The notes beneath the pieces were generated by a model that was given only the letters and a program-made list of their open reading frames with translations, made no database searches and was not told where the DNA came from. From contig NZ_JAQZAN010000014.1 in assembly GCF_028737255.1 (NCBI RefSeq), positions 124,001 through 188,000 of the forward strand: 64,000 nt of DNA. The letters are read 5' to 3'. The stretch is from Actinomycetospora straminea (GTDB lineage Bacteria > Actinomycetota > Actinomycetes > Mycobacteriales > Pseudonocardiaceae). Numbering within the stretch: position 1 is the first letter of the stretch; each line of letters begins with the position of its first letter. Of the stretch, positions 1 through 64,000 are shown piece by piece. Both the position numbers and the translations under genes were made by a program.

Positions 1-53
1 CGGTGGGCGGGCGCCGGACGAGCGCACGGCGCCGTCGCGTGGAGGATGGAGGC

Positions 54-638
54 ATGAGCGAGGCACCCGGGAACCGTCCCTCCGCGCCCACCCCCGGCGA
101 CCAGGTCATGATCGTCGGCCCGGACGGGCAGCCGGTCGGCACCGTGCGGGTCCCCGACGACGGCCAGGAGCCCGAGGCGCAGGCCGTCGACGGCACCCCG
201 GCGCCGGCGGAGCGCCGCGAGGACCTCTCCGAGGCCGTCGAGGAGCCCGCGAAGGTCATGCGCATCGGCATGATGATCAAGCAGCTGCTCGAGGAGGTCC
301 GCGAGACCGACCTCGACGACGCCAGCCGCGGGCGCCTGCGCGAGATCCAGACCTCGTCGCTGCGCGAGCTCGAGTCCGCGCTCGCGCCGGAGCTGCGCGA
401 GGAGCTCGGCCGCCTCATCGAGCCGTTCTCCGCCGAGGAGGCGCCGACGGCGGGCGAGCTGCGCATCGCCCAGGCCCAGCTCGTCGGGTGGCTCGAGGGC
501 CTGTTCCACGGCATCCAGACCGCGCTCGTCGCCCAGCAGATGGCGGCGAAGGTGCAGCTCGAGCAGATGCGCCGCGGGCTGCCCGCCGGGTCCGGGGCGT
601 CCGCGGGCGGCGGTCAGGCCACCGGCCAGTACCTCTGA
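54..638 (+). CDS. bpa: Bacterial proteasome activator Bpa (PafE)
   Basis: Rv3780-type protein of 194 aa. The family forms ATP-independent dodecameric rings that cap the 20S proteasome and admit unfolded substrates. The N-terminal ~60 residues are Pro/Asp/Glu-rich and look disordered. The helical core begins at residue ~67 with KVMRIGMMIKQLLEEVR and includes AQLVGWLEGLFHGIQTAL, both near-identical to my recollection of Rv3780. The protein ends in GQYL, the family's HbYX-like tail that docks into the proteasome alpha ring. ATG at 54 is chosen because GGAGG lies just upstream; an in-frame extension to position 3 is Arg-rich and unlike the family. As in Mycobacterium, it sits beside the galactan ABC exporter and glfT1. 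Confidence 0.93.
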   Translation: MSEAPGNRPSAPTPGDQVMIVGPDGQPVGTVRVPDDGQEPEAQAVDGTPAPAERREDLSEAVEEPAKVMRIGMMIKQLLEEVRETDLDDASRGRLREIQTSSLRELESALAPELREELGRLIEPFSAEEAPTAGELRIAQAQLVGWLEGLFHGIQTALVAQQMAAKVQLEQMRRGLPAGSGASAGGGQATGQYL

Positions 639-716
639 CGGGCGCCGGGGCGAGAGGCGGCACGAGAGGCGGGCCACTGCGCGAGCCGGTCCACCGGGAC
701 CGTGCCCCCGCGCAGG

Positions 717-722
717 TACGCT
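717..722 (+). promoter_or_regulatory. -10 box TACGCT before the ABC permease
   Basis: TACGCT fits the actinobacterial TANNNT -10 consensus and lies 8 nt before the GTG at 731, so transcription would begin at or next to the start codon. There is no clear Shine-Dalgarno sequence. Part of a recurring pattern in this window; no convincing -35 is visible. Confidence 0.5.
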
Positions 723-730
723 CACGCCTC

Positions 731-1684
731 GTGGCCGTCCCCGCACTCGCGCGCCAGGACGCCGACGACTCGGCGCCCGTGGAGCACGCGCCGTCCCCGC
801 GCAGCTGGGGACGCGCGTTCGCGGACATCCGGGCCGCGATCGCCCAGCGCGAGCTCTGGGGCCACCTCGGCTGGCAGGACATCAAGCAGCGCTACCGCCG
901 CTCGGTGATCGGCCCGCTGTGGATCACGATCAGCATGGCGGTCACCGCCGCCGCGCTCGGCGGGCTCTACTCGCAGCTGTTCGGCCAGCCCATCGGCACG
1001 TTCATGCCGTACGTGACCGTCGGGTTCATGATCTGGTACTTCATCAGTGCGTGCGTGCTGGAGGGCACCGAGACCTTCATCGCCAACGAGGGCCTCATCC
1101 GGTTCCTCCCGGCGCCGCTGATGATCTACGTGTTCCGCACGGTGTGGCGCCAGATCCTCTTCTTCGCGCACAACGTCGTCGTCTACGTCGTGGTGCTCGC
1201 GATCTTCTTCCGGCAGCTCGACGAGCCCTACCGCATGGTCAACATCGTGCCGGGCACCGCGGACCTGCCCGGCGTCCTGCACCCGGGTCTGAGCTGGTGG
1301 GCGCTGCTCGCGATCCCGGCGTTCGTGCTGATCGTGATCAACGGCATGTGGGTGACGCTGCTGTTCGGCATCATCTCGGCCCGCTTCCGCGACATCCCGC
1401 CGGTGGTCGGCAGCTTCATGCAGCTGTTCTTCACGATGACGCCGATCATCTGGACCACGGACCTGCTGCGCGGCGGCGAGCCGGGCAGCATCAAGGCGAT
1501 CATCGAGCAGCTCGCGAAGCTGAACCCCTTCTACCACTTCATCGAGATCTTCCGGGCGCCGCTCGTGGGCCAGATGCAGAGCTGGACCCACTGGGCGGTC
1601 GCCGGCGGGATCACCGTCGTCGGCTGGGCGCTGGCGCTCATCGCGCTGCGCAACTACCGCTCCCGCGTCGCGTACTGGGTGTGA
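731..1684 (+). CDS. wzm: ABC-2 polysaccharide exporter, permease subunit (Rv3783/Wzm-like)
   Basis: 317-aa membrane protein, homologous by order and sequence to mycobacterial Rv3783 (RfbD). With the ATPase that follows, it is thought to move the lipid-linked galactan across the plasma membrane. The cytoplasmic N-terminus (WGHLGWQDIKQRYRRSVIGP) is typical of ABC-2 O-antigen/teichoic acid exporters, followed by about six hydrophobic segments (LWITISMAVTAAALGGLY, MIWYFISACVL, LLAIPAFVLIVINGMWVTLL and others). GTG 731 is preferred: a longer frame opening at 488 would overlap bpa by 150 nt and encode an Arg/Pro-rich stretch. The stop codon overlaps the start of the ATPase gene by 4 nt, so the two are translationally coupled. 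Confidence 0.88.
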   Translation: MAVPALARQDADDSAPVEHAPSPRSWGRAFADIRAAIAQRELWGHLGWQDIKQRYRRSVIGPLWITISMAVTAAALGGLYSQLFGQPIGTFMPYVTVGFMIWYFISACVLEGTETFIANEGLIRFLPAPLMIYVFRTVWRQILFFAHNVVVYVVVLAIFFRQLDEPYRMVNIVPGTADLPGVLHPGLSWWALLAIPAFVLIVINGMWVTLLFGIISARFRDIPPVVGSFMQLFFTMTPIIWTTDLLRGGEPGSIKAIIEQLAKLNPFYHFIEIFRAPLVGQMQSWTHWAVAGGITVVGWALALIALRNYRSRVAYWV

Positions 1685-2487
1685 GCGCCATGGTCAGCAT
1701 CGAGGTCCGCGGGGCCAGCGTCGAGTTCCCGATCTTCGACGCCAAGAACCGGTCGCTCAAGAAGTCCGTACTGGGCCGCGCGGGCGGGCGGATCAGCGCG
1801 CAGAAGGTGCCGGTGGTCGAGGCGCTGCGCGACGTCGACCTGACCCTCGGGCAGGGCGACCGCGTCGGGCTCGTCGGGCACAACGGCGCGGGCAAGTCGA
1901 CGCTGCTGCGCCTGCTCGCCGGCATCTACGAGCCGACGCGCGGGCGGGCGAGCATCCGCGGCCGCGTGGCGCCCGTCTTCGACCTCGCCGTCGGCATGGA
2001 CCCCGAGATCTCCGGCTACGAGAACATCCTCATCCGCGGCCTGTTCCTCGGCATGACCCGCCGCGAGATGGAGCGCCGCGTCGACGAGATCGCCGACTTC
2101 ACCGAGCTCGGCGACTACCTGAACATGCCGCTGCGCACCTACTCCACCGGCATGCGGGTGCGGCTCGCGCTCGGCGTGGTCACCTCGATCGACCCCGAGA
2201 TCCTCATCCTCGACGAGGGCATCGGTGCGGTCGACGCCGCGTTCCTGGAGAAGGCCCGCGACCGGCTGCGCGACCTCGTCGGACGCTCCGGGATGCTCGT
2301 GTTCGCCTCGCACTCCGACGAGTTCCTCGTCGAGCTCTGCGACACCGCGATCTGGATGGACGGCGGCGTCATCCGCGAGCAGGGCCCGCTGCGCGACGTC
2401 GTCAGCCACTACAAGGGCCGCGACGTCTTCGAGAACCTCAGCGCGGAGACCCTCGAGCGCCTCGATCGGGCGGGCAGCTCCGGGTGA
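1681..2487 (+). CDS. wzt: ABC polysaccharide exporter, ATPase subunit (Rv3781/Wzt-like)
   Basis: 268-aa nucleotide-binding subunit paired with the preceding permease. Walker A is GHNGAGKS, the signature region is YSTGMRVRLAL (the usual LSGGQ is replaced by STGM, as in Wzt/TagH-type exporters), Walker B is ILILDEGIGAVD and the switch His is in ASHSD. There is no long C-terminal carbohydrate-binding extension, so it resembles Rv3781 and TagH rather than E. coli O9a Wzt. GTG 1681 forms a GTGA overlap with the permease stop; ATG at 1690 is the alternative. Its own stop overlaps glfT1 in the same way, giving a tight three-gene unit that couples galactan initiation to export. Confidence 0.9.
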   Translation: MSAMVSIEVRGASVEFPIFDAKNRSLKKSVLGRAGGRISAQKVPVVEALRDVDLTLGQGDRVGLVGHNGAGKSTLLRLLAGIYEPTRGRASIRGRVAPVFDLAVGMDPEISGYENILIRGLFLGMTRREMERRVDEIADFTELGDYLNMPLRTYSTGMRVRLALGVVTSIDPEILILDEGIGAVDAAFLEKARDRLRDLVGRSGMLVFASHSDEFLVELCDTAIWMDGGVIREQGPLRDVVSHYKGRDVFENLSAETLERLDRAGSSG

Positions 2488-3410
2488 GCCCCGACACCGC
2501 CGACACCGCCGCCGATACCGAGACCGTCACCGCCGTCGTCGTCACCCGGCAGCGGGCGGACCTGTTGGTCGACGGCCTCGCGGTGATCGCGAAGCAGACC
2601 CGCCGGCCCGACCACCTCGTCGTCGTCGACAACGGCCCCGACGAGGAGACCCGCGCGGTCGTCGAGAGCTGCGGGCTGCCCGTCACCTACCTGCCGTCGC
2701 ACCACAACCTCGGCGGCGCCGGCGGCTACGCGCTGGGCATGCTCACCGCGCTCGCGCGCGGCACCGACTGGCTCTGGCTCGCCGACGACGACGGCCGGCC
2801 GGTCGACGAGCACGTGCTCGCGACCCTGCTCGACGTCGCGCGGCGGCGGGGGCTCGCGGAGGTCTCACCGGTGATCGCCGACATCGCCGACCCCGACCGG
2901 CTCGCGTTCCCCCTGCGCCAGGGCCTGCGCTGGATGCGCCGGCGCAGCGAGCTCGCCGCGTACGGCGACGAGGAGCTCCTGCCGGGGATCGCGCACCTGT
3001 TCAACGGCGCCCTGTTCCGCGCGTCGACCCTCGACGTCGTCGGCGTCCCCGACCTGCGGCTGTTCGTCCGGGGCGACGAGGTCGAGGTGCACCGCCGGCT
3101 GTCGCGGTCGGGCCTGCCGTACGGGACGTGCCTGACCACCGCGTACGTGCACCCCGACGGGTCGGCGGAGTTCAAGCCGATGCTCGGCGGACGCGTGCAC
3201 GCCCAGGACCCGGGAGACGCGACGAAGCGGTACTACACCTACCGCAACCGCGGCTACCTGCTCGCCCAGCCCGGGCTGCGGAAGTTCGGCGCGATCGAGC
3301 ACCTGCGCTTCGCCTGGTACTTCCTCGTCTCGCGGCGCGACCCGGCCGCGCTGCGGGAGTGGCTCGCGCTGGTCCGCCTCGGCCGCCGCGAGCGTTTCCT
3401 GCGCCGCTGA
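2484..3410 (+). CDS. glfT1: Galactofuranosyltransferase GlfT1
   Basis: 308-aa GT2 (GT-A fold) enzyme orthologous to Rv3782. GlfT1 adds the first galactofuranose residues to the decaprenyl-PP-GlcNAc-rhamnose linker on the cytoplasmic face. The donor site is visible as ADDDG (Asp101-103), preceded by VVVDNG and LGGAGGYALG, both typical of the GlfT family. A conserved HPDGSAEFKPMLGGR and YYTYRNRGYL segment near residues 220-255 matches the GlfT C-terminal signature. The GTG at 2484 overlaps the ATPase stop by 4 nt. It differs from the two GlfT2-type proteins in this window by lacking their ~200-aa N-terminal beta-rich domain. Confidence 0.9.
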   Translation: MSPDTADTAADTETVTAVVVTRQRADLLVDGLAVIAKQTRRPDHLVVVDNGPDEETRAVVESCGLPVTYLPSHHNLGGAGGYALGMLTALARGTDWLWLADDDGRPVDEHVLATLLDVARRRGLAEVSPVIADIADPDRLAFPLRQGLRWMRRRSELAAYGDEELLPGIAHLFNGALFRASTLDVVGVPDLRLFVRGDEVEVHRRLSRSGLPYGTCLTTAYVHPDGSAEFKPMLGGRVHAQDPGDATKRYYTYRNRGYLLAQPGLRKFGAIEHLRFAWYFLVSRRDPAALREWLALVRLGRRERFLRR

Positions 3411-3487
3411 GGTCCCATCCACCTCACGCATCACCCACAGGTGCCCCACGGGGAGGTCCGCCTCACGGGGGCCACCGACCCCCCGAC

Positions 3488-3493
3488 TAGCCT
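3488..3493 (+). promoter_or_regulatory. -10 box TAGCCT, leaderless promoter of Emb-1
   Basis: TAGCCT ends 6 nt before the GTG at 3500, so the transcript would start at the GTG. There is no Shine-Dalgarno sequence in the 6-nt gap, which supports leaderless translation. Confidence 0.55.
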
Positions 3494-3499
3494 CGCAGC

Positions 3500-6400
3500 G
3501 TGCTGACCTCGGAACAGACCGTCAGCCCGGGGCGCCCGGGCGCGGATGTGTCCGAGACCCCGGACGGGGGGCGTCCGACCCGGGGCCCGCGCTGGTTGCG
3601 GCTGCTCGCGGTCGGGCTGGGCCTGCTCGGCACCGGCCTGGCGCTGCTGTTCCCGTTCCTGCCGGTGGTCCAGGACACCGCGACGATCACGTGGCCCAGC
3701 GCGACCACCGGCACCCGTCCGGTCGACGCCCCGCTGGTGGCCTACCGGCCCGAGACGATGAGCATCACCGTGCCGTGCCGGGCGGTCCAGGAGCTCGACG
3801 CGCGCTCGACCGGCACGGCGACGGTCGTCTCCACGTACCCGGTGCTGTCCGACCCGGGCGCGCAGGTCGGCATGCGCCTGACCGTGGAGAACGGCCAGCT
3901 CGTCCTCAACGACCGCGGCCAGCAGATGGCCAACGCCGCGGTGCCGCCCGGCGACTGCACGGTGCGGATCGTCTCCGACGCCGGCTCCACCCTCATCGAC
4001 CTCGGCATCGGCCAGGAGATCCGGCTGCCGTTCGACGCCCGCCCGCAGGTCGTGGGGATCTACTCCGACCTCGACGACGGGCAGGACGACGTCGCCGGCG
4101 TCTCGGTGTCGATCACGCCGGACACGCGGTTCGAGACATCGCCGACGACGCTCAAGGTGCTCGCCGGCGTCCTCGCCGTGCTCGCCGTCGCGGGCGGGGT
4201 GTGGGCGCTGCACGCCCTCGACGTGCGCGCCGGCCGGCGGGCGCCGCGCCTGGCGCCGAAGGGCTGGTGGTGGCCGACCGGACGCGACCTCGTGGTCACC
4301 GCCGTGCTCGGCGTCTGGGCCGTCATCGGTAGCCAGACCTCCGACGACGGCTACATCCTCGGGATCGCGCGCGGGCGCGAGTCGGCGGGCTACATCGGCA
4401 ACTACTACCGCTGGTTCAACGTTCCCGAGGCGCCGTTCGGCTGGTTCTACGAGCTCTACGCGCAGTGGATACGCATCGACGACTCGGTGCTGTGGCTGCG
4501 CGTGCCGTCGGTGGCCATGGGGATCGTGTCCTGGCTCCTCATCAGCCGCGAGATGCTGCCGCGGCTGGGCCAGCAGGTCCGCCGGTCGAAGGCCGCGGCC
4601 TGGGCCGCGGCGATGGTCTTCCTCGCGTTCTGGCTGCCCTACAACAACGGCCTGCGTCCCGAGCCGGTCGTCGTCATCTCCGCCCTGCTCGCGTTCTGCG
4701 CGGTGGAGCGCGGGGTCGCGACGCGCCGCCTCGCCCCCGTCGCGCTCGGCCTGCTCGCGGCGGCGTTCGCGGTCGCCGCGACGCCCACGGGCTTCATCGC
4801 CGTCGCCCCGTTCCTCGCCGCGGCCCGGCCGCTGTGGAAGCTCGTCATGGAGCGGGTGCGCTTCGGCGGCTGGCTGCCCGTCCTCGCGCCGGTGACGGCG
4901 TCCGGTCTCCTCGTGCTCGTCGCGATCTACTCCGACCAGACCTGGTCCGCGGTGTGGGAGGCCACCCGCCTGCGCACGCTGCTGGGGCCGAACTGGAGCT
5001 GGTTCCAGGAGGTCGTGCGCTACCAGTCGCTGTTCGGCACGGCGGCCGACGGCTCGCTCGCGCGCCGCTTCCCCGTGCTGTTGCTGATGCTCGGCATCGC
5101 CGTGTGCATGGTCGTGCTGCTGCGCCGCGACAAGATCGCCGGGGCGGCGCTCGGGCCGTCGCAGCGCCTCATCGGGTCGTCGGTCATCGCGTTCGTCGTC
5201 CTCGCCCTGACACCGACGAAGTGGACCCACCACTTCGGCGCGTTCGCCGCCCTCGGCGCCGGCATGGCCGCGCTGACGGCGCTGGCCACCTCGTCGGACG
5301 TCCTGCGCTCGCGGCGCAACCGCATGCTGTTCCTCGCCGCCCTGTTCGCGGTGCTCGCGCTGGCGTTCACCGGCCCGAACACCTGGTGGTACACGAACAA
5401 CTGGGGCGTCCCGTTCGCCGGCGGGCCGCCGATCTGGGACGGCTGGCCCTTCGGCTACGGCCTCACCGAGCCGTGGCCGGTGTACACGCTGTGCCTCGGC
5501 GTCTCGGTGATCCTGCTGATCGTCGCGGGGATCGAGCACATCCGCGGCGTGCCGCGGCCCGACCCGCCGGCGCAGCCCGAGGAGCCGGGCAAGCCGTCGG
5601 CGGCGGCGTCCGCGATGGGCGCGGTGCTCGCCCCGCCCCGCGAGGCGCTCGGCAAGCTGCGCCGCACCCGCGGCGGCTCGACCGTCGAACGCCGGGCCCG
5701 GGCGCTTCGGGTGGGCTCGGCGCCGATCGCGCTGGTCTGCGCGGCGCTGCTCGCGTTCGAGATGGTGTCGATGACCGACGGCATCGAGGCCCAGGCCGGC
5801 AGCTTCTCCCTCGGCGGCGACGTCCTCGACCACCCCTTCGGCGGCAGCTGTGGCCTGGCCGACCGGGTGCGCGTCGAGGGCTCGACCCTCGCCGGCGTCC
5901 TGCCCGCCGCGCCCGCGCCCACCGGGCTCGCGCCGTCGGACCCCGGCGTGCTGCCGACCGTCGCCCCGCCCACCCCCACGACGGCCCCCGCCGCGGGCAC
6001 GGACGGCTCGGACGGCTCGGACGGCTCGGCGGGCAGCGACGCGACCAGCGGCACCGACGGCGGCGGCACGACGACCACCACCCCGCCCTCGACGTCCACG
6101 ACGCCCGGGGCCACCACCTCCGCCACGCCCACCCCGGCGCCGCTGCCGGCCAACACCGTGCCGGCGTCGGCGCCCGAGGCCCAGCTCGTCGAGCCCGGGC
6201 CCGCGAACTCCGGCTTCTCTCTCGCCGGCGCGAGCCCGCCGGTCGGCGGCGGCACCGGGGTGTCGGGCTACGAGTACTCGCTGCGCAACGGGCTCGCCGA
6301 CGAGGCGCTCGGGTCCTACGACGACGCGGGCACGGGCACCGGCGTCCTGCGCACCGACTGGTACTCGCTCGACGACGAGCTGCGCGCGGGCACCACGCCG

Positions 6401-7078
6401 CTCGTCCTCACCGTCGCCGGGCGGCTCAACGGCGGCAACTTCCTCACGCTGCAGTACGCCGACCGCCTGCCCGACGGCCGCGTCCGCATCCTCGGGCAGG
6501 ACCCGATCGACGACGGCCGGTTCGGCGAGCCGGGCTGGCGCGAGATCCGGCTCAACCTGGCCGCCGGCCGGGGCGCGCAGGCCGACGAGGTGCGGCTCAT
6601 CGCCCAGGACCGCGCGCTGGGTCCCGACGGCTGGCTCGCGATCGCCCCGATGCGCGGACCCCAGCTCGTGCCGCTGACCGAGATCCTCGGGCCGGAGAAC
6701 CCGGGCTACCTCGAGTGGCCGGTGCAGTTCGCGAGCCCGTGCCTGCGGCCGTTCGACGTGCGCGACGGCATCGCCGAGGTCGCGCGCTACCGCCTCATCG
6801 CCGACGCGAGCCAGCTGCGTCCCGGCGGCGTGAACTGGTCGTCGGCCAACGCCGGCGGGCCGCTCGGGTGGATCGAGGTCCTGGAGCGGCGCACCGAGCT
6901 GCCGACCTACCTCGAGGGCCAGCCCCAGCGCGACTGGGGCATCGTCGAGCGCCTCGACCCGTACACCCCGGACGCCGTGGCGCCGACCGTCATCCGCGGC
7001 CAGCGCGAGATCTCGGGGACCTACACCCCCGGGCCCATCGGCGACCCGCCGCCCGGGACGCCCTCGCCCTCGCGCTGA
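3500..7078 (+). CDS. Arabinosyltransferase, Emb family (Emb-1)
   Basis: 1192-aa GT-C glycosyltransferase (GT53, EmbA/B/C family) that transfers arabinofuranose from decaprenyl-phosphoarabinose to arabinan outside the membrane. Layout: TM1 at ~35-60, an extracytoplasmic domain, the catalytic pair Asp282-Asp283 in DDGYILGIARG, GYIGNYYRWFNVPEAPFGW, then a multi-TM core with TPTGFIAVAPF and PTKWTHHFG, and a soluble C-terminal carbohydrate-binding region with SPCLRPF. Of the five Emb proteins here it looks closest to the mycobacterial proteins. An odd ~90-residue Thr/Ser/Gly/Asp/Pro-rich linker (about residues 805-900) sits inside the C-terminal region, making it ~100 aa longer than mycobacterial Emb proteins. 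I cannot assign A, B or C by eye. Confidence 0.93.
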   Translation: MLTSEQTVSPGRPGADVSETPDGGRPTRGPRWLRLLAVGLGLLGTGLALLFPFLPVVQDTATITWPSATTGTRPVDAPLVAYRPETMSITVPCRAVQELDARSTGTATVVSTYPVLSDPGAQVGMRLTVENGQLVLNDRGQQMANAAVPPGDCTVRIVSDAGSTLIDLGIGQEIRLPFDARPQVVGIYSDLDDGQDDVAGVSVSITPDTRFETSPTTLKVLAGVLAVLAVAGGVWALHALDVRAGRRAPRLAPKGWWWPTGRDLVVTAVLGVWAVIGSQTSDDGYILGIARGRESAGYIGNYYRWFNVPEAPFGWFYELYAQWIRIDDSVLWLRVPSVAMGIVSWLLISREMLPRLGQQVRRSKAAAWAAAMVFLAFWLPYNNGLRPEPVVVISALLAFCAVERGVATRRLAPVALGLLAAAFAVAATPTGFIAVAPFLAAARPLWKLVMERVRFGGWLPVLAPVTASGLLVLVAIYSDQTWSAVWEATRLRTLLGPNWSWFQEVVRYQSLFGTAADGSLARRFPVLLLMLGIAVCMVVLLRRDKIAGAALGPSQRLIGSSVIAFVVLALTPTKWTHHFGAFAALGAGMAALTALATSSDVLRSRRNRMLFLAALFAVLALAFTGPNTWWYTNNWGVPFAGGPPIWDGWPFGYGLTEPWPVYTLCLGVSVILLIVAGIEHIRGVPRPDPPAQPEEPGKPSAAASAMGAVLAPPREALGKLRRTRGGSTVERRARALRVGSAPIALVCAALLAFEMVSMTDGIEAQAGSFSLGGDVLDHPFGGSCGLADRVRVEGSTLAGVLPAAPAPTGLAPSDPGVLPTVAPPTPTTAPAAGTDGSDGSDGSAGSDATSGTDGGGTTTTTPPSTSTTPGATTSATPTPAPLPANTVPASAPEAQLVEPGPANSGFSLAGASPPVGGGTGVSGYEYSLRNGLADEALGSYDDAGTGTGVLRTDWYSLDDELRAGTTPLVLTVAGRLNGGNFLTLQYADRLPDGRVRILGQDPIDDGRFGEPGWREIRLNLAAGRGAQADEVRLIAQDRALGPDGWLAIAPMRGPQLVPLTEILGPENPGYLEWPVQFASPCLRPFDVRDGIAEVARYRLIADASQLRPGGVNWSSANAGGPLGWIEVLERRTELPTYLEGQPQRDWGIVERLDPYTPDAVAPTVIRGQREISGTYTPGPIGDPPPGTPSPSR

Positions 7079-7124
7079 GCGACGCGCGGGGGGTTGGAGC
7101 GGGGGGTTGGCGGCGGGGGGTTTG

Positions 7125-7251
7125 GCAGCGAACGCGCTGTTCGCTGCCTCTAGGCGCGCGAACTCCCCGCTCGCGAGCGACGGAGCCTCCCCAGGCGCCG
7201 AGCGAACGGGGAGTTCCGGCGCGTAGAAGCAGCGAACCGCCCGTTCGCTGC
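7125..7251. repeat. Compound palindrome between Emb-1 and gtrA (likely bidirectional terminator)
   Basis: Two near-identical hairpins flank a third. GCAGCGAA at 7125-7132 pairs with TTCGCTGC at 7140-7147. The same arms recur at 7229-7236 and 7244-7251. Between them GAACTCCCCG (7160-7169) pairs exactly with CGGGGAGTTC (7207-7216). It lies between the convergent 3' ends of Emb-1 and gtrA, so termination is the simplest role. The repeated arms also resemble a REP-type element. A G-rich run (7087-7120) precedes it. Confidence 0.7.
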
Positions 7252-7300
7252 GGTCCGGGGACAACGCCCGGGAGAACGCTCCGGGGCCGGGCCGGGGGCG

Positions 7301-7741
7301 TCAGTCGCGGAAGATGACCGTCCGCATGACGACGAAGTTGATCGTCGTGGCGCAGGCCTGGGCGATGAACCAGGACAGGAAGCCGGCGAGGGGGCCGGGG
7401 TCGATCGACGGCGCGTCCATGACGTGCAGCACGAGCGCGGCGACGCCGACGTTGACCGCGAAGGTCGAGCCGTAGAGCACCACGAAGCCCAGGAACCGCC
7501 CCGCGCCGCCCGAGGAGGAGGCGAAGGTGAAGCGCCGGTTGAGCAGGTAGGCCGTCGTGGTGCCGAGGATGAACGACACCGCCTTGGCCAGCGGCGCCCA
7601 GGTGCTCAGCGCGAGGAGCCCGGCGTAGACGCCGAGGTCGACGGCCGCGGCGACGGCGCCGATCGCGACGAAGCGCACGATCTGGGCCTTGAGGCCGAGC
7701 GGCGCGGGTCGCTCGCCGGTGTCGGGGCCGGTCACGGTCAT
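7301..7741 (-). CDS. GtrA-family membrane protein (Rv3789-like)
   Basis: 146-aa protein with four predicted TM segments (VRFVAIGAVAAAVDLGVYAG, AKAVSFILGTTTAYLLNR, FLGFVVLYGSTFAVNVGVAA, FLSWFIAQACATTINFVVMR). GtrA proteins were first tied to flipping of lipid-linked sugars. The mycobacterial homologue Rv3789, next to dprE1, was proposed as a decaprenyl-phosphoarabinose flippase and alternatively as an anchor recruiting AftA. The motif NRRFTFAS is typical of the family. The ATG at 7741 is chosen over an upstream 31-residue Arg/Pro-rich extension because a TACCCT box sits 6 nt before it. It is transcribed divergently from Emb-2 and convergently with Emb-1. Confidence 0.87.
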   Translation of the reverse strand: MTVTGPDTGERPAPLGLKAQIVRFVAIGAVAAAVDLGVYAGLLALSTWAPLAKAVSFILGTTTAYLLNRRFTFASSSGGAGRFLGFVVLYGSTFAVNVGVAALVLHVMDAPSIDPGPLAGFLSWFIAQACATTINFVVMRTVIFRD

Positions 7742-7747
7742 GCGTCG

Positions 7748-7753
7748 AGGGTA
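7748..7753 (-). promoter_or_regulatory. -10 box TACCCT, leaderless promoter of gtrA
   Basis: On the minus strand TACCCT is followed by 6 nt and then ATG (7741-7739). It shares a 74-nt divergent control region with Emb-2. Confidence 0.55.
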
Positions 7754-7801
7754 CGAGCCCCCGCACCCCGACCTCGTCGGGGTGTCGCGCGGGCGCGTCG
7801 A

Positions 7802-7807
7802 TATCGT
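7802..7807 (+). promoter_or_regulatory. -10 box TATCGT before Emb-2
   Basis: TATCGT ends 8 nt before the ATG at 7816. No Shine-Dalgarno is visible between them, so a leaderless or near-leaderless transcript is likely. Confidence 0.5.
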
Positions 7808-7815
7808 CGACACCC

Positions 7816-10800
7816 ATGGCCGTGGTGGCAGCACAGGAGGGCCGGGCCGACCCGGCTCCCGGTGCGGACCCCCGCGACGAGTCCGCCGGGCCGCCGTGGC
7901 GCGGCGGCAGCCGGGCCGCGGGGTGGTGGCTCGCCGCCCTCGCGGCGATCACCGTGCTGCTCGGGCTCGCGATCCCGCTGGCCCCGGTCCTCGCCGACGA
8001 CCCCGTCGTCACCTGGCCGAAGGCGGGCCAGCCGGCGACGTCGACGAGCCTGCCGCTGACCCCGTACCGCCCGCTCGCGCTCACCGCCGACGTGCCCTGC
8101 GCGGCCCTGCGTCCCGGCGGCGACGCCCTGCGCACCCAGCCGCCGTCGGCGGGCACGCCCGGCCGCGGCCTGACGCTGACCACGAGCGGCGGGCGGGTCG
8201 TCGTCACGAGCTCGGGCGACACCCTGGTCGACGAGCTGCTCCCGCTCGGCGACTGCACCTACCGCGTCGTCGCCGACCAGCGGGGCACGCGGGTGGAGCG
8301 CGACGGGCAGGTGCTCGTCGACCGGCCGGGGGCGCTGGTCCCGCAGGTCGCCGAGCTCGCCACCGACGCGCCGGGCACGCCGGGGCTCGGCGCGACCGTG
8401 CACACCGACGACCGCTACTCGTCGGCGCCGAGCGGGCTGAAGACGACGCTGCTCGTGCTCCACGCCCTCGCCCTGGCCGCGACGATCTGGATGGCGATGC
8501 GGCGGTGGCGGGGCCGCGGGCCGGGACTGGAGTGGCCGCGGTTCCACCCCGCCGACGCCGTGGTCCTGGTCGTGTCGGCGGCCTGGGTGGTGCTCGGGCC
8601 GCTGCAGAACGACGACTCGTGGTACCTCCTGATGGCCCGCAACGCCGGCCCGACGGGCTACATCGGCAACCAGATCTACATGTTCAACACGACGGAGAAC
8701 CCGTTCGTGCTGTCGCAGTACCTCATGGCTGTGTGGGGGCACCTGGGCGAGGCGGTCGGCCTGCCCGGCTGGGGTCTGCTCTGGATGCGCCTGCTCCCGC
8801 TGCTGCTGGGACTCGTGACGTGGGTGCTGCTGCGGGTCCTGCTCTCCACGATCCTCGGGCGGGGCGGGCGGCTGCCCGGGGTGGCGTGGGCCCTCCTGCT
8901 CGGCCACCTCGCGTGGTGGCTGCCGTACGGGATGGCGCTGCGACCCGAGGTCGTCATCGTCCCGCTGGCGGCCGGGGTCCTCGTGCTGGCGGAGGTCGCG
9001 CGGCGCCGGGAGGCGGTGGGCCCGCTGGTGCCGGCGACCGCGCTCGCCGCGCTGGCGGTCAGCGTCTCGCCGTCCGGGCTCGTCGCCGCCGCACCGGTCG
9101 TCGTCGCCCTGCCGTGGCTGTGGCGCTGGCTCGTCGCCCGCGGCTGGCGCTCGCGGCTCGGCGCGGCCGGGGCGGTCATCGCGGCCGGCACGATCGCCAT
9201 CCCCGTCGGGTTCGGCGACGCCACCCTCGGCGACGTCATCGAGGCCACCGACGTCCACAGCTGGTACTACCTGACCTTCCCCTGGTACGAGGAGTGGGCG
9301 CACTACCGGACGCTCATCGAGACCGGGACGTGGGGACGGCGTCTGCCCGTGCTGCTCACGGTGGTCGTGCTGGTCGTGGTGTCGATCGGCAGCGGCCGGC
9401 GCGGCCCGGTCGGCGGGCGGCTGCGCGACGCGACGCTCGGCGTGGCCGTCACCACCGCCGTCGCGCTCGGGCTGCTCGCGCTGGGCCCGACGAAGTGGGT
9501 CAACCACTTCGGCGCGATCGCGGCTCCGGCGACCGTGCTGCTCGCGCTGACCCTGCTGCACTCGCCGCTGCCGCGACGCTCCGGCGCGCTCGTCACCGGC
9601 GCGTCCGTGGCACTGATCAGCGGCGCGGCCGTGCTCGGGTTCGCCGGGCCCAACACCTGGAAGCCCTACAGCGACCGCGGGATGCCGTTCGGGGACCACC
9701 TCGACACCGAGATCTCCATGCTGGACCTCGAGTCGTTCGCCCCGCACTGGTACGACTACTACCTGCGCGACGTGTGGTGGTGGCTGATCCTCGCCGCGCT
9801 CGCCGCGGTGTGGGTGGCGTGGCGGCGGCGCGCGGGACGGCGCACGTTCGGCGTCACCCCCGAGCGCGCGGTCCTCGTGACGGCGACGACGACCCTCGTC
9901 GTGCTGATGGTCGGCGTGATGGTCGCGGCGCCGCTGTACCAGGGCAGCGGCTGGACCGTCGCCGGCAGCCAGGCCCAGGCCCTCACCGGGCGCGGCTGCG
10001 GCCTCGGCGAGGCGGCGACGGTCATGGCCCGCACGCCGCAGGACGTCGGGGACCCGACGACCCCCGACGCCGCGACCGGCGACTTCGCCCTCGCCGCCGA
10101 GGACCCGGCCCCCGTGCCGCCGCCGGGCCCGGGCGCGGTGTGGCACGACGAGGTCGAGCTCCCGCCGGGCGCCGACCCGACGACCTCCCCGCGGGGCATC
10201 ACCGGCCTCGGCTCGCTGACCACCGGCTGGTACCCGCTGCCCGCCGTCGACCCGGCCGACCCCGACGCGCCGACCCACCTCACCGTGCCCGTCGCCGGCA
10301 ACGAACCGGACCGCCAGCGGATCGTGGTGCAGTTCGGGTCGGGCGACGCGGCCGCGCCGGTCGAGGCCGAGTCGGTGGCCGTGACGCCGGCGGGCGGCTT
10401 CACCGCGCGCCAGTGGCAGGAGATCCCGGTGCAGCTGCCGGGCAGCCGGCCGACCGCGGTGCGCCTGCTCGTCGAGGACCGCGTCGCGGGGCCGGACAGC
10501 TCGCTCGCCGTCGCCGCGCCCCACCTCGCGCGGATGCAGCCGGTGATGACCCTCGCGACAGCCGAGGACCGCCCGCCCGAGCAGGTGGCGGGCGGGGCGT
10601 TCGCCGACCAGCTCTCGGCGGTGCTGTGGCCGTGCGTCGACCAGGTGGCCGTCAAGCAGGGCATCGCGCCCACCCCGACGCTGCGGCTCAACGCGGCCGA
10701 GAACACCCCGGAGTTCATCCTGACCAACCCGACCTTCGAGTCGTGGGGCGGCACGATGGTGCAGTCGGAGCGGACCTGGGCCACCGTGCGGCCGTACTCG

Positions 10801-10974
10801 ACCCTGCCCGACGGCGGGGTGCCCGCGCTGCAGTGGGGGACGGTCGACCGCATCGTCTACGACCACCCCACCGACGGCTACGACCTGCGCGTCGACCAGG
10901 TCAGCCGGGGCGGGCTGGACCGGTTCGCGACGCTGGCGTCGGAGGCGTACTCCGGGCGTGAGTACCTCGGCTGA
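7816..10974 (+). CDS. Arabinosyltransferase, Emb family (Emb-2)
   Basis: 1052-aa GT-C arabinosyltransferase. TM1 is at ~35-60. The catalytic pair is Asp266-Asp267 but in the context NDDSWYLLMARN, where most Emb proteins have DDGY. GYIGNQIYMFNTTENPF replaces the usual NYYRW..EAPF segment. The core keeps SPSGLVAAAPVV and PTKWVNHFG (usual THHFG). The C-terminal carbohydrate-binding part from ~700 has LWPCVDQ in place of SPCLR. These changes suggest a specialised member, perhaps with a different acceptor. The gene overlaps Emb-3 by 17 nt, so the two are probably co-translated, recalling the heteromeric EmbA-EmbB pair. Confidence 0.9.
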   Translation: MAVVAAQEGRADPAPGADPRDESAGPPWRGGSRAAGWWLAALAAITVLLGLAIPLAPVLADDPVVTWPKAGQPATSTSLPLTPYRPLALTADVPCAALRPGGDALRTQPPSAGTPGRGLTLTTSGGRVVVTSSGDTLVDELLPLGDCTYRVVADQRGTRVERDGQVLVDRPGALVPQVAELATDAPGTPGLGATVHTDDRYSSAPSGLKTTLLVLHALALAATIWMAMRRWRGRGPGLEWPRFHPADAVVLVVSAAWVVLGPLQNDDSWYLLMARNAGPTGYIGNQIYMFNTTENPFVLSQYLMAVWGHLGEAVGLPGWGLLWMRLLPLLLGLVTWVLLRVLLSTILGRGGRLPGVAWALLLGHLAWWLPYGMALRPEVVIVPLAAGVLVLAEVARRREAVGPLVPATALAALAVSVSPSGLVAAAPVVVALPWLWRWLVARGWRSRLGAAGAVIAAGTIAIPVGFGDATLGDVIEATDVHSWYYLTFPWYEEWAHYRTLIETGTWGRRLPVLLTVVVLVVVSIGSGRRGPVGGRLRDATLGVAVTTAVALGLLALGPTKWVNHFGAIAAPATVLLALTLLHSPLPRRSGALVTGASVALISGAAVLGFAGPNTWKPYSDRGMPFGDHLDTEISMLDLESFAPHWYDYYLRDVWWWLILAALAAVWVAWRRRAGRRTFGVTPERAVLVTATTTLVVLMVGVMVAAPLYQGSGWTVAGSQAQALTGRGCGLGEAATVMARTPQDVGDPTTPDAATGDFALAAEDPAPVPPPGPGAVWHDEVELPPGADPTTSPRGITGLGSLTTGWYPLPAVDPADPDAPTHLTVPVAGNEPDRQRIVVQFGSGDAAAPVEAESVAVTPAGGFTARQWQEIPVQLPGSRPTAVRLLVEDRVAGPDSSLAVAAPHLARMQPVMTLATAEDRPPEQVAGGAFADQLSAVLWPCVDQVAVKQGIAPTPTLRLNAAENTPEFILTNPTFESWGGTMVQSERTWATVRPYSTLPDGGVPALQWGTVDRIVYDHPTDGYDLRVDQVSRGGLDRFATLASEAYSGREYLG

Positions 10975-13900
10975 GCCGGACCGACCGCCGCGCCCGACCC
11001 TGCTGCTGGCCTCCGCGGTCCTGACGCTGCTGTGCGCGATCGCGTTCCCGCTCGCGCCGGTGGTCGCGCCCGTCGTCACCTTCACCTGGCCGCAGGGCGC
11101 CCCGTCGAGCGCGGCGGCGCTGCCGCTCATGCCCTACGAGCCGGTGGCCCTGGACGCGTCGGTGAGCTGCGCGGTGCTCGCCGCCACGCCGTCCGGGCAG
11201 GCGACGCTGGCGACGACCCCGCCGGGGACGCCGCCCGCACCGGTCGGGGGGCTGACGGTGCGGCCGGTGCCCGGCGGCGCGGTGGTGACGAGTGACGGCT
11301 CGGTGTTGGCGCTGGTCCCCCTGCCCGCAGGACCGTGCACGCTGACCGTCGCGTCGATCCCCGAGCGCACCACGGTGGCCCTCGACGGGCGGGTCGTCGC
11401 GGTCCGGGAGGGCGACGTGCGGCCGGTGGTCGCCGCGGTGACCACGCAGGCGCCCGGCACCGACGGCCTGTCGCTGCGCCTCCAGACCGACACCCGGTTC
11501 CAGACGACGCCGAGCGCGGTGAAGACGCTGCTCGGGGTCGGGGTGCTGCTGGGGCTCGCGGGGATGGTCGTCGCGGTGTGGCGCCGCGACGGGCGTGCGT
11601 TCCGGCGGCCGGGCCGGGTGCGGCCCCGGCCGGTCGACGCGGTGGTGACGCTCGCGCTCGCCGGCTGGGCGGTGGTCGGGCCCGCGACCGTCGACGACGG
11701 CTACATCGCCGGGATCCTGCGCTCGCGCGGCGAGAGCGGCTTCACCGGCAACGTCTACCGCTGGCTCAACGCCCCCGAGGCACCGTTCAGCTGGTTCTAC
11801 GAGGCCACGCGCGCGTGGGCGTCGCTGGCGCCGGGGCCGGCGGCGTCGGTGCTGTGGCTGCGCGTGCCCGCGACCGTGCTGGGCGTCCTGCTCTGGGTGC
11901 TCCTGCGCCGCCACGCCCTGCCCCGCCTCGGGTCGGCGCTGCGCGGGCGCGGGGCGACCTGGGTGGCGGCGGCGGCCTTCCTCGCCTGGTGGGCACCGTT
12001 CGGGCTCTCGCTGCGCCCGGAGCCGTGGCTGGCGCTGGGCGTGCTCGCGGTGTGGGTGTGCGCGGAGCGGGCGATCGCGACCCGCGCGCTGCTCCCGCTG
12101 CTCGCGGGCGGGGTGATCGCCGGGTTCACGGTCGCGCTGACGCCCGGCGCGCTGCTCGGGCTGGCGCCGCTGCTGGTGGCGCTGCCGGCGCTGGCGCGGG
12201 CGGGGTCCGGGGTCCGCGAGGGCTGGACGCGGGCGCTGGTCGTCGTCGCGGGGCTCGCGGTGGCGGTGCTGCCGATGGCTGCCGACCAGTCGCTCGCGGG
12301 CCTGCTCGAGGCCACGCGGGTGCGCCAGCTGATCGGCGGCGGGCAGCCGTGGTGGCAGGAGCTCGCGCGCTACACGGTGCTGCTCACGCCCGGCGACGTG
12401 CAGGGCGGGCTCGGGGCGCGGCTGGCGGTGCTGCTGACGCTGCTGGCGGTGCCCGCCGCGGCGTGGGCGCTGGTGCGGGCCGGCCGGCGCGGGGTGGCCC
12501 CGGCGCCGGCGCGGCGGCTGCTCGCCGTGGTGGCCTTCGCGCCCGTGCTGCTGATCGTGAGCCCGACGAAGTGGACGCTGCACTTCGGCGAGCTCGCGGG
12601 CGTCGGGACGGCCGCGCTGACGCTGTTCGTGCTGCTGTGGTCGCCGCGGGTGGTGGCCGCGTCCCGGCGGCTGCGGGGGCCGGCGCTCGTCGTCGTCCTC
12701 GGCGGGTTCGGGCTGGTCACGACGCTCGTGCTGATCGGCTACAACCAGTGGGCCTACGCCTCGGCGTGGGGCGTGTTCTGGAACGACATCCCGCCGCAGA
12801 TCCTCCGGGTGCCGCTCGGGAACGTGGCGCTGCCGGTGACGATCGTGGGCACGCTGGTGCTGGCGGTGCTGGTGGCCGTGCGCGGGGCGGCGCCGCGCCG
12901 GCTCGCCCGGGTGGTGGCGCCGGGGGCGCTCGCGCTGGTGCTGGTCGTCGTGGTGGTGGCGCTGCAGGGCGGGTCGTTCCTCAAGGTCACCGCCGACCGT
13001 CTCGGGACCTTCAGCTACGGCTCCGACGCGCTCGCGGCGCTGCGCGGGGACCCGTGCGGGCTGGCCTCGGACCTGGCGGTGGAGACCGATCCGCGGGCGG
13101 GGCTGCTGGCGCCCGGCTCCCCGAGCGAGGTGGGGGCTTTCCTGGCGTCCAGTGACAGCGTGGACGCCACGCTGGCACCGCGGTTCGTGCCCGGCGCGCC
13201 TCCGGCGGTGCCGTTGACGGTGGGCGGGGTCGAGCTGCCGGGGTGGGCCGCGCCGGCCGGGGTGGACCGCGGGCCCGCGCAGCTGGTGTCGGGCTGGTAC
13301 GCGCTGCCGGCGGAGGCGCGCGAGCAGCGGGCGCCGGTGGTGGTGGCCGCGAGCGGGTCGCTCGCCCGGGGCGACGTCACCCTCGAGTTCGCCGCCTCCC
13401 CGGTCGAGGCGCCGGTCAGCCGGACCCCGGCCGGGCCCCGCGCCGGCACCGCGCCACGGGACCTGCGCGGCCTCGCCCCCGAGGGCGCCACCCTCGTACG
13501 TGTCCGCGCCACGAGCGCCGCCCGCGACGCCGACGACGCCCGCACGGCCACCCCGGCCGGGCAGGCGCCCGACCTCCCGCTCGCCGTCAGCGTGCCCCGG
13601 GTCCCGCGCACCGTCCCGTTCGACGACCTCGTCCCGCCCGGCAGCACCGCCCTGGTCGACTGGCCGGTCGCGTTCGTCTTCCCGTGCCTCCGCCCGCCCC
13701 CGCTGACCGGGGGCACGGCCGGCATCCCGCCCTGGCGCGTCACCCCGCCCGGGCTCGCCGACGCCGGCGAGATCGCGGTGTCGCCGACCACCGGCGGCCC
13801 GTTCCTCACCCCGCGCCTGCTCGTCGACGAGGTCCGCCTGCCCGTCTACCTCGACGGCGACCCGACCCGCGACGCCGTCGGGCTCGCCCGCTGGGTGCCG

Positions 13901-14002
13901 CGCCTGCCGCTCGCCACGCTGTCGCCGCAGGTCCGCGAGGAGACGGTGGCCGGCTGGGCGCGGGCGGGACGCGCGGGCGTCCCCGTCCTGGACACCCCCT
14001 AG
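10958..14002 (+). CDS. Arabinosyltransferase, Emb family (Emb-3)
   Basis: 1014-aa GT-C arabinosyltransferase, the shortest of the five here. TM1 is at ~12-35. Catalytic Asp246-Asp247 lie in [17 protein letters not shown], followed by [19 protein letters not shown], so this region is close to Emb-1. The core has [12 protein letters not shown] and [10 protein letters not shown]. The C-terminal domain is shortened and has [12 protein letters not shown]. The GTG at 10958 lies inside the Emb-2 end, with GGAGG 12 nt upstream; no start further in gives a better N-terminus. Around 13135-13179 the coding sequence contains one copy of a short dispersed repeat that recurs at 20318. The TAG stop doubles as the first bases of the dprE1 -10 box. 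Confidence 0.9.
13135..13179 (+). repeat. Dispersed 45-bp repeat, copy A (inside Emb-3)
   Basis: Starts GGCTTTCCTG and, at the same offset, shares CAGCGTGGACGCCA and GCTG-CACC with copy B at 20318-20362. In Emb-3 it encodes roughly [16 protein letters not shown], a stretch without counterpart in the other Emb proteins. Confidence 0.6.
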
Positions 14003-14005
14003 ACT
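14000..14005 (+). promoter_or_regulatory. -10 box TAGACT before dprE1, overlapping the Emb-3 stop codon
   Basis: TAGACT begins with the TAG stop of Emb-3 and ends 8 nt before the ATG of dprE1 at 14014. It could give dprE1 its own leaderless transcript in addition to read-through from Emb-3. Confidence 0.45.
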
Positions 14006-14013
14006 CGCCCGGG

Positions 14014-15384
14014 ATGCCGCGCTCCCAGATGACGCTCGCCGGGTGGGCCCGTACCGCCCCGAGTCGGGCCACCGTGCTCACCGGCGACGACGTCGCCTCC
14101 GACGAGGCGCTGAGCGAGGCGATCGCGACCGCCGGCGAGCGCGGCGTCATCGCCCGCGGCCTCGGACGCTCCTACGGCGACACGGCGCAGAACGCGGGCG
14201 GGCTGGTCGTCGACATGACCGCGCGCGACCGCGTCCACGCCGTCGACGCGTCGACGGGCCTCGTCGACCTCGACGCCGGCGTCTCGCTCGACCGCCTCAT
14301 GCGCATCGCCCTGCCGTTCGGCCTGTGGGTGCCGGTGCTGCCGGGCACCCGCCAGGTCACCATCGGCGGGGCGATCGCCAACGACATCCACGGCAAGAAC
14401 CACCACTCCCACGGCAGCTTCGGCGACCACGTGGTGTCGATGGACCTGCTGCTCGCCTCGGGCGAGGTCCGGCGCCTCGAGCCCGACGGCCCGGAGGCGG
14501 AGCTGTTCTGGGCGACGGTCGGCGGCATCGGCCTGACCGGCATCATCCTGCGCGCGACGATCCGGATGACGCACACCGAGACCGCCTACTTCGTCGCCGA
14601 CACCGAGCGCACGGCGAACCTCGACGAGACGATCGAGCGGTTCTCCGACGGCTCCGACGAGGCCTACGACTACTCGTCGGCCTGGTTCGACTCGATCTCG
14701 ACGGGGTCGAAGCTCGGCCGGGCCGCGCTCGGGCGCGGGTCGCTCGCGCGGCTCGACGAGCTGCCCGCGAAGCTCCGTCGCGACCCGCTGAAGTTCGACG
14801 CGCCGACCCTGCTCGACCTGCCCGACGTCTTCCCGAACGGGCTGGCGAACAAGCTGACGTTCTCGGCGATCGGCGAGCTGTACTACCGCAAGACGAAGAA
14901 CGAGCGCGGCCAGATCCAGAACCTGACCGCCTTCTACCACCCGCTGGACCTGTTCGGGGACTGGAACCGGGCCTACGGCTCGAAGGGTTTCCTGCAGTAC
15001 CAGTTCATCGTCCCGCTCGACGCCGAGGCCGAGTTCCGGGCGATCATCCGCGACATCGCGGAGTCCGGGCACGTCTCGTTCCTCAACGTCTTCAAGAAGT
15101 TCGGCGAGGGCAACCGCGCCCCGCTGTCCTTCCCGATGCCGGGCTGGAACATCTGCGTCGACTTCCCGATCGTCGACGGTCTCGGGGCCTTCTGCCGCTC
15201 GCTCGACGAGCGCGTGCTGGCCATGGGCGGGCGCCTCTACACCGCCAAGGACTCGCGCACCGACCCCGCGACGTTCGCCGCCATGTACCCGCGGCTCGAC
15301 GAGTGGCGCAAGGTCCGCGACGCCGCCGACCCCGACGGGGTGTTCGCGTCGGACATGTCGCGCCGCCTCCGCCTCACCCCCTGA
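14014..15384 (+). CDS. dprE1: Decaprenylphosphoryl-beta-D-ribose 2'-oxidase DprE1
   Basis: 456-aa FAD-dependent oxidase of the vanillyl-alcohol oxidase fold. It oxidises decaprenylphosphoryl ribose to the 2'-keto form, the first half of the DPR to DPA epimerisation that supplies all arabinosyltransferases. The FAD domain shows [36 protein letters not shown] and [10 protein letters not shown]. The active-site segment [11 protein letters not shown] contains Cys381, equivalent to Cys387 of the M. tuberculosis enzyme, the residue modified by benzothiazinones. Length matches the family (461 aa in M. tuberculosis). It directly follows Emb-3 and is 8 nt ahead of dprE2. Confidence 0.97.
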
Positions 15385-15392
15385 GGAGAACC

Positions 15393-16148
15393 ATGATCGA
15401 CGCCGTCGGCCACCCGACGTCGCTGCTGCTGCTCGGCGGGACGTCCGAGATCGGCCTCGCGACCGCCGAGCGCTACCTCGAGGGCGGCCCCGTGCGGGTC
15501 GTGCTCGCCGGGCGCCAGTCGCCGCGCCTCGCCGACGCCGCCGCCCGCCTCACCCGCGCGGGCGCGACCGTCGAGACCGTCGAGTTCGACGCCCGCGACG
15601 CCGCCGTGCACACCGAGGCGGTCCGCAAGGCGTTCGCCGGCGGGGACATCGACGTCGCGGTCGTGGCGTTCGGCGTGCTCGGCGACCAGGAGAAGGCCTG
15701 GCAGGACATCGACGCCGCCGTCGAGCTCGCCGAGGTCAACTACGTCGCGGCCGTCTCGGTCGGCGTCGCGCTGGCCACGGAGTTCCGCCGCCAGGGCCAC
15801 GGGCACCTCGTCGCGCTCTCGTCGGTCGCGGCCGAGCGGGCCCGGCGCTCCAACTTCGTCTACGGCTCCACGAAGGCCGGGCTCGACGCGTTCTACACCG
15901 GGCTCACCGAGGCCCTGCGCGGCGAGGGCATCGGCGTCACCGTCGTCCGCCCCGGCTTCGTGCACACGAAGATGACCGAGGGCCTGTCCCCTGCGCCGCT
16001 GTCGACGACGCCCGAGGCCGTCGCCGACGTCATCGTCTCGTCGGTGGCGAGCGGCCGGGAGCAGGCCTGGGCGCCGGCGCCACTGCGCTTCGTGATGTCG
16101 GCGCTGCGCCACGTGCCGCGCCCGATCTTCCGGCGCCTGCCGCTCTGA
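15393..16148 (+). CDS. dprE2: Decaprenylphosphoryl-2-keto-beta-D-erythro-pentose reductase DprE2
   Basis: 251-aa short-chain dehydrogenase that reduces the keto product of DprE1 with NADH to give decaprenylphosphoryl-arabinose. The nucleotide-binding motif is LLLGGTSEIGLA near the N-terminus, NYVAAVSVG is the NAG-like segment, LSSVAAERA carries the catalytic Ser and YGSTKAGLDAF the Tyr-x3-Lys pair. AGGAG at 15384-15388 sits 4-5 nt before the ATG. In Mycobacterium the next gene is aftA; here the locus switches to an unrelated regulatory pair instead. Confidence 0.96.
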   Translation: MIDAVGHPTSLLLLGGTSEIGLATAERYLEGGPVRVVLAGRQSPRLADAAARLTRAGATVETVEFDARDAAVHTEAVRKAFAGGDIDVAVVAFGVLGDQEKAWQDIDAAVELAEVNYVAAVSVGVALATEFRRQGHGHLVALSSVAAERARRSNFVYGSTKAGLDAFYTGLTEALRGEGIGVTVVRPGFVHTKMTEGLSPAPLSTTPEAVADVIVSSVASGREQAWAPAPLRFVMSALRHVPRPIFRRLPL

Positions 16149-16164
16149 CGTCGCCCGGGTCGGG

Positions 16165-16191
16165 TGTCCGATCCGCCCGGTCCCGTTCGTC
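16165..16191 (+). promoter_or_regulatory. Candidate ECF-type promoter (TGTCCGA - 16 nt - CGTC)
   Basis: TGTCCGA at 16165-16171 is separated by 16 nt from CGTC at 16188-16191, roughly 40 nt ahead of the GTG of the DGPF gene. It resembles promoters read by ECF sigma factors, so the sigma factor encoded downstream may regulate itself. Based on pattern only. Confidence 0.3.
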
Positions 16192-16232
16192 AGGGTGGTG
16201 ACGACACCCCGACGACAGGGAGGAGCGCGGCC

Positions 16233-16589
16233 GTGGCCCGCTACGTGTTCCTGCTGTACGACGACGAGGACTGGTACGACACCGCCGACGAGCAGGGCGT
16301 CGCCGACGAGTTCGCCCTCCACGGGGAGTTCGTCGCCGCCGTGCGGGCGGCCGGCGCCGAGGTGCTCGGCGGCGAGGCGCTCGAGCGCTCCTCGTCGGCG
16401 ACGACCGTGCGCCGCGGCGGCGACGAGCCCCTGCTGACCGACGGCCCCTTCGCCGACACCAAGGAGGCCCTCGGCGGCTTCTACGTCATCGAGGCGCCCG
16501 ACCTCGACGTCGCGCTGCGCCTCGCCCGGGTGTGCCCGGCCGGGAACGTCGAGGTGCGGCCGGTGATGGAGACGCCCGGGGACGGCTGA
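16233..16589 (+). CDS. YCII-related (DGPF) domain protein
   Basis: 118-aa protein of the YCII/DGPF family. Visible marks are MARYVFLLYDDED-like opening (with GTG), LTDGPFADTKEALGGFYVIEAPD and VEVRPVMET. DGPF proteins are consistent genomic partners of ECF42-group sigma factors; their biochemical role is not settled. A strong AGGGAGGAG lies 7 nt before GTG 16233, deciding this start over one at 16164. The stop overlaps the sigma factor start (TGATG), so the two are translated together. Confidence 0.9.
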   Translation: MARYVFLLYDDEDWYDTADEQGVADEFALHGEFVAAVRAAGAEVLGGEALERSSSATTVRRGGDEPLLTDGPFADTKEALGGFYVIEAPDLDVALRLARVCPAGNVEVRPVMETPGDG

Positions 16590-17788
16590 TGACCGCGGTC
16601 GACGAGGTCTTCCGCGGCGCGTGGCCCGTGGTCGTCGCGGCCACGGCCCGGCTGACCCGGGACCTCGACCTCGCGGAGGACTGCGCGCAGGAGGCGGTCG
16701 AGCGGGCGCTCCGGACGTGGCCGGCCACCCCGCCGGAGAACGGCACGGGGTGGCTGACCACGACCGCCCGCCGGATCGCGCTCGACCGCCTGCGCCGCGA
16801 CGCGGTCCTGCGGCGGCGGCTCCCGCTGCTGGTGGAGCCGCCGGGTGACGACGACGACCCGGCGCCGACCGACCCGCTGCGCCTGGTCTTCACCTGCGCG
16901 CACCCGGCGCTGGCCCGCGCGTCGCAGGTCGCGCTGACGCTGCGGCTGGTGTGCGGGGTGGACGTCCCCGCGATCGCCGCGGTCCTCCTGACCGGCGAGG
17001 CCGCCGTCGCGCGCCGGATCACCCGCGCGAAGCAGAAGATCGCGACGGCGCGCATCCCGTTCCGGGTGCCGCCCGACGACGAGCTGCCCGCGCGGCTGGA
17101 CGCCGTGCTCACCGTCGTGCACCTCGCCTACACCGCCGGGCACGTGGCCGTCCGGGGGCCGCTCCGCGACGCGGGGCTCACGGGCCGGGCGCAGGACCTC
17201 GCCCGGCTGCTCGTCCGGCTGCTGCCCGACGAGCCGGAACCGCAGGCGCTGCTCGCGCTCGTGCTGCTCACCGAGGCGCGGGGACCGGCGCGCACCGATC
17301 CCGAGGGCGACCTCGTCCTCCTCGCCGAGCAGGACCGGTCGCGGTGGGACCGGGCGCTCGTCCGGGAGGGCCTGGCGCGGGCCACCACCGCCGTGCGCCA
17401 CCCGCGGCGCGGGCGCTTCGCGTGGCAGGCGGCCGTCGCCGGGCTGCACGCGGTGGCCCCGAGCTGGGCGGAGACCGACTGGGCGCAGCTCGTCACGGCC
17501 TACGACGCCCTGCTCGCGAGCTGGCCGTCGCCCGTCGTCGCCCTCAACCGGGCGGCAGCACGCAGCCAGGTGGCCGGCGCGGACCTCGCCGCGGTCCTGC
17601 GGGAGATCGACGCGCTCGCCCCCGACCTGCCCGGCTACCCGTACCTCCCGGCCGCGCGGGCCGACGTCCTCGCCCGGCTCGGCCGAACGGACGAGGCGGC
17701 CGCGGCCTACGGGACGGCGCTGGCGCTGACGACGAACCCCGTCGAGCGGCGGTACCTGGCGCGCCGGCAGGCGGAGCTCGCCCCCTGA
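16589..17788 (+). CDS. ECF sigma factor with C-terminal extension (ECF42-like)
   Basis: 399-aa protein. Sigma region 2 covers ~1-80 (DLAEDCAQEAVERALRTW, WLTTTARRIALDRLRRDAV) and region 4 ~110-175 (ASQVALTLRLVCGVDVPAIA, ARRITRAKQKIATARIPF). Residues ~180-399 form an Ala/Leu-rich helical domain with TPR-like repeats (TEARGPARTDPEGDLVLLAEQDRSRWD; AYDALLASWPSPVVALNRAAA; ARADVLARLGRTDEAAAAYGTAL). This arrangement plus an adjacent DGPF gene is diagnostic of group ECF42, in which the extension rather than a classical anti-sigma factor modulates activity. No anti-sigma gene is present. The signal it senses cannot be read from sequence. Confidence 0.9.
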   Translation: MTAVDEVFRGAWPVVVAATARLTRDLDLAEDCAQEAVERALRTWPATPPENGTGWLTTTARRIALDRLRRDAVLRRRLPLLVEPPGDDDDPAPTDPLRLVFTCAHPALARASQVALTLRLVCGVDVPAIAAVLLTGEAAVARRITRAKQKIATARIPFRVPPDDELPARLDAVLTVVHLAYTAGHVAVRGPLRDAGLTGRAQDLARLLVRLLPDEPEPQALLALVLLTEARGPARTDPEGDLVLLAEQDRSRWDRALVREGLARATTAVRHPRRGRFAWQAAVAGLHAVAPSWAETDWAQLVTAYDALLASWPSPVVALNRAAARSQVAGADLAAVLREIDALAPDLPGYPYLPAARADVLARLGRTDEAAAAYGTALALTTNPVERRYLARRQAELAP

Positions 17789-17798
17789 CCGGCGGCGC

Positions 17799-19375
17799 TC
17801 AGGCCGCGGCGGCTGCCGGTCGGGGGGGGGGGGGGGGCCCCCCCCCCCCCCCCCCCCCGCCCGGCGAGCGGAGGGCGGGGTGGCCTCCGCTCGCCGGGTC
17901 ACCACGACGTCGCGGCGCGCGCTACCCCGGCGCCGCGACGGGTCCTTGTCCCGCATCCAGGCCTGCGCGGGCTCCTCGACGAAGCGGTACGCCAGGTGCG
18001 CCAGCGCCACCGCGAGGACGACCAGCTGCGGCACCAGGAGCGCGGCCGCCGCCGTGTCCGGGGCGAGGGCGGGGATGCGGGTCATGGCGACGAGCGCCAC
18101 CTCGATGAGCAGGAAGTGCACGAGGTAGAGCGCGTACGAGATGCGCCCGCCGTGGCGCAGGGGGCGCGTCCCCAGGGCGCGGGCCACGGGGCCGTCGGTC
18201 AGCGCCAGCGCCCCGATCACCACCGGCATCAGCGGCGCGGCCAGGAACACCCGCGCGTCGGCGCTCAGCGTGGCGGTGGCGGGCGCCGTGGCGGCCCAGT
18301 AGACGACGACGCCGACCTCGGCGAGCGCGAGCAGCAGCAGGTGGTGGGCCCAGCGCGAGACGGTGCGGGTCCGCGGGACCCGGCGCACGACCAGCCACGT
18401 CAGCACACCGGCGCTGAAGCCGGCGGCCAGGCGCACGGCCCAGAAGCCGTCCCAGGAACCCTCGAGGGCGTTGAGCACCGCGATCCCGGCGGTCGGGCTG
18501 GCCGCCAGCACCGCGAGGACCGCCAGCACCGGGCGCGGCCGGCCCCGCAGGAACCAGGCACCGCCGGCCAGCAGCGGGAACGCGAGGTACGCCGCCCACT
18601 CCGCGCTGATCGACCACGCCGGCAGGACGAACGAGACGCCGTCGATGCCGCCCGTGTCCCACATCTGCGTCATCGTGAGCTGCCGCAGCCAGCTCACGGG
18701 GTCCAGGCCGGGCTGGGCGCCCTGCCACGTGATCACGCCGTCGCTCCCCAGGACGGCGCGCGCGGCGCACCACAGCCCGGCCAGGACCACCACGACCGCG
18801 TACAGCGGCCACACCCGCGCCAGCCGGGCCCAGACGAAGCCCAAGGCCTGGCGCCGGCGGGGCGCTCCCCGCCAGCGGTCGAGGTAGGAACGGGCGAGCA
18901 GGAAACCGGACAGGGCGAAGAACAGGTCCACGCCCAGGGGGCCCGCCGCGATCAGCGGGTCGATCGGCTCGAACCACCCGGCGTAGCCGGTGACCGGCAG
19001 GAAGCTCAGGTGGTGCAGCAGCACCCACACCGCCGCCACGGCTCGCAGGCCGGTCAGGGCGGGGATCTCCACGGTCGCCGGGCGCGGGGCGGGGCGGGCC
19101 GGCGTCGTCGGCCCGGTCTCCGTGGGGGTGGGCAGCGGGTCCGGGGCCGGGGCCGACGGCGGCCCCGCCGGGGCCTGCCGCGGCGTCGGGCCGGAGAACG
19201 GGTTCGCCAGCGGGGTCGGGACCGCGTACGCCAGGGGGCCGGAGACCGGGGCGACCGGGCGGGGCGTGAGGACGGTGAAGCGCGGGGCCGGGATGCGGGT
19301 GTCCGACGTGGCGGCCTCGCCGCGGTCGTCGTGCTCGCCCGGCCCGTCGTGGCCCTGCCCCACCACCGTCCGCAC
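17799..19375 (-). CDS. OafA/YrhL-like acyltransferase (acyltransferase 3 family), 3' end disturbed by a homopolymer
   Basis: Integral membrane O-acyltransferase. After a ~80-100 residue Pro-rich cytoplasmic N-terminus comes the acyltransferase-3 domain: EIPALTGLRAVAAVWVLLHH, GPLGVDLFFALSGFLLARSYL, PAWSISAEWAAYLAFPLL, RHGGRISYALYLVHFLLIE and a terminal RFVEEPAQAWMRDKDP. Such enzymes O-acylate extracytoplasmic glycans. There is no SGNH domain, unlike the protein at 42366. The frame runs without a stop through a C/G homopolymer (17822-17858) and on, antisense to the sigma factor. In a neighbouring frame a TGA occurs at 17801-17799, so a one-base change in tract length would end the protein there; I use that end. 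GTG 19375 follows GGGGAGG but start and end are both uncertain. Confidence 0.75.
17822..17858. repeat. G16C21 homopolymer tract
   Basis: Sixteen G (17822-17837) immediately followed by twenty-one C (17838-17858) at the 3' end of the acyltransferase gene. It disrupts the reading frame. Either an assembly or sequencing artefact beside a strong hairpin, or a genuinely unstable tract. Confidence 0.95.
17860..17898. terminator. Perfect 15-bp hairpin next to the G/C tract
   Basis: CCCGGCGAGCGGAGG (17860-17874) is exactly complementary to 17884-17898 with a 9-nt loop. It lies within the C-terminal coding part of the acyltransferase as the frame now reads. A terminator-like element or simply a polymerase-blocking structure; no T-run follows. 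Confidence 0.5.
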
Positions 19376-19710
19376 CGCGCCTCCCCGACGTCCCCGACCC
19401 GGGATGGCTCGTGCCAACCCTCGATCCGGTCAACGGCGCCGAGTGGCCGGTTCCTGATACTCCGATCGGTGGATTGGGGTGGCGAGCACTTCGATCCGGG
19501 AGTGGCCACGCGCTGTGCGATCGCTCTGCGTCACGACTGCCCGAACGGAGCAGTCACCGGCGAGTGGCGGTGACACCGGGTCGAGGCTCGGCGCCTCGGG
19601 GGCGCGGGCGCCCGCTCGCCGTGGCGGGCCCGGGAGGGCTGTCGCCATGACCTGCCCGATCGGAGAGTCCGGCCGTACCGCATGTTCGCCGTTGCCAATA
19701 TTGTGCAACA
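19376..19710. other. Divergent intergenic region between acyltransferase and GNAT gene
   Basis: 335 nt without a convincing gene. It holds a GTCACCG/CGGTGAC hairpin (19553-19574), several GC-rich inverted repeats, and at its right end the AT-rich element 19691-19709 with the GNAT promoter. Confidence 0.6.
19691..19709 (+). promoter_or_regulatory. Leaderless promoter and palindromic operator-like site of the GNAT gene
   Basis: TATTGT at 19699-19704 is a TANNNT -10 box exactly 6 nt before GTG 19711. It is embedded in an almost perfect palindrome: GTTGC and GCAAC arms flank CAATATTG (one extra T on the right). An AT-rich dyad in this GC-rich background is a good candidate repressor site covering the -10 element. 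Confidence 0.45.
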
Positions 19711-20274
19711 GTGCCGTCCATGACGCTCGCGATCGCGCCGCCCGTCGTCCGTGCCGCGCGCCGCGAGGACCTGCCCGCGGTCGCGGTGCACATGCGCGGG
19801 ATGCTCGAGCGCGAGCTCGGCGGCTACGACCCGCGGCTGCACGCCGACATCGACGACCTCGCCGGCACCTACCTCGGCCCGGTGGGCACGCGGCTGTTCG
19901 TGGGCACGGTCGAGGGGCCCGACGGCCCGGTGCTCGCCGGCACCGCCTCGGTGCGCGCCGGCGGGCCGACGCCGCGCTTCGTGCCGGCCTGGCTCACCGA
20001 CCGGTACGACGGCCGGCGCGTCGGCCAGGTCTGCCGGGTGTGGGTCGACCCGGCGCAGCGGCGCCTCGGGGTGGGGCGCCGGCTCGCGGTCGAGGCCGCG
20101 CGCTGGGCGTTCGGCGCGGGGTACGAGACGGTCTGCCTGCACACCAACGCCTCGGTGCCCGGCGCGCTCGCGTTCTGGACGAGCTTCCCCGGCGCGGTGC
20201 TCGTGCACGACGCGCGCCCCGACCCCTGGTCGACCGTGCACTTCGAGCTCGACCCCGCGGGCCTGGGCGGCTGA
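19711..20274 (+). CDS. GNAT-family N-acetyltransferase
   Basis: 187-aa acetyl-CoA-dependent acyltransferase. The acetyl-CoA-binding motif A is seen as VCRVWVDPAQRRLGVGRRLAVEAARWAF (R-x2-G-x-G/A type) with the following LHTNASVPGALAFWTSFPGA as motif B. The N-terminus IAPPVVRAARREDLPAVAVHM is the usual first strand and helix. The substrate cannot be predicted. GTG 19711 is favoured by the leaderless promoter; ATG 19720 is the alternative. Convergent with mscL. Confidence 0.85.
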   Translation: MPSMTLAIAPPVVRAARREDLPAVAVHMRGMLERELGGYDPRLHADIDDLAGTYLGPVGTRLFVGTVEGPDGPVLAGTASVRAGGPTPRFVPAWLTDRYDGRRVGQVCRVWVDPAQRRLGVGRRLAVEAARWAFGAGYETVCLHTNASVPGALAFWTSFPGAVLVHDARPDPWSTVHFELDPAGLGG

Positions 20275-20317
20275 GGTCGGTCGGTCCTGCCCGACGACCA
20301 CCCGCTCGCGAGCCGGT

Positions 20318-20362
20318 GGCTTTCCTGACCTTGGACGTCAGCGTGGACGCCAGGCTGACACC
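20318..20362 (+). repeat. Dispersed 45-bp repeat, copy B (between GNAT gene and mscL)
   Basis: Shares with copy A (13135-13179) an identical first 10 nt and a 14-nt identical core at the same distance. Here it lies between convergent genes and forms a hairpin, GTCAGC/GCTGAC around TGGACGCCA, so it may serve as terminator. Confidence 0.6.
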
Positions 20363-20372
20363 ACCCCGTGCG

Positions 20373-20801
20373 TCAGCGGTCCTGCTGGGGGATGCGGCCG
20401 GTCGGGCCGCCGGGGCCGGAGCGGGTGGACTGCTCGCGCAGGAGGTCGCGGATCTCGGTGAGGAGCTCGACGTCGGTGGGCTCGGCCGGGCCCACCTCCT
20501 CGCCGCGGCGCCGGCGCTCCTCGACGATCTTGAGCGGTGTGACGACGAGGAAGTAGATGACGGCGGCGGTGATGAGGAACGTGATGACCGCGTTGACGAA
20601 GCTCGCGTAGTCGAAGACCACGCCGCTCACGACGAAGGAGCCGGCGAGCTCGCCGCCGCCGGAGAACACCTGGATCAACGGCTTGAGGAACGCGTTCGTG
20701 AACGCCGTGACGACCGCGGTGAACGCGGCCCCGATGACGACCGCGACCGCGAGGTCGACGACGTTCCCGCGCAGCAGGAAGTCCTTGAAGCCCTTGAGCA
20801 C
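20373..20801 (-). CDS. mscL: Large-conductance mechanosensitive channel MscL
   Basis: 142-aa channel subunit of the plasma membrane that opens under turgor stress. The N-terminal amphipathic start LKGFKDFLLRGNVVDLAVAVVIGAAFTAVV (TM1) contains the conserved pore-lining pattern. TM2 is FVNAVITFLITAAVIYFLVV, followed by the charged RRRRGEEVG segment and the C-terminal helix VELLTEIRDLLREQ. GTG 20801 with GAGG upstream gives the family N-terminus; a 25-residue Arg-rich extension further up does not belong. Confidence 0.96.
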   Translation of the reverse strand: MLKGFKDFLLRGNVVDLAVAVVIGAAFTAVVTAFTNAFLKPLIQVFSGGGELAGSFVVSGVVFDYASFVNAVITFLITAAVIYFLVVTPLKIVEERRRRGEEVGPAEPTDVELLTEIRDLLREQSTRSGPGGPTGRIPQQDR

Positions 20802-21141
20802 GTCCTCGTTCCTCCGGCTCGCCGTCTCGGTGCGGCGCCGAGGATAGGGCCACCGGCGGGCACGCCCCGGGCACACACGCGGGCCCCGGCCCCCTCGGGG
20901 AGGACCGGGGCCCGTGCGGCGACGCCGGCCGAGACGTCAGCCGGCGTCGCCGCGGGCGGCCGGGCCCGGTGCGGGTCCCCTCCCCGACGGCGGGGGCTCG
21001 CACCGGGGTCTGGCGTCCACCCGTCGCGCGTGGGAACACCTCGTCCCGGTGACCAAGGCTCGGCGTCACGCCCCCGGGGAGGTGTGCTCGTGGGACAGGT
21101 CGGACCGTCGTCGGTTCGGGGCCGACGAGCCCGGCCGGGGT
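20802..21141. other. Intergenic region with three consecutive stem-loops
   Basis: 340 nt between mscL and the chaplin-like gene, with no gene visible. Contains a 10-bp stem (20880-20889 with 20905-20914), a perfect 14-bp stem (20916-20929 with 20940-20953, 10-nt loop) and an imperfect stem just after it. It lies downstream of the minus-strand chaplin-like genes, so termination is likely. Confidence 0.65.
20916..20953. terminator. Strong stem-loop downstream of the chaplin-like genes
   Basis: Fourteen perfectly paired bases (GCGGCGACGCCGGC arm) around a 10-nt loop, with a second 10-bp stem directly adjacent at 20880-20914. No U-tract, as is usual for actinobacterial terminators. Confidence 0.55.
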
Positions 21142-21462
21142 CTAGTTGTCGGCCTCGACAGCGTTGGCGCAGCTCTCGCTGATGCCCGCGCCCTGCTCGC
21201 TGCCCTTCTCGACCGAGCTGAGGATCGGCACGTTGCCGGCGACGTCCTGCACCGGCACCTGCACGCCGAGCGCGTTGACCGGCACGTTGTTTCCGCAGGC
21301 GTTGACGGGGACGATCGTCTGGGTGTCGCTGACGTTGACCAGGCCGGTCTGCTCGGTGCGGTCACCGTGGTGGCCGTCACCGGCGAAGGCCGCACCCGTG
21401 GTGCAGGCCAGGCCGGTGCCGATCAGAGCGGTCGCGGTCAGGGACCGTCGCAGTAGGTTCAC
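21142..21462 (-). CDS. Chaplin-like small secreted protein A
   Basis: 106-aa secreted protein. A signal peptide (LLRRSLTATALIGTGLACTTGAAFA) precedes a mature part rich in Val, Asn and Gly: GLVNVSDTQTIVPVNACGNN then VPVNALGVQVPVQDVAGNVP. The repeated VPVN/CGNN pattern with two Cys in the mature part recalls short chaplins, surface-active hydrophobic proteins of aerial hyphae and spores. Similarity is by motif only, so function is tentative. GTG 21462 is preceded by GGAG 7 nt upstream. It follows a paralogue in tandem; the two share most of the mature core. Confidence 0.75.
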   Translation of the reverse strand: MNLLRRSLTATALIGTGLACTTGAAFAGDGHHGDRTEQTGLVNVSDTQTIVPVNACGNNVPVNALGVQVPVQDVAGNVPILSSVEKGSEQGAGISESCANAVEADN

Positions 21463-21577
21463 GGTAGTTCTCCTCGTGTGAGAGATGGTCGACCCGACGG
21501 CTCGACGCGATCGTGGGGAGCGGACCGGTCGCGGCGAGCAGCAGGCGGGCTGCCCACCCGTCACCGGACCGGGGAGA

Positions 21578-21886
21578 TCAGTCGTTGTCGGCGGCGACCT
21601 CGTTGCCGCAGTTCTTGGAGATGCCCGCGGCCTGCTCGCTGCCGTGCTCGGCCGGGCTGAGCACCGGGATGGTGCCGGCGACGTCCTGCACCGGGACCTG
21701 CACGCCGAGGGCGTTCACCGGGACGTCGTTGTTGCAGACGTTCACCGGCACGATCGTCTGGGTGTCGTCCACGTTGCCGAGCCCGACCTGGCTGTCGCCC
21801 TCCTGCGCGAACGCCGCACCGGTCGTGCTGGCGAGGCCGGCGCTGATCAGCGTCGCGGCGAGGACGGACTGACGGAGGAATCCCAC
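21578..21886 (-). CDS. Chaplin-like small secreted protein B
   Basis: 102-aa paralogue of the protein at 21142. Signal peptide LRQSVLAATLISAGLASTTGAAFA, then VGLGNVDDTQTIVPVNVCNND, VPVNALGVQVPVQDVAGTIP and a second Cys near the C-terminus (ISKNCGNEV). The conserved core between the two copies is the hydrophobic beta-prone segment; the tails diverge. AAGGA lies 7 nt before GTG 21886. It is the upstream gene of the pair. Its 5' leader probably begins near 21962 after a TACTGT box (21974-21969 on the minus strand). Confidence 0.75.
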   Translation of the reverse strand: MGFLRQSVLAATLISAGLASTTGAAFAQEGDSQVGLGNVDDTQTIVPVNVCNNDVPVNALGVQVPVQDVAGTIPVLSPAEHGSEQAAGISKNCGNEVAADND

Positions 21887-22317
21887 TGTGCTGTCCTTTC
21901 GCACGGTTCTCCCCGTGCCGGGCGCAGCGGGGAGCCTTTCCCATCGGCACCGGGGTGCCGCGCGACGGACAGTAGCGATCGGTTGCACAGCGTCCGGACG
22001 ATCGGGAAGCCGCACGTCAGAGCCATGATCACCCCCTCGTGGAGATCCTCGATCCGCCCAAGGAGGTGATCATTAGCCAGGCTCGGCATGAGATGTCGAC
22101 GCCCCGTGGGAACCGACCGCGCGGTCCCCCACGACCGAGTGGTCCGCTCCGTGACGGAACGTCACCCTCACCGGCCCACTGCTCCAAGTGGGCGAACGCC
22201 GAACGGTCCGATCGCGGCGCCGGATGGTGTGTCGCGGCACGCGCGCCACCCACCGAGACAGGCCACCCGCCCGTCCGGGGGCGCGCACCTCGACGCCGGG
22301 CTCGCTACCGTTCGCGC
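21887..22317. other. Divergent control region between chaplin-like genes and the MFS transporter
   Basis: 431 nt without a convincing gene. Contains a CGGCACC/GGTGCCG palindrome (21945-21960) within the probable leader of chaplin-like B, and a long inverted repeat: 22025-22037 pairs with 22061-22073 (13 nt, one mismatch, 23-nt loop). The right arm reads AAGGAGGTGATC, a perfect complement of the 16S anti-Shine-Dalgarno end, yet no standard start codon follows at usual spacing. Confidence 0.6.
22306..22311 (+). promoter_or_regulatory. -10 box TACCGT, leaderless promoter of the MFS gene
   Basis: TACCGT ends 6 nt before GTG 22318 with no Shine-Dalgarno between. Confidence 0.5.
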
Positions 22318-23655
22318 GTGTCGTCCTCGACCACACCGTCCACGCCCCCGACGAGCACCCCCCGCGGCCCCCTCATCGCCTGGGCCTCCTGGGACTGGGG
22401 CGTGGCGTCGTTCCAGGCCGTCATCACGACCTTCGTCTTCACCGTGTACCTGACCGGCACCGTGGCCGCCGACGAGGCGTCCGGCTCGTCCGCGCTCGCG
22501 TCCACGATCGCGATCGCGGGCCTGCTCGTCGCGCTCGTGGCCCCGGTCTGGGGGCAGCGCAGCGACGCCGCCGGCCGCGAGCAGGGACGTCAGCGCCGCC
22601 TCGGGGCGCTGACGGCGGTCACCGTCGTCGCGACGGCCCTGATGGCCCTCGTGACCCCCGAGCCGTCCTCGCTGCTGCTCGGCCTGGTGCTGCTGGCGGT
22701 CGGCACCATCACCTACGAGCTGGCACAGGTCGAGTACAACGCGCTGATCTACCGCCTGGCGCCGTCCGGACGGACCGGCTGGGTCTCCGGGTTCGGCTGG
22801 GCCGCGGGCTACGTCGGCGGCATCGTGCTCCTGCTCGCGTGCTTCGTGCTCTTCCTCTCCGACAGCCCGGTGTTCTCGTTCGCCGAGCCCGGCGCGTCGG
22901 TCCGGGTGATCGCACTGGTCTGCGCCGTCTGGCTCGTGGTCTTCGGCCTGCCCGTCCTGGTCACGCGTTTTCCCTATCCGCCACCCCCCGGCGACGCGGA
23001 CGCCGCGCAGGTCAGCGTGCTCGGGTCCTACCGTCTGCTGTTCCGGCGTCTGGCCGGGCTCTGGCGCGACGACCGCCACCTGCTCGGCTTCCTCGTCTCG
23101 AGCGCCATCTACCGCGACGGCCTCACCGCGGTGTTCACCTTCGGCGGCGTGCTCGCGTCGGGCACCTTCGGACTCTCCCCCGGCGAGGTGATCATCTTCG
23201 CGATCGTCGCCAACGTCGTGTCCGCGCTCGGCGCCCTGCTCGGCGGGTGGCTGGACGACCTCCTCGGGCCGAAGCTGGTGATCATCGTGTGCCTCGCCGC
23301 GCTGGTGCTCGTGGCGGCCGGGATGCTGTTCGCGACCGGGACCACCGCGTTCTGGATCGGCGGCGTCTTCCTCGCCCTGTTCGTCGGTCCGGCCCAGGCG
23401 TGCTCGCGCAGCTACCTCGCGCGCGTGGTGCCGCCCGGACGGGAGGGCGAGCTCTTCGGGCTGTACGCCACCACGGGCCGGGCGGTCAGCTTCCTCGCCC
23501 CGGCGATGTTCGCGCTGTGCATCGCGCTCTTCGGCACCCAGCGCTGGGGGATCCTCGGGATCGGGGTCGTGCTGCTGCTCGGCCTCGTGACCTTCCTGCC
23601 GGTGCGCGCCGTGCCCGGCACGGCCGCGGCCGGGCAGGCCGCGGTCCGCGTGTGA
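22318..23655 (+). CDS. MFS transporter, UMF1/Atg22-like
   Basis: 445-aa membrane transporter with about 12 TM helices. The N-terminus ASWDWGVASFQAVITTFVFTVYLTG is the Y/WDWG-A-F signature of the UMF1 family (Atg22-related effluxers). A typical MFS loop follows TM2 (WGQRSDAAGREQGRQRR), and the second half has SSAIYRDGLTAVFTFGGVLA and GGWLDDLLGPKLVI. Substrate is unknown; members of the family are mostly uncharacterised and sometimes linked to amino-acid efflux. Its end is only 4 nt from the convergent gene at 23660. Confidence 0.85.
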   Translation: MSSSTTPSTPPTSTPRGPLIAWASWDWGVASFQAVITTFVFTVYLTGTVAADEASGSSALASTIAIAGLLVALVAPVWGQRSDAAGREQGRQRRLGALTAVTVVATALMALVTPEPSSLLLGLVLLAVGTITYELAQVEYNALIYRLAPSGRTGWVSGFGWAAGYVGGIVLLLACFVLFLSDSPVFSFAEPGASVRVIALVCAVWLVVFGLPVLVTRFPYPPPPGDADAAQVSVLGSYRLLFRRLAGLWRDDRHLLGFLVSSAIYRDGLTAVFTFGGVLASGTFGLSPGEVIIFAIVANVVSALGALLGGWLDDLLGPKLVIIVCLAALVLVAAGMLFATGTTAFWIGGVFLALFVGPAQACSRSYLARVVPPGREGELFGLYATTGRAVSFLAPAMFALCIALFGTQRWGILGIGVVLLLGLVTFLPVRAVPGTAAAGQAAVRV

Positions 23656-23659
23656 GCGG

Positions 23660-24334
23660 TCAGGACAGCCGGGCGCCGAGCCAGCGGATCAGGCGTGACC
23701 CGAACTCCGCCACGAGCACCCAGAAGACCGCGGCCATCCCGTAGTTCACCACGATCGCGAACGTCGGGTCGGCGAGCAGGAACAGGTCACGGAACGACAG
23801 CACCGTGGCGTCGGCGATCGCCCCGATCACCTGCGCGACGGCGTTCTGCGGGTTCACCCCGACGAGCGTCAGCAGGACGTACGCGGCGAGCACGACCGCG
23901 ATGACGTAGCCGATCACCCGCACCACCGACGCGAGGACGGCGGCGACCTTCCACACCAGCTCGCCCACGTTCACCGGAGCGCGCTCCGACCGGCCGCGGG
24001 GCTCGTCGTGGTCCTCCCGGACCGGCGTCCGCGTCTGCGTCGTCGGGGCATCCGAGGGCGGCGGGTCGTCCGACGACCCACCCGACGACCCGCCCGCGCC
24101 GCTGTTCGGGCTGCTGTCCGAGCCGCTGTCCGGGCCGCTCCCGGAGCCGCTGCGCCCCGAGCCCCCCGACGAGCCGCTCGAGCCCTCCGCCGACTGCCGG
24201 CCCTCGCCGGAGGACGACCCGCCCGACTCCTCCGACGACCGGTCCGCGGAGGCCTCCGCGGACGTGTCGTCGGTGTCGGTGTCGGTCCCGCCCTCGGTGC
24301 GCTGCGCGCCCGCCTGCTCCGTCACGCCCGGCAT
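23660..24334 (-). CDS. Membrane protein with long Ser/Gly/Asp-rich N-terminus
   Basis: 224 aa. Residues ~10-105 are low-complexity Ser/Gly/Asp/Glu (for example EGSSGSSGGSGRSGSGSG), probably disordered and cytoplasmic. The C-terminal ~105 residues hold about three TM segments (VAAVLASVVRVIGYVIAVVL, AAYVLLTLVGV and FAIVVNYGMAAVFWVLVAEF) with NPQNAVAQVIGAIADATV between. I do not recognise the family. Start ATG 24334 lacks a clear Shine-Dalgarno; GTG three codons further is an alternative. Confidence 0.65.
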   Translation of the reverse strand: MPGVTEQAGAQRTEGGTDTDTDDTSAEASADRSSEESGGSSSGEGRQSAEGSSGSSGGSGRSGSGSGPDSGSDSSPNSGAGGSSGGSSDDPPPSDAPTTQTRTPVREDHDEPRGRSERAPVNVGELVWKVAAVLASVVRVIGYVIAVVLAAYVLLTLVGVNPQNAVAQVIGAIADATVLSFRDLFLLADPTFAIVVNYGMAAVFWVLVAEFGSRLIRWLGARLS

Positions 24335-24371
24335 CTTGGCACCGGTGTCGTGACGGAGCGAAGCGGGACAC

Positions 24372-24953
24372 TCACATGGAGGTGGCGCCGTCGATGCTCT
24401 CGCGCAGGATGTCGGCGTGGCCGGCGTGCTGGGTCGTCTCGGCGATGATGTGCAGCAGGACCCGGCGCACCGACCACGACGTGCCCGGCTCCTGCCACGG
24501 GGCCTTCGGCAGCGGGTGCTTGACGTTGAGGTCCGGCAGGGTGGCCAGCGTCGCCTCGGTCCGTGCGGCGACCTCGTGGTAGTCCGCGACCACGCCGGCG
24601 AGCGTCTCGCCCGGCAGGAGCCGGAAGGCGTTCTCGCGCTCGACCAGCCACGCGGGCTTCTCGTCGAGGCCCGCGATGTAGGCCTCGAAGTCGTCGAGCG
24701 TCATGCCCTCGGGCAGCTCGAAGTCGTCCTCCGGCGACGCGCCGCTGACCGCGAAGTCCATCCAGCTCGCCTCGGTGGCCGCCACGTGCTTGATCAGCCC
24801 GCCGAGGCTGAGCTGCGAGACCGTCGGGCGCGACGCGGCCTGCTCGTCGGTGAGGTCGCGGGTGGTGTGGACGAGCCAGTGGCGGGCCTGGGCCAGCTCG
24901 GCGAGGAGGTCGGCACGCTCGTCGGCGTCGGTGGCGGTGTTGACCGATGTCAT
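24372..24953 (-). CDS. DinB-like (DUF664) protein
   Basis: 193-aa four-helix-bundle protein of the DinB/YfiT superfamily, whose actinobacterial members include mycothiol- or bacillithiol-dependent transferases. Putative metal ligands are the His in GGLIKHVAATEASW and the two in IIAETTQHAGHADILRE, the classical three-His arrangement. ATG 24953 follows GGAGG by 5 nt; the ATG ten codons upstream has a poorer site. The catalysed reaction cannot be inferred. Confidence 0.88.
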   Translation of the reverse strand: MTSVNTATDADERADLLAELAQARHWLVHTTRDLTDEQAASRPTVSQLSLGGLIKHVAATEASWMDFAVSGASPEDDFELPEGMTLDDFEAYIAGLDEKPAWLVERENAFRLLPGETLAGVVADYHEVAARTEATLATLPDLNVKHPLPKAPWQEPGTSWSVRRVLLHIIAETTQHAGHADILRESIDGATSM

Positions 24954-25079
24954 GGGGGCCTCCTGCGCGGTGAGGGCGGTCATCCGGGGCCTACCTTCCT
25001 CGTCGTCCCTGGTGAGAGGAAAGCTACGGAGGGAGGCGGACAGGTCCGGTCCTCCTCCCGCCCTGCGCAGGAGAAATCC

Positions 25080-27131
25080 TCAGCGGAAGCGATCGAAGAC
25101 CTGCTCGCGCCAGGCCTCACGGCTGACGAGCTCGCCCATCGCCTCCCGGTAGCGCCGCCGCAGCGCCGGCCACGCCTTGCCGACCTCGGCGTGCAGGCGC
25201 ACCGACTCGCGCAGCATCGACCAGAACATCTCCCGGTCGCGCTTGCGGAAGGTCACGCCCGAGCCGTCCGACGTCGTCACCGCCGCGCCGTCGAGCATCG
25301 CGAGCATGAACCACTGGCTGTGCTCGGCGGGCACGTCGCGCTGCGGGCGCTCGTGGGCGGCCGGGTCGACGGGGCGCAGCTGGTGGCGCAGGCCCCGGGC
25401 CAGGGCCGCGACCTGCGCCACCTTGCCCACCGGCGGCTTCGGCCACAACTGCGCCTCGCGGGCCCCGATCGCCGGGCGCGGCAGGTCGTCGGCGCCGCGG
25501 TGGACGGTGCCGTCGGGGAACTCCGCGCGGGTGGCCCGCACCGCCCCGAGCGCGGTCGGCAGCGCCCCGAACAGCGCGCGCGGCCCGGACAGGAAGTCGC
25601 GCATCGCCATGTGGTGCAGCGCGATCGTCGAGTACTCGAGCAGGAACAGGTGGCGCAGCGTCCGCTTGAGCGAGTCGGCGAGCATCGCGCGCGGGTTGTC
25701 CGGCCCGTGCAGCGCCGCGACGACCAGGCGGTTGCGGACGTGGAAGTACGCCTGCCAGTCCGAGGTGTCGTCCTTCTCGACGAACGACATGTGCCAGATC
25801 GCGACGCCGGGCACGGTCGCGGTCGGGATGCCGTGGCTGCCGGCGCGCAGGCCGTACTCGCAGTCGTCCCACTTGATGAACAGCGGCAGCGGCAGCCCGA
25901 TCCGCTCGGCCACCGAGCGCGGGATCAGGCACATCCACCAGGCGTTGTAGTCGACGTCGGTGCGCCGGTGCATCCACGACGTCTCGCGCAGCGGGTGGAC
26001 GGCGAAGTCGTGGTCGTCCTCGGTGTGCGGGGCGATCTGCCAGAAGAAGCGCCCCCGGTCGACGACCTCGCCCATCGCGTGCAGGTGCGAGCGCGCCTGC
26101 AGCGAGAGCATCTGCCCCCCGACCAGCATCTCGTCGCGGGCGAACCGCGAGAACGCCAGCGCGCGCAGCACCGAGTCCGGCTCGAGGACGACGTCGTCGT
26201 CCATGAACAGGATCTGCTCGCAGTCGGTGCTCTCGAGCGCCTCGTACATGATCCGCGCGTAGCCGCCGGAGCCGCCGAGGTTGGGCTGGTCGATGATCCG
26301 CAGCCGGTCGCCGAGGGCGGCCGCGGCCTCCTCGAACCCGGGCTGGTCGCGCACCTTCGACGACCCCTGGTCCGGGATGATCACCGCGGTCAGCGTGTCG
26401 CGGACCAGCGGATCGTCGCCGAGCGCGCGCAGCGTGGCCACGCAGTCCGAGGGGCGGTTGAACGTCGGCATGCCGACGGTGACCGCGGCGCGTCCGGGCG
26501 CCGCGCGGTCGGCGAACCAGCCGCCGGCCACCAGCTCGAGGCTGCCGTGCTCGCTGGCCAGGTCGAACCAGGTCCAGCCGCCGTCGGCGAAGGGCGTCAG
26601 GGACACGGGGACCACGACCTCGCGCTCGGCCTCCGCGCCCTCCGCCGTGGTGTCGACGACCTCGCCCGCGAGGTGCACCGCCACGCCCCGCGCGGTCGAG
26701 CGGTACACGTCGACGCGGCCGCGTCCCCGGACCCGCAGGCGCAGTGCCACGGCGTCGAGCACCGACCAGCGCCGCCAGTACGCGGCGGGGAACGCGTTGA
26801 AGTAGGCGGCGAAGGAGACCTCGCTGCGCTCGGGCAGGCGCACGCTCGTGCGCGAGGTGACGTCGGCGACGCGCTCGCCGGAGCGCCGCACGTGCAGCAC
26901 GAACTCCTCGACGGAGTCGTCGTAGGTGCCCGGCCGATAGGCGGTCGGCGCCGCGCTCTGCACCGACGTGGCCGTGCCCTCGTCGAGGTAGAGCGCGCGC
27001 ACCGACGTCGGGTCCGCGGGCCGGGGCAGGATGACGCGCTGCAGCAGCGCTGTGTTCCCAGCTCCTGCGGGGCGTGCCGTCATCTCCACCGTCCCGGCGG
27101 CGCCGCCGCTCCTGCCGACCGTGCTCGTCAC
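25080..27131 (-). CDS. glfT2: Galactofuranosyltransferase GlfT2
   Basis: 683-aa GT2 polymerase orthologous to Rv3808c (637 aa), which builds the alternating beta-(1,5)/(1,6) galactofuran chain from UDP-Galf on the cytoplasmic face. The N-terminal beta-rich domain (to ~230) includes SFAAYFNAFPAAYWRRWSVL. The catalytic domain has VTVGMPTFNRPSDC, PNLGGSGGYARIMYE and FMDDDVVLEPDS (Asp311-313, the metal and UDP site). WHMSFVEKDDTSDWQAYFHV carries the proposed catalytic acid-base region and His. The C-terminal helical part is about 200 aa. GTG 27131 is supported by a GTGA overlap with the upstream gene and a TACCGT box 7 nt before it; the longer in-frame extension is antisense-type sequence. Confidence 0.96.
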   Translation of the reverse strand: MTSTVGRSGGAAGTVEMTARPAGAGNTALLQRVILPRPADPTSVRALYLDEGTATSVQSAAPTAYRPGTYDDSVEEFVLHVRRSGERVADVTSRTSVRLPERSEVSFAAYFNAFPAAYWRRWSVLDAVALRLRVRGRGRVDVYRSTARGVAVHLAGEVVDTTAEGAEAEREVVVPVSLTPFADGGWTWFDLASEHGSLELVAGGWFADRAAPGRAAVTVGMPTFNRPSDCVATLRALGDDPLVRDTLTAVIIPDQGSSKVRDQPGFEEAAAALGDRLRIIDQPNLGGSGGYARIMYEALESTDCEQILFMDDDVVLEPDSVLRALAFSRFARDEMLVGGQMLSLQARSHLHAMGEVVDRGRFFWQIAPHTEDDHDFAVHPLRETSWMHRRTDVDYNAWWMCLIPRSVAERIGLPLPLFIKWDDCEYGLRAGSHGIPTATVPGVAIWHMSFVEKDDTSDWQAYFHVRNRLVVAALHGPDNPRAMLADSLKRTLRHLFLLEYSTIALHHMAMRDFLSGPRALFGALPTALGAVRATRAEFPDGTVHRGADDLPRPAIGAREAQLWPKPPVGKVAQVAALARGLRHQLRPVDPAAHERPQRDVPAEHSQWFMLAMLDGAAVTTSDGSGVTFRKRDREMFWSMLRESVRLHAEVGKAWPALRRRYREAMGELVSREAWREQVFDRFR

Positions 27132-27928
27132 GTCCACGACGGTAACGGCGGGACGCCCGCGTTCCCGGGAGCACCCCGCCGGGCGAGGTCGCCGGCCACC
27201 CCGACGGGGAGCTCGCGGAAGCGCTGCGGGGGCCGGTGCGGGGCGAACGTCGCCGCGCGGCTCTCCTCGAACTCCTCGGGGAGGGCGTGCACCCCGCCGT
27301 ACTGGCCGATGTTGTCCGAGCGGCTGGCGAGGGGCGCGAGGATCCGCCGGCCCGTCGCCTGGCGCACCCGGTCGATGCCGAAGTCGAAGCCCTCCTCGAC
27401 GCCGGGCTCCGGGCCGACGGCGATGTCGAACCAATGCGGCTCGAGGAGCTCGCGCCAGCGGTCGACCCAGGTGCCCCACACCCACGCGGTGAACCCGCTC
27501 GTGCCGACGGCGTCCGCGGGCTGGGGCGCCGGGAGCGGCGAGAAGGCGCACAGGGCGAGGACCGACGGGTCGTCGCGGTGGGCCGCCGCGCCGTGGCCGA
27601 GGTACTCGAGCACGTCGTCGGACACGACGATGTCCTCCTCGGCGAGCACGGCGAACGCCGCGCCGCCGTCGAACACCCTCGCGAGGGCGTCGTACGGGTT
27701 GGCCCGGACCCCCCGGCGCTCGGGGTGCACGACCACGTCGGCGTCGGGGAACGCGTCGGCGATCACCGCCTGGCACTCCGGCACGCGGGTGCCGGGCTCC
27801 ACCAGGAACGTGACCGGCCACGCCTCGACGCCGCGCACCCGCCGCCACGAGCCGAGGACCTCGGCGAGGTAGCCCGGCCGCTCGCCGGAGACGGTCACGG
27901 CGACGGCGCCGGGCGCGGAGGAGGTCAC
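27128..27928 (-). CDS. Putative GT-A glycosyltransferase resembling GNT-I (GT13-like)
   Basis: 266-aa cytoplasmic protein, translationally coupled to glfT2. A GT-A-like first half (VTVSGERPGYLAEVLGSW; VHPERRGVRANPYDALARVF) leads to LAEEDIVVSDDVLEYLGHG, which matches the EDD-containing donor motif of N-acetylglucosaminyltransferase I and POMGNT1. The later segments GFTAWVWGTWVDRWRELLEPHW, GRRILAPLASRSDNIGQYGG and PPQRFRELPVG also follow the GNT-I layout (W-x-ELEPKWP, R-x-C-x-PE-SR). This likeness is from memory of the family and is inference. Position with glfT2 and glf suggests a sugar added to galactan, perhaps an amino sugar or capping residue. GTG 27928 start; no clear promoter. Confidence 0.6.
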   Translation of the reverse strand: MTSSAPGAVAVTVSGERPGYLAEVLGSWRRVRGVEAWPVTFLVEPGTRVPECQAVIADAFPDADVVVHPERRGVRANPYDALARVFDGGAAFAVLAEEDIVVSDDVLEYLGHGAAAHRDDPSVLALCAFSPLPAPQPADAVGTSGFTAWVWGTWVDRWRELLEPHWFDIAVGPEPGVEEGFDFGIDRVRQATGRRILAPLASRSDNIGQYGGVHALPEEFEESRAATFAPHRPPQRFRELPVGVAGDLARRGAPGNAGVPPLPSWT

Positions 27929-27973
27929 CGGCTGGTCGTACCCGCTCCGGGAGCTCCCCGTGCGCGGTGTGCG

Positions 27974-28237
27974 TCAGCAGACGAGGCCCGTGGGGCAGTT
28001 CCGCGGGTCGAACTCGCCGGTCGGGCCCGACGGCGCCGAGGTGTGGTGCGTGGTCGGGTGGGCGCCGCTGTGCGGCGCGGTGTGCCCGCCCTCGTGCCGG
28101 GTCTCGCCCGAGCCACCCGACGACGCCGGCTCGCTGCTCGTGTCGCAGGCCGACAGCGCGAGCACCGCGGCGCAGGACACCGCGGCGAGGAGACCCGCGG
28201 CGGCGCGCCGGCGGGTCGGGACGGGGGGAGCGGACAC
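27974..28237 (-). CDS. Small His-rich lipoprotein
   Basis: 87 aa. A signal peptide RRRAAAGLLAAVSCAAVLAL ends in the lipobox LSAC, so the mature protein starts with a lipidated Cys. The mature part is Ser/Gly/His-rich (ETRHEGGHTAPHSGAHPTTHH) and ends DPRNCPTGLVC. The His cluster could bind metal. GTG 28237 has GGAGG 6 nt upstream; a frame opening eight codons earlier is less likely. It lies between glf and the glycosyltransferase gene in the same direction. Confidence 0.7.
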   Translation of the reverse strand: MSAPPVPTRRRAAAGLLAAVSCAAVLALSACDTSSEPASSGGSGETRHEGGHTAPHSGAHPTTHHTSAPSGPTGEFDPRNCPTGLVC

Positions 28238-28322
28238 GGGGAGCCTCCGGACGATCGTCACGCTGACGCGGTGACGCTACGCATCCGGGACCGGCTCCGA
28301 AGCGACCGAACGAGTGATCCGA

Positions 28323-29594
<1,272 letters not shown>

Positions 29595-29597
29595 TCA

Positions 29598-29665
29598 GGT
29601 GGCTCCGCCTCGTGAGCACTTCGGAGTGCTCCAGCACGCGAAAGTGCTCACATGGCGGAGCCACC
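29598..29665. terminator. Nested palindrome at the amidase 3' end
   Basis: Outer arms GGTGGCTCCGCC (29598-29609) and its exact complement (29654-29665); inner arms GTGAGCACTT (29612-29621) and its complement (29642-29651). An alternative small hairpin GAGCACT/AGTGCTC sits inside. It covers the last codons of the amidase gene and probably terminates it, upstream of glf. Confidence 0.65.
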
Positions 29666-31084
29666 GGGCGGGCGGTGGGCGATCCACGGCGTGGCGCGCT
29701 CGAGGTCGGCGGCCAGCGCGATCAGCGTCGACTCGTCGCCGTAGGGCGCCACGACCTGCACGCCGACCGGCCAGCCCTCCTCGGTGCGCCCCAGCGGCAG
29801 GGAGATCGCCGGGTTGCCCGTGACGTTCGACAGCGCCGTGAAGCCGGCGGTCGAGAAGATGTGGTCGTACCAGCCGCGGGCGTCGCGCGAGGCATCGTTC
29901 TGGTCCAGGTACCCGAGCGGCGTGTTGGGGACGTTCATCGTCGGCGTCAGGACGACGTCGTACTGCTGGTGGAACGCCGCGACCGCCCGGCGGGTGGCGT
30001 TGAAGACGCGGTCCGCGGCGTACAGGTCCCCCGCCCGCAGGGTCCGGCCGTGCTCGGCGCACGCCAGCGTCGCCGCCTCGAGGTGCTCCGGACCGGGCGT
30101 CACCCCGAGCGCGGCGGCGAGCACGTCGACGCCGTCGGCGAGGAAGCTCGTCCAGGCGACGAGGTTGGCGGCGTCGAACGCCTCCGCGTCCAGCTCCGGG
30201 CCGGCGACCTCCACCGCGTGGCCCAGGCCCTCGAGGGTCCGCGCTGCCGCCTCGGTGGCCTCCGTGCAGCGCGGGTCGACCGCGCCGTGGCCGGAGAACG
30301 GGGTGGTCCACAGCGCCACCCGCAGCCGGCGGCTCCCCCCGGCCACCTCGTCGGCGTAGGGCCGCGGCGGGTCGGGCAGCAGGTAGCGGTCGCCGGGCTC
30401 GTAGCCGTGCACGGCGTCGAGCAGGCCCGCGGCGTCGCGGACCGTGCGGGTCACCGCGAACTCGACGCCCATGCCGAGCAGGGGGTCGGCGTAGTCGGGG
30501 CCCGGCGAGGTCCGTCCCTGGCTGGGCTTGAGACCCACCAGGCCGCAGGCCGCGGCGGGGATGCGGATGGAGCCGCCGCCGTCGTTGGCGTGCGCGACCG
30601 GCAGGGCCCGCGCCGCGACGAGCGCCGCCGACCCGCCGGAGGACCCGCCGGGGCTGCGGGAGGTGTCCCAGGGGTTGTGCACCGGGCCGGTCGCCACCGA
30701 CTCGGTCGTGGCGTTGAAGCCCAGCTCCGGGGTGGCGGTCAGGGCGAGGGTCGCGAGCCCGGCGCGGCGGAAGCGCGTCATGAGGTGGGTGTCGGCCGGC
30801 ATCGGCACGCCCTCGCCCAGCAGGCGCGTGCCGGCCCGCTGGGGGACGCCGGCCGCGTGGACGATGAGGTCCTTGATGGCGAAGGGGACGTGCGCGAACG
30901 GGCCGTCGTCGGCGTGCTCGAGCGGCGCGTCGAAGCGCTCGCCGACCACGGCGTTGAGCCGGGGCGCGACCTCGTCGAGCGCGGACGTGGCGGCCTCGCG
31001 CACCTCCTGCGCGGACAGCTCGCCGTCGCGCACCAGGGCGGCGAGGGCGGTGGCGTCGAGCTCGGCGTACTCCTCGAACTTCAC
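29648..31084 (-). CDS. Amidase signature family enzyme
   Basis: 478-aa hydrolase of the amidase signature family (Ser-cisSer-Lys triad). The catalytic Lys is in AIKDLIVHAAG, the Gly/Ser-rich signature reads SRSPGGSSGGSAALVAARAL, and HANDGGGSIRIPAAACGLVG follows with the nucleophile Ser. Substrate cannot be told; members cleave amides, carbamates or the Glu-tRNA amide. GTG 31084 is placed by GGAGG 4-5 nt upstream. The gene is divergent from a LuxR regulator 125 nt away, which may control it. Confidence 0.9.
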   Translation of the reverse strand: MKFEEYAELDATALAALVRDGELSAQEVREAATSALDEVAPRLNAVVGERFDAPLEHADDGPFAHVPFAIKDLIVHAAGVPQRAGTRLLGEGVPMPADTHLMTRFRRAGLATLALTATPELGFNATTESVATGPVHNPWDTSRSPGGSSGGSAALVAARALPVAHANDGGGSIRIPAAACGLVGLKPSQGRTSPGPDYADPLLGMGVEFAVTRTVRDAAGLLDAVHGYEPGDRYLLPDPPRPYADEVAGGSRRLRVALWTTPFSGHGAVDPRCTEATEAAARTLEGLGHAVEVAGPELDAEAFDAANLVAWTSFLADGVDVLAAALGVTPGPEHLEAATLACAEHGRTLRAGDLYAADRVFNATRRAVAAFHQQYDVVLTPTMNVPNTPLGYLDQNDASRDARGWYDHIFSTAGFTALSNVTGNPAISLPLGRTEEGWPVGVQVVAPYGDESTLIALAADLERATPWIAHRPPGGSAM

Positions 31085-31194
31085 GGGACCTCCGGGTGAC
31101 GTGGTCCGACGACGGTGGCAGCCGGGGGCGCCCGCGCGCATCGGTCAGTCGACGGATGCGCCCGTCGTCCCTGGTCCGGCGTGCTCGACGCGCG

Positions 31195-31200
31195 TAGCTT
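31195..31200 (+). promoter_or_regulatory. -10 box TAGCTT before the LuxR gene
   Basis: TAGCTT ends 8 nt before ATG 31209 in the 125-nt region shared with the divergent amidase gene. Confidence 0.45.
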
Positions 31201-31208
31201 CGCGAGGC

Positions 31209-32171
31209 ATGACGGCGGTGGTCGCGGCCCGTGAGCTGCGGTCGTTCCTCCGGCGTCACGGCGCCCGGTCGTCCGGCTCGGCCGGCGCCGTCCTCGACGG
31301 GCTCGCCGACGTGGTGCCGGCGGACTGCGTGGCCCTCTCGCGGTGGGACCCGGCGGCCGGCGAGCACCGCACGCTCGCCTCGTCCTACCCCGCGGCGGTC
31401 ACCACGCTGATCGACCGGCGGATGCACACCGACCGCCTGTTCACCCTGGTCCGCGCGGGCCGGCAGGCGGTGCGGGTGCGGGACCTCGCCCCGGCCCGGC
31501 GCCGCGGCGAGATCTTCGAACGGATCATCGTCCCGCAGGGCTTCCGCGACGGCGTCACCCTCTGCCTGTTCGCCGCCGACGACCGCTACGTCGGCATGGT
31601 CAACGCCAGCGTGCTCGACGCCCGGCACCCCGACGACGACACCGTCGCCCTGCTCGAGCTGCTCGCGCCCGACCTGGCGGCGGCGCTGGACCCGGTCCCG
31701 GTGCCGGCGCCGCGGACCGCCGGGCTCGGGGCCGACGGCACGGACGGCCTGCTGGTCGAGCGCGCCGACCGGGTCGTGGTGCTCTCGGCGGGCGGACGGC
31801 CCGAGCTCGTCGCGCCGCCGTCGCCGCTCGCCGGGGTGGTCACGGACGTCCTGGCGGGGGCGCCCGTGCCCGGGCCGCTGCTGCTGGTGACGGCGGCGGG
31901 CGGCGTCGTCGGCGTCGACCTGCACGCCACCGCGTCGGGCGTGCTCGTGCTGCACCGGGCGGTGCCCCCGCCGGCCGGGCTCACGGTGCGCGAGCTGCAC
32001 GTGCTCGACGGCGTCGCCCACGGCCTGTCCAACCCCGAGATCGGGGCGCGGCTGGGAATCAGCCCGCGCACCGTCGCCACCCACGTCGAGCACGTGCTGG
32101 CCAAGACCGGGGCCCGCAACCGGGTGGCGGCCGCCCGCAGCGCCGCGCGCTGGGGCCTGCTCGTCGGCTAG
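31209..32171 (+). CDS. LuxR-family transcriptional regulator
   Basis: 320-aa regulator. Residues ~15-160 look like a GAF-type sensory domain (DVVPADCVALSRWD, GFRDGVTLCLFAADDRYVGM). The C-terminal ~65 residues are a LuxR HTH: LTVRELHVLDGVAHGLSNPE then IGARLGISPRTVATHVEHVL and AKTGARNRVAAA. There is no receiver Asp site, so it is not a two-component regulator. Divergent from the amidase gene. Its TAG stop shares the CTAG at 32168-32171 with the stop codon of the converging esterase gene. Confidence 0.88.
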   Translation: MTAVVAARELRSFLRRHGARSSGSAGAVLDGLADVVPADCVALSRWDPAAGEHRTLASSYPAAVTTLIDRRMHTDRLFTLVRAGRQAVRVRDLAPARRRGEIFERIIVPQGFRDGVTLCLFAADDRYVGMVNASVLDARHPDDDTVALLELLAPDLAAALDPVPVPAPRTAGLGADGTDGLLVERADRVVVLSAGGRPELVAPPSPLAGVVTDVLAGAPVPGPLLLVTAAGGVVGVDLHATASGVLVLHRAVPPPAGLTVRELHVLDGVAHGLSNPEIGARLGISPRTVATHVEHVLAKTGARNRVAAARSAARWGLLVG

Positions 32172-33298
32172 GAGCCCTGGGGGCAGCTGGTCACCGGCGG
32201 GCCGGCGCCGATGCGGCCGGCGATCCAGGGCAGCGAGTCGGAGAACGCCTGCGAGAACACGTCGAACGTGTGGCCGCCGCCGGGCACGACGACCTCGCAC
32301 GTCGCGATCCCCGCCCGCCGGGCCGCCGGGACCACGGTGTCGAGGGCGGCGTAGGGCTCGGTGTCGGCGTCGCCCACCTCGAACCAGCCGCCGAGCTCCG
32401 GGAAGCGGCGCGTGGCGAGGATGTCGGCCGGTTCGTGCGCCGCGAACGCCTGCTGGGAGCCGCCGAAGAGCTGGGCGACCGCGGAGGCCGTGTCGTCGTT
32501 CGTGTCGCCGGCGCGGGGCCCGGCGAGCCCGGCGTAGTCGCCGAAGGTGCTGAACAGCTCGGGGTGGCGCAGGGCGAGCACCAGCGCGCACGAGCCGCCC
32601 TCGGACAGCCCCGCCACCGCCCACCCCCGGCCAGGCGCGGCCGTGTGGAACACCTGCTGGACGAACGCGGGCACGTCGACGGTCAGGTAGGTCTCGGCCT
32701 TCCCGGCCGGTCCGTCGACGCACTCGGTGTCGGCGTCGATCGCGCCGTTGACGTCGGGCATGACGAGGATCGGGGCCGCGCCGCCGTGCGCCGCGGCGTA
32801 GGCGTCGGCGGTGGCCGCGGCCTGCCCGCCGTCCAGCCAGTCCTGCGGGGTGCCGGGCGTGCCGTGCAGCAGCACCACCACGGGCAGCTCCGGGCGCGGG
32901 CGGGCGAACCACGCCGGCGGCACGTAGATCGTCCCGGGCCGCCCGACGAACCCCGAGGTCCTGCCGGGCAGGGCCGTCGTCGTCACCACGCCGCGGTCGG
33001 GCCGGTCGGTGCGCGCGAGCAGCGCGGCGAGCTCCACTTCGTCCGACGGCGGCAGGCCCACGACGTCGCCGAGCGTGCGGAAGTAGTCGAAGTGCGCGTT
33101 GACCCCCGCGCCCGCCGCGACCAGCACGAGCACCGAGGTCACGAGCAGCGTGATCGTCCGGCCGAGCCGGGTGAACCGCCCGAGCCGCGTGCGCAGGACG
33201 AGCACGAGCAGGAGCACGACGCCGAGCGTCAGCAGGGCCAGCGCGCCGAGGAACGAGGTGGTCGTGATGTCGATCTCGGCGACGCCACGGACGGTCAC
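32168..33298 (-). CDS. Membrane-anchored alpha/beta-hydrolase (esterase D / antigen-85 fold)
   Basis: 376 aa. Two N-terminal TM segments (FLGALALLTLGVVLLLVLVL and ITLLVTSVLVLVAAGAG) anchor an extracytoplasmic putative esterase domain of the PF00756 type. The oxyanion region is VVVLLHGTPG, the nucleophile is in WAVAGLSEGGSCALVL, and GGGHTFDVFSQAFSDSLPW holds the likely catalytic His. The same fold includes antigen 85, but the characteristic mycolyltransferase motifs are not evident, so a generic esterase is the safer call. GTG 33298 overlaps the APC stop by 4 nt; this is the last gene of the lysX operon. Confidence 0.85.
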   Translation of the reverse strand: MTVRGVAEIDITTTSFLGALALLTLGVVLLLVLVLRTRLGRFTRLGRTITLLVTSVLVLVAAGAGVNAHFDYFRTLGDVVGLPPSDEVELAALLARTDRPDRGVVTTTALPGRTSGFVGRPGTIYVPPAWFARPRPELPVVVLLHGTPGTPQDWLDGGQAAATADAYAAAHGGAAPILVMPDVNGAIDADTECVDGPAGKAETYLTVDVPAFVQQVFHTAAPGRGWAVAGLSEGGSCALVLALRHPELFSTFGDYAGLAGPRAGDTNDDTASAVAQLFGGSQQAFAAHEPADILATRRFPELGGWFEVGDADTEPYAALDTVVPAARRAGIATCEVVVPGGGHTFDVFSQAFSDSLPWIAGRIGAGPPVTSCPQGS

Positions 33299-34710
33299 GC
33301 CGGCACCGGGACCCCGTCGTCGGAGCCGGCGTCGCGCCGCGCCCGCCGCCGGGCGAGCGCGGCGAAGACGAACGGCGGCGAGGAGAGCACGACGACGGCG
33401 ACCGCCAGCAGGCTCACGTAGGTGACCGTGCTGCCCGTCGCGAGCTGGCCGGGCGGCACGAAGCCGAGCACGAACGCGACCGCGAGCCCCACCAGCCCGA
33501 CCCCGCCGACGAGGTACACGCCGGGCAGGCCGCCCGGGATCCGGTACGGGCGCGGCACGTCGGGGCGCGTGTGCCGCAGCCGCACGACCGCCGCGAACAT
33601 CAGCCCGTACATGACGATGACGATCTGCGCGGTGACCGCGGAGAGCATCCAGTACGACGTGCTCACGCTCGGGACCAGCAGGAACAGCAGCGTGAACACG
33701 GTGCCCGCGGCGCCCTGGAGCAGCAGCAGGGTCACCGGCACCCCGTGGGCGTTGCGCCGCCCCAGCCGCGGGGGCACCGACCCCTGCGCCGCCACCGCCG
33801 CCACGCCGTTCGCGGGGCCGAGGATCCACGGCGCGAGGTGGGCGATGCCACCGAACGCGACGACCAGCGCCAGCGGGGCGACGACCCACCCGAGACCGAG
33901 GCGCTCGAGCACCCGGGAGAAGAGCTCCATCGTGCCGCTGACCAGGCTGATCTCGCCCGCCGGCACGACCATCGCGAGGAAGAGCGAGCCGACCACCGAG
34001 AACACCACGACGACCCCGACGCACAGGGCGATGGCGCGGGGGACCGTGCGCCCCGGGTCCTTCGTGTCCCGCGCGTGGAAGCCCGCCATCTCCATGCCGG
34101 TGAACAGCAGGATGATCCCGCCGAGGAAGGCGAGGTTGTTCAGCGCGACGTCGGGCACCAGGGCGCCGGCCGAGAACGGGATCTGCGTCGGGTTGCCCTG
34201 CGCCAGGTAGGCCGCCGCGAGCACGACGACACCGATCGCGGGGACGATCGACCCGGCGACCGTGCCGACCGAGCCGATCCACGACGACGTGCCGACCCCG
34301 CGCAGGCTCACGATCGTCGTCGCCCAGAAGAACGCGAGCATGACGACGACGAGGAAGACCTTGTCGGTGGCGAGTGACGGGTCCAGCGCGTAGGCGAGGC
34401 TCGCGGCCATGAACGAGAGCACGGTGGGGAACCAGGCGACGTTCTCGGCGTAGTCGCACCAGACCGCGAGGAATCCCGCGCGCTCGCCGAACGCCTCCTT
34501 GACCCACGCGTAGACCCCGCCGTCGCGCGGCCAGCCGGTGCCGAGCTCGGCGGCGACCATCGCGATCGGCACGAGGAACACGACGATCGACAGCGCGAAC
34601 AGCGCCAGCATCGACCAGCCGTACTCGGCCATCACCGGCAGGTTGCGGACGCTGACGATCGCCGCGATGTTGATCATCGCCAGGGCCAGCACGCCGAGCT
34701 TGGCGTTCAC
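33295..34710 (-). CDS. Amino acid permease (APC superfamily, GadC-like)
   Basis: 471-aa transporter with about 12 TM helices. Signature segments are SVRNLPVMAEYGWSMLALFAL, AELGTGWPRDGGVYAWVKEA and NNLAFLGGIILLFTGMEMAG, which resemble glutamate:GABA antiporters and related exchangers. RYGLMFAAVVRLRHTRPDVP-like sequence precedes the last helices. GTG 34710 overlaps the upstream stop by 4 nt. In an operon with lysX, uptake of lysine or another amino acid is tempting but not shown by sequence. Confidence 0.87.
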   Translation of the reverse strand: MNAKLGVLALAMINIAAIVSVRNLPVMAEYGWSMLALFALSIVVFLVPIAMVAAELGTGWPRDGGVYAWVKEAFGERAGFLAVWCDYAENVAWFPTVLSFMAASLAYALDPSLATDKVFLVVVMLAFFWATTIVSLRGVGTSSWIGSVGTVAGSIVPAIGVVVLAAAYLAQGNPTQIPFSAGALVPDVALNNLAFLGGIILLFTGMEMAGFHARDTKDPGRTVPRAIALCVGVVVVFSVVGSLFLAMVVPAGEISLVSGTMELFSRVLERLGLGWVVAPLALVVAFGGIAHLAPWILGPANGVAAVAAQGSVPPRLGRRNAHGVPVTLLLLQGAAGTVFTLLFLLVPSVSTSYWMLSAVTAQIVIVMYGLMFAAVVRLRHTRPDVPRPYRIPGGLPGVYLVGGVGLVGLAVAFVLGFVPPGQLATGSTVTYVSLLAVAVVVLSSPPFVFAALARRRARRDAGSDDGVPVPA

Positions 34711-35207
34711 GCGGCGCCCTTCGCGAGCAGCAGGGCGTCGATCCGGTCGGCCACCACGTCCTCCGCACTCCCCTGCACCACCACGACGAGGTCGCCGTAC
34801 GTGCGCACGGTCGCCGACGCCCGCGGCCGCACCGAGCCCTGGATGCTGCGGGCGGCGGCGTCGCGGTCGGCGTCGTCGACGAAGGCGTCCGCCTGCACGG
34901 TGGCGGTCTGCCCCTCCCCGCACGTGACGGCGACGACGAGCGTGCGGGCGGCGACGGCGTCGGTGGCCCGCGGGTCGGCGACGTCGGTGCGCTCGCAGAC
35001 GACCAGCCCCGCCGCGGTGATGTCGGCCTGCAGCGCGTCGAGCGCGCCCGCGCCGCGGGGGCCCTGCGGGGCCCGGTCGCGGCCGCCCGCGATGACGACG
35101 ACGGTGACCACGACCGCGAGCGCCATGGCGCCGAGCACCACCACGAGCACGACGTCGCCGAAGCCGTTGCCCCGGGTGCGGCGGGGGTGGCGCTCGATGA
35201 CGCTCAT
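34707..35207 (-). CDS. Single-pass membrane protein of unknown function
   Basis: 166 aa. Short basic N-terminus (SVIERHPRRTRGNGF), one TM helix (VVLVVVLGAMALAVVVTVVV), then an extracytoplasmic domain of ~115 residues with two Cys (AGLVVCERTDV and VVAVTCGEGQ) that could form a disulfide. I do not recognise the family. ATG 35207 overlaps the lysX stop by 4 nt and its own stop overlaps the permease start, so it is firmly part of the lysX operon. Confidence 0.75.
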   Translation of the reverse strand: MSVIERHPRRTRGNGFGDVVLVVVLGAMALAVVVTVVVIAGGRDRAPQGPRGAGALDALQADITAAGLVVCERTDVADPRATDAVAARTLVVAVTCGEGQTATVQADAFVDDADRDAAARSIQGSVRPRASATVRTYGDLVVVVQGSAEDVVADRIDALLLAKGAA

Positions 35208-38200
35208 GCCGCGGCCGGGGTCGTCGTGTCGGGCGCGGTGCCCGACGGCGAGGGCGCGCCCCCGACGGCGGCGGGCACGAACATCGGCCCGAGCCCCGGC
35301 ACGGCGAGGAAGCCCTCGGCGCCGGCGTAGAGCAGGCCGACGCGCGGCAGGTCGGCGGGGCTGCGGTAGGCGAGCACCCGCGGCAGCCACTGCGGCCCGA
35401 ACTTCGCGTTGAAGTCGTGCAGCGAGCGGACCTGGAAGAACGGGTTGAGCACGCCCACCGCGCGCCGGGCGAGCTTCTGCGTCGCCGTGAACGGCACGTC
35501 CTCGGCGAACAGGCGCCCCCACATCGCGAAGTTCATCGACAGCCGGACCACGCCCCGCTCGGCCAGCGCCAGGGCGCTCTTCGCGATGAGGAACTCGGTC
35601 ATCCCGTTGGGCGCGCCGGGGTCGTGGCGCATGAGGTCGAGGGTGTAGCCGAACGTGGTGCCGGTGGCCGGGCCGCCGTACGCCGGCACCAGGCGCAGGA
35701 AGCCGCCGGGCACCCCGTCGGTGTCGAGCGCGACGCAGAGCAGGAAGTCGCTGTTGGCCGCCGCGCCGGTGATGTCCTGCGAGAGCGACATCGTGAAGCC
35801 GCGCTCCGGGTTCTTCCCGCGCCACTTCTCCGAGATCGCGTTCAGCGCCTCGACGAGCTTCGGCGACGCCGCCGACTCGGCGATCAGCTGGAACCGGTGC
35901 GTGCGCTCGACGCGCCGCACCGCTGCCCGCACGCTCTTGCGCTCACGGCCCTCGAGCGTGAACGACGGGCAGTCGATGATCGCCTCGTCGCCCAGGTAGA
36001 ACGACCGGAAGCCGCGCGAGGCGAGCAGCCCGCCCTCGCGGGTGTCCTCCTCGCGGGCGGCGAGGAACGCCGGGGTCCAGGCGCGCCGCTCGCACATCGC
36101 GAGGAACTCGTCGACGACCGCGGGCAGCGAGGCCTCGTCGCCGATCGGGTCGCCGGCGGCGAGCGCGTACCCGCCGAGGTAGGTGTAGGCGATCATCGCC
36201 CGGCCGTCGGAGCCGAAGAAGAAGCTCTTGTCGTCGCGCAGGGCGAAGGCCGCGAGCGTGTCCCAGCCGTAGGTGTGCACGAGCGTCTCGGCGCGGGTCC
36301 AGTCGTCGCGGGTGTGCGGGTCGCGCGCGGTGAGCGGCCGGAAGAGCAGCAGGAGGAACACGACGAGCCCGACGATCCCGAGCGCGAGCAGCGCGTACGG
36401 GAACGTCTCGGCGAACACGCGCCGGGAGAAGACGTACGGCCCGTCGAGCCCGACGAGGCCGCCAAAGATCGTCTCGAGGCCGCCCCAGACGGTGAGCGAC
36501 GGCGTCATCCGCCCGCTCTGCAGGCCGAGCGAGACGAACCCGAACGCGAGCACCGCGGCCAGGTAGATCGGGACGAAGCGCAGGAGCCGCAGCAGCGACG
36601 GCGGGTCGGCGGGCGCCCGGAACTGCCCGCGGGCGACGACCAGCAGCACCAGCAGCGCGACGCTGATCCCCAGACCCACCTGGTGCGGGCCCTTGAGCAC
36701 GTGCGCGACGACGGCCACCGCGGACAGCACCACCGCCACCCGCCAGGCCGTCTGCTTGCGCTTGGCGAGCTGGTCGGCGAGCAGCAGCAGGAGCAGGCCG
36801 ATCGCGGCCGAGAGCACGTGGCCGGTGACGGCGAACCACGGCGGCACGAGGTCGAGGTTGACCCGCTCGCCGAGGCGCTCGTGGACGACCGGCATGTGCA
36901 CGAGCAGGTGCAGCAGGCCGGCGAGCGCGGTCAGCCCGGCGACGAGGGTGACCGTCCACGGCCGCCGCGACGTCCCGGGCGGTGGTGTCGCACCCACCGC
37001 ACCCACCGCGCCCGCCGCACTCGCCACCGCGATCGGGGTCTGCGGCACCGCGGCCGTCAGCGCGGCCGCCGGCATCGGCGTCGGCGGCAGCACCGGACGG
37101 TGGGCGCCGCCGGGGCCGCCGCCGGGCGGCGGGGCGAACTCCGGGCGCAGGGTCGGGAAGAGGATGACCTCGCGGATCGAGTCGACGCTGGCCAGGAGCA
37201 TGACGAGCCGGTCGATGCCGATGCCGAGCCCGCCGGTGGGCGGCATCCCGTACTCGAGGGCGCGGACGTAGTCGAGGTCGATGTCGCCGGCCTCGGGGTC
37301 GCCGTTGCGCTTGGCCTGCGCCTCCTCCTCGAACGCGGCCATCTGTTCGGCGGGGTCGTTCTGCTCGGAGTAGGCGTTGCACAGCTCGAAGCCGGCGACG
37401 ATCAGCTCGAAGCGCTCGCTGTAGGCGGGGTCCTCGCGGTGCGCCCGCGCCAGCGGCGAGACCTCGCGCGGGTAGTCGATGCAGAAGACGGGGCCGACGA
37501 CGTCGTGCTGGACGCGCTCGTCGTAGACCTCCTTCATCAGCCGGCCCGCGCCCCAGCCCTGCTCCCAGGCGATGCCCAGCCCGTCGAGGATCCGCCGGGC
37601 CTCGTCGAGCGGCATGTCCGGGTGCATGACCGCGCCGGTCTTATCGGTGATCATGTCGGCGAAGCGCCGGCGCGGCCACGGAGGACGCAGGTCGATGGCC
37701 TGGCCCTGGTAGTGGACGGTGAGGTCGTCCCCGAGGGCGGCGCGGGCGGCGGCCACGACCATGCCCTCGGTCAGGTCCATCATGTCGTGGTAGTCGGCGA
37801 AGGCCTGGTAGGCCTCGAGCATCGTGAACTCGGGGTTGTGCCGGGTGTCGACGCCCTCGTTGCGGAACACCCGGCCGAGCTCGAACACCCGCTCCATGCC
37901 GCCGACGATGAGCCGCTTGAGGTGCAGCTCGAGGGCGATGCGCAGGTACATGTCGAGGTCGAGCGCGTTGTGGTGGGTGACGAACGGCCGCGCCGACGCC
38001 CCGCCCTGGATGCTCTGCAGCACCGGGCCCTCGACCTCGGTGAAGCCCTGCTCGGCGAGGTGGTCGCGGATCGCGCGGACGGCGGCGTGGCGGATGCGGA
38101 AGATGTCGCGGGTGCGCTCGTTGACCTGCAGGTCGGCGTAGCGCTGGCGGTAGCGGGTCTCGACGTCGGCGAGGCCGTGGTGCCCCCCGGCCGGCGGGCG

Positions 38201-38695
38201 CAGGGCCTTGGCCAGCAGCGCGCACTCCTCGACGCGGATCGAGAGCTCGCCGCGCCGGGTCGTCATCACCCGGCCCCGGACGCCGACCCAGTCGCCGCGG
38301 TCGAGGTCGTCGATCGCGACGTGGGCGTCGTGGCCGACCACCGCGGTGTCGACGAAGAGCTGCATCGCGCCCGTGCGGTCGCGCAGCGTCCCGAAGCTCA
38401 GCCCGCCCTGCCGGCGCATCCCGGTGAGGCGCCCGGCGACGCAGACCTCCTCGTCGGTGACGGTGTCGGGGGCGAGGTCGGCGTGGGCGGTGCGGATGTC
38501 GGCGAGGGCGTGATCGACCGGCCAGCGGTACGGCTCGGTCTCCCCTGCCGCGCGGCGGGCCGCGAGCTTGGCGGTGCGGATGTCCTGCTGGCCGAGGTGG
38601 ACGCCGTGGTCGTCGGGGTGGTCGTCGGGGTGCTCCGCGTCCTTCTCCGGGCCGGGCCCGTCGGCGTCGGGGTGGGCGTCCGTGGGGGCGTCCAT
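35204..38695 (-). CDS. lysX: Bifunctional lysyl-tRNA synthetase / lysylphosphatidylglycerol synthase, reversed domain order
   Basis: 1163 aa. Residues ~1-518 are a class II LysRS: OB fold (VCVAGRLTGMRRQGGLSFGT), motif 2 RVFRNEGVDTRHNPEFTMLE and motif 3 GGLGIGIDRLVMLL. A Pro/Ala linker with a first TM segment at ~575 leads into about seven TM helices to ~790, then the MprF-type lysyl transferase (DUF2156) to ~1150 with DKSFFFGSDGRAMIAYTYLG, EKWRGKNPERGFTMSLSQD and FNAKFGPQWLPR. LysX charges tRNA-Lys and moves lysine to phosphatidylglycerol, protecting against cationic peptides. In M. tuberculosis LysX the membrane/transferase half is first and LysRS second; here the order is opposite. Continuous frame, no stop between halves. 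ATG 38695 is 2 nt after the upstream stop. Confidence 0.92.
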   Translation of the reverse strand: MDAPTDAHPDADGPGPEKDAEHPDDHPDDHGVHLGQQDIRTAKLAARRAAGETEPYRWPVDHALADIRTAHADLAPDTVTDEEVCVAGRLTGMRRQGGLSFGTLRDRTGAMQLFVDTAVVGHDAHVAIDDLDRGDWVGVRGRVMTTRRGELSIRVEECALLAKALRPPAGGHHGLADVETRYRQRYADLQVNERTRDIFRIRHAAVRAIRDHLAEQGFTEVEGPVLQSIQGGASARPFVTHHNALDLDMYLRIALELHLKRLIVGGMERVFELGRVFRNEGVDTRHNPEFTMLEAYQAFADYHDMMDLTEGMVVAAARAALGDDLTVHYQGQAIDLRPPWPRRRFADMITDKTGAVMHPDMPLDEARRILDGLGIAWEQGWGAGRLMKEVYDERVQHDVVGPVFCIDYPREVSPLARAHREDPAYSERFELIVAGFELCNAYSEQNDPAEQMAAFEEEAQAKRNGDPEAGDIDLDYVRALEYGMPPTGGLGIGIDRLVMLLASVDSIREVILFPTLRPEFAPPPGGGPGGAHRPVLPPTPMPAAALTAAVPQTPIAVASAAGAVGAVGATPPPGTSRRPWTVTLVAGLTALAGLLHLLVHMPVVHERLGERVNLDLVPPWFAVTGHVLSAAIGLLLLLLADQLAKRKQTAWRVAVVLSAVAVVAHVLKGPHQVGLGISVALLVLLVVARGQFRAPADPPSLLRLLRFVPIYLAAVLAFGFVSLGLQSGRMTPSLTVWGGLETIFGGLVGLDGPYVFSRRVFAETFPYALLALGIVGLVVFLLLLFRPLTARDPHTRDDWTRAETLVHTYGWDTLAAFALRDDKSFFFGSDGRAMIAYTYLGGYALAAGDPIGDEASLPAVVDEFLAMCERRAWTPAFLAAREEDTREGGLLASRGFRSFYLGDEAIIDCPSFTLEGRERKSVRAAVRRVERTHRFQLIAESAASPKLVEALNAISEKWRGKNPERGFTMSLSQDITGAAANSDFLLCVALDTDGVPGGFLRLVPAYGGPATGTTFGYTLDLMRHDPGAPNGMTEFLIAKSALALAERGVVRLSMNFAMWGRLFAEDVPFTATQKLARRAVGVLNPFFQVRSLHDFNAKFGPQWLPRVLAYRSPADLPRVGLLYAGAEGFLAVPGLGPMFVPAAVGGAPSPSGTAPDTTTPAAA

Positions 38696-38697
38696 GC

Positions 38698-39546
38698 TCA
38701 GCGTGCTCCCTCCTGCTCCCGCGACTCGGCCGGGACGGCGTCTGTCGGCGCAGCGGGCGCCGTCGGCGCAGCGGGCACCGCCGGCTCGGCGGGGGCCGTC
38801 GACTCGGCGGGGGCCGCCGGCTCGGCGGGCACGGTCGTCTCGGCGGGCGCGTTCGGCGCCCCGGCCACGGCGTCGACGAACGCGTTCCACCGCCGCCGCT
38901 CGCGCTCGGGGAAGCGGCGCAGGCTGCGCAGCCGCTTGCTCGAGCCCTCCGGGTAGCGCCAGCGCGCCCAGGGCGAGGTCGGGCGCGCCAGGCGCACGGC
39001 GCCGACGAGCGCGAGCACGGGGACGAGGAAGCCGAGCAGCCCGAGCAGCGGGCGGCCCTTGGCCAGCGCGATCACGCAGAGCACGCCGTTGAGCACGATC
39101 GTCCCGATGACCACCGTGATGCCGTCGGCGGTGTCCGGGTCGAACGGGTTGAAGCCGAGGACGAGGAGGGCCATCAGCGCGCCGACGACGAACACCGCGT
39201 CGACCGACACCCGCCCCTCGCGCTCCCAGTAGACGTCGGAGAGGTGCAGCCAGAGCGCGAACTCGTCGAGGGCGAGCGCCGCACCGGCGCCGAACGCCAC
39301 GGCGAGCACGTAGCGCCAGGGCGGCTCGGGTGAGTACGTGAACTCGGCGACGCCCGCCACGAGCATGAGGAAGATGCCCCACACCAGGTGGTGGAGGTGC
39401 ACCCCGCCCACCGACTGGTTGCGGAACGGGCCCTTCCCCGCCCGGATCAGCCGCACGACGACGCGCGTGGCGAGGAAGACGACGACGAACGACCCGAACA
39501 TCCAGGCCGCCGCCGCGCGTGCTTCGAGGTCGATGGTCAGGTTCAC
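38698..39546 (-). CDS. Integral membrane protein upstream of lysX
   Basis: 282 aa. About six TM helices from the N-terminus (AAAWMFGSFVVVFLATRVVV; GGVHLHHLVWGIFLMLVAG; RYVLAVAFGAGAALALDEFA; AVFVVGALMALLVLGF; ITVVIGTIVLNGVLCVIAL; LLGLLGFLVPVLALVGAV). HLHHLVWG and LDEFALWLHL are conserved-looking polar sites in the membrane. The ~70-residue C-terminal tail is repetitive Ala/Pro (APAEPAAPAESTAPAEPA), cytoplasmic. Similar proteins are often found next to actinobacterial lysX; function unknown. GTG 39546 overlaps the DMT stop by 4 nt. Confidence 0.75.
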   Translation of the reverse strand: MNLTIDLEARAAAAWMFGSFVVVFLATRVVVRLIRAGKGPFRNQSVGGVHLHHLVWGIFLMLVAGVAEFTYSPEPPWRYVLAVAFGAGAALALDEFALWLHLSDVYWEREGRVSVDAVFVVGALMALLVLGFNPFDPDTADGITVVIGTIVLNGVLCVIALAKGRPLLGLLGFLVPVLALVGAVRLARPTSPWARWRYPEGSSKRLRSLRRFPERERRRWNAFVDAVAGAPNAPAETTVPAEPAAPAESTAPAEPAVPAAPTAPAAPTDAVPAESREQEGAR

Positions 39547-40421
39547 GGCGCCCCCACGGGCTCGGGCTCTCGGGTGGAGGTCGCGGCCGACGACCGCGAC
39601 AGCGCGGCGGTGGCCGCGACCATGAGGACGACGCAGGCGCCGATGAGGACCCATTCGAGGCCGTCGGCGCGGACCTGCTCGCCCAGCACGACGATGCCGA
39701 GCACCGCCGCGACGACGGGCTCGCCGACGGTCACCGCAGGGAGCGACGCCGCGAGCGGGCCGGCCCCGAAGGCCGCCTGCTGCAGCAGCGTGCCGCCGAC
39801 CGCCGCGGCGACCAGCGCCCACGTCTCCCACGCGGTGAGCAGCGCGAGCGGGCCCTCGCCCAGCAGGTCGACGACGGACTTCGTCAGGGCGGCGACCAGG
39901 CCGTACGCGAGCCCGGTGGCCACCGCGAGCATCGCCGCGCGCCGCGGTCCGCGCCGCCGGCCGGCCAGCACCACGCAGAGGACCAGGACCACGAGCAGGA
40001 CCACGTGCACGGGCATCCAGTGGCGGAACGGGGCCCGGTCGACGCCGGCGGTCGGCTCGCCGACCACGACGAACAGGGCGAGCGCGGCGACGAGCACGAG
40101 CGCCCACCGCACCTCGGACCGTCCGATGCGCCGCCCGGTCAGGCGCGCCTCGAGCGGGAGGGCGAACAGCACGGTGGTGACGAGCAGCGGCTGGACCAGC
40201 AGCAGCGAGCCGACGCCGAGGGCCGCGGCCTGCACGGCGAAGCCGCCGGTGTCGCCGACCGTGCCGGCCCACCAGCGCGGCGAGCGGACGAGCCGGGCGA
40301 TCAGCCGGCCGCCGCGCGCCTGGTCGTCGGGCACCGCGGCCGCGGCGCCGCGCTGGGCCACGGACGCGATCGCGAAGAGGAGGGCGGCCAGCACCGCGAG
40401 CGCGCCCGCGAGGAGCGTCAC
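39543..40421 (-). CDS. DMT-family (EamA-like) transporter
   Basis: 292-aa membrane protein with ten hydrophobic segments in two halves, typical of drug/metabolite transporters. Visible segments include LLAGALAVLAALLFAIASVA, WALVLVAALALFVVVG and VGEPVVAAVLGIVVLGEQV (the closing E-P-x(9)-GE pattern of the family). Substrate unknown. First gene of the six-gene operon ending with the esterase at 32168, in which consecutive genes overlap by 4 nt except at lysX. GTG 40421. Confidence 0.82.
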   Translation of the reverse strand: MTLLAGALAVLAALLFAIASVAQRGAAAAVPDDQARGGRLIARLVRSPRWWAGTVGDTGGFAVQAAALGVGSLLLVQPLLVTTVLFALPLEARLTGRRIGRSEVRWALVLVAALALFVVVGEPTAGVDRAPFRHWMPVHVVLLVVLVLCVVLAGRRRGPRRAAMLAVATGLAYGLVAALTKSVVDLLGEGPLALLTAWETWALVAAAVGGTLLQQAAFGAGPLAASLPAVTVGEPVVAAVLGIVVLGEQVRADGLEWVLIGACVVLMVAATAALSRSSAATSTREPEPVGAP

Positions 40422-40607
40422 CTCGCCGCCCGGCCGACCGCAGTCACCCGGTCAGTGGAGCACCGAGCAACCACGCAACGCGACAGGATCTCGATGGAGC
40501 CACCCGATCGGGCGAGTAGGGGCCGATCGTCGCGTCCGAGAGGTGACAAAGCGTGCCAGTCCGCACGGGATCTCCGGCACGATGCCCTGTTTGCCAGGAT
40601 GGGTCGG

Positions 40608-41270
40608 GTGAGCACCCCGACCGTCCGGACACCGGGCGTGGCCGCCCTCGTCGCCGCGGCCGCGCTGCCCGCCCTGGCCCTGGCGGTGCTCGGCAGCTCC
40701 CACCCCGCGGTGCTCACGCCGGAGTCGGCGGCGTGGTGGCGCGACCTGCACGTCATCGGGCTCGTGCTCTTCCCCCTCCTCGCGCTCGGTCCCTGGGCCG
40801 TCGTGCGCGCCGCGCGCCCGGCCGGCCCGCTCGGCTGGGTGCTGGAGGGGCTCGCGATCGTGCTCGGGCTCGTCTACGCCGCCTTCTACGGCGCGCTCGA
40901 CGCGCTCGCCGGCATCGGCGGCGGCCACGAGACCATGCGCCTCGGCCCCGGTCCGTGGGTCGCGGCGCTGTTCGAGATCGCCGACGCCCTCGGCATCCAG
41001 GGCGCCTACGCCTACCTCGCGGCGAGCGTGCTCGCGGCGGTGCTCGCGCTGGTCCGCGCGCCGGGGACCTGGCGCCTGCTGGCCGGGGTCGGGGCGGTGT
41101 TCGCGGTGGTGGGCGCCTGGTCGTTCCTCACCAGCCACATCTACTGGCCGTTCGGCGTCGCGACCATGGTCATGCTCGCGATCGGCCACACGCTGCTCGT
41201 CGTCGCGGCCACCCGCCCAGCCGGCCCGCGCCGCGCGCCCACCGGCCACCGCGCGGTCGCCGCCGCCTGA
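40608..41270 (+). CDS. Integral membrane protein of unknown function
   Basis: 220 aa with about six TM helices (VAALVAAAALPALALAVLG; LHVIGLVLFPLLALGPWAVV; WVLEGLAIVLGLVYAAFYGA; AYLAASVLAAVLALV; LLAGVGAVFAVVGAWSFLT; FGVATMVMLAIGHTLLVVA). The motif GGGHETMRLG and TSHIYWPFG are distinctive but I do not recognise the family. GTG 40608 is used; ATG 40599, three codons earlier, is equally possible since neither has a clear Shine-Dalgarno (CAGGAT ends 7 nt before the GTG). Divergent from the DMT gene. Confidence 0.65.
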   Translation: MSTPTVRTPGVAALVAAAALPALALAVLGSSHPAVLTPESAAWWRDLHVIGLVLFPLLALGPWAVVRAARPAGPLGWVLEGLAIVLGLVYAAFYGALDALAGIGGGHETMRLGPGPWVAALFEIADALGIQGAYAYLAASVLAAVLALVRAPGTWRLLAGVGAVFAVVGAWSFLTSHIYWPFGVATMVMLAIGHTLLVVAATRPAGPRRAPTGHRAVAAA

Positions 41271-41352
41271 GCCTGCCCCCGCCCGCCCGTCGCCGCCGAC
41301 CGGTCCGCGACCGGTGCTCGACGGGCGCGGGCGTGTCCGATTCCATGGAGGC

Positions 41353-42243
41353 GTGCCCCGCCTCTCCCGCCTGCGCCACGCCCTGCACGTCCGCCTCATC
41401 GACGCGGTGCGGCGCGGGACGGCCGAGGCGCTGGACGCCGGGGTGGCGCCGCGACTCGACGCGCTGGAGGCGCGGGCCCGGGAGCACGCCGAGGCGCTCG
41501 CCGTCGTGCGGACGGAGGTCGACGAGCTGCGCGCCGAGCTGCACGCGCGCGAGGTCCGCGACCGCCGCGACATGCTCGCCGCCGGCGAGCGCGACGCGGT
41601 CGCCACGAGCGCCCGGTTCGTCCGCGACGCCATGCCCGGGGCCCGGACCTTCCCGGACCCGAGCGCCACCCTCGCCCACGCCCTCGGGCTCGCCCCGCGC
41701 GGTGGCCTGGCCCTGGAGTTCGGGGTCTACACCGGCACCACGCTCGCCGCGATCGCCGCGGCCCGGGGCGACGGGCTGGTCTACGGGTTCGACTCGTTCC
41801 AGGGCCTGCCCGAGGACTGGCGGGCGGGCTTCGGCGCCGGCACCTTCGGCGACGCGGAGCCGCCGGACGTCCCCGGCGCCGAGCTCGTCGTCGGGTGGTT
41901 CGCCGACACGCTGCCGACCTTCCTGGCGGAGCACCCCGAGCCGGTCGACCTCCTGCACCTCGACGCCGACCTCTACTCCTCGACCGCCACGGTGCTCGAG
42001 CAGATCGGCCCGCGGCTGCGGCCCGGCTCGGTGGTCGTGTTCGACGAGTACCTCAACCACGCGGGCTGGGAGGACGGCGAGCACCGCGCCTGGACCGAGT
42101 TCGTGGCCCGCAGCGGGCTGGGCTTCACCTACGAGGCGTTCACGCACGACAACGAGCAGGTCGTCGTGGTGGTCACAGGGCTGCCCACGCAGGTGCCGTC
42201 GCAGGTGCCACGGGGTACTGGAGTGTCGACCGGCCTCGGCTGA
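41353..42243 (+). CDS. SAM-dependent O-methyltransferase (TylF/CmcI-like)
   Basis: 296-aa class I methyltransferase. Residues ~20-80 are a charged helical, possibly coiled-coil stretch (ALEARAREHAEALAVVRTEV). The catalytic domain has the SAM site LALEFGVYTGTTLAAIAA and, later, LLHLDADLYSSTATVLEQI, the Asp-rich metal site of TylF/CmcI-type sugar or small-molecule O-methyltransferases. PGSVVVFDEYLNHAGWEDGE is another family signature. It opens the second glycan locus, so methylation of a sugar in that glycan is a reasonable guess. GTG 41353 is placed by the family N-terminus; spacing to GGAGG is too short for a normal site. Confidence 0.82.
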   Translation: MPRLSRLRHALHVRLIDAVRRGTAEALDAGVAPRLDALEARAREHAEALAVVRTEVDELRAELHAREVRDRRDMLAAGERDAVATSARFVRDAMPGARTFPDPSATLAHALGLAPRGGLALEFGVYTGTTLAAIAAARGDGLVYGFDSFQGLPEDWRAGFGAGTFGDAEPPDVPGAELVVGWFADTLPTFLAEHPEPVDLLHLDADLYSSTATVLEQIGPRLRPGSVVVFDEYLNHAGWEDGEHRAWTEFVARSGLGFTYEAFTHDNEQVVVVVTGLPTQVPSQVPRGTGVSTGLG

Positions 42244-42365
42244 GCCGATCGGCGGCGCGCGAACCGCCACACAGCGGGCGGAACGGACACCGCGTGTCAC
42301 CGCTTGGTTGCTCCCGGTGGACCCCGGTGTGCGGGACCGCGAGCGGGAAGGGCACAGTCGACGCG

Positions 42366-44471
42366 ATGACCTCCACGGCCGATCGTCGGCTCGGGAGTCG
42401 TGTCGACACCCCGGCCGCCGTCCCGGACCGCCCTGCCGCGGGCAGCCCCGCGGCGCCGGGCCCGGGACGCCAGCCCAGCGACGGGTCGCGGTTCCGGCCC
42501 GAGATCGAGGGCCTGCGCGCCGTCGCGTCGGTGCTGGTCGTCGTCTACCACGTGTGGATCGGCCGCGTGTCCGGCGGCGTCGACGTCTTCTTCGCGCTCA
42601 CCGGCTTCCTCGCGGCCGGGCAGCTCGTGCGCGCGAGCGAGCGCGGCGGGATCGACCTGCTCGCCCAGTGGGGACGGACGCTGCGACGGCTCGTGCCGCC
42701 GGCCGCGGTGGTGCTGGTCGGCACCGTCGTCGCGAGCATCCTCCTCCTGCCCGAGTCGCGGTGGCCCCAGGCGGTCCGCGAGGCGGTGGCGTCCGCGTTC
42801 TTCGTCGAGAACTGGCGGCTGGCCGCCGACGCGGTCGACTACTACGCCTCCCACGACACCGCGAGCGTGGTGCAGCACTTCTGGTCGCTCTCGATCCAGG
42901 GCCAGTTCGCGATCGCGTTCCCGCTGGTGGTCGTCGTGGCGACGCTCGCGGCCCGGCGACGCGGGATCGCCGCGCGTCCAGCCGTCGCGGGCCTGCTCGC
43001 GGTGGTCACCGCGGTCTCCCTGGTCTGGTCGATCACCAGTACCGCTGCTGACCAGACCTACGCCTACTTCGACGCGCTCGCCCGCGTCTGGGAGTTCACC
43101 CTCGGCGGCCTGCTGGCCCTCGGCCTGCACCGGCTGCGTCTGCCGGTGTGGGCCGGCGTCGCGGCCGGCTGGCTGGGGATCGTCGGCCTCGCCGCCTGCG
43201 GGGTGGTGCTCGACGTGGAGGGCGGCTTCCCCGGCTACCTCGCGCTGTGGCCCGTCGCGTGCGCCGCGGCCGTCATCGTCGCCGGGGACACCGACCACCG
43301 CCTGGGTACGACGCGGCTGCTCGCGTCGCGACCGATGCAGTACCTGGGCAGCATCAGCTTCCCCCTCTACCTGTGGCACTGGCCGGTGCTGCTCCTGGCC
43401 TCCGCCGCGTTCCACGTCGAGCAGCCCGGCCCCGTGCTCGGCCTCGCGATCATCGGGACCTCCCTGATGCTCGCCGCGGCGACGCGCCACCTCGTCGAGG
43501 ACCCGGTGCTGCGCCGCGGCCGGCGACGTCCCGGCGTTCTGCGCGACCACCGGGCGGCGGCGGTCGCCCTCGTCCCGGTGCTGGTGCTGGTGCTGGCGTG
43601 GCACGCGGTGACCACCGTGCGCGCGGAGCCCTCGGGCGCCGTCGGCGACGCCGACCACCCCGGGGCGCTGGCCCGGGCTCCCGGCTTCGTCGACCGGGGT
43701 TCGCCCGATGCCGAGCCGATCCCGCCCGCCGTGTCGGCCTACGAGGACTGGGTGCGCTACCGGGACGCGGGCACCGGGTGTGCCGGGGTCCCCGGGCTTG
43801 CCGCCCTCGAGCTGTGCACCTACGTCCCCGCACCCGACCCGGCCGCACGCACGATCGTCGTCGTCGGGGACTCGCACATGCAGCAGTTCCTCCCCGCGGT
43901 CGCCCCGGTCGCCCACGAGCGCGGCTGGCGCGTGCAGACCCTGATCCGGCCGGGGTGCCCGCTGTCGACGACCGCCGAGTCGAACCCCGGCGAGGCCGAC
44001 TGCATCACCTGGAACCAGGAGGCACTCGGCGCGCTCGCCTCCCTGCGCCCGGCCCTCGTCGTCGCCCAGGCGACCCACGACGTCCGCCAGGGCCGCACCG
44101 AGCGCACCCCGCCGGGCATGGTGGAGGCGTGGAACCGGTTGGCGTCCGCGGGCGTGCCGGTGCTGGGGGTGCGGGACAACCCCCGGTTCGGCTACGCCCC
44201 GCCGAGCTGCGTGGACACCTACGGACGCGGCGCGCCGGAGTGCGACGTCCCGCGCAGCGACCTCTACCCCGCGGACCCGGCCCCACCGGGCGGCGCCCCC
44301 TCGACGATGACGGTGCTCGACCTCTCCGACAGCATCTGCGAGCCCACCGTGTGCCCGCCGGAGATCGGTCGCGTCATGGTCTACCTCGACGACAACCACC
44401 TCACCGCCACCTTCACGGCGTCGCTGGCCCCGGTGGTCGGCCCGCGCATCGCCGCCCTCGTCGGGCCGTGA
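42366..44471 (+). CDS. OafA-like O-acyltransferase with C-terminal SGNH domain
   Basis: 701 aa. After a ~40-residue Pro-rich N-terminus, the acyltransferase-3 membrane domain starts with FRPEIEGLRAVASVLVVVYH and contains GGVDVFFALTGFLAAGQLV, VQHFWSLSIQGQFAIAFPLV, YLGSISFPLYLWHWPVLLLA and the closing HLVEDPVLR. Residues ~450-700 form an extracytoplasmic SGNH domain: nucleophile in TIVVVGDSHMQQFLPAV and the catalytic Asp/His pair in YLDDNHLTATF. Such two-domain enzymes O-acetylate or O-succinylate exported glycans. Placed just before the second GlfT2-like gene, it likely decorates that glycan. Confidence 0.9.
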   Translation: MTSTADRRLGSRVDTPAAVPDRPAAGSPAAPGPGRQPSDGSRFRPEIEGLRAVASVLVVVYHVWIGRVSGGVDVFFALTGFLAAGQLVRASERGGIDLLAQWGRTLRRLVPPAAVVLVGTVVASILLLPESRWPQAVREAVASAFFVENWRLAADAVDYYASHDTASVVQHFWSLSIQGQFAIAFPLVVVVATLAARRRGIAARPAVAGLLAVVTAVSLVWSITSTAADQTYAYFDALARVWEFTLGGLLALGLHRLRLPVWAGVAAGWLGIVGLAACGVVLDVEGGFPGYLALWPVACAAAVIVAGDTDHRLGTTRLLASRPMQYLGSISFPLYLWHWPVLLLASAAFHVEQPGPVLGLAIIGTSLMLAAATRHLVEDPVLRRGRRRPGVLRDHRAAAVALVPVLVLVLAWHAVTTVRAEPSGAVGDADHPGALARAPGFVDRGSPDAEPIPPAVSAYEDWVRYRDAGTGCAGVPGLAALELCTYVPAPDPAARTIVVVGDSHMQQFLPAVAPVAHERGWRVQTLIRPGCPLSTTAESNPGEADCITWNQEALGALASLRPALVVAQATHDVRQGRTERTPPGMVEAWNRLASAGVPVLGVRDNPRFGYAPPSCVDTYGRGAPECDVPRSDLYPADPAPPGGAPSTMTVLDLSDSICEPTVCPPEIGRVMVYLDDNHLTATFTASLAPVVGPRIAALVGP

Positions 44472-44482
44472 CCCGCGCCTCC

Positions 44483-44488
44483 TACCCT
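44483..44488 (+). promoter_or_regulatory. -10 box TACCCT ahead of the second GlfT2-like gene
   Basis: TACCCT lies 56 nt before ATG 44545; with a start near 44495 the mRNA would have a ~50-nt leader containing GGGAG about 10 nt before the ATG. Unlike most promoters in this window it is not leaderless. Confidence 0.4.
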
Positions 44489-44544
44489 GGAGACCGGTCC
44501 GCCCGGACCCCCGCCGCCGTCCCGAGCACTGGGAGCACGCCAGC

Positions 44545-46425
44545 ATGACCGACGTCGCCGCCCGCACCACCGTCCGTGACACCACGGATGCTCGGGGATC
44601 GGGGCGCCTCGTCGTCGCCCGTGGGCTCTTCGCCGGCCCCGTCCCGGAGGTGCCCGCCGAGCTCTACGTGGAGGTGCTGCGGGGACGGGCCGACCGCCGG
44701 CGGGACCACGTGCGCCTCGGCGCGGACACCCACGTCAGCACCAACACCTACTTCGGCCGCCTCCCCGCGAGCTACTGGCAGCGCTGGACCACGGCCCGCG
44801 AGGTCCGTTTCGAGGCGCGCACCCACGGCGCCGGCCGGGTGCTGCTGCGGGCGTCGGACACCAACGGCGTCCCGCGCACCCTCGCGGTGCACGAGGCGGA
44901 CGGCGGGGACCTCGCGCTGGCCGCGCCGCTCGACCGCTTCCTCGACGGCGGCGGGTTGTGGGTCGAGGTCGTCACCGACGACGACGAGCTGCTGCTGCAC
45001 GACGCCCGCTGGACGGTGGCCGCGCCCGCCACCGACCGCGGCGCCTCGGTGGTCGTGTGCACCCACAACCGCGCCGACGACTGCATCGCCACCCTGCGGG
45101 CGCTCACCGCCGAGCCGGACGTCGTCGCGCTGCTCGACGCCGTGGTCGTCGTCGACCAGGGCACCGACCGGATCGACACGCGCGACGGGTTCGCCGCCGT
45201 GGCCGACCGGCTCGGCGCGCGCTTCCGGTACCTCCCCCAGCCCAACCTCGGCGGCTCCGGCGGCTTCACCCGCGGCCTCTACGAGGTCGTGGAGCACGGC
45301 GGGCGCGCCGACGTCGACGTCCTGTTCATGGACGACGACATCCGCTGCGAGCCCGAGGTGGTCGTGCGCCTCGCCGCGTTCGGGCGGTGCGTCGCCGACC
45401 CGACGATCGTCGGTGCGCAGATGCTCAACCTGCTGCACCCAACCCAGGTCCTCGCTGGCGCCGAGTACGCGGTGCTCCCCGACCTCACCAACGGCCACGT
45501 GAGCCCCGGGGCGGTCGGCGAGTCGGACGTGACGGCGTTCTTCCCCGACGGCACGAAGAACGTGCAGGACCGCCGGGTCGACGCCGGTTACACGGGATGG
45601 TGGTCCTGCCTGATCCCCGCGGAGCTGGTGCGACGGGCGGGCTACCCGCTCCCGCTGTTCTTCCAATGGGACGACGTCGAGTACTGCTACCGCGCCCGCG
45701 CCCACGGGGTCCCCACGGTGACCCTGCCCGGCGCCGGCGTGTGGCACGCCGACTTCCCGTGGAAGGACTGGGACGACTGGCACCGGTACTTCAACCTGCG
45801 CAACGCCATGATCACCGCGGCGCTGCACTCGCCGTTCCCCGTCCGTCACATCACGGGCGTGCTCACCGACCTGCTCGGGCGCTACCTCGTCTCCATGAAC
45901 TACGGGCTGGCCGCGACGCTCACCCGGGCCGTCGAGGACTTCCTGGCCGGCCCCGCGGTGGTCGACGACGGCGGCGTCGCCGCGGTCGCGGCCGTGCGGG
46001 GCCTGCGCGCCGCGCACGGCGAGACGATCGCGCACCCGGCCACCGACGCCCCCGGTTTCGCGCCCACGGACATGGAGATCGTGCGCAGCGGTCCGGAACC
46101 GACGCGCACCGGGCTGGTGATGGCCAAGCGCGCCGCGCAGCAGGTCCTCGGGCGCACCCCGTTCCACGCGGGGCTCGTGGGCGCCGGCGAGGCCCACTGG
46201 TGGCACGTCTCGTTGTTCGACCGGGTCGCCGTCACCGACGCCGGCCAGGGCGGTGTCCGCCTGCGCCGCCGCGACCCCGCGGCACTGCGCGCGCTGGGCC
46301 GCGACGGGGCCCGCGTGCTCTGGCGGTTCGCCCGCGAGGGCGGCGCGGCCGCGCAGCGCTGGCGCGAGGCGGCTCCCACGTTGACGGCGCCGGACAACTG
46401 GCGCCGACTCTTCGGCACCGGCTGA
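44545..46425 (+). CDS. Second GlfT2-like galactofuranosyltransferase
   Basis: 626-aa GT2 enzyme with full GlfT2 architecture: N-terminal beta domain (NTYFGRLPASYWQRWTTARE matches the FNAFPAAYWRRW segment of GlfT2), catalytic start ASVVVCTHNRADDC, PNLGGSGGFTRGLYEVV, FMDDDIRCEPEV (Asp263-265), and GVWHADFPWKDWDDWHRYFN corresponding to WHMSFVEKDDTSDWQAYFH. A C-terminal helical domain of ~200 aa follows. It is clearly a paralogue, not a duplicate, of the GlfT2 at 25080; the region between the DDD motif and WHADF diverges (NGHVSPGAVGESDVTAFF). It most likely polymerises or extends a different galactofuranan, or uses a different furanose donor. Precedes a GT-C gene by 11 nt. Confidence 0.9.
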   Translation: MTDVAARTTVRDTTDARGSGRLVVARGLFAGPVPEVPAELYVEVLRGRADRRRDHVRLGADTHVSTNTYFGRLPASYWQRWTTAREVRFEARTHGAGRVLLRASDTNGVPRTLAVHEADGGDLALAAPLDRFLDGGGLWVEVVTDDDELLLHDARWTVAAPATDRGASVVVCTHNRADDCIATLRALTAEPDVVALLDAVVVVDQGTDRIDTRDGFAAVADRLGARFRYLPQPNLGGSGGFTRGLYEVVEHGGRADVDVLFMDDDIRCEPEVVVRLAAFGRCVADPTIVGAQMLNLLHPTQVLAGAEYAVLPDLTNGHVSPGAVGESDVTAFFPDGTKNVQDRRVDAGYTGWWSCLIPAELVRRAGYPLPLFFQWDDVEYCYRARAHGVPTVTLPGAGVWHADFPWKDWDDWHRYFNLRNAMITAALHSPFPVRHITGVLTDLLGRYLVSMNYGLAATLTRAVEDFLAGPAVVDDGGVAAVAAVRGLRAAHGETIAHPATDAPGFAPTDMEIVRSGPEPTRTGLVMAKRAAQQVLGRTPFHAGLVGAGEAHWWHVSLFDRVAVTDAGQGGVRLRRRDPAALRALGRDGARVLWRFAREGGAAAQRWREAAPTLTAPDNWRRLFGTG

Positions 46426-46436
46426 GCGCGGCGGCC

Positions 46437-47969
46437 GTGGGGAGCACGGCTCCGACGCCCGAGGCGGGCCTCGCGGCCTCGGACCCGCCACCCCGCCGAC
46501 GCGGGCCCCGACCCTCCGACGTCCTCGCCGCCGCGTACGGCGCGGCGATGGGCGCCCTGCTGTCCGTCGTCGCGGGCCGGGCGCTGCCCGACGACGCGAT
46601 GATCACGTTGTCCTACGCCCGCAACCTCGCCGAGCGCGGCGAGTGGGCCCTCACCCCGGGCGTGGCGGCGAACACGGCGACGAGCCCGCTGAACGTCTGG
46701 CTCGAGGCCGGGCTCGTGGTCGTGACCGGCAGGCCGGAGCTGTCGGTCGGGATCCTGCTCGCGCTCACGGTCGGCCTGCTCGCCCTCTGCCTGCACCGCC
46801 AGCACGGTGCACCGGTGTGCGGGGCCGGGGTCCTGCTGCTGGTCGCGAACCCCTTCCTCGCCAGCGCCACCGGTCTCGAGGTGTACCTGACGGCCCTGGC
46901 GATCGTGGCCCTGGTGTGGGCCGCGAGCGCCGGGCACTTCCTCGTGCTCGGGATCGTGGGCGGCCTCGCGGTGCTCACCCGTCCCGACCTCGCCATCGTG
47001 GTGCTCGCGGTAGTCGTCCTCGCCGCCGCACGGCACCGACGGGTCGGGGGCGCGCTCCTCGCGCTGGCGCTCGCCGGTATCGTCGCCGCGCCGTGGCACG
47101 TCTGGTCCTGGCTCCGGTTCGGGTCCGCGGTCCCCGACACCCTGGCGGTGAAGGCGGACGCCGGTGACTCCTGGGGCGGCTACACCTACGGGAACGGGAT
47201 CGGCCACTACCTCGGGTACTGGCCGGAGCCGACCCGGCTCGTCGTCGCCGGTCTGGCCGTGGGGCTCGTGGCCTGGCTCGCCTGCCTGGTCCAGCTGGTC
47301 CGGCACCGTCACCTCGGGCCGCGCGGGTGGTCCGGCCTCGCGTTCGGCGTGGCCGGCGGCGCGCACTACGCCGCGATGTCGGCCCTCGGTGGCGCGCCGT
47401 TCTTCTGGTACTACACGCCCGCGGTGGTGGGGGCCGCGCTGGCCACGGTGGTCGTCGCCGACGCCGCGCTCCGGCCGGTCCGGCCGCTGCGCTCCCACAC
47501 GCCGGTGCGCATCGCCGCCGGAGCCCTCGCGGGCCTCGCCGTGGTCGGTATCGCCGGCGCCACGCTCGTCCAGGACGCGGAGCGCGGCGTCCCCTGGTCC
47601 GGGTTCGCGCCCGTCCGCGTCAACTGGGCCACCCCGGCGCAGTACGAAGCGATCGCGGCCGCCCTGCCGCCGGGCTCAACGGTCGAGTCCCCCGGCGAAA
47701 TCGGCTACCTCGCATTCCACTGCCGCTGCCGGGTGGTCGACTACTTCTCCGACCCCGGGCGCATGGCGCCCGCCATCGACCGCTTCCGTGCCGACCACGA
47801 CGGCCCGATCTGGCGGCTCAACTATCTCCACCGGCGACCGCAGGCACCGGTCCCGGCGGCCTACCGACTGGTCTACGAGGCCGCGCCGCCCGACGGCCCC
47901 GGCCAGTGGCCCGTGACGTTCCCCGGCGACCGTGTCAAGAGGATGCGCCTCGAGGCCCTGGCCCCCTGA
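46437..47969 (+). CDS. GT-C membrane glycosyltransferase (AftB-like)
   Basis: 510 aa. The N-terminal catalytic loop after TM1 reads PDDAMITLSYARNLAERGEW, with Asp52-Asp53 as the GT-C acidic pair, followed by NTATSPLNVWLEAGL as in AftB-type polyprenyl-phosphate-sugar transferases. About ten TM helices follow, with VLTRPDLAIVVLAV matching the ARPE-type motif of the superfamily. The C-terminal ~110 residues form a small extracytoplasmic domain with CRCRVVDYFSDPG. Donor is presumably decaprenyl-phosphoarabinose or a decaprenyl-phosphohexose. GTG 46437, 11 nt after the GlfT2-like gene. Converges with a GT4 gene, 14 nt apart. Confidence 0.75.
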   Translation: MGSTAPTPEAGLAASDPPPRRRGPRPSDVLAAAYGAAMGALLSVVAGRALPDDAMITLSYARNLAERGEWALTPGVAANTATSPLNVWLEAGLVVVTGRPELSVGILLALTVGLLALCLHRQHGAPVCGAGVLLLVANPFLASATGLEVYLTALAIVALVWAASAGHFLVLGIVGGLAVLTRPDLAIVVLAVVVLAAARHRRVGGALLALALAGIVAAPWHVWSWLRFGSAVPDTLAVKADAGDSWGGYTYGNGIGHYLGYWPEPTRLVVAGLAVGLVAWLACLVQLVRHRHLGPRGWSGLAFGVAGGAHYAAMSALGGAPFFWYYTPAVVGAALATVVVADAALRPVRPLRSHTPVRIAAGALAGLAVVGIAGATLVQDAERGVPWSGFAPVRVNWATPAQYEAIAAALPPGSTVESPGEIGYLAFHCRCRVVDYFSDPGRMAPAIDRFRADHDGPIWRLNYLHRRPQAPVPAAYRLVYEAAPPDGPGQWPVTFPGDRVKRMRLEALAP

Positions 47970-47983
47970 CGATCAGCGCACCG

Positions 47984-49129
47984 TCAACGACCCGCGGCCT
48001 TGTGGAACACCGCCTCGTAGGCGTCGAGCACGGACTCCACGCTGTAACGGGTCGCCGCCGCGGTGCTGCCCGCCTCCGTGTCGGGCGGCGAGTCCCGCAG
48101 CCGGGAGAGCGCTGCGGCCAGGCCGTCGACGTCACGCGGGGCGACCACGGCGCCGAAGCCGGTCTCCTCGACGACGGTCCGCACGCCGGGCAGGTCGCTG
48201 ACCACCGCCGGCACGCCCGCCATCATGGCGACGACCTGCACGATGCCGAAGGCCTCGAAGGCGTTGACCGACGGCAGCGCGAAGACGTCGAGGGAGGCGT
48301 AGAAGTCGTCGAGCTCGCCCTCGGGGACGAAGCCCAGCATCTCGATGCGCGGGTCGTCCCGGATGTGGCGGCGCACGCGGTCGACGACGCTCCCCCCGGC
48401 CACGGCCTCGTAGTCGCCGCCGACGAGCAGGCGGGCGTCCGGGTCGTCGAGGGCCAGGAAGGCGTCGACCAGGTGCTCGACGCCCTTCTCCTCGACGATG
48501 CGACCGAGGAAACCGACGTGGAAGCCGTCGCCGCGACGGAACGTCGGGCGCCCGGGCCCGCGCGGCGGGCACGGCGGGGGCACCGCCACCAGCCGGCCGT
48601 CGATCGCGGGCCACAACCGGCTGTGCCGCGCGTAGTCCTCGCTGCTGACCACCGCGGCCGTCGAGCGGCGCAGGGCGACGCTGCTGGAGAAGTCGATGGC
48701 CCGGTGCTGGGCGTGGTTGACCACGCGGCGCACGACGGGCCCGTCGCCGGTGGGCAGCGAGACGTCGCAGTGGTACGTGGAGACGACCGGGACCGGCGAC
48801 AGGCGGGCGAGCAGACCCGCCTCGACCAGCGGCAGGTGCAGGTTGACCAGGGCCGAGCGCGCCATCTCCCGCAGCGCGAGGCGGGTCAGGTTGATCCCGA
48901 TGGTGCCCTTGCCGACCTTCGCGAGGACCGGGGCGCGGACGACCTGAACCCTGTTGACGACCTCTTCGGTCGGCAGCGACGGGTCGTGCTTCGAGGCCAC
49001 GACGCAGACCCGCCACCCGCGCGCCGCGAGGCCCTCGGCGAGGTCCCGGGCCACGTTGGTCAGCCCGGAGACGTACGGGCTGTAGTAGGTCAGGACGATG
49101 CAGAGGTCGTGGTGCGGGGGCTCCGGCAA
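47984..49129 (-). CDS. GT4-family glycosyltransferase (GT-B fold)
   Basis: 381-aa cytoplasmic or peripheral enzyme. The N-terminal Rossmann half begins CIVLTYYSPYVSGLTNVARD and the C-terminal half has VGFLGRIVEEKGVEHLVDAF, LLVGGDYEAVAGG and SLDVFALPSVNAFEAFGIVQ. In most GT4 enzymes the last motif is E-x7-E; here the second Glu is replaced by Val (EAFGIVQVV). Donor likely a nucleotide sugar. Start TTG 49129 is supported by GGAGG 6 nt upstream; no ATG or GTG gives the full N-terminus. Divergent from Emb-4. Confidence 0.87.
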   Translation of the reverse strand: MPEPPHHDLCIVLTYYSPYVSGLTNVARDLAEGLAARGWRVCVVASKHDPSLPTEEVVNRVQVVRAPVLAKVGKGTIGINLTRLALREMARSALVNLHLPLVEAGLLARLSPVPVVSTYHCDVSLPTGDGPVVRRVVNHAQHRAIDFSSSVALRRSTAAVVSSEDYARHSRLWPAIDGRLVAVPPPCPPRGPGRPTFRRGDGFHVGFLGRIVEEKGVEHLVDAFLALDDPDARLLVGGDYEAVAGGSVVDRVRRHIRDDPRIEMLGFVPEGELDDFYASLDVFALPSVNAFEAFGIVQVVAMMAGVPAVVSDLPGVRTVVEETGFGAVVAPRDVDGLAAALSRLRDSPPDTEAGSTAAATRYSVESVLDAYEAVFHKAAGR

Positions 49130-49248
49130 CGCCGTCCTCCACCCTTCCTCGACGTCGGCTCGTCACAGGTGCGCCACGAGCTGCGGGCCGGTCCCGCCCG
49201 GCCACTGTAAAGGCCCGACCGCTCCGACTTCTCACAGGCTGTAGTTGC

Positions 49249-49254
49249 TAGCGT
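49249..49254 (+). promoter_or_regulatory. -10 box TAGCGT ahead of Emb-4
   Basis: TAGCGT would start transcription near 49261, giving a ~28-nt leader with GGAG (49277-49280) 8 nt before GTG 49289. The identical hexamer precedes Emb-5. Confidence 0.5.
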
Positions 49255-49288
49255 GGCGTGCCCGCCGCCCGACCCCGGAGTTCACCTG

Positions 49289-52200
49289 GTGACCGCGACG
49301 TCCCGTCCCTCGTCGGCCGCCGACGACCCGGAGGACACCGGCGACGGCGCCGCGCCCGCCGGGGACACGGCCTCCGACGGGCGCGCCGACGGGACCGGCC
49401 CGTTCGCGCGCGGCTGGTTCGGGCGCGCCCGGGTCGCCTGGTCGACGGTCGCCACCGTCGCCGGGATCGTGGCGCTCGTGTGCGCGGCCCTGCTGCCGCT
49501 GCTCCCGGTCAGCGTGTCGCAGCCCGAGGTCGCCTGGCCGCTCGACCCGGCGGACCCGCGGCCCACCGCGCTGCAGTTGACCACCCAGCGCCCGCTCGCC
49601 CTCGACGTCCGGACCGACTGCGACGCCGCCCGCGCCGCGGCGTCGGCCGGGACGGGCCGGACGCTGGGGGCGCCGGGCGACGGGGTCCTGCTCGCGACCC
49701 TGCCGCCCGTGTCGGGCGACGCCGGTGTCGGCCTGCGGGCGGTGGTGGTCGGCGACCGGCTCACCGTCCTGTCGCGCGGCATCCCCTTGGTGGACGGCCC
49801 GCTGCCCGCCGGGCCCTGCACGATCGGGATCGCGGGCGACCTCACCGGGATGAGCGTGATCGTCGACGGGCGCCTCGTCGGCCGGGCCGGGCCCGAGGCC
49901 GTGCCCGACGTCGACGCGCTGGTGTCCTCGGTACCGCCCTCGCCGCCGGGGGCCGGCGAGCGCGGCGCCGGCCTGGCCGTCCGCCTCACGGTCGACGACC
50001 AGTTCGCCACCTCGCCGACCGCGGTCAAGACCGCGGTGACGCTGCTCCTGCTCGGGGCGGTCACCGTCGGGCTCGTCGGGCTCCACGAGCGGGACCGGGC
50101 CGCACGCGCCGCGCGGTGGGAGACCGCCCGAGACCGGCCTCCCCGGCCCCGACCCCGCGTCGTCGACGGCGTCGTGCCCCTGCTGCTGGCCCTCTGGACC
50201 GTCATCGGCCCGATGACCGACGACGACGGCTACTACGCCGCGATGGCGGCGAACGTCCCGTACTCGGGCTACGTCGCGAACTACTACCAGCTCTACAACC
50301 AGGGGTTCACGCCGTTCACCTGGATCTACTACGTCCTGTCGTGGTGGCAGGGCGTGGCCGGTGTGAGCCCGGTGGTCCAGCGGGTGCCGGCGCTGCTGCT
50401 CGGCCTCGCCAGCTGGTTCCTCCTGCGGGCCTACGCCGCCCGCGCCCTGCCCGCGGGCACCGGGCGGGGGCGGGCGGTCGCCCTGCACGCCGTGCTCGCG
50501 CTCGCGTTCGTCGCCTGGTGGCTGCCTTTCGACATGGGCGTGCGCGCCGAGGCCGTCGTCGCCACGAGCGTCATCGCGAGCATGCTGTGCCTGGCGGTGG
50601 CGGTGGAACGCGACCGCTGGGCGCTCGCCGGGCTCGCCGTGGCCGTGGCGTCCTTCGGCGCGACCGCGGCACCGACCGGGTTCGTCGCGCTGGCCCCGCT
50701 GCTCGCGTGTCTCCCGCGGGTCTGGCGCACACTGATCGCCCCGGCGGGACCCTGGTACCGCCGGCTCGGCGTCTTCGTCGCCCTCGTGGGCCCCGGCGCG
50801 CTGGTCGGGTTCGCCGCCTTCGTCGACGGCTCGCTGCGCGACTTCGCCCGCGGCCAGCAGATCTTCCTCGGGCTGCAGGACCAGGAGTCCTGGTACACCG
50901 AGATCGTCCGCTGGAGCTACCTGCTCGTCGACGGCGGACCGATGGGCACGTACGCCAAGCGCTTCCCCGTCCTGCTCGGGCTCCTCGCGCTGGCCTGCCT
51001 CCTCGCGCTCCTCGCCGTCGCGCGTGGCCGGGGCCTGCGCCTGCCACCCCGGCTCACCGCTGCGGCGTGGACGTTCCTCCTGGGGTTCGCGCTGCTCTGG
51101 CCCACCCCCAGCAAGTGGACCCACCACTTCGGGACCCTCGCGACGGTCGGCGCCCTGGTCTTCGCTCTGGCCGTCGTCGGTGTCCCCGTCCTGCTGCGCG
51201 AGGCCGCGACGGACGCCGCCGACCCGCCGCGGTGGCTCCCCGCACTGCCCGTGGCCGTCGGGGTCGGGCTGCTCGTGGCCGTGCTCGCCGGCCTCTCCGG
51301 GCACGGCGAGAACGCGTGGCCGTACTCCTGGATGCTCGGGCTGCCCGACCCTTTCGAGGTGCCGCGGGTCGCGGTCTTCTCCTTCGACCAGCCCGCCTGG
51401 TGGCTGCTCGGCGGGCTCGTGCTCGCCGGCGTCGCCGTGGTCGCGACGCGGGGGCGGTGGCGGGCGTGGCGGCCGGCGGTCCCGGCCGTCGCGGTGGCCC
51501 TGATGGCCACGGGAGCGCTGCTCGTGTCGACGGTGTACCTCGTCGGCGGCTTCGTGCTCGCCACGGTGCGGACCGCCGACGGCTACTCGCCGTGGGTGGA
51601 CGCCGTGCGCGACCCGCTCGCGCGCGACTGCGGCGCGTCGGCCCAGATCGAGGTCCTCGACCCGGTCACCGCCCGGCCCCTCGCGGCCCGCCCGGACCTG
51701 CCGTCCCCGGTGCCCGGGGCGAGCCCGGACGACCCGCCCGTGTTCGTCCCCGGCGGCTGGTTCCCGTCCAGCCCGCCCCCCACTCCCGGGATCGCGGCCT
51801 GGGGGAGCTTCGTGCCGCCGGCGACGGGTCCCGGGGTCGCGGCGGGTGCCGACGGGACGGTGGGGGCCTTCGCGTCGCCCTGGTACGCGATCCCCGAGCG
51901 AGCGGGTGCCGCGATGACCGCCTCGGTCTCGGGGCGCACCGGCGGTGGCAACGGGCTGCGCGTCGAGTACGGGTTCCCGGCGGGCGGCGGCGTCGTCCCG
52001 GTCGGGGTGCAGGCGCTCGGGCTCGGCGAGGACGGCGAGCCGGTCGACTCGGTGGTCTGGCGCTCCCTGCTGCTCGAGGGACCGAACGGACCCCCTCCGG
52101 GCGCCACGGTCATGCGCCTCGTCGCCGACGACACCTCGATCGCACGGGGCGGCTGGCTCGCCGTCACCGCCCCGACCGTCCAGCGGTGGCAGACCCTGCA

Positions 52201-52603
52201 GCAGTACGCGCGGCCGGGCGAGGCGACGGCGGTGAGCTGGCAGTACGCGTTCCTCTTCCCCTGCCTGCGCAAGCCGGTGCAGGCGTTCGGGATCAACGAG
52301 CCGGCGACCCTCGGCGTGGTGTGGGGCGATCAGCCGTTGGCGTACCGCCTCGACGGGATCTGGCAGACCGGGCGGGGTGGTCTGTTCGCCCAGAGCCTGC
52401 GCGACGCGCAGGTCACCCAGCTCGCCACGCAGCTGCGGGTGGCCCCGGACGCGGTCTCCGGACAGGTCTACCGGCTCGACCCGCTCGTGCCGGTCGACGC
52501 GGCCTACCGCCTCGAGCCCCGCCGGATCGTGGTGGGGGGCTGGGAGCCCGGACCGAACACGACGATGTCGGTGCCGCTCGAGGAGCGGGCCGGCGAGCAG
52601 TAG
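49289..52603 (+). CDS. Arabinosyltransferase, Emb family, divergent subtype (Emb-4)
   Basis: 1104-aa GT-C enzyme of the Emb family. TM1 ~45-70. The catalytic motif is MTDDDGYYAAMAANVPYSGY (Asp311-313) followed by VANYYQLYNQGFTPFTWIYY, where Emb-1 has NYYRWFNVPEAPFGW. The core retains APTGFVALAPLL and PSKWTHHFG; the C-terminal carbohydrate-binding domain has FLFPCLRKPV. It shares its signature with Emb-5 rather than with Emb-1 to -3, so these two form a separate subtype. Transcription starts from a TAGCGT box; GTG 49289 has GGAG 8 nt upstream, preferred to GTG 49253 which overlaps that box. Divergent from the GT4 gene. Confidence 0.92.
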   Translation: MTATSRPSSAADDPEDTGDGAAPAGDTASDGRADGTGPFARGWFGRARVAWSTVATVAGIVALVCAALLPLLPVSVSQPEVAWPLDPADPRPTALQLTTQRPLALDVRTDCDAARAAASAGTGRTLGAPGDGVLLATLPPVSGDAGVGLRAVVVGDRLTVLSRGIPLVDGPLPAGPCTIGIAGDLTGMSVIVDGRLVGRAGPEAVPDVDALVSSVPPSPPGAGERGAGLAVRLTVDDQFATSPTAVKTAVTLLLLGAVTVGLVGLHERDRAARAARWETARDRPPRPRPRVVDGVVPLLLALWTVIGPMTDDDGYYAAMAANVPYSGYVANYYQLYNQGFTPFTWIYYVLSWWQGVAGVSPVVQRVPALLLGLASWFLLRAYAARALPAGTGRGRAVALHAVLALAFVAWWLPFDMGVRAEAVVATSVIASMLCLAVAVERDRWALAGLAVAVASFGATAAPTGFVALAPLLACLPRVWRTLIAPAGPWYRRLGVFVALVGPGALVGFAAFVDGSLRDFARGQQIFLGLQDQESWYTEIVRWSYLLVDGGPMGTYAKRFPVLLGLLALACLLALLAVARGRGLRLPPRLTAAAWTFLLGFALLWPTPSKWTHHFGTLATVGALVFALAVVGVPVLLREAATDAADPPRWLPALPVAVGVGLLVAVLAGLSGHGENAWPYSWMLGLPDPFEVPRVAVFSFDQPAWWLLGGLVLAGVAVVATRGRWRAWRPAVPAVAVALMATGALLVSTVYLVGGFVLATVRTADGYSPWVDAVRDPLARDCGASAQIEVLDPVTARPLAARPDLPSPVPGASPDDPPVFVPGGWFPSSPPPTPGIAAWGSFVPPATGPGVAAGADGTVGAFASPWYAIPERAGAAMTASVSGRTGGGNGLRVEYGFPAGGGVVPVGVQALGLGEDGEPVDSVVWRSLLLEGPNGPPPGATVMRLVADDTSIARGGWLAVTAPTVQRWQTLQQYARPGEATAVSWQYAFLFPCLRKPVQAFGINEPATLGVVWGDQPLAYRLDGIWQTGRGGLFAQSLRDAQVTQLATQLRVAPDAVSGQVYRLDPLVPVDAAYRLEPRRIVVGGWEPGPNTTMSVPLEERAGEQ

Positions 52604-52610
52604 CGGCGCC

Positions 52611-53306
52611 TCAGGGGCGGCGCAGCACGAACACCGAGGACTCCCCCGTGCCCGGGCGCAGGAACAGCCGCCCGCTGAGGAACTGCGCGAGGCACGGGCC
52701 GGCGCGCAGGGCGGCGTCGACCAGCTTCGGCAGGCGGGAGTAGGGCACGTCCCAGAGCCCGTCGGTGCCCTCGCGCTCGACGACGAAGCCCCGCGCGGTG
52801 AGGAAGGCGCGCCACTCGTCGTGGGTCTTGAGGTTGATGTGGGTCGGGTCCTCGAAGCCCATCCAGCCGTCGCCCGCCAGGCGTCGCCCGCGGCCCGCGG
52901 GGTCGGGCATGACGACGAGCGCGTGGCCGCCGGGGCGCAGGATCCGGCGCCAGGTCGCGAGCACCTCGTCGGCGGTCCCGTCGTCGAGGTGCTCCAGCAC
53001 GTGGATGGCGGTCAGCGCGCCGAACTCGCCGTCGCCGAGCTCGCGCACGTCGGTGGTGACCAGGCATCCCGGCGCCGTGGCGCGGGCGGTCGTCGCCGAG
53101 TACTCGGAGATCTCGAACCCGGCGGCGGTGCCGAGTGCCGACAGGCGCCGCACCAGGTGCCCCGTCCCGCAGCCGAAGTCGAGGTACGGACCGCCGTCGG
53201 CGTAGCGCTGCACGAGGCGCGTGTACCAGCGCAGCGCCGGACGGTCGTCCGCCTGGCCGTTCGCGAGGTAGTACTGCTCGTCGTACTCGGTGCTCTCGCT
53301 GCTCAC
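52611..53306 (-). CDS. Class I SAM-dependent methyltransferase
   Basis: 231 aa. SAM-binding motif I is YLDFGCGTGHLVRRL, the acidic residue of motif II is in AGFEISEYSA, and IHVLEHLDDGTADEVLATW is the post-II helix seen in Methyltransf_11/23 proteins. RILRPGGHALVVMPDP is motif III. The opening EYDEQYYLANG is common in sugar or lipid-linked-glycan methyltransferases of polysaccharide loci. GTG 53306 overlaps the flippase stop by 4 nt, so both are one transcription unit, lying between the two Emb genes on the opposite strand. Confidence 0.88.
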   Translation of the reverse strand: MSSESTEYDEQYYLANGQADDRPALRWYTRLVQRYADGGPYLDFGCGTGHLVRRLSALGTAAGFEISEYSATTARATAPGCLVTTDVRELGDGEFGALTAIHVLEHLDDGTADEVLATWRRILRPGGHALVVMPDPAGRGRRLAGDGWMGFEDPTHINLKTHDEWRAFLTARGFVVEREGTDGLWDVPYSRLPKLVDAALRAGPCLAQFLSGRLFLRPGTGESSVFVLRRP

Positions 53307-54532
53307 GTCTCGCTCCGGGTCTCGGGACGGCGGCGCGAGGCCGCCAGGATCAGGGCGCTCACGCCGGCGCCCACCGCGCTGCCCACCGCGAACGCCACCT
53401 CGCCGCCGAGGATCGCGCCGGGCACCAGCCAGAACGCGACGCCGGCGGCCAGCAGCGCCGCGATCCAGCTCAGCGCGACGTCGCGGTGGCGCCCGCGGGC
53501 CACGTGCACCTGGGTGACGACGACGAGGCCGACGTGCGCGAGCACCCCGAGCACGATGATCGCGAGGTCCAGGCCGCCGATGGCGTAGGCGTCACCGAAG
53601 ATCAGCGAGACGAGCCGCGGGCCGATCCACCAGGCGAGCGGGGCGCCGATCGCGGCCAGGGCACCCAGCACGGCCGTGCCCTTCACGAGGAGCACCAGCA
53701 CCTCGCGGCGCCGGCCGGCGGCGATGAGGCGGGTCAGCGTCGGCACGACGGCCGACTGCAGCGGCACGACCATCGACAGCGGCGCCCGGGCCAGGGTGAA
53801 GGCGGCGACGAAGACACCCGCGGCGGCGGTCTCGCCCCCGTCGGCGGCCTGCGCCACCACCAGTACCGGCAGCCCGTTGAGCAGCAGCTGCGCGCACGCG
53901 GAACCCACCAGCAGCGGCAGCGCGTCGCGCACGAGCCCGCGCACGGTCGCGCCGGGGACGCGCCACGCCGAGGGCGGCGAGCTCCACGCCACCGCGCGCC
54001 GCCAGGCACCGGGCAGCTGCGGCACGTGCGCGAGCGCGATGGCCAGCACGAGCGCCCAGCAGAACGCCGCCGCGTCCGCGCCCTGCACGAAGAAGAGCCC
54101 GACGGCGAGGGCGAGACGGATCAGGGAGTCGAGCACCATCACCGCCGCGTGCCGCACGAGGCGGTCGGTGCCGATGAGGGTGCCGCGCACGAGGAACTGG
54201 GCGGCCGAGACGACGCTCAGCGCCACCAGCGCGAGCAGGACCGAGACGTGGTCGTCGAGGGCGCGGTAGAGGATCGGCAGCGCCCCGCCCAGCACGACCA
54301 GGGCGATGGCGGTCAGCACGCCGGCGGCGCCGGAGGCGGCCCGCAGCAGGGCCCGGCGATCGCCCGGGATGGGGAGGCGCCGGGCCAGCTCCTGCTCCAG
54401 CGGCAGGAAGGCGCCGAAGCCCAGGACGAGCGCCAGGGCCCAGAACGACCCGAAGGTCGCGTACTCGACGGGCGAGAGCGCGCGGGCCACGACGGCCAGG
54501 TAGACGTTGACGACGATGCCGGAGAGCAGCAC
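53303..54532 (-). CDS. Wzx-like polysaccharide flippase (MOP superfamily)
   Basis: At least 409 aa with 12 or so TM helices spaced over the whole length. SPVEYATFGSFWALALVLGFG then AFLPLEQELARRL is the typical first cytoplasmic/TM2 block of MATE/Wzx flippases, and GTLIGTDRLVRHAAVMVLDS the middle repeat. It would move a polyprenyl-linked sugar to the outer face. GTG 54532 is the first standard start but cuts TM1 and lacks a Shine-Dalgarno. A CTG at 54595 has GAGGAG 9 nt upstream and adds 21 residues (SDRAPGAVGARRLVGAAGLG), completing TM1; it may be the true start. A TATCCT box lies at 54638-54633. Confidence 0.85.
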   Translation of the reverse strand: MLLSGIVVNVYLAVVARALSPVEYATFGSFWALALVLGFGAFLPLEQELARRLPIPGDRRALLRAASGAAGVLTAIALVVLGGALPILYRALDDHVSVLLALVALSVVSAAQFLVRGTLIGTDRLVRHAAVMVLDSLIRLALAVGLFFVQGADAAAFCWALVLAIALAHVPQLPGAWRRAVAWSSPPSAWRVPGATVRGLVRDALPLLVGSACAQLLLNGLPVLVVAQAADGGETAAAGVFVAAFTLARAPLSMVVPLQSAVVPTLTRLIAAGRRREVLVLLVKGTAVLGALAAIGAPLAWWIGPRLVSLIFGDAYAIGGLDLAIIVLGVLAHVGLVVVTQVHVARGRHRDVALSWIAALLAAGVAFWLVPGAILGGEVAFAVGSAVGAGVSALILAASRRRPETRSET

Positions 54533-54713
54533 GCCCAGACCGGCCGCACCGACCAGTCTCCTCGCGCCGACGGCGCCCGGCGCGCGATCGCTCAGGGCGA
54601 GCGTCTCCTCACTCGGTGCTGCGATGCCGACGAGGATAACGGGGACCGGGCCGGAAACCGCGCAGGACCCGACCGGCCCGTCCCCGGTCGAGGGCGCGCG
54701 TACGCCCGGCGGT

Positions 54714-54719
54714 TAGCGT
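54714..54719 (+). promoter_or_regulatory. -10 box TAGCGT ahead of Emb-5
   Basis: Same hexamer as at Emb-4. Start near 54726 gives a ~29-nt leader with GGGAG (54741-54745) 9 nt before GTG 54755. The matching promoter design suggests co-regulation of the two genes. Confidence 0.5.
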
Positions 54720-54754
54720 GGTGACCGACGGGACGACGACGGGAGCGGCGGCTG

Positions 54755-57700
54755 GTGGGCACGAACGCTCCGCCGGCCGTGCCTGCCGACCCGTCCGCCG
54801 GCCCGCCCGAGCGGACCAGCTCGTTCGCGTGGGCCGTCACCGTCGTGGCGGGCGCCATCGCGCTGGTCGGGGCGTTGGTCCTGCCGTTCGCGCCCGTCGC
54901 CGTCAACACCTCCGAGGTGCGCTGGCCCGTCGACCCGCGCGACACCACGCCGACGATGCTCATGCTCACGGCCTACGAGCCGGCGGAGCTCGACGTGCGC
55001 TTCAGCTGCCGGGCCGCCCGGTCGGCCGCGGCGACCCCCGACGGCTTCGTGCTGTCCACGATGGGACCGCGGTCGCCGGACGCCGCGGACGAGGCGCTCA
55101 CGGTGGTGGCACGGGGTGACGCCGTCACCGTGCGCAGCGGTGGGTCCGTGCTCTTCGCGGGACCCCTGCCGCCGGGCGACTGCCGGTTCGTGGTCGCGGG
55201 CGACGCCGCCGCGGTCCGGGTGGTGCTCGACGGCGTCGTCGTGTCGACCACGGGGTCGCGCCTGCCCGTCCCCGACCCCGAGGAGGACGCGCCGGACGAG
55301 GAGGAGCCGCTCCCCGACCGCGAGCCGATCGCGAAGCCGATCTCCCCGCTGCCCGAGGTCGACGCCCTGCGGACCTCGGTCCCGCCGCTGCCCGACGCCG
55401 GCGTCGACGACCTGTCCGTGCGCCTGGTGCTGGACACCGCGTTCGACCACACGCCGTCAGCGGCCAAGTCCGTCCTCGTCGTGGTGATCGTGATGGCCCT
55501 CGTCGCCGGCGCGGTGGCCCTCCCGGCCGGGCGCGCGCCCCCGGAGTGGGGCGCCCGGGGGCTCGGGCGCCTCGTGCGGTGGCTCCGGCGCCGGGCCACG
55601 CGCACCGTGGCCCGTGCCCGGACCCTGCGGCCCCGGGTCGTCGACGTCCTCGTCCCGGCGGTCCTGCTCGCCTGGCTGTTCCTCGCGCCGATCACCGACG
55701 ACGACGGCTACTACGGCGCGATGGCGGCCAACGTCCCGTTCTCCGGGTACCTGCCGAACTACTACCAGCTCTACGACCAGGGCTACACGCCCTTCTCGTG
55801 GCCCTACTACGCGCTCTCCTGGTGGCAGACGACCGTCGGCACCGCGCCGGTGCTCGTGCGGATCCCGGCCCTGGTCCTGGGTCTGGGCACCTGGTGGCTG
55901 GCGCGGGCGTACGTAGCCCGGACACCGCTGGGCGGCACCGGGCGGTGGACGTCCGCCGCGGCCCGGACGGGCCTGGCCGCGGCCTTCCTCGCCGGGTTCC
56001 TGGCCTACGACATGGGCTCGCGGCCGGAGCCGGTCGTCATGTTCTTCGCCCTGGCCGCGCTCGTCGCCGTCGCCGAGGGGCTCGAACGGCGCCGGCTCGC
56101 CCTGCTCGGCCTCGCCGTCGGGGCCGCCTCGGCCGGGCTCATGGCCGCCCCGACGGGGTTCATCGCGCTGGCCCCGCTGGTCGCCGCCGCACCCGCGACC
56201 TGGCGGCTGGTGCGGGCACGGTCGGCGAGCTGGTGGGCGGTGGCCGGCTGCTGGATCGTCGTGCTCGCACCGCTCGCGGTGGGGAGCCTCCTGGGCTTCG
56301 CCGACGGCGCCTACCGCGACTTCGTCCGCTCGCAGGAGATCTTCGCGCCGATCCAGCGGGCGCAGACGTGGTACCAGGAGCTCCTGCGCTACAACGCGCT
56401 GCTCGACACCGCCTCGCACCACGGGTCCTACGCGCGACGCGCCCTGATCCTCGCCTGCCTGCTGGCGCTCGTGTGGTTCCTGGTGCTCGTCGTCGCGACG
56501 CGGGCCCGAGGGCTCGCGGTGCCCGCGCGCCTCCCCCTCGTCGGCTGGAGCACGCTGCTCGCCTTCGTCCTGCTGCTGCCGACGCCGAGCAAGCCGACCC
56601 ACCACCTCGGCGCCTTCGCCGGACTGGGTGCGGTGTTCCTCGCGCTGCTCCTGGTGGTCGGCCCCCGGCTCGTCGCCGCCCTCGACCGGGAGCACCGGGT
56701 GCCCCAGCCCGCGCTGGTCGCGGTCGCCCTGTCCGCGGTCGCGACGGCTGCCCTGGTCGGCCACGGACGTGCCATGTGGCCGTACGGCTGGGGCCTCGGC
56801 ATGCCGTCGTACGGCGACTACCCCTCGGTCCGCGGGATCGAGTTCGACCAGCCGCTGTGGTGGGCGCTCGCGCTCGTGCTGATCACCGTGGTGGTCGTGC
56901 TGGTCGGCCGGGCGCCCTGGCGACGGCTCGCGCTCGCGGTGTCGGTGCCCGTGCTCGTCGTCGCCCTCCTCGCCGCGGTGACGGTGTGGACGGTCGGCGA
57001 CGTCACCCGGGCCGCGATCCGCACCGCCGACGGCTGGTCGCCACAGATCGACGGGTGGACCGACCCCGTCGGCGACCGCTGTGGGCTGGGCGGGCAGATG
57101 GACGTCCTCGATCCGGCCGGCGGCCAGGCCCTCGCCCCGGTGCCGCTACCGGGCGGTGCGCCGTCGGAACCCCTGGTGCCGCTCGACGCCCCCGACGCCC
57201 CGGCACCGGAGACCCGCACCGAGCCGTTCCTGCCCGGCGCCTTCTTCCCGCCGAGCCCACCCCCGCGCGGGCTGCCCGGGGGAACGCCGGTGTGGGGCAG
57301 CTTCCTCGTGCCGGAGGACGGCGCCACGGCCGACGCCCGCACCGGTGGGTTCGCGACCGGGTGGTACCGCACGCCGCCGCCCGCCGAGGCGGGGATGACC
57401 GTCGCCGTCGCCGGCCGCACCGCCCGCGATGTCTCCCTGCGCGTGGAGTACGGACGCGAGACCCCCGACGGCGTCGTGCCCCTCGACACCCACCGGCTCG
57501 CCGAGGACGACCCCGAGTCGGTCACCTGGCGGACCGTGGCACTGGTCGACGAGGCCGCCCCGCCGCCCGGGGCGAACGCCGTCCGGCTCCTCGCCGACGA
57601 CGCCAGCACCTCCACCGGGGGCTGGTCGGCGTTCTCCGCCCCCGTCGCGCACCGGTGGGTGCCCCTGCCCGACTACCTGCCGGCCGGCGGCGCGGTCGGG

Positions 57701-58072
57701 ATCGCCTGGCAGATCCGGACCTACTTCCCGTGCCTGCGCCAGCCGCGGCAACAGGCGGGGATCACCGAGCCGGCCGTCGCGGCGATCGGATACGGCGACA
57801 CCGTCGAGGCCGCCCGCGCCGACTGGATGTTCAACCCGGCGCGGGGCGGCCTGCTCGGCCACGCCGAGCGCGAGGGCCCGGGCACCCTGCTGACCACGCG
57901 GGTCCGCGACGTGGGGGACGCCGTCGACGACGTGTACCTCGTCGACCTGCGTCAGCCCTATCCGTCCGACGGCTACGTCCTGACCCGCGACCGGCGGGTC
58001 GAATCGGGCCTGTCGGCGCCGGGCGTCGACGCCGCGGACCTCAGGACTCCCCCTCCGCCAGCTGCCGGATGA
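54755..58072 (+). CDS. Arabinosyltransferase, Emb family, divergent subtype (Emb-5)
   Basis: 1105-aa GT-C enzyme, close paralogue of Emb-4. Catalytic motif ITDDDGYYGAMAANVPFSGY (Asp315-317) then LPNYYQLYDQGYTPFSWPYY. The usual PSKWTHHFG motif is altered to PSKPTHHLG. APTGFIALAPLV and TYFPCLRQPR are kept. The extracytoplasmic N-terminal domain has an acidic insertion (DPEEDAPDEEEPLPDREP) at ~170-190 absent from Emb-4. Together with Emb-4 it probably adds arabinose in a distinct linkage or to a distinct acceptor. GTG 54755. Its last 32 nt overlap the convergent aconitase gene. Confidence 0.92.
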   Translation: MGTNAPPAVPADPSAGPPERTSSFAWAVTVVAGAIALVGALVLPFAPVAVNTSEVRWPVDPRDTTPTMLMLTAYEPAELDVRFSCRAARSAAATPDGFVLSTMGPRSPDAADEALTVVARGDAVTVRSGGSVLFAGPLPPGDCRFVVAGDAAAVRVVLDGVVVSTTGSRLPVPDPEEDAPDEEEPLPDREPIAKPISPLPEVDALRTSVPPLPDAGVDDLSVRLVLDTAFDHTPSAAKSVLVVVIVMALVAGAVALPAGRAPPEWGARGLGRLVRWLRRRATRTVARARTLRPRVVDVLVPAVLLAWLFLAPITDDDGYYGAMAANVPFSGYLPNYYQLYDQGYTPFSWPYYALSWWQTTVGTAPVLVRIPALVLGLGTWWLARAYVARTPLGGTGRWTSAAARTGLAAAFLAGFLAYDMGSRPEPVVMFFALAALVAVAEGLERRRLALLGLAVGAASAGLMAAPTGFIALAPLVAAAPATWRLVRARSASWWAVAGCWIVVLAPLAVGSLLGFADGAYRDFVRSQEIFAPIQRAQTWYQELLRYNALLDTASHHGSYARRALILACLLALVWFLVLVVATRARGLAVPARLPLVGWSTLLAFVLLLPTPSKPTHHLGAFAGLGAVFLALLLVVGPRLVAALDREHRVPQPALVAVALSAVATAALVGHGRAMWPYGWGLGMPSYGDYPSVRGIEFDQPLWWALALVLITVVVVLVGRAPWRRLALAVSVPVLVVALLAAVTVWTVGDVTRAAIRTADGWSPQIDGWTDPVGDRCGLGGQMDVLDPAGGQALAPVPLPGGAPSEPLVPLDAPDAPAPETRTEPFLPGAFFPPSPPPRGLPGGTPVWGSFLVPEDGATADARTGGFATGWYRTPPPAEAGMTVAVAGRTARDVSLRVEYGRETPDGVVPLDTHRLAEDDPESVTWRTVALVDEAAPPPGANAVRLLADDASTSTGGWSAFSAPVAHRWVPLPDYLPAGGAVGIAWQIRTYFPCLRQPRQQAGITEPAVAAIGYGDTVEAARADWMFNPARGGLLGHAEREGPGTLLTTRVRDVGDAVDDVYLVDLRQPYPSDGYVLTRDRRVESGLSAPGVDAADLRTPPPPAAG

Positions 58073-59993
58073 GCCCGCCGGCGAGGACCATCCGGACCTG
58101 CCGGTCGGAGAGCTGGTGGCGGAAGGTCAGCTCGGTGCCGTCCACCTGACCGACGACCTCGCTCCCCTTCTGCAGCTGCTCGTGCAGGTCGGAGAACGAC
58201 AGGGTGCTGCCCTGCGGCACCTTGTCCCGGTCGCCCTCGCCGGTGAACTCGAGCGCGAGGATCCCGAAGTTCGCCAGGTTCTGCCAGTGGATGCGGGCGA
58301 ACGACTCCGCGATCACCACGCGCAGGCCGAGCCAGCGCGGGCAGATCGCCGCGTGCTCACGCGACGAGCCCTGGCCGTAGTTCGCGCCGCCGACGATCGC
58401 GTGGCCCGTCGAGTCCTTGATCTCCTCGGCGTTCGCCGGGTAGTCGGGGTCGATCCGCGTGAAGGCGAAGCGCGCCAGCGCCGGGATGTTCGACCGGAAC
58501 GGCAGCGCCTCGGCGCCCGCCGGCGAGATGTCGTCGGTGGAGATGTCGTCGCCGACGGCGAGCAGCACCGGCACCTCGAAGGCGTCGGGGAACGGCTCGA
58601 ACTCCGGCAGCCCGGAGATGTTCGGGCCCTTGACCAGCTCCTCGTCCCGGGCCTCCTCGGCCGGTGGCGGCTCCTCGAGCATGCCGGGGATGACGGTGGG
58701 CTCGGGGAGGTCGAGGTCGCCCCACGTCAGGCCCAGCTCCTCGGCGAGCTCCCGGGGGTCGGTGATCTCGCCGCGCAGCGCGCTCGCCGCCGCGGTCTCG
58801 GGCGAGCACAGCCAGACCTGGTCGTCGGCGCCGCCGCCGGAGCGGCCGGGGAAGTTGCGGGGGAACGTCCGCAGCGAGTTCGTCCCGGGTGCGGGCGCCT
58901 GGCCCATGCCGATGCAGCCCAGGCAGCCCGACTGGTGCAGGCGCGCGCCGGCCTGGATCAGCGAGGTCGTGCCGCCCCAGCGCGTCAGGTCGGCGAGGAT
59001 CGGGCGCGAGGTCGGGTTGATGTCGAAGCTGACGCCGGGGTGGGTCTGGCGGCCCTCGACCATGCGGGCCGCGATGGCGAAGTCGCGCAGGCCGGGGTTG
59101 GCCGACGATCCGATGACCACCTGGCCCACCGGGGTGCCCGCGACCTCGCGGACCGGGACCACGTTGCCCGGCGACGACGGCTGCGCGATGAGCGGCTCGA
59201 GCTCCGAGAGCTCGATGTGCTCGGTGACGTCGTACTCCGTGCCCTCCTCGGCGAGCAGCTCGGTGAAGTCGTCCTCGCGGCCCTCGCCGGCGAGGAAGCG
59301 GCGGACCTCGTCGTCGGCGGGGAACACGCTCGTCGTCGCCCCGAGCTCGGCGCCCATGTTGGTGATGACGTGCCGGTCCATCGCCGTGAGCCCGGCGAGG
59401 CCGGGCCCGTGGTACTCGATGATCCGGTTGGTGCCGCCCTTGGTGCCGTGGCGGCGCAGCATCTCGAGGATGACGTCCTTCGCCGAGCACCACGGAGGGA
59501 GCTCGCCGGTGAGCTCGACCCCCCAGATCTCGGGCATGCGGATGCTCAGCGGCTGGCCGGTGATCGCCAGCGCCACCTCGAGGCCGCCGACGCCGATGGC
59601 GAGCATGCCCAGCGACCCGCACGCCGGGGTGTGCGAGTCGGAGCCGATCATCGTCTTGCCGGGCTTGCCGAAGCGCTGCATGTGGGTCGGGTGCGAGACG
59701 CCGTTGCCCGGCTGGGAGTACCAGAGGCCGAAGCGACGGGACGCCGAGCGCAGGTAGGCGTGGTCCTCGGCGTTCTTCTCGTCGGCCTGCAGCAGGTTGT
59801 GGTCGACGTACTGCACCGAGACCTCGGTCTGCGCCCGGTCGAGCCCGAGCGACTCGAGCTCCTGCATGACGAGCGTGCCCGTCGCATCCTGGGTCAGGGT
59901 CTGGTCGATGCGCAGGGCGATCTCCTCGCCCGGCGTCATCTCCCCGTCGACCAGGTGGGACGCGATCAGCTGGTGGGCGACGCCGTGCGGCAT
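58041..59993 (-). CDS. acn: Aconitate hydratase (Aquifex-type subfamily)
   Basis: 650-aa citrate/isocitrate isomerase of the TCA cycle, of the shorter single-chain type. HTPACGSLGMLAIGVGGLEV, GARLHQSGCLGCIGMGQAPA, FPRNFPGRSGGG and, in the swivel domain, GGANYGQGSSREHAAICPR are conserved. The canonical GSCTNS ligand motif is replaced by GSSANPG, so one of the three usual Fe-S cysteines is absent there; WLCSPE may substitute. I recall this substitution in other actinobacterial members, so it is a subfamily trait rather than a defect. ATG 59993 with GGAGG 5 nt upstream. Overlaps the Emb-5 end by 32 nt. Confidence 0.9.
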   Translation of the reverse strand: MPHGVAHQLIASHLVDGEMTPGEEIALRIDQTLTQDATGTLVMQELESLGLDRAQTEVSVQYVDHNLLQADEKNAEDHAYLRSASRRFGLWYSQPGNGVSHPTHMQRFGKPGKTMIGSDSHTPACGSLGMLAIGVGGLEVALAITGQPLSIRMPEIWGVELTGELPPWCSAKDVILEMLRRHGTKGGTNRIIEYHGPGLAGLTAMDRHVITNMGAELGATTSVFPADDEVRRFLAGEGREDDFTELLAEEGTEYDVTEHIELSELEPLIAQPSSPGNVVPVREVAGTPVGQVVIGSSANPGLRDFAIAARMVEGRQTHPGVSFDINPTSRPILADLTRWGGTTSLIQAGARLHQSGCLGCIGMGQAPAPGTNSLRTFPRNFPGRSGGGADDQVWLCSPETAAASALRGEITDPRELAEELGLTWGDLDLPEPTVIPGMLEEPPPAEEARDEELVKGPNISGLPEFEPFPDAFEVPVLLAVGDDISTDDISPAGAEALPFRSNIPALARFAFTRIDPDYPANAEEIKDSTGHAIVGGANYGQGSSREHAAICPRWLGLRVVIAESFARIHWQNLANFGILALEFTGEGDRDKVPQGSTLSFSDLHEQLQKGSEVVGQVDGTELTFRHQLSDRQVRMVLAGGLIRQLAEGES

Positions 59994-60066
59994 GGAGGCC
60001 TCCCGGAGAGGTCGTGCGGCGGTGACGCCACGGGTACCCCGTCCGGCAGCTGATGTTGCACCCGTC

Positions 60067-60327
60067 TCAGCCCGGCTTGGCGGCCGCCTGGGTCACGTAG
60101 GTCTCGACGACCTGCCGGGCCTCGTAGATCGTCCGCGCGCTCCCCCACGCGTTGGGGTCGAGACGGTTGTGGGTCCAGCCGCCCGGGAGCTGGCGCGTGC
60201 CGAGGCTGAGGTGGCCGACCTCGCGGTGCCACAGGATCTCCGACTGGAATCCGCGCGGGTCGTCCCAGTGCCAGGAGTAGCCGTATTCCTCCGCCTGCTC
60301 GAAGACCTCGACACCGTCGATCTCCAT
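60067..60327 (-). CDS. Small protein of unknown function
   Basis: 86 aa, soluble, aromatic-rich (EEYGYSWHWDDPRGFQSE; ILWHREVGHLSLGTRQLPGG; WTHNRLDPNAWGSA). No TM segment or signal peptide. I do not recognise it. ATG 60327 is preceded by GGGAGGGG. Located upstream of aconitase in the same direction with 73 nt between. Confidence 0.65.
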   Translation of the reverse strand: MEIDGVEVFEQAEEYGYSWHWDDPRGFQSEILWHREVGHLSLGTRQLPGGWTHNRLDPNAWGSARTIYEARQVVETYVTQAAAKPG

Positions 60328-60375
60328 GGCACCCCTCCCCGACCCGAGCCCGACCCGCCGGTGCGCGTCGCGATC

Positions 60376-60381
60376 TAGGAT
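60376..60381 (+). promoter_or_regulatory. -10 box TAGGAT ahead of the small gene at 60481
   Basis: TAGGAT about 100 nt before GTG 60481; the intervening leader has no ORF I would defend and ends in GGAGGAG. Confidence 0.35.
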
Positions 60382-60480
60382 CGGTGGCCGCCGTTCTCCC
60401 TACGCGCGGCACTCGGAGCATTTCGTGTGGCGACCGGCCGAATGTGCGGCGGCCGGACGCAGGCGAGTCGGAGGAGAATC

Positions 60481-60729
60481 GTGACGGTCTACGTGTCGCT
60501 GCCCCAGATCCCGCTGACGCTCAAGTTCGAGGAGCACCTCGACGACGTCGTCACCCGGTTCCAGCAGCTCATCACCGACGGCGAGGTCCACCGGTACACG
60601 TTCACCGACCACCAGGCCGTGCTCGTCAACTACGGGGTGATCGCCTCGGCGACGTTCTCGGAGGGTCCGCGCACGCTGGAGGTGTCCGAGCTCAACCGGG
60701 GGCTCAGCGCCCGTCTCACCGACAGCTGA
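60481..60729 (+). CDS. Small protein of unknown function
   Basis: 82 aa, soluble. YVSLPQIPLTLKFEEHLDDV then VTRFQQLITDGEVHRYTFTD and HQAVLVNYGVIASATFSEGP suggest an alpha/beta fold. No known family. GTG 60481 has GGAGGAG 3-9 nt upstream. Adjacent to another small gene in the same direction. Confidence 0.65.
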   Translation: MTVYVSLPQIPLTLKFEEHLDDVVTRFQQLITDGEVHRYTFTDHQAVLVNYGVIASATFSEGPRTLEVSELNRGLSARLTDS

Positions 60730-60781
60730 GCCCGACCGGGGGTCGAAGATGCTCCCACAGGAGCAATTCGATCTCCCGAAG

Positions 60782-60810
60782 GTGACGGACACGATCACGG
60801 CCGTTACGCT
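60782..60810 (+). promoter_or_regulatory. Promoter of the 50-aa membrane protein gene
   Basis: GTGACG (60782-60787), 17 nt, TACGCT (60805-60810), 7 nt, ATG 60818. This is the best complete sigma-A-like promoter in the window and again places the start codon at the expected transcription start. Confidence 0.55.
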
Positions 60811-60817
60811 GCGGCTC

Positions 60818-60970
60818 ATGCAACGTGTGGTAGGGCTCCTCGTCCTGGCCCTCGTGCTGTTCTGGATCATCAGCTCTCCCGAGAGCGCAGCAGCGACGGT
60901 CACCGCGATCCTGGCTATCCTCGTCGGCTTCGCCGAGCAGATCGTCGAGTTCTTCCGCGCCCTCGTCTGA
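60818..60970 (+). CDS. 50-aa membrane protein
   Basis: Very short protein, almost entirely two hydrophobic helices: VVGLLVLALVLFWIISS, the short loop PESAAAT, and VTAILAILVGFAEQIVEFFR. It could be a small regulatory membrane peptide. ATG 60818 is chosen because the promoter and its spacing predict a leaderless message; an in-frame start at 60749 would add 23 residues without hydrophobic character. Confidence 0.6.
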   Translation: MQRVVGLLVLALVLFWIISSPESAAATVTAILAILVGFAEQIVEFFRALV

Positions 60971-61067
60971 GGCTCCTCGCCCGCGGCGACGTGTGACACC
61001 CGCGTCCTCCCGGGCACCCGCGCGCATCGTCCCGACCCGATGGGTCATCGAGCGCGAGAGGAGAACG

Positions 61068-61463
61068 ATGCAGGAGCACGAGTTCGTCAGCGCGGTCAAG
61101 GAGAGCCTCGAGCTGCCGGACAACGCGACCGCCGAGCGCGCCGTCCGCGCGACGCTCACCGTCCTCGGTCAGCGCCTCGAGGGCGGCGAGGCCAAGGACC
61201 TGGCCTCGCAGCTCCCGGGCGGCCTGTCCGACGCGCTGCCCTCCGAGGGTGCCGGCGAGCGGTTCGACGTCGACACCTTCTACCAGCGCATCGCCGAGCA
61301 GGAGGGCGCCGGCGTGACCGTCGCCCAGGCCCGCCAGCACGCCCGGGCGATCGCCAAGGGCCTCGAGACGGCGCTGTCCGACGGTGAGTGGCAGAACTTC
61401 ACCAGCCAGCTCCCGACGGACTACCAGGACTTCCTCGGCACCGAGCCCGTCCAGAAGCACTAG
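61068..61463 (+). CDS. DUF2267 protein
   Basis: 131 aa matching the DUF2267 family: opening MQEHEFVSAVKESLELPDNA, then ERAVRATLTVLGQRLEGGEA, KDLASQLPGGLSDALP, and the second half FYQRIAEQEG..ALSDGEWQNFTSQLP. Two related helical halves are visible (SQLPGGLSDALP and SQLPTDYQDFLG). Function unknown; members are often stress-associated. AGGAGAAC directly before ATG 61068. Confidence 0.88.
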   Translation: MQEHEFVSAVKESLELPDNATAERAVRATLTVLGQRLEGGEAKDLASQLPGGLSDALPSEGAGERFDVDTFYQRIAEQEGAGVTVAQARQHARAIAKGLETALSDGEWQNFTSQLPTDYQDFLGTEPVQKH

Positions 61464-61468
61464 TCCGT

Positions 61469-61529
61469 CGCGCCGAGGAGATACGCACGTCAGCGCTACC
61501 CGTCGCGCTGCCGTGCGATCTCCGGCGCG
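61469..61529. terminator. Bidirectional terminator between DUF2267 gene and rmlA
   Basis: Long imperfect stem: CGCGCC (61469-61474), a GAGAT block and CGCACG (61484-61489) on the left pair with CGTGCG (61512-61517), ATCTCC and GGCGCG (61524-61529) on the right. It sits between two converging genes, overlapping no coding sequence. Confidence 0.5.
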
Positions 61530-61536
61530 CCACGGG

Positions 61537-62436
61537 TCAGCTCGGCGGAGGAGCCGCACCCGCGCGGCGGGCGACGTCGACGACGTAGTCGCCGTAGCCG
61601 GAGCTGGCCTGGCGCTCGCCGAGCGCGAGGGCCTGCTCGGGGGTGATCCAACGCTTGGCCAGGGCGATCTCCTCGAGGCAGGCGAAGCGCACGCCTTGCC
61701 GGTGCTCGAGGACCTGGACGTACTGGGACGCCTCGATCAGGGATTCGTGGGTGCCGGTGTCGAGCCAGGCGAACCCGCGCCCCAGGTCGAACAGGCGGGC
61801 GTCGCCGCGCTCGAGGTAGGCGCGGTTGACGTCGGTGATCTCGAGCTCGCCGCGCGCCGACGGGGTCAGGGTGCGGGCGATGTCGAGGACGTCGTTGTCG
61901 TAGAAGTACAGCCCGGTGATGGCCCGGTTGCTCCGAGGGTTCGCCGGTTTCTCCTCGATGGAGAGCAGCCGCCCGGTCGCGTCGGCCTCGCCGACGCCGT
62001 AGCGGCCCGGGTCGCGCACCGGGTAGCCGAACAGCACGCAGCCCTTGTCGGCCTCGACCACGGCGCGCTGCTCGGCGAGCAGGGCCGAGAAGTGCTGGCC
62101 GTGGAAGATGTTGTCGCCCAGCACCAGCGCGGCGGTGTCGTCGCCGACGTGGTCGGCGCCGATGAGGAACGCCTCGGCCAGCCCGTTCGGGGCCTCCTGC
62201 TCGGCGTAGGAGAACCGCAGCCCGAGCTCGCTGCCGTCACCGAACAGCCGCCGGAACGCGGGCAGGTCCACCGGGGTGGAGATGATCAGGATGTCGCGGA
62301 TCCCGGCCAGCATCAGCACCGAGATCGGGTAGTAGATCATCGGCTTGTCGTAGACCGGCAGCAGCTGCTTGGACACCGCCCGGGTCACCGGGTGCAGCCG
62401 GCTGCCCGACCCGCCGGCCAGGACGATGCCCTTCAC
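61537..62436 (-). CDS. rmlA: Glucose-1-phosphate thymidylyltransferase RmlA
   Basis: 299 aa, full length. First enzyme of dTDP-L-rhamnose synthesis; rhamnose is needed for the GlcNAc-rhamnose linker that joins arabinogalactan to peptidoglycan. Motifs: KGIVLAGGSGSRLHPVTRAV (nucleotide loop), SKQLLPVYDKPMIYYPISVL, LVLGDNIFHG, and EEKPANPRSNRAITGLYFYD, then WLDTGTHESLIEAS. All are diagnostic of RmlA. GTG 62436 overlaps the rmlB stop by 4 nt. Confidence 0.97.
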   Translation of the reverse strand: MKGIVLAGGSGSRLHPVTRAVSKQLLPVYDKPMIYYPISVLMLAGIRDILIISTPVDLPAFRRLFGDGSELGLRFSYAEQEAPNGLAEAFLIGADHVGDDTAALVLGDNIFHGQHFSALLAEQRAVVEADKGCVLFGYPVRDPGRYGVGEADATGRLLSIEEKPANPRSNRAITGLYFYDNDVLDIARTLTPSARGELEITDVNRAYLERGDARLFDLGRGFAWLDTGTHESLIEASQYVQVLEHRQGVRFACLEEIALAKRWITPEQALALGERQASSGYGDYVVDVARRAGAAPPPS

Positions 62437-63428
62437 CAGTCCCCCTCGACGACCGGGCTGCGCCCGACCAGCGGGCGCCACCACGCCGCGTGGGCGCGGT
62501 ACCAGGCGACGGTGGCGGCGATCCCCTCGTCCCACCCGATCCGTGGCGCCCACCCCAGCTCGGTGCGCAGCTTGGTCGAGTCGAGCAGGTAGCGACGGTC
62601 GTGGCTGGGCCGGTCCGGGACGATCGTCTTGTACTCCGGGCCCAGGCCCAGCGCGCCCAGGATGGTGTCGGCGACGCCCTCGACGTCGACCTCGTGCCCG
62701 GAGCCGACGTTGTAGGTCTCGCCCACGGTGCCGTGGTGCAGCACCGCGTCGACGGCGCGGGCGTGGTCGTCGACGTGCAGCCACTCGCGGCGGTTCTTCG
62801 TCGACGCGTACAGCGGCAACGGCTCCCCGGCCAGCGCGCGGGTGGTGAACAGCGGGATCACCTTCTCCGGGAACTGGAAGGGCCCGTAGTTGTTGGCGCA
62901 GTTGGTGATCGTCACCGGCACGCCGTAGGTCAGCCCGTAGGCGCGCACCACGTGGTCACCGCCCGCCTTGGCCGCGTTGTAGGGCGTGCGCGGCCGGTAC
63001 GGGGACTCCTCGGTGAACGCCTCGTCGACGTCGAGGGGCAGGTCGCCGTAGACCTCGCAGGTCGAGATGTGGTGGAACCGGGACACCCCCACCCGACGCA
63101 CCGCCTCCAGCAGCCCCTGCGTGCCCATCACGTTGGTCGCGAAGAAGTCGCCCGGGCGCAGGATCGCCAGGCTGTTGTGCGACTCCGCCGCGAAGTTCAC
63201 CACCACGTCCACCGACCGGGAGCGCAGCAGGTGCTCCACCAGCTCGGTGTTGCCGATCGAGCCGTGCACGAACTCCACCCCGGCCAGGCCCTCGACGTTG
63301 CCCCGCACCCCGGCGTAGGTCAGCGCGTCCAGCGCCACCACCCGGTCCCCCGGGTGCTCCGCGCGCCAGTACCGCACGAAGTTCGACCCGATGAACCCCG
63401 CGGCACCCGTCACCAGAACGGTACTCAT
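62433..63428 (-). CDS. rmlB: dTDP-glucose 4,6-dehydratase-like enzyme RmlB
   Basis: 331-aa extended SDR enzyme. NAD-binding VLVTGAAGFIGSNFVRYW, ALTYAGVRGNVEGL, FAAESHNSLAI, and the Tyr-x3-Lys in RTPYNAAKAGGDHVVRAY. EWLHVDDHARAVDAVLHHG and GHDRRYLLDSTKL-like (SHDRRYLLD) sequences match RmlB. One oddity: the catalytic Thr-Asp-Glu triad reads HISTCEVYG, so the Asp that acts as proton donor in dehydration is Cys. I recall this variant in other actinobacterial homologues, so it may be a subfamily feature. ATG 63428 with GGGAG just upstream; coupled to rmlA. Confidence 0.9.
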   Translation of the reverse strand: MSTVLVTGAAGFIGSNFVRYWRAEHPGDRVVALDALTYAGVRGNVEGLAGVEFVHGSIGNTELVEHLLRSRSVDVVVNFAAESHNSLAILRPGDFFATNVMGTQGLLEAVRRVGVSRFHHISTCEVYGDLPLDVDEAFTEESPYRPRTPYNAAKAGGDHVVRAYGLTYGVPVTITNCANNYGPFQFPEKVIPLFTTRALAGEPLPLYASTKNRREWLHVDDHARAVDAVLHHGTVGETYNVGSGHEVDVEGVADTILGALGLGPEYKTIVPDRPSHDRRYLLDSTKLRTELGWAPRIGWDEGIAATVAWYRAHAAWWRPLVGRSPVVEGDW

Positions 63429-63488
63429 CGTCTCCCTCGGCCGGTCTCCCTCGACGGGGCGTGCCGACGATGCTCCCACGCGCGCTCC

Positions 63489-63494
63489 TAGGCT
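63489..63494 (+). promoter_or_regulatory. -10 box TAGGCT before rmlC
   Basis: TAGGCT ends 8 nt before GTG 63503, in the 74-nt region divergent to rmlB. Confidence 0.45.
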
Positions 63495-63502
63495 CCCCCG
63501 AC

Positions 63503-64000
63503 GTGGAGGCCGAGGAGCTGGCGGTGCCCGGGGCGTGGCGGTTCACCCCGCCGGTCTTCCCGGACGCCCGGGGCACGTTCGCCGCGCCGTTCCAGGGCGG
63601 GCCGTTCGCGGCGGCGGTGGGGCACCCGCTCACCGTGGCGCAGGCGAACACCAGCGTGTCCCGCCGCGGGGTGCTGCGCGGGATCCACTACGCCGACGTG
63701 CCGCCGGGGCAGGCCAAGTACGTGCACTGCGTCGCGGGCGCGGTGCTCGACGTCGTCGTCGACATCCGCGTCGGCTCGCCGACCTTCGGGCGGTGGGACG
63801 CCGCCCGCCTGGACCCGGGGTCGATGGCCGCGGTCTATCTCTCCGAGGGCCTCGGCCATGCGTTCCTCGCGCTCGAGGACGGCACGGTGACGAGCTACCT
63901 CTGCTCGACGCCCTACGACCCGTCCGCCGAGCACGGCGTCGACCCGCTCGACCCTGCCCTCGGGCTGCCGTGGATCGACCACGTCGCCGCCGCGGACCTC
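63503..64000 (+). CDS. rmlC: dTDP-4-dehydrorhamnose 3,5-epimerase-like RmlC (partial, runs off the window)
   Basis: The frame from GTG 63503 is open to the window edge (166 codons, no stop). It encodes a cupin epimerase: GAWRFTPPVFPDARGTFAAP, ANTSVSRRGVLRGIHYADVP (His of the catalytic dyad), KYVHCVAGAVLDVVVDIRVG, FGRWDAARLDPGSMAAVYLS and GLGHAFLALEDGTVTSYLCS, all in family order. It catalyses the third step of dTDP-rhamnose synthesis. Full-length RmlC proteins are about 180-200 aa, so only the C-terminus is missing. Divergent from rmlB. Confidence 0.9.
   Translation, partial: MEAEELAVPGAWRFTPPVFPDARGTFAAPFQGGPFAAAVGHPLTVAQANTSVSRRGVLRGIHYADVPPGQAKYVHCVAGAVLDVVVDIRVGSPTFGRWDAARLDPGSMAAVYLSEGLGHAFLALEDGTVTSYLCSTPYDPSAEHGVDPLDPALGLPWIDHVAAADL

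Follow-up and report, generated by a model that had tools for sequence, protein, structure and literature searches.

A putative second arabinogalactan-type assembly locus with a fixed core and strain-variable genes in Actinomycetospora

Genes of the second locus

The window, a 64,000 nt stretch of the 6.29 Mb genome of Actinomycetospora straminea, carries the classical arabinogalactan genes upstream and a second locus beside them. The classical set includes genes for an ABC-2 membrane protein (488–1684), a GT2 (2484–3410), three classical Emb proteins (between 3500 and 14002), an ordinary GlfT2 (25080–27848) and Glf (28323–29534). The second locus (41353–58072) encodes two further Emb proteins, and a sixth Emb of the genome is on contig C52. 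An earlier note, made from the letters of the window, had named nine open reading frames here with their motifs. An ORF check and Pfam found all nine present and intact, with family matches for seven products and fold matches for a GT-C and a flippase.

The first gene (41353–42243, plus strand) encodes a TylF-type sugar O-methyltransferase, a family member by PF05711 (48.4 bits against a cut-off of 23) that also matches Methyltransf_24 (PF13578). It is followed by a strain-variable gene for a membrane O-acyltransferase (42366–44471, plus strand). Like SucT of mycobacterial arabinogalactan and LAM, this protein combines an Acyl_transf_3 (PF01757) and an SGNH domain (PF19040), in line with its earlier description as an OafA/SGNH enzyme. 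Its nearest family is SucT (NCBIfam NF058601), matched over residues 34–697 of the model's 723 positions; unlike SucT itself, it scores 350.7 bits, below the family cut-off of 1275. Next on the plus strand is a GlfT2 paralogue that we call GlfT2b (44545–46425), with the N-terminal (PF17994, Glft2_N), GT2 (PF13641) and C-terminal (PF19320, GlfT2_domain3) domains of GlfT2, and then a strain-variable GT-C glycosyltransferase gene (46437–47969, plus strand).

A GT4 glycosyltransferase gene (47984–49129, minus strand; PF13692/PF13439) precedes Emb4 (49289–52603, plus strand; PF04602, PF14896 and PF17689), the strain-variable one of two arabinofuranosyltransferases of a particular subtype. A gene for a SAM methyltransferase (52611–53306, minus strand; PF13489, Methyltransf_23) overlaps the flippase gene on the same strand (53303–54532). 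The intergenic region 54533–54754 separates the flippase gene from the divergent gene for Emb5 (54755–58072, plus strand; PF04602 E 7.1e-71), the fixed Emb copy; the start-to-start distance is 223 bp in the window and 222 bp in A. callitridis.

Neither the GT-C nor the flippase gave a Pfam family above cut-off, even with the threshold set to E 1, and both were placed by AlphaFold models. The GT-C model (pLDDT 86) matches ALG12 (9s6t, E 4.1e-6), AftB (9dlh, E 5.1e-6, TM 0.55) and ArnT, and the protein has an invariant DD. The flippase model (pLDDT 81) has 12 helices and matches the lipid III flippase WzxE at TM 0.70–0.71 (9g9p, TM 0.71) and the MATE protein 6fhz at TM 0.65; a MATE protein ranks first by Foldseek E-value, whereas the TM-score is higher for WzxE. 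Because the model matches both MATE transporters and WzxE, the protein is, at the level of the predicted fold, a member of the MOP superfamily. The label 'Wzx-like' given to it previously is supported as far as the MOP fold, short of Wzx in the strict sense.

No promoter-like site was found in a sigma-70 scan of the locus, and a terminator scan gave three terminator-like sites against 1.4 ± 1.2 expected. The adjoining frame 39519–41267 was rejected as one gene, as the GC-frame plot splits it; its minus-strand part encodes a DMT transporter (NCBIfam). Searches with Pfam and NCBIfam recognised neither a Wzy polymerase nor an initiating transferase among the locus proteins, and genes for UbiA and PAP2 proteins are not in the window locus.

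Conservation in the genus and lineages of the transferases

The comparison set the window against regions from 14 further Actinomycetospora genomes; G227 and G258 were left out for their short contigs, as was G250, which is 83% complete and gave no GlfT2b match. In every one of the 15 regions a single block of up to about 25 kb contains GlfT2b, the GT4, the MOP flippase, the methyltransferase and an Emb5-type protein, and the methyltransferase gene always lies on the flippase strand, at most 96 bp away. A search of 18 Actinomycetospora genomes detected GlfT2b in 17, and its 13 closest loci in named genomes are all from Actinomycetospora (68–88% identity). Divergent Emb5 and flippase genes with starts within 300 bp of each other are seen in only 3/15 regions.

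The remaining genes vary. TylF is present in 11/15 loci (a relative near GlfT2b in 10 of the 14 other regions, with a 59-bit fragment in one more) and Emb4 in 8/15. Counts from gene clusters, which are lower bounds because a simple GC-frame gene caller was used, put a second SAM methyltransferase in at least 12, OafA/SucT-like acyltransferases in at least 10, and the GT-C and an AftA homologue each in at least 7 of the 15 loci; the AftA gene, checked by Pfam on one member, is at most two genes from GlfT2b in six. TylF, OafA and GT-C, listed as parts of the locus by the earlier note, are therefore present in the window and not fixed in the genus. Further MOP proteins occur in some loci, and the variable genes include DUF6541, GT2, DUF2304, AftA and FkbM methyltransferases (Pfam, one representative each). 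A conserved core with genes that vary by strain between the core genes is the pattern of a serotype locus. Some sister loci hold proteins without any family match, and a cassette of GT2, MOP, GT2 and DUF2304 genes lies inside some Actinomycetospora loci and also at two further loci, L230 and L231.

GlfT2 polymerises galactofuranose (Galf). GlfT2b aligns with the solved GlfT2 structure 4fix over residues 48–620 (E 5.8e-98), and the catalytic DDD, WDD and WH columns of GlfT2 are kept in 88/88 GlfT2b rows with the exception of one W. In a tree of 124 rows, left after thinning 25 of 149, GlfT2b (70) and GlfT2 (54) fall on opposite sides of a branch with SH-aLRT 100; the tree was made by a quick method with labels from best matches, and the program flagged long branches. 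GlfT2b is thus placed outside the GlfT2 proteins of wall galactan clusters, as a separate clade and not nested in ordinary GlfT2.

The range of GlfT2b covers Pseudonocardiaceae, Nocardiaceae, Geodermatophilaceae and one member of the Streptosporangiaceae. In 12/12 Saccharomonospora and 21/25 Amycolatopsis genomes, both genera being assigned by coordinates shared with named loci, no match at E ≤ 1e-30 other than one of GlfT2b grade (E ≤ 3e-206) was found, although ordinary GlfT2 scores about 1e-100 in the same search; the rows were counted by eye with four candidates scored per genome and some genomes 82–91% complete. The walls of both genera are known to contain arabinose and galactose. GlfT2b is therefore probably able to make wall galactan on its own, and its presence alone does not imply a second polymer. 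GlfT2b has Glf and GlfT2 as neighbours in Lentzea and Saccharothrix, lies inside the emb cluster in Pseudonocardia, and adjoins a TylF gene in Blastococcus, four Rhodococcus, an Amycolatopsis and an Actinokineospora.

Emb4 and Emb5 carry all three Emb domains above the curated cut-offs (Pfam) and keep the catalytic residues; Emb5 aligns with EmbC (7bvh, E 3.5e-45) through the DDGY stretch. A branch with SH-aLRT 100 splits 37 module-type rows from 41 classical Emb rows, the latter all from Pseudonocardiaceae with no mycobacterial row. Since best matches set the labels before the tree was built, the evidence lies in the branch support and not in the labels; a second Emb of genome G826, encoded outside the module described below, was left out. 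Emb4 and Emb5 thus stand outside the classical Emb lineages of Pseudonocardiaceae, which bears out their previous description as a separate subtype.

The Emb, flippase and GT4 module outside Actinomycetospora

Among 120 genomes of the family, a flippase profile matched 12 at E ≤ 1e-15 and 10 at E ≤ 1e-90, and a GT4 profile matched 15 at E ≤ 1e-60 and 10 at E ≤ 1e-160. The 10 genomes at the stricter thresholds are the same 10, and none of the other five GT4 genomes is among the flippase matches. The chance of this overlap would be 8.6e-15 if genomes were independent; the 10 comprise five Actinomycetospora, one Pseudonocardia, one Lentzea and three genomes from one further genus, and their relatedness reduces them to about four independent cases. 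Two of the genus names depend on coordinates in common with the loci L092 and L068. Among Geodermatophilaceae, the flippase gene adjoins the GT4 gene in 7/7 genomes with a GT4 match at E ≤ 3e-170. In three more with weaker GT4 matches (about 1e-156), the 20 kb fetched around the gene contain no flippase, and neither Emb nor GlfT2 was found in their genomes. The family name follows from G848, which carries the Blastococcus locus L087 at 100%. The module is therefore seen in three further Pseudonocardiaceae genera and in Geodermatophilaceae, and the GT4 is 58–65% identical in the five rows compared from outside the genus. It is rare: in the wider class, a flippase match beyond 1e-60 occurs in only 2/394 genomes (the window genome and G684), weaker MOP relatives (93–185 bits, 29 genomes) not being counted as module; two of these relatives (L230 and L231) are part of the GT2, MOP, GT2 and DUF2304 cassette mentioned above. 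Among the titles and abstract openings listed by searches of the open-access literature, none described GlfT2b or the module.

In 12/12 loci outside the genus the Emb gene diverges from the flippase gene, 178–460 bp start to start, and the GT4 gene lies 3' of the flippase gene with a gap of 2–138 bp, as measured from the ends of tblastn matches. A UbiA gene is found about 4 kb or less from Emb in 9/12 loci, and a PAP2 gene in 7/12; UbiA was matched as a superfamily only, with a Pfam check of UbiA and PAP2 in two loci (L179 and L182), and of the three loci without UbiA two may be shortened by the fetched stretch. The Pseudonocardia module L178 has DprE1/DprE2-like genes (identity by domain only) in place of UbiA and PAP2, and also holds GlfT2b and the methyltransferase gene that accompanies the flippase in Actinomycetospora. 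A second Pseudonocardia locus, in a MAG (L089), has a module-type Emb gene and a flippase fragment at its edge.

GlfT2b is absent from 11/12 of these module genomes, and none of the 11/76 Geodermatophilaceae genomes with a GlfT2b-grade match (E ≤ 1e-180) is a known module genome. Canonical GlfT2 is present in 12/12, at about 35 kb or less from the module in 5/7 Geodermatophilaceae and on other contigs in two, so the arabinan machinery is accompanied by a galactan. Exactly one Emb is encoded in 10/12 genomes, and the module contains all Emb genes present in 11/12, according to a PF04602 search of 15 chosen genomes, so that the spread of the subtype comes from a selected sample.

Two other neighbourhoods deserve mention. 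In five further genomes (L223–L227) a weaker GT4 relative lies less than 5 kb from a UbiA-like gene (34–39% identical), with no flippase or Emb found nearby; the GT4 itself may therefore belong with UbiA-made lipids. A position beside AftD was considered for the flippase homologue of two probable Mycobacterium genomes and rejected, the neighbours in L229 being an M1 peptidase and an AMP-binding/PP-binding protein.

The expectation that the genes would co-occur thus holds for the core in the 15 Actinomycetospora regions and breaks down elsewhere. GlfT2b is widespread in the absence of the flippase, and most module genomes of other genera lack GlfT2b, so the independent scatter that would count against a joint locus is partly seen. 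The earlier picture of a locus with its own GlfT2 is likewise right in that GlfT2b is in all 15 regions, while the core is the Emb–flippase–GT4 module rather than GlfT2.

Possible products of the locus

We tentatively interpret the region, with a confidence a little short of an even chance, as a second arabinogalactan-type assembly locus that joins two older units, its core fixed in Actinomycetospora and its content variable between the core genes. From the genes, families, conserved catalytic motifs, conservation and geometry observed above, we infer every reaction, the order of the steps and a product that differs from the main wall arabinogalactan. In the first unit, GlfT2b, an old GlfT2 paralogue, would polymerise galactofuranose from UDP-Galf in the cytoplasm, and the TylF-type O-methyltransferase usually encoded near it would act inside the cell. 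In the second unit, formed by the divergent Emb gene and the flippase–GT4 pair, the GT4 may add a sugar to, make or prime a lipid-linked acceptor, and the MOP protein would move either the lipid-linked product or the arabinose donor to the outside. Emb4 and Emb5 would add arabinofuranose outside from decaprenyl-phosphoarabinose, the donor that Emb proteins use, and the GT-C, the SucT-like acyltransferase and the methyltransferases would provide strain-specific decoration.

The best reading of the product, nearly but not quite an even bet, is a second decorated arabinogalactan-type glycan or else a wall-polymer side chain. The earlier proposal of a second furanose polymer or modified side chain is partly upheld: the locus is a conserved, distinct one for arabinose and Galf assembly, and a separate polymer is a possible product. 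The joint core in 15/15 regions, the separate GlfT2 and Emb lineages, the kept catalytic residues and the co-occurrence of the module genes argue for this reading. So do the confinement of all Emb genes to the module in 11/12 outside genomes, the canonical GlfT2 in all 12 of them, the AftA homologues in at least 7/15 loci, and SucT, which succinylates arabinogalactan and LAM (PMC10503756). Against it stand the separation of GlfT2b and the module in other genera, the rarity of the module and the lack of a recognised Wzy-like polymerase or own initiating transferase. GlfT2b is also the sole GlfT2-type match in Saccharomonospora and most Amycolatopsis and sits in glf or emb clusters elsewhere, so it may only help to make the one wall galactan. 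Long galactans would moreover be an unusual cargo for MOP flippases, which as a rule transport short lipid-linked sugars.

AftA primes galactan with arabinose. An AftA_N match above cut-off was found in 2/18 genomes, with two more below cut-off, and none in the window genome; it was also missing from Pseudonocardia G004 and G104, so the presence or absence of AftA does not discriminate whether the acceptor is a wall polymer, and we rejected this test. In G042, the locus holds the only AftA_N match of the genome, as would suit a function in the main polymer, and this weighs against a separate one.

It is possible, if rather unlikely, that there is one polymer only, and that the locus decorates and extends the ordinary wall arabinogalactan. 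GlfT2b would then make a different stretch or linkage of the same galactan, Emb4 and Emb5 extra arabinan, and the methyl and acyl groups would be surface tags. The wall-cluster neighbours of GlfT2b in Lentzea, Saccharothrix and Pseudonocardia, its status as sole GlfT2-type match in all 12 Saccharomonospora, the AftA of G042 and the modification of arabinogalactan by SucT are all consistent with this. Wall galactans also vary in linkage and side groups by genus, with Nocardia nova as an example (PMC12794489). However, a flippase and a GT4 belong to the locus itself, in addition to the ABC-2 protein and GT2 of the classical cluster, and in other taxa the only Emb genes are those of the module. 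That the genes are chance neighbours without joint function seems highly improbable: the genes between the core vary freely by strain and GlfT2b is parted from the module in other genera, yet the core is fixed throughout Actinomycetospora, and the same Emb, flippase and GT4 geometry recurs across all 12 loci from other genera, which already disfavours chance.

A further reading, unlikely in our view, concerns the cargo of the MOP protein; donor and glycan cargo are each compatible with a second polymer or with a side chain of the wall arabinogalactan. The MOP protein would flip the donor decaprenyl-phosphoarabinose, and the module would be an Emb-based three-component pentofuranose system: UbiA and PAP2 would produce the lipid-linked pentose for flipping by the MOP protein and transfer by Emb. 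The frequent proximity of UbiA and PAP2 to Emb, the DprE1/DprE2-like genes (by domain only) found instead in Pseudonocardia, the weaker GT4 relatives near UbiA-like genes and the first Foldseek rank of a MATE protein point in this direction. The higher TM-score for WzxE points the other way, and Actinomycetospora presumably already supplies the donor to its classical Emb proteins. The GT4 gene close behind the flippase gene in 12/12 loci would be unneeded by a donor flippase, and this coupling speaks for a glycan as cargo.

The nearest parallel for such a system is found in Citrobacter youngae O1/O2, where a UbiA-type synthase, a MATE/MOP flippase and a GT-C serve exported lipid-linked pentofuranose (Kelly et al. 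2024, PMC11127046); MOP proteins flip polyprenyl-linked sugars, as also stated there. Unlike the Citrobacter systems, the module has an Emb protein and not a GT136 transferase as its GT-C, always includes a GT4 and has a PAP2 protein as phosphatase, while UbiA and PAP2 are missing from the window locus; its MATE/MOP flippase agrees at fold level only. A broader and decidedly speculative proposal, which we consider less probable still, is that flippase, GT4 and Emb form a self-contained actinobacterial arabinosylation system with a further Emb subtype and a MOP protein dedicated to the lipid-linked arabinose donor. This system would supply the sole Emb in several taxa and, in Actinomycetospora, would have been combined with GlfT2b to form a serotype-like locus that makes a second, variable arabinogalactan.

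With the mycobacterial and corynebacterial arabinogalactan pathway (GlfT1, GlfT2, Wzm-Wzt, AftA, EmbA/B/C, Rv3806c, Rv3807c, DprE1/2), the locus shares the GlfT2 and Emb families, AftA in at least 7/15 loci and, in relatives of the module, UbiA and PAP2 near Emb. It differs in its separate GlfT2 and Emb lineages, in a MOP flippase and GT4 tied to Emb, in its methyltransferases and in its variable gene content. It resembles Wzx/Wzy serotype loci in combining a conserved core and a MOP flippase with strain-variable glycosyl-, acyl- and methyltransferases; unlike them, it has no recognised Wzy or initiating transferase, and its furanose transferases are of the wall type.

Because the module couples a single Emb subtype with a single MOP flippase, in many cases close to UbiA and PAP2 genes, genomes in which it holds the only Emb make the membrane crossing of arabinose building blocks testable, and the module may help to show how this crossing occurs. 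A locus that varies across the genus would exemplify serotype-like variation of an arabinogalactan-type polymer.

Emb, AftA and flanking genes

The sixth Emb protein of the A. straminea genome is encoded away from the window contig (locus L006, contig C52:24243-25499), and grouped with the EmbB side of the Emb tree on a long branch. The search of this genome for the AftA_N domain gave no match. The only AftA_N match in G042, another Actinomycetospora genome, was an AftA homologue with both domains present that adjoins GlfT2b, the GlfT2 paralogue of the second cluster (L136:6279-8150).

A LysX-type gene, fusing lysyl-tRNA synthetase to phosphatidylglycerol lysyltransferase, lies at 35204-39382 of the window. 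This gene formed the upstream flank of the locus in 8 of the 15 Actinomycetospora regions, and was not found at that flank in the remaining 7. An additional membrane acyltransferase (PF01757) is encoded at 16481-19417, within the classical arabinogalactan region.

Neighbours of GT4 and MOP relatives

In five genomes (L223-L227), a weaker GT4 relative and a UbiA-like gene were located no more than 5 kb apart, with flippase and Emb genes absent nearby. A GT2–MOP protein–GT2–DUF2304 cassette was observed at L230, L231 and L044 (A. soli); certain Actinomycetospora loci have it in their variable part, and it is shared with genomes in other families.

GlfT2b beyond Actinomycetospora

In the GlfT2 tree, the GlfT2b of L082, from a record titled Rhodococcus rhodnii, nests within Kibdelosporangium, reflecting either transfer or a mislabelled record. 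At seven loci (L087, L088, L094, L095, L100, L101 and L102), belonging to Blastococcus, Rhodococcus, one Amycolatopsis and one Actinokineospora, a TylF-type methyltransferase gene lies close to GlfT2b. Their proximity hints at methylated galactofuranose.
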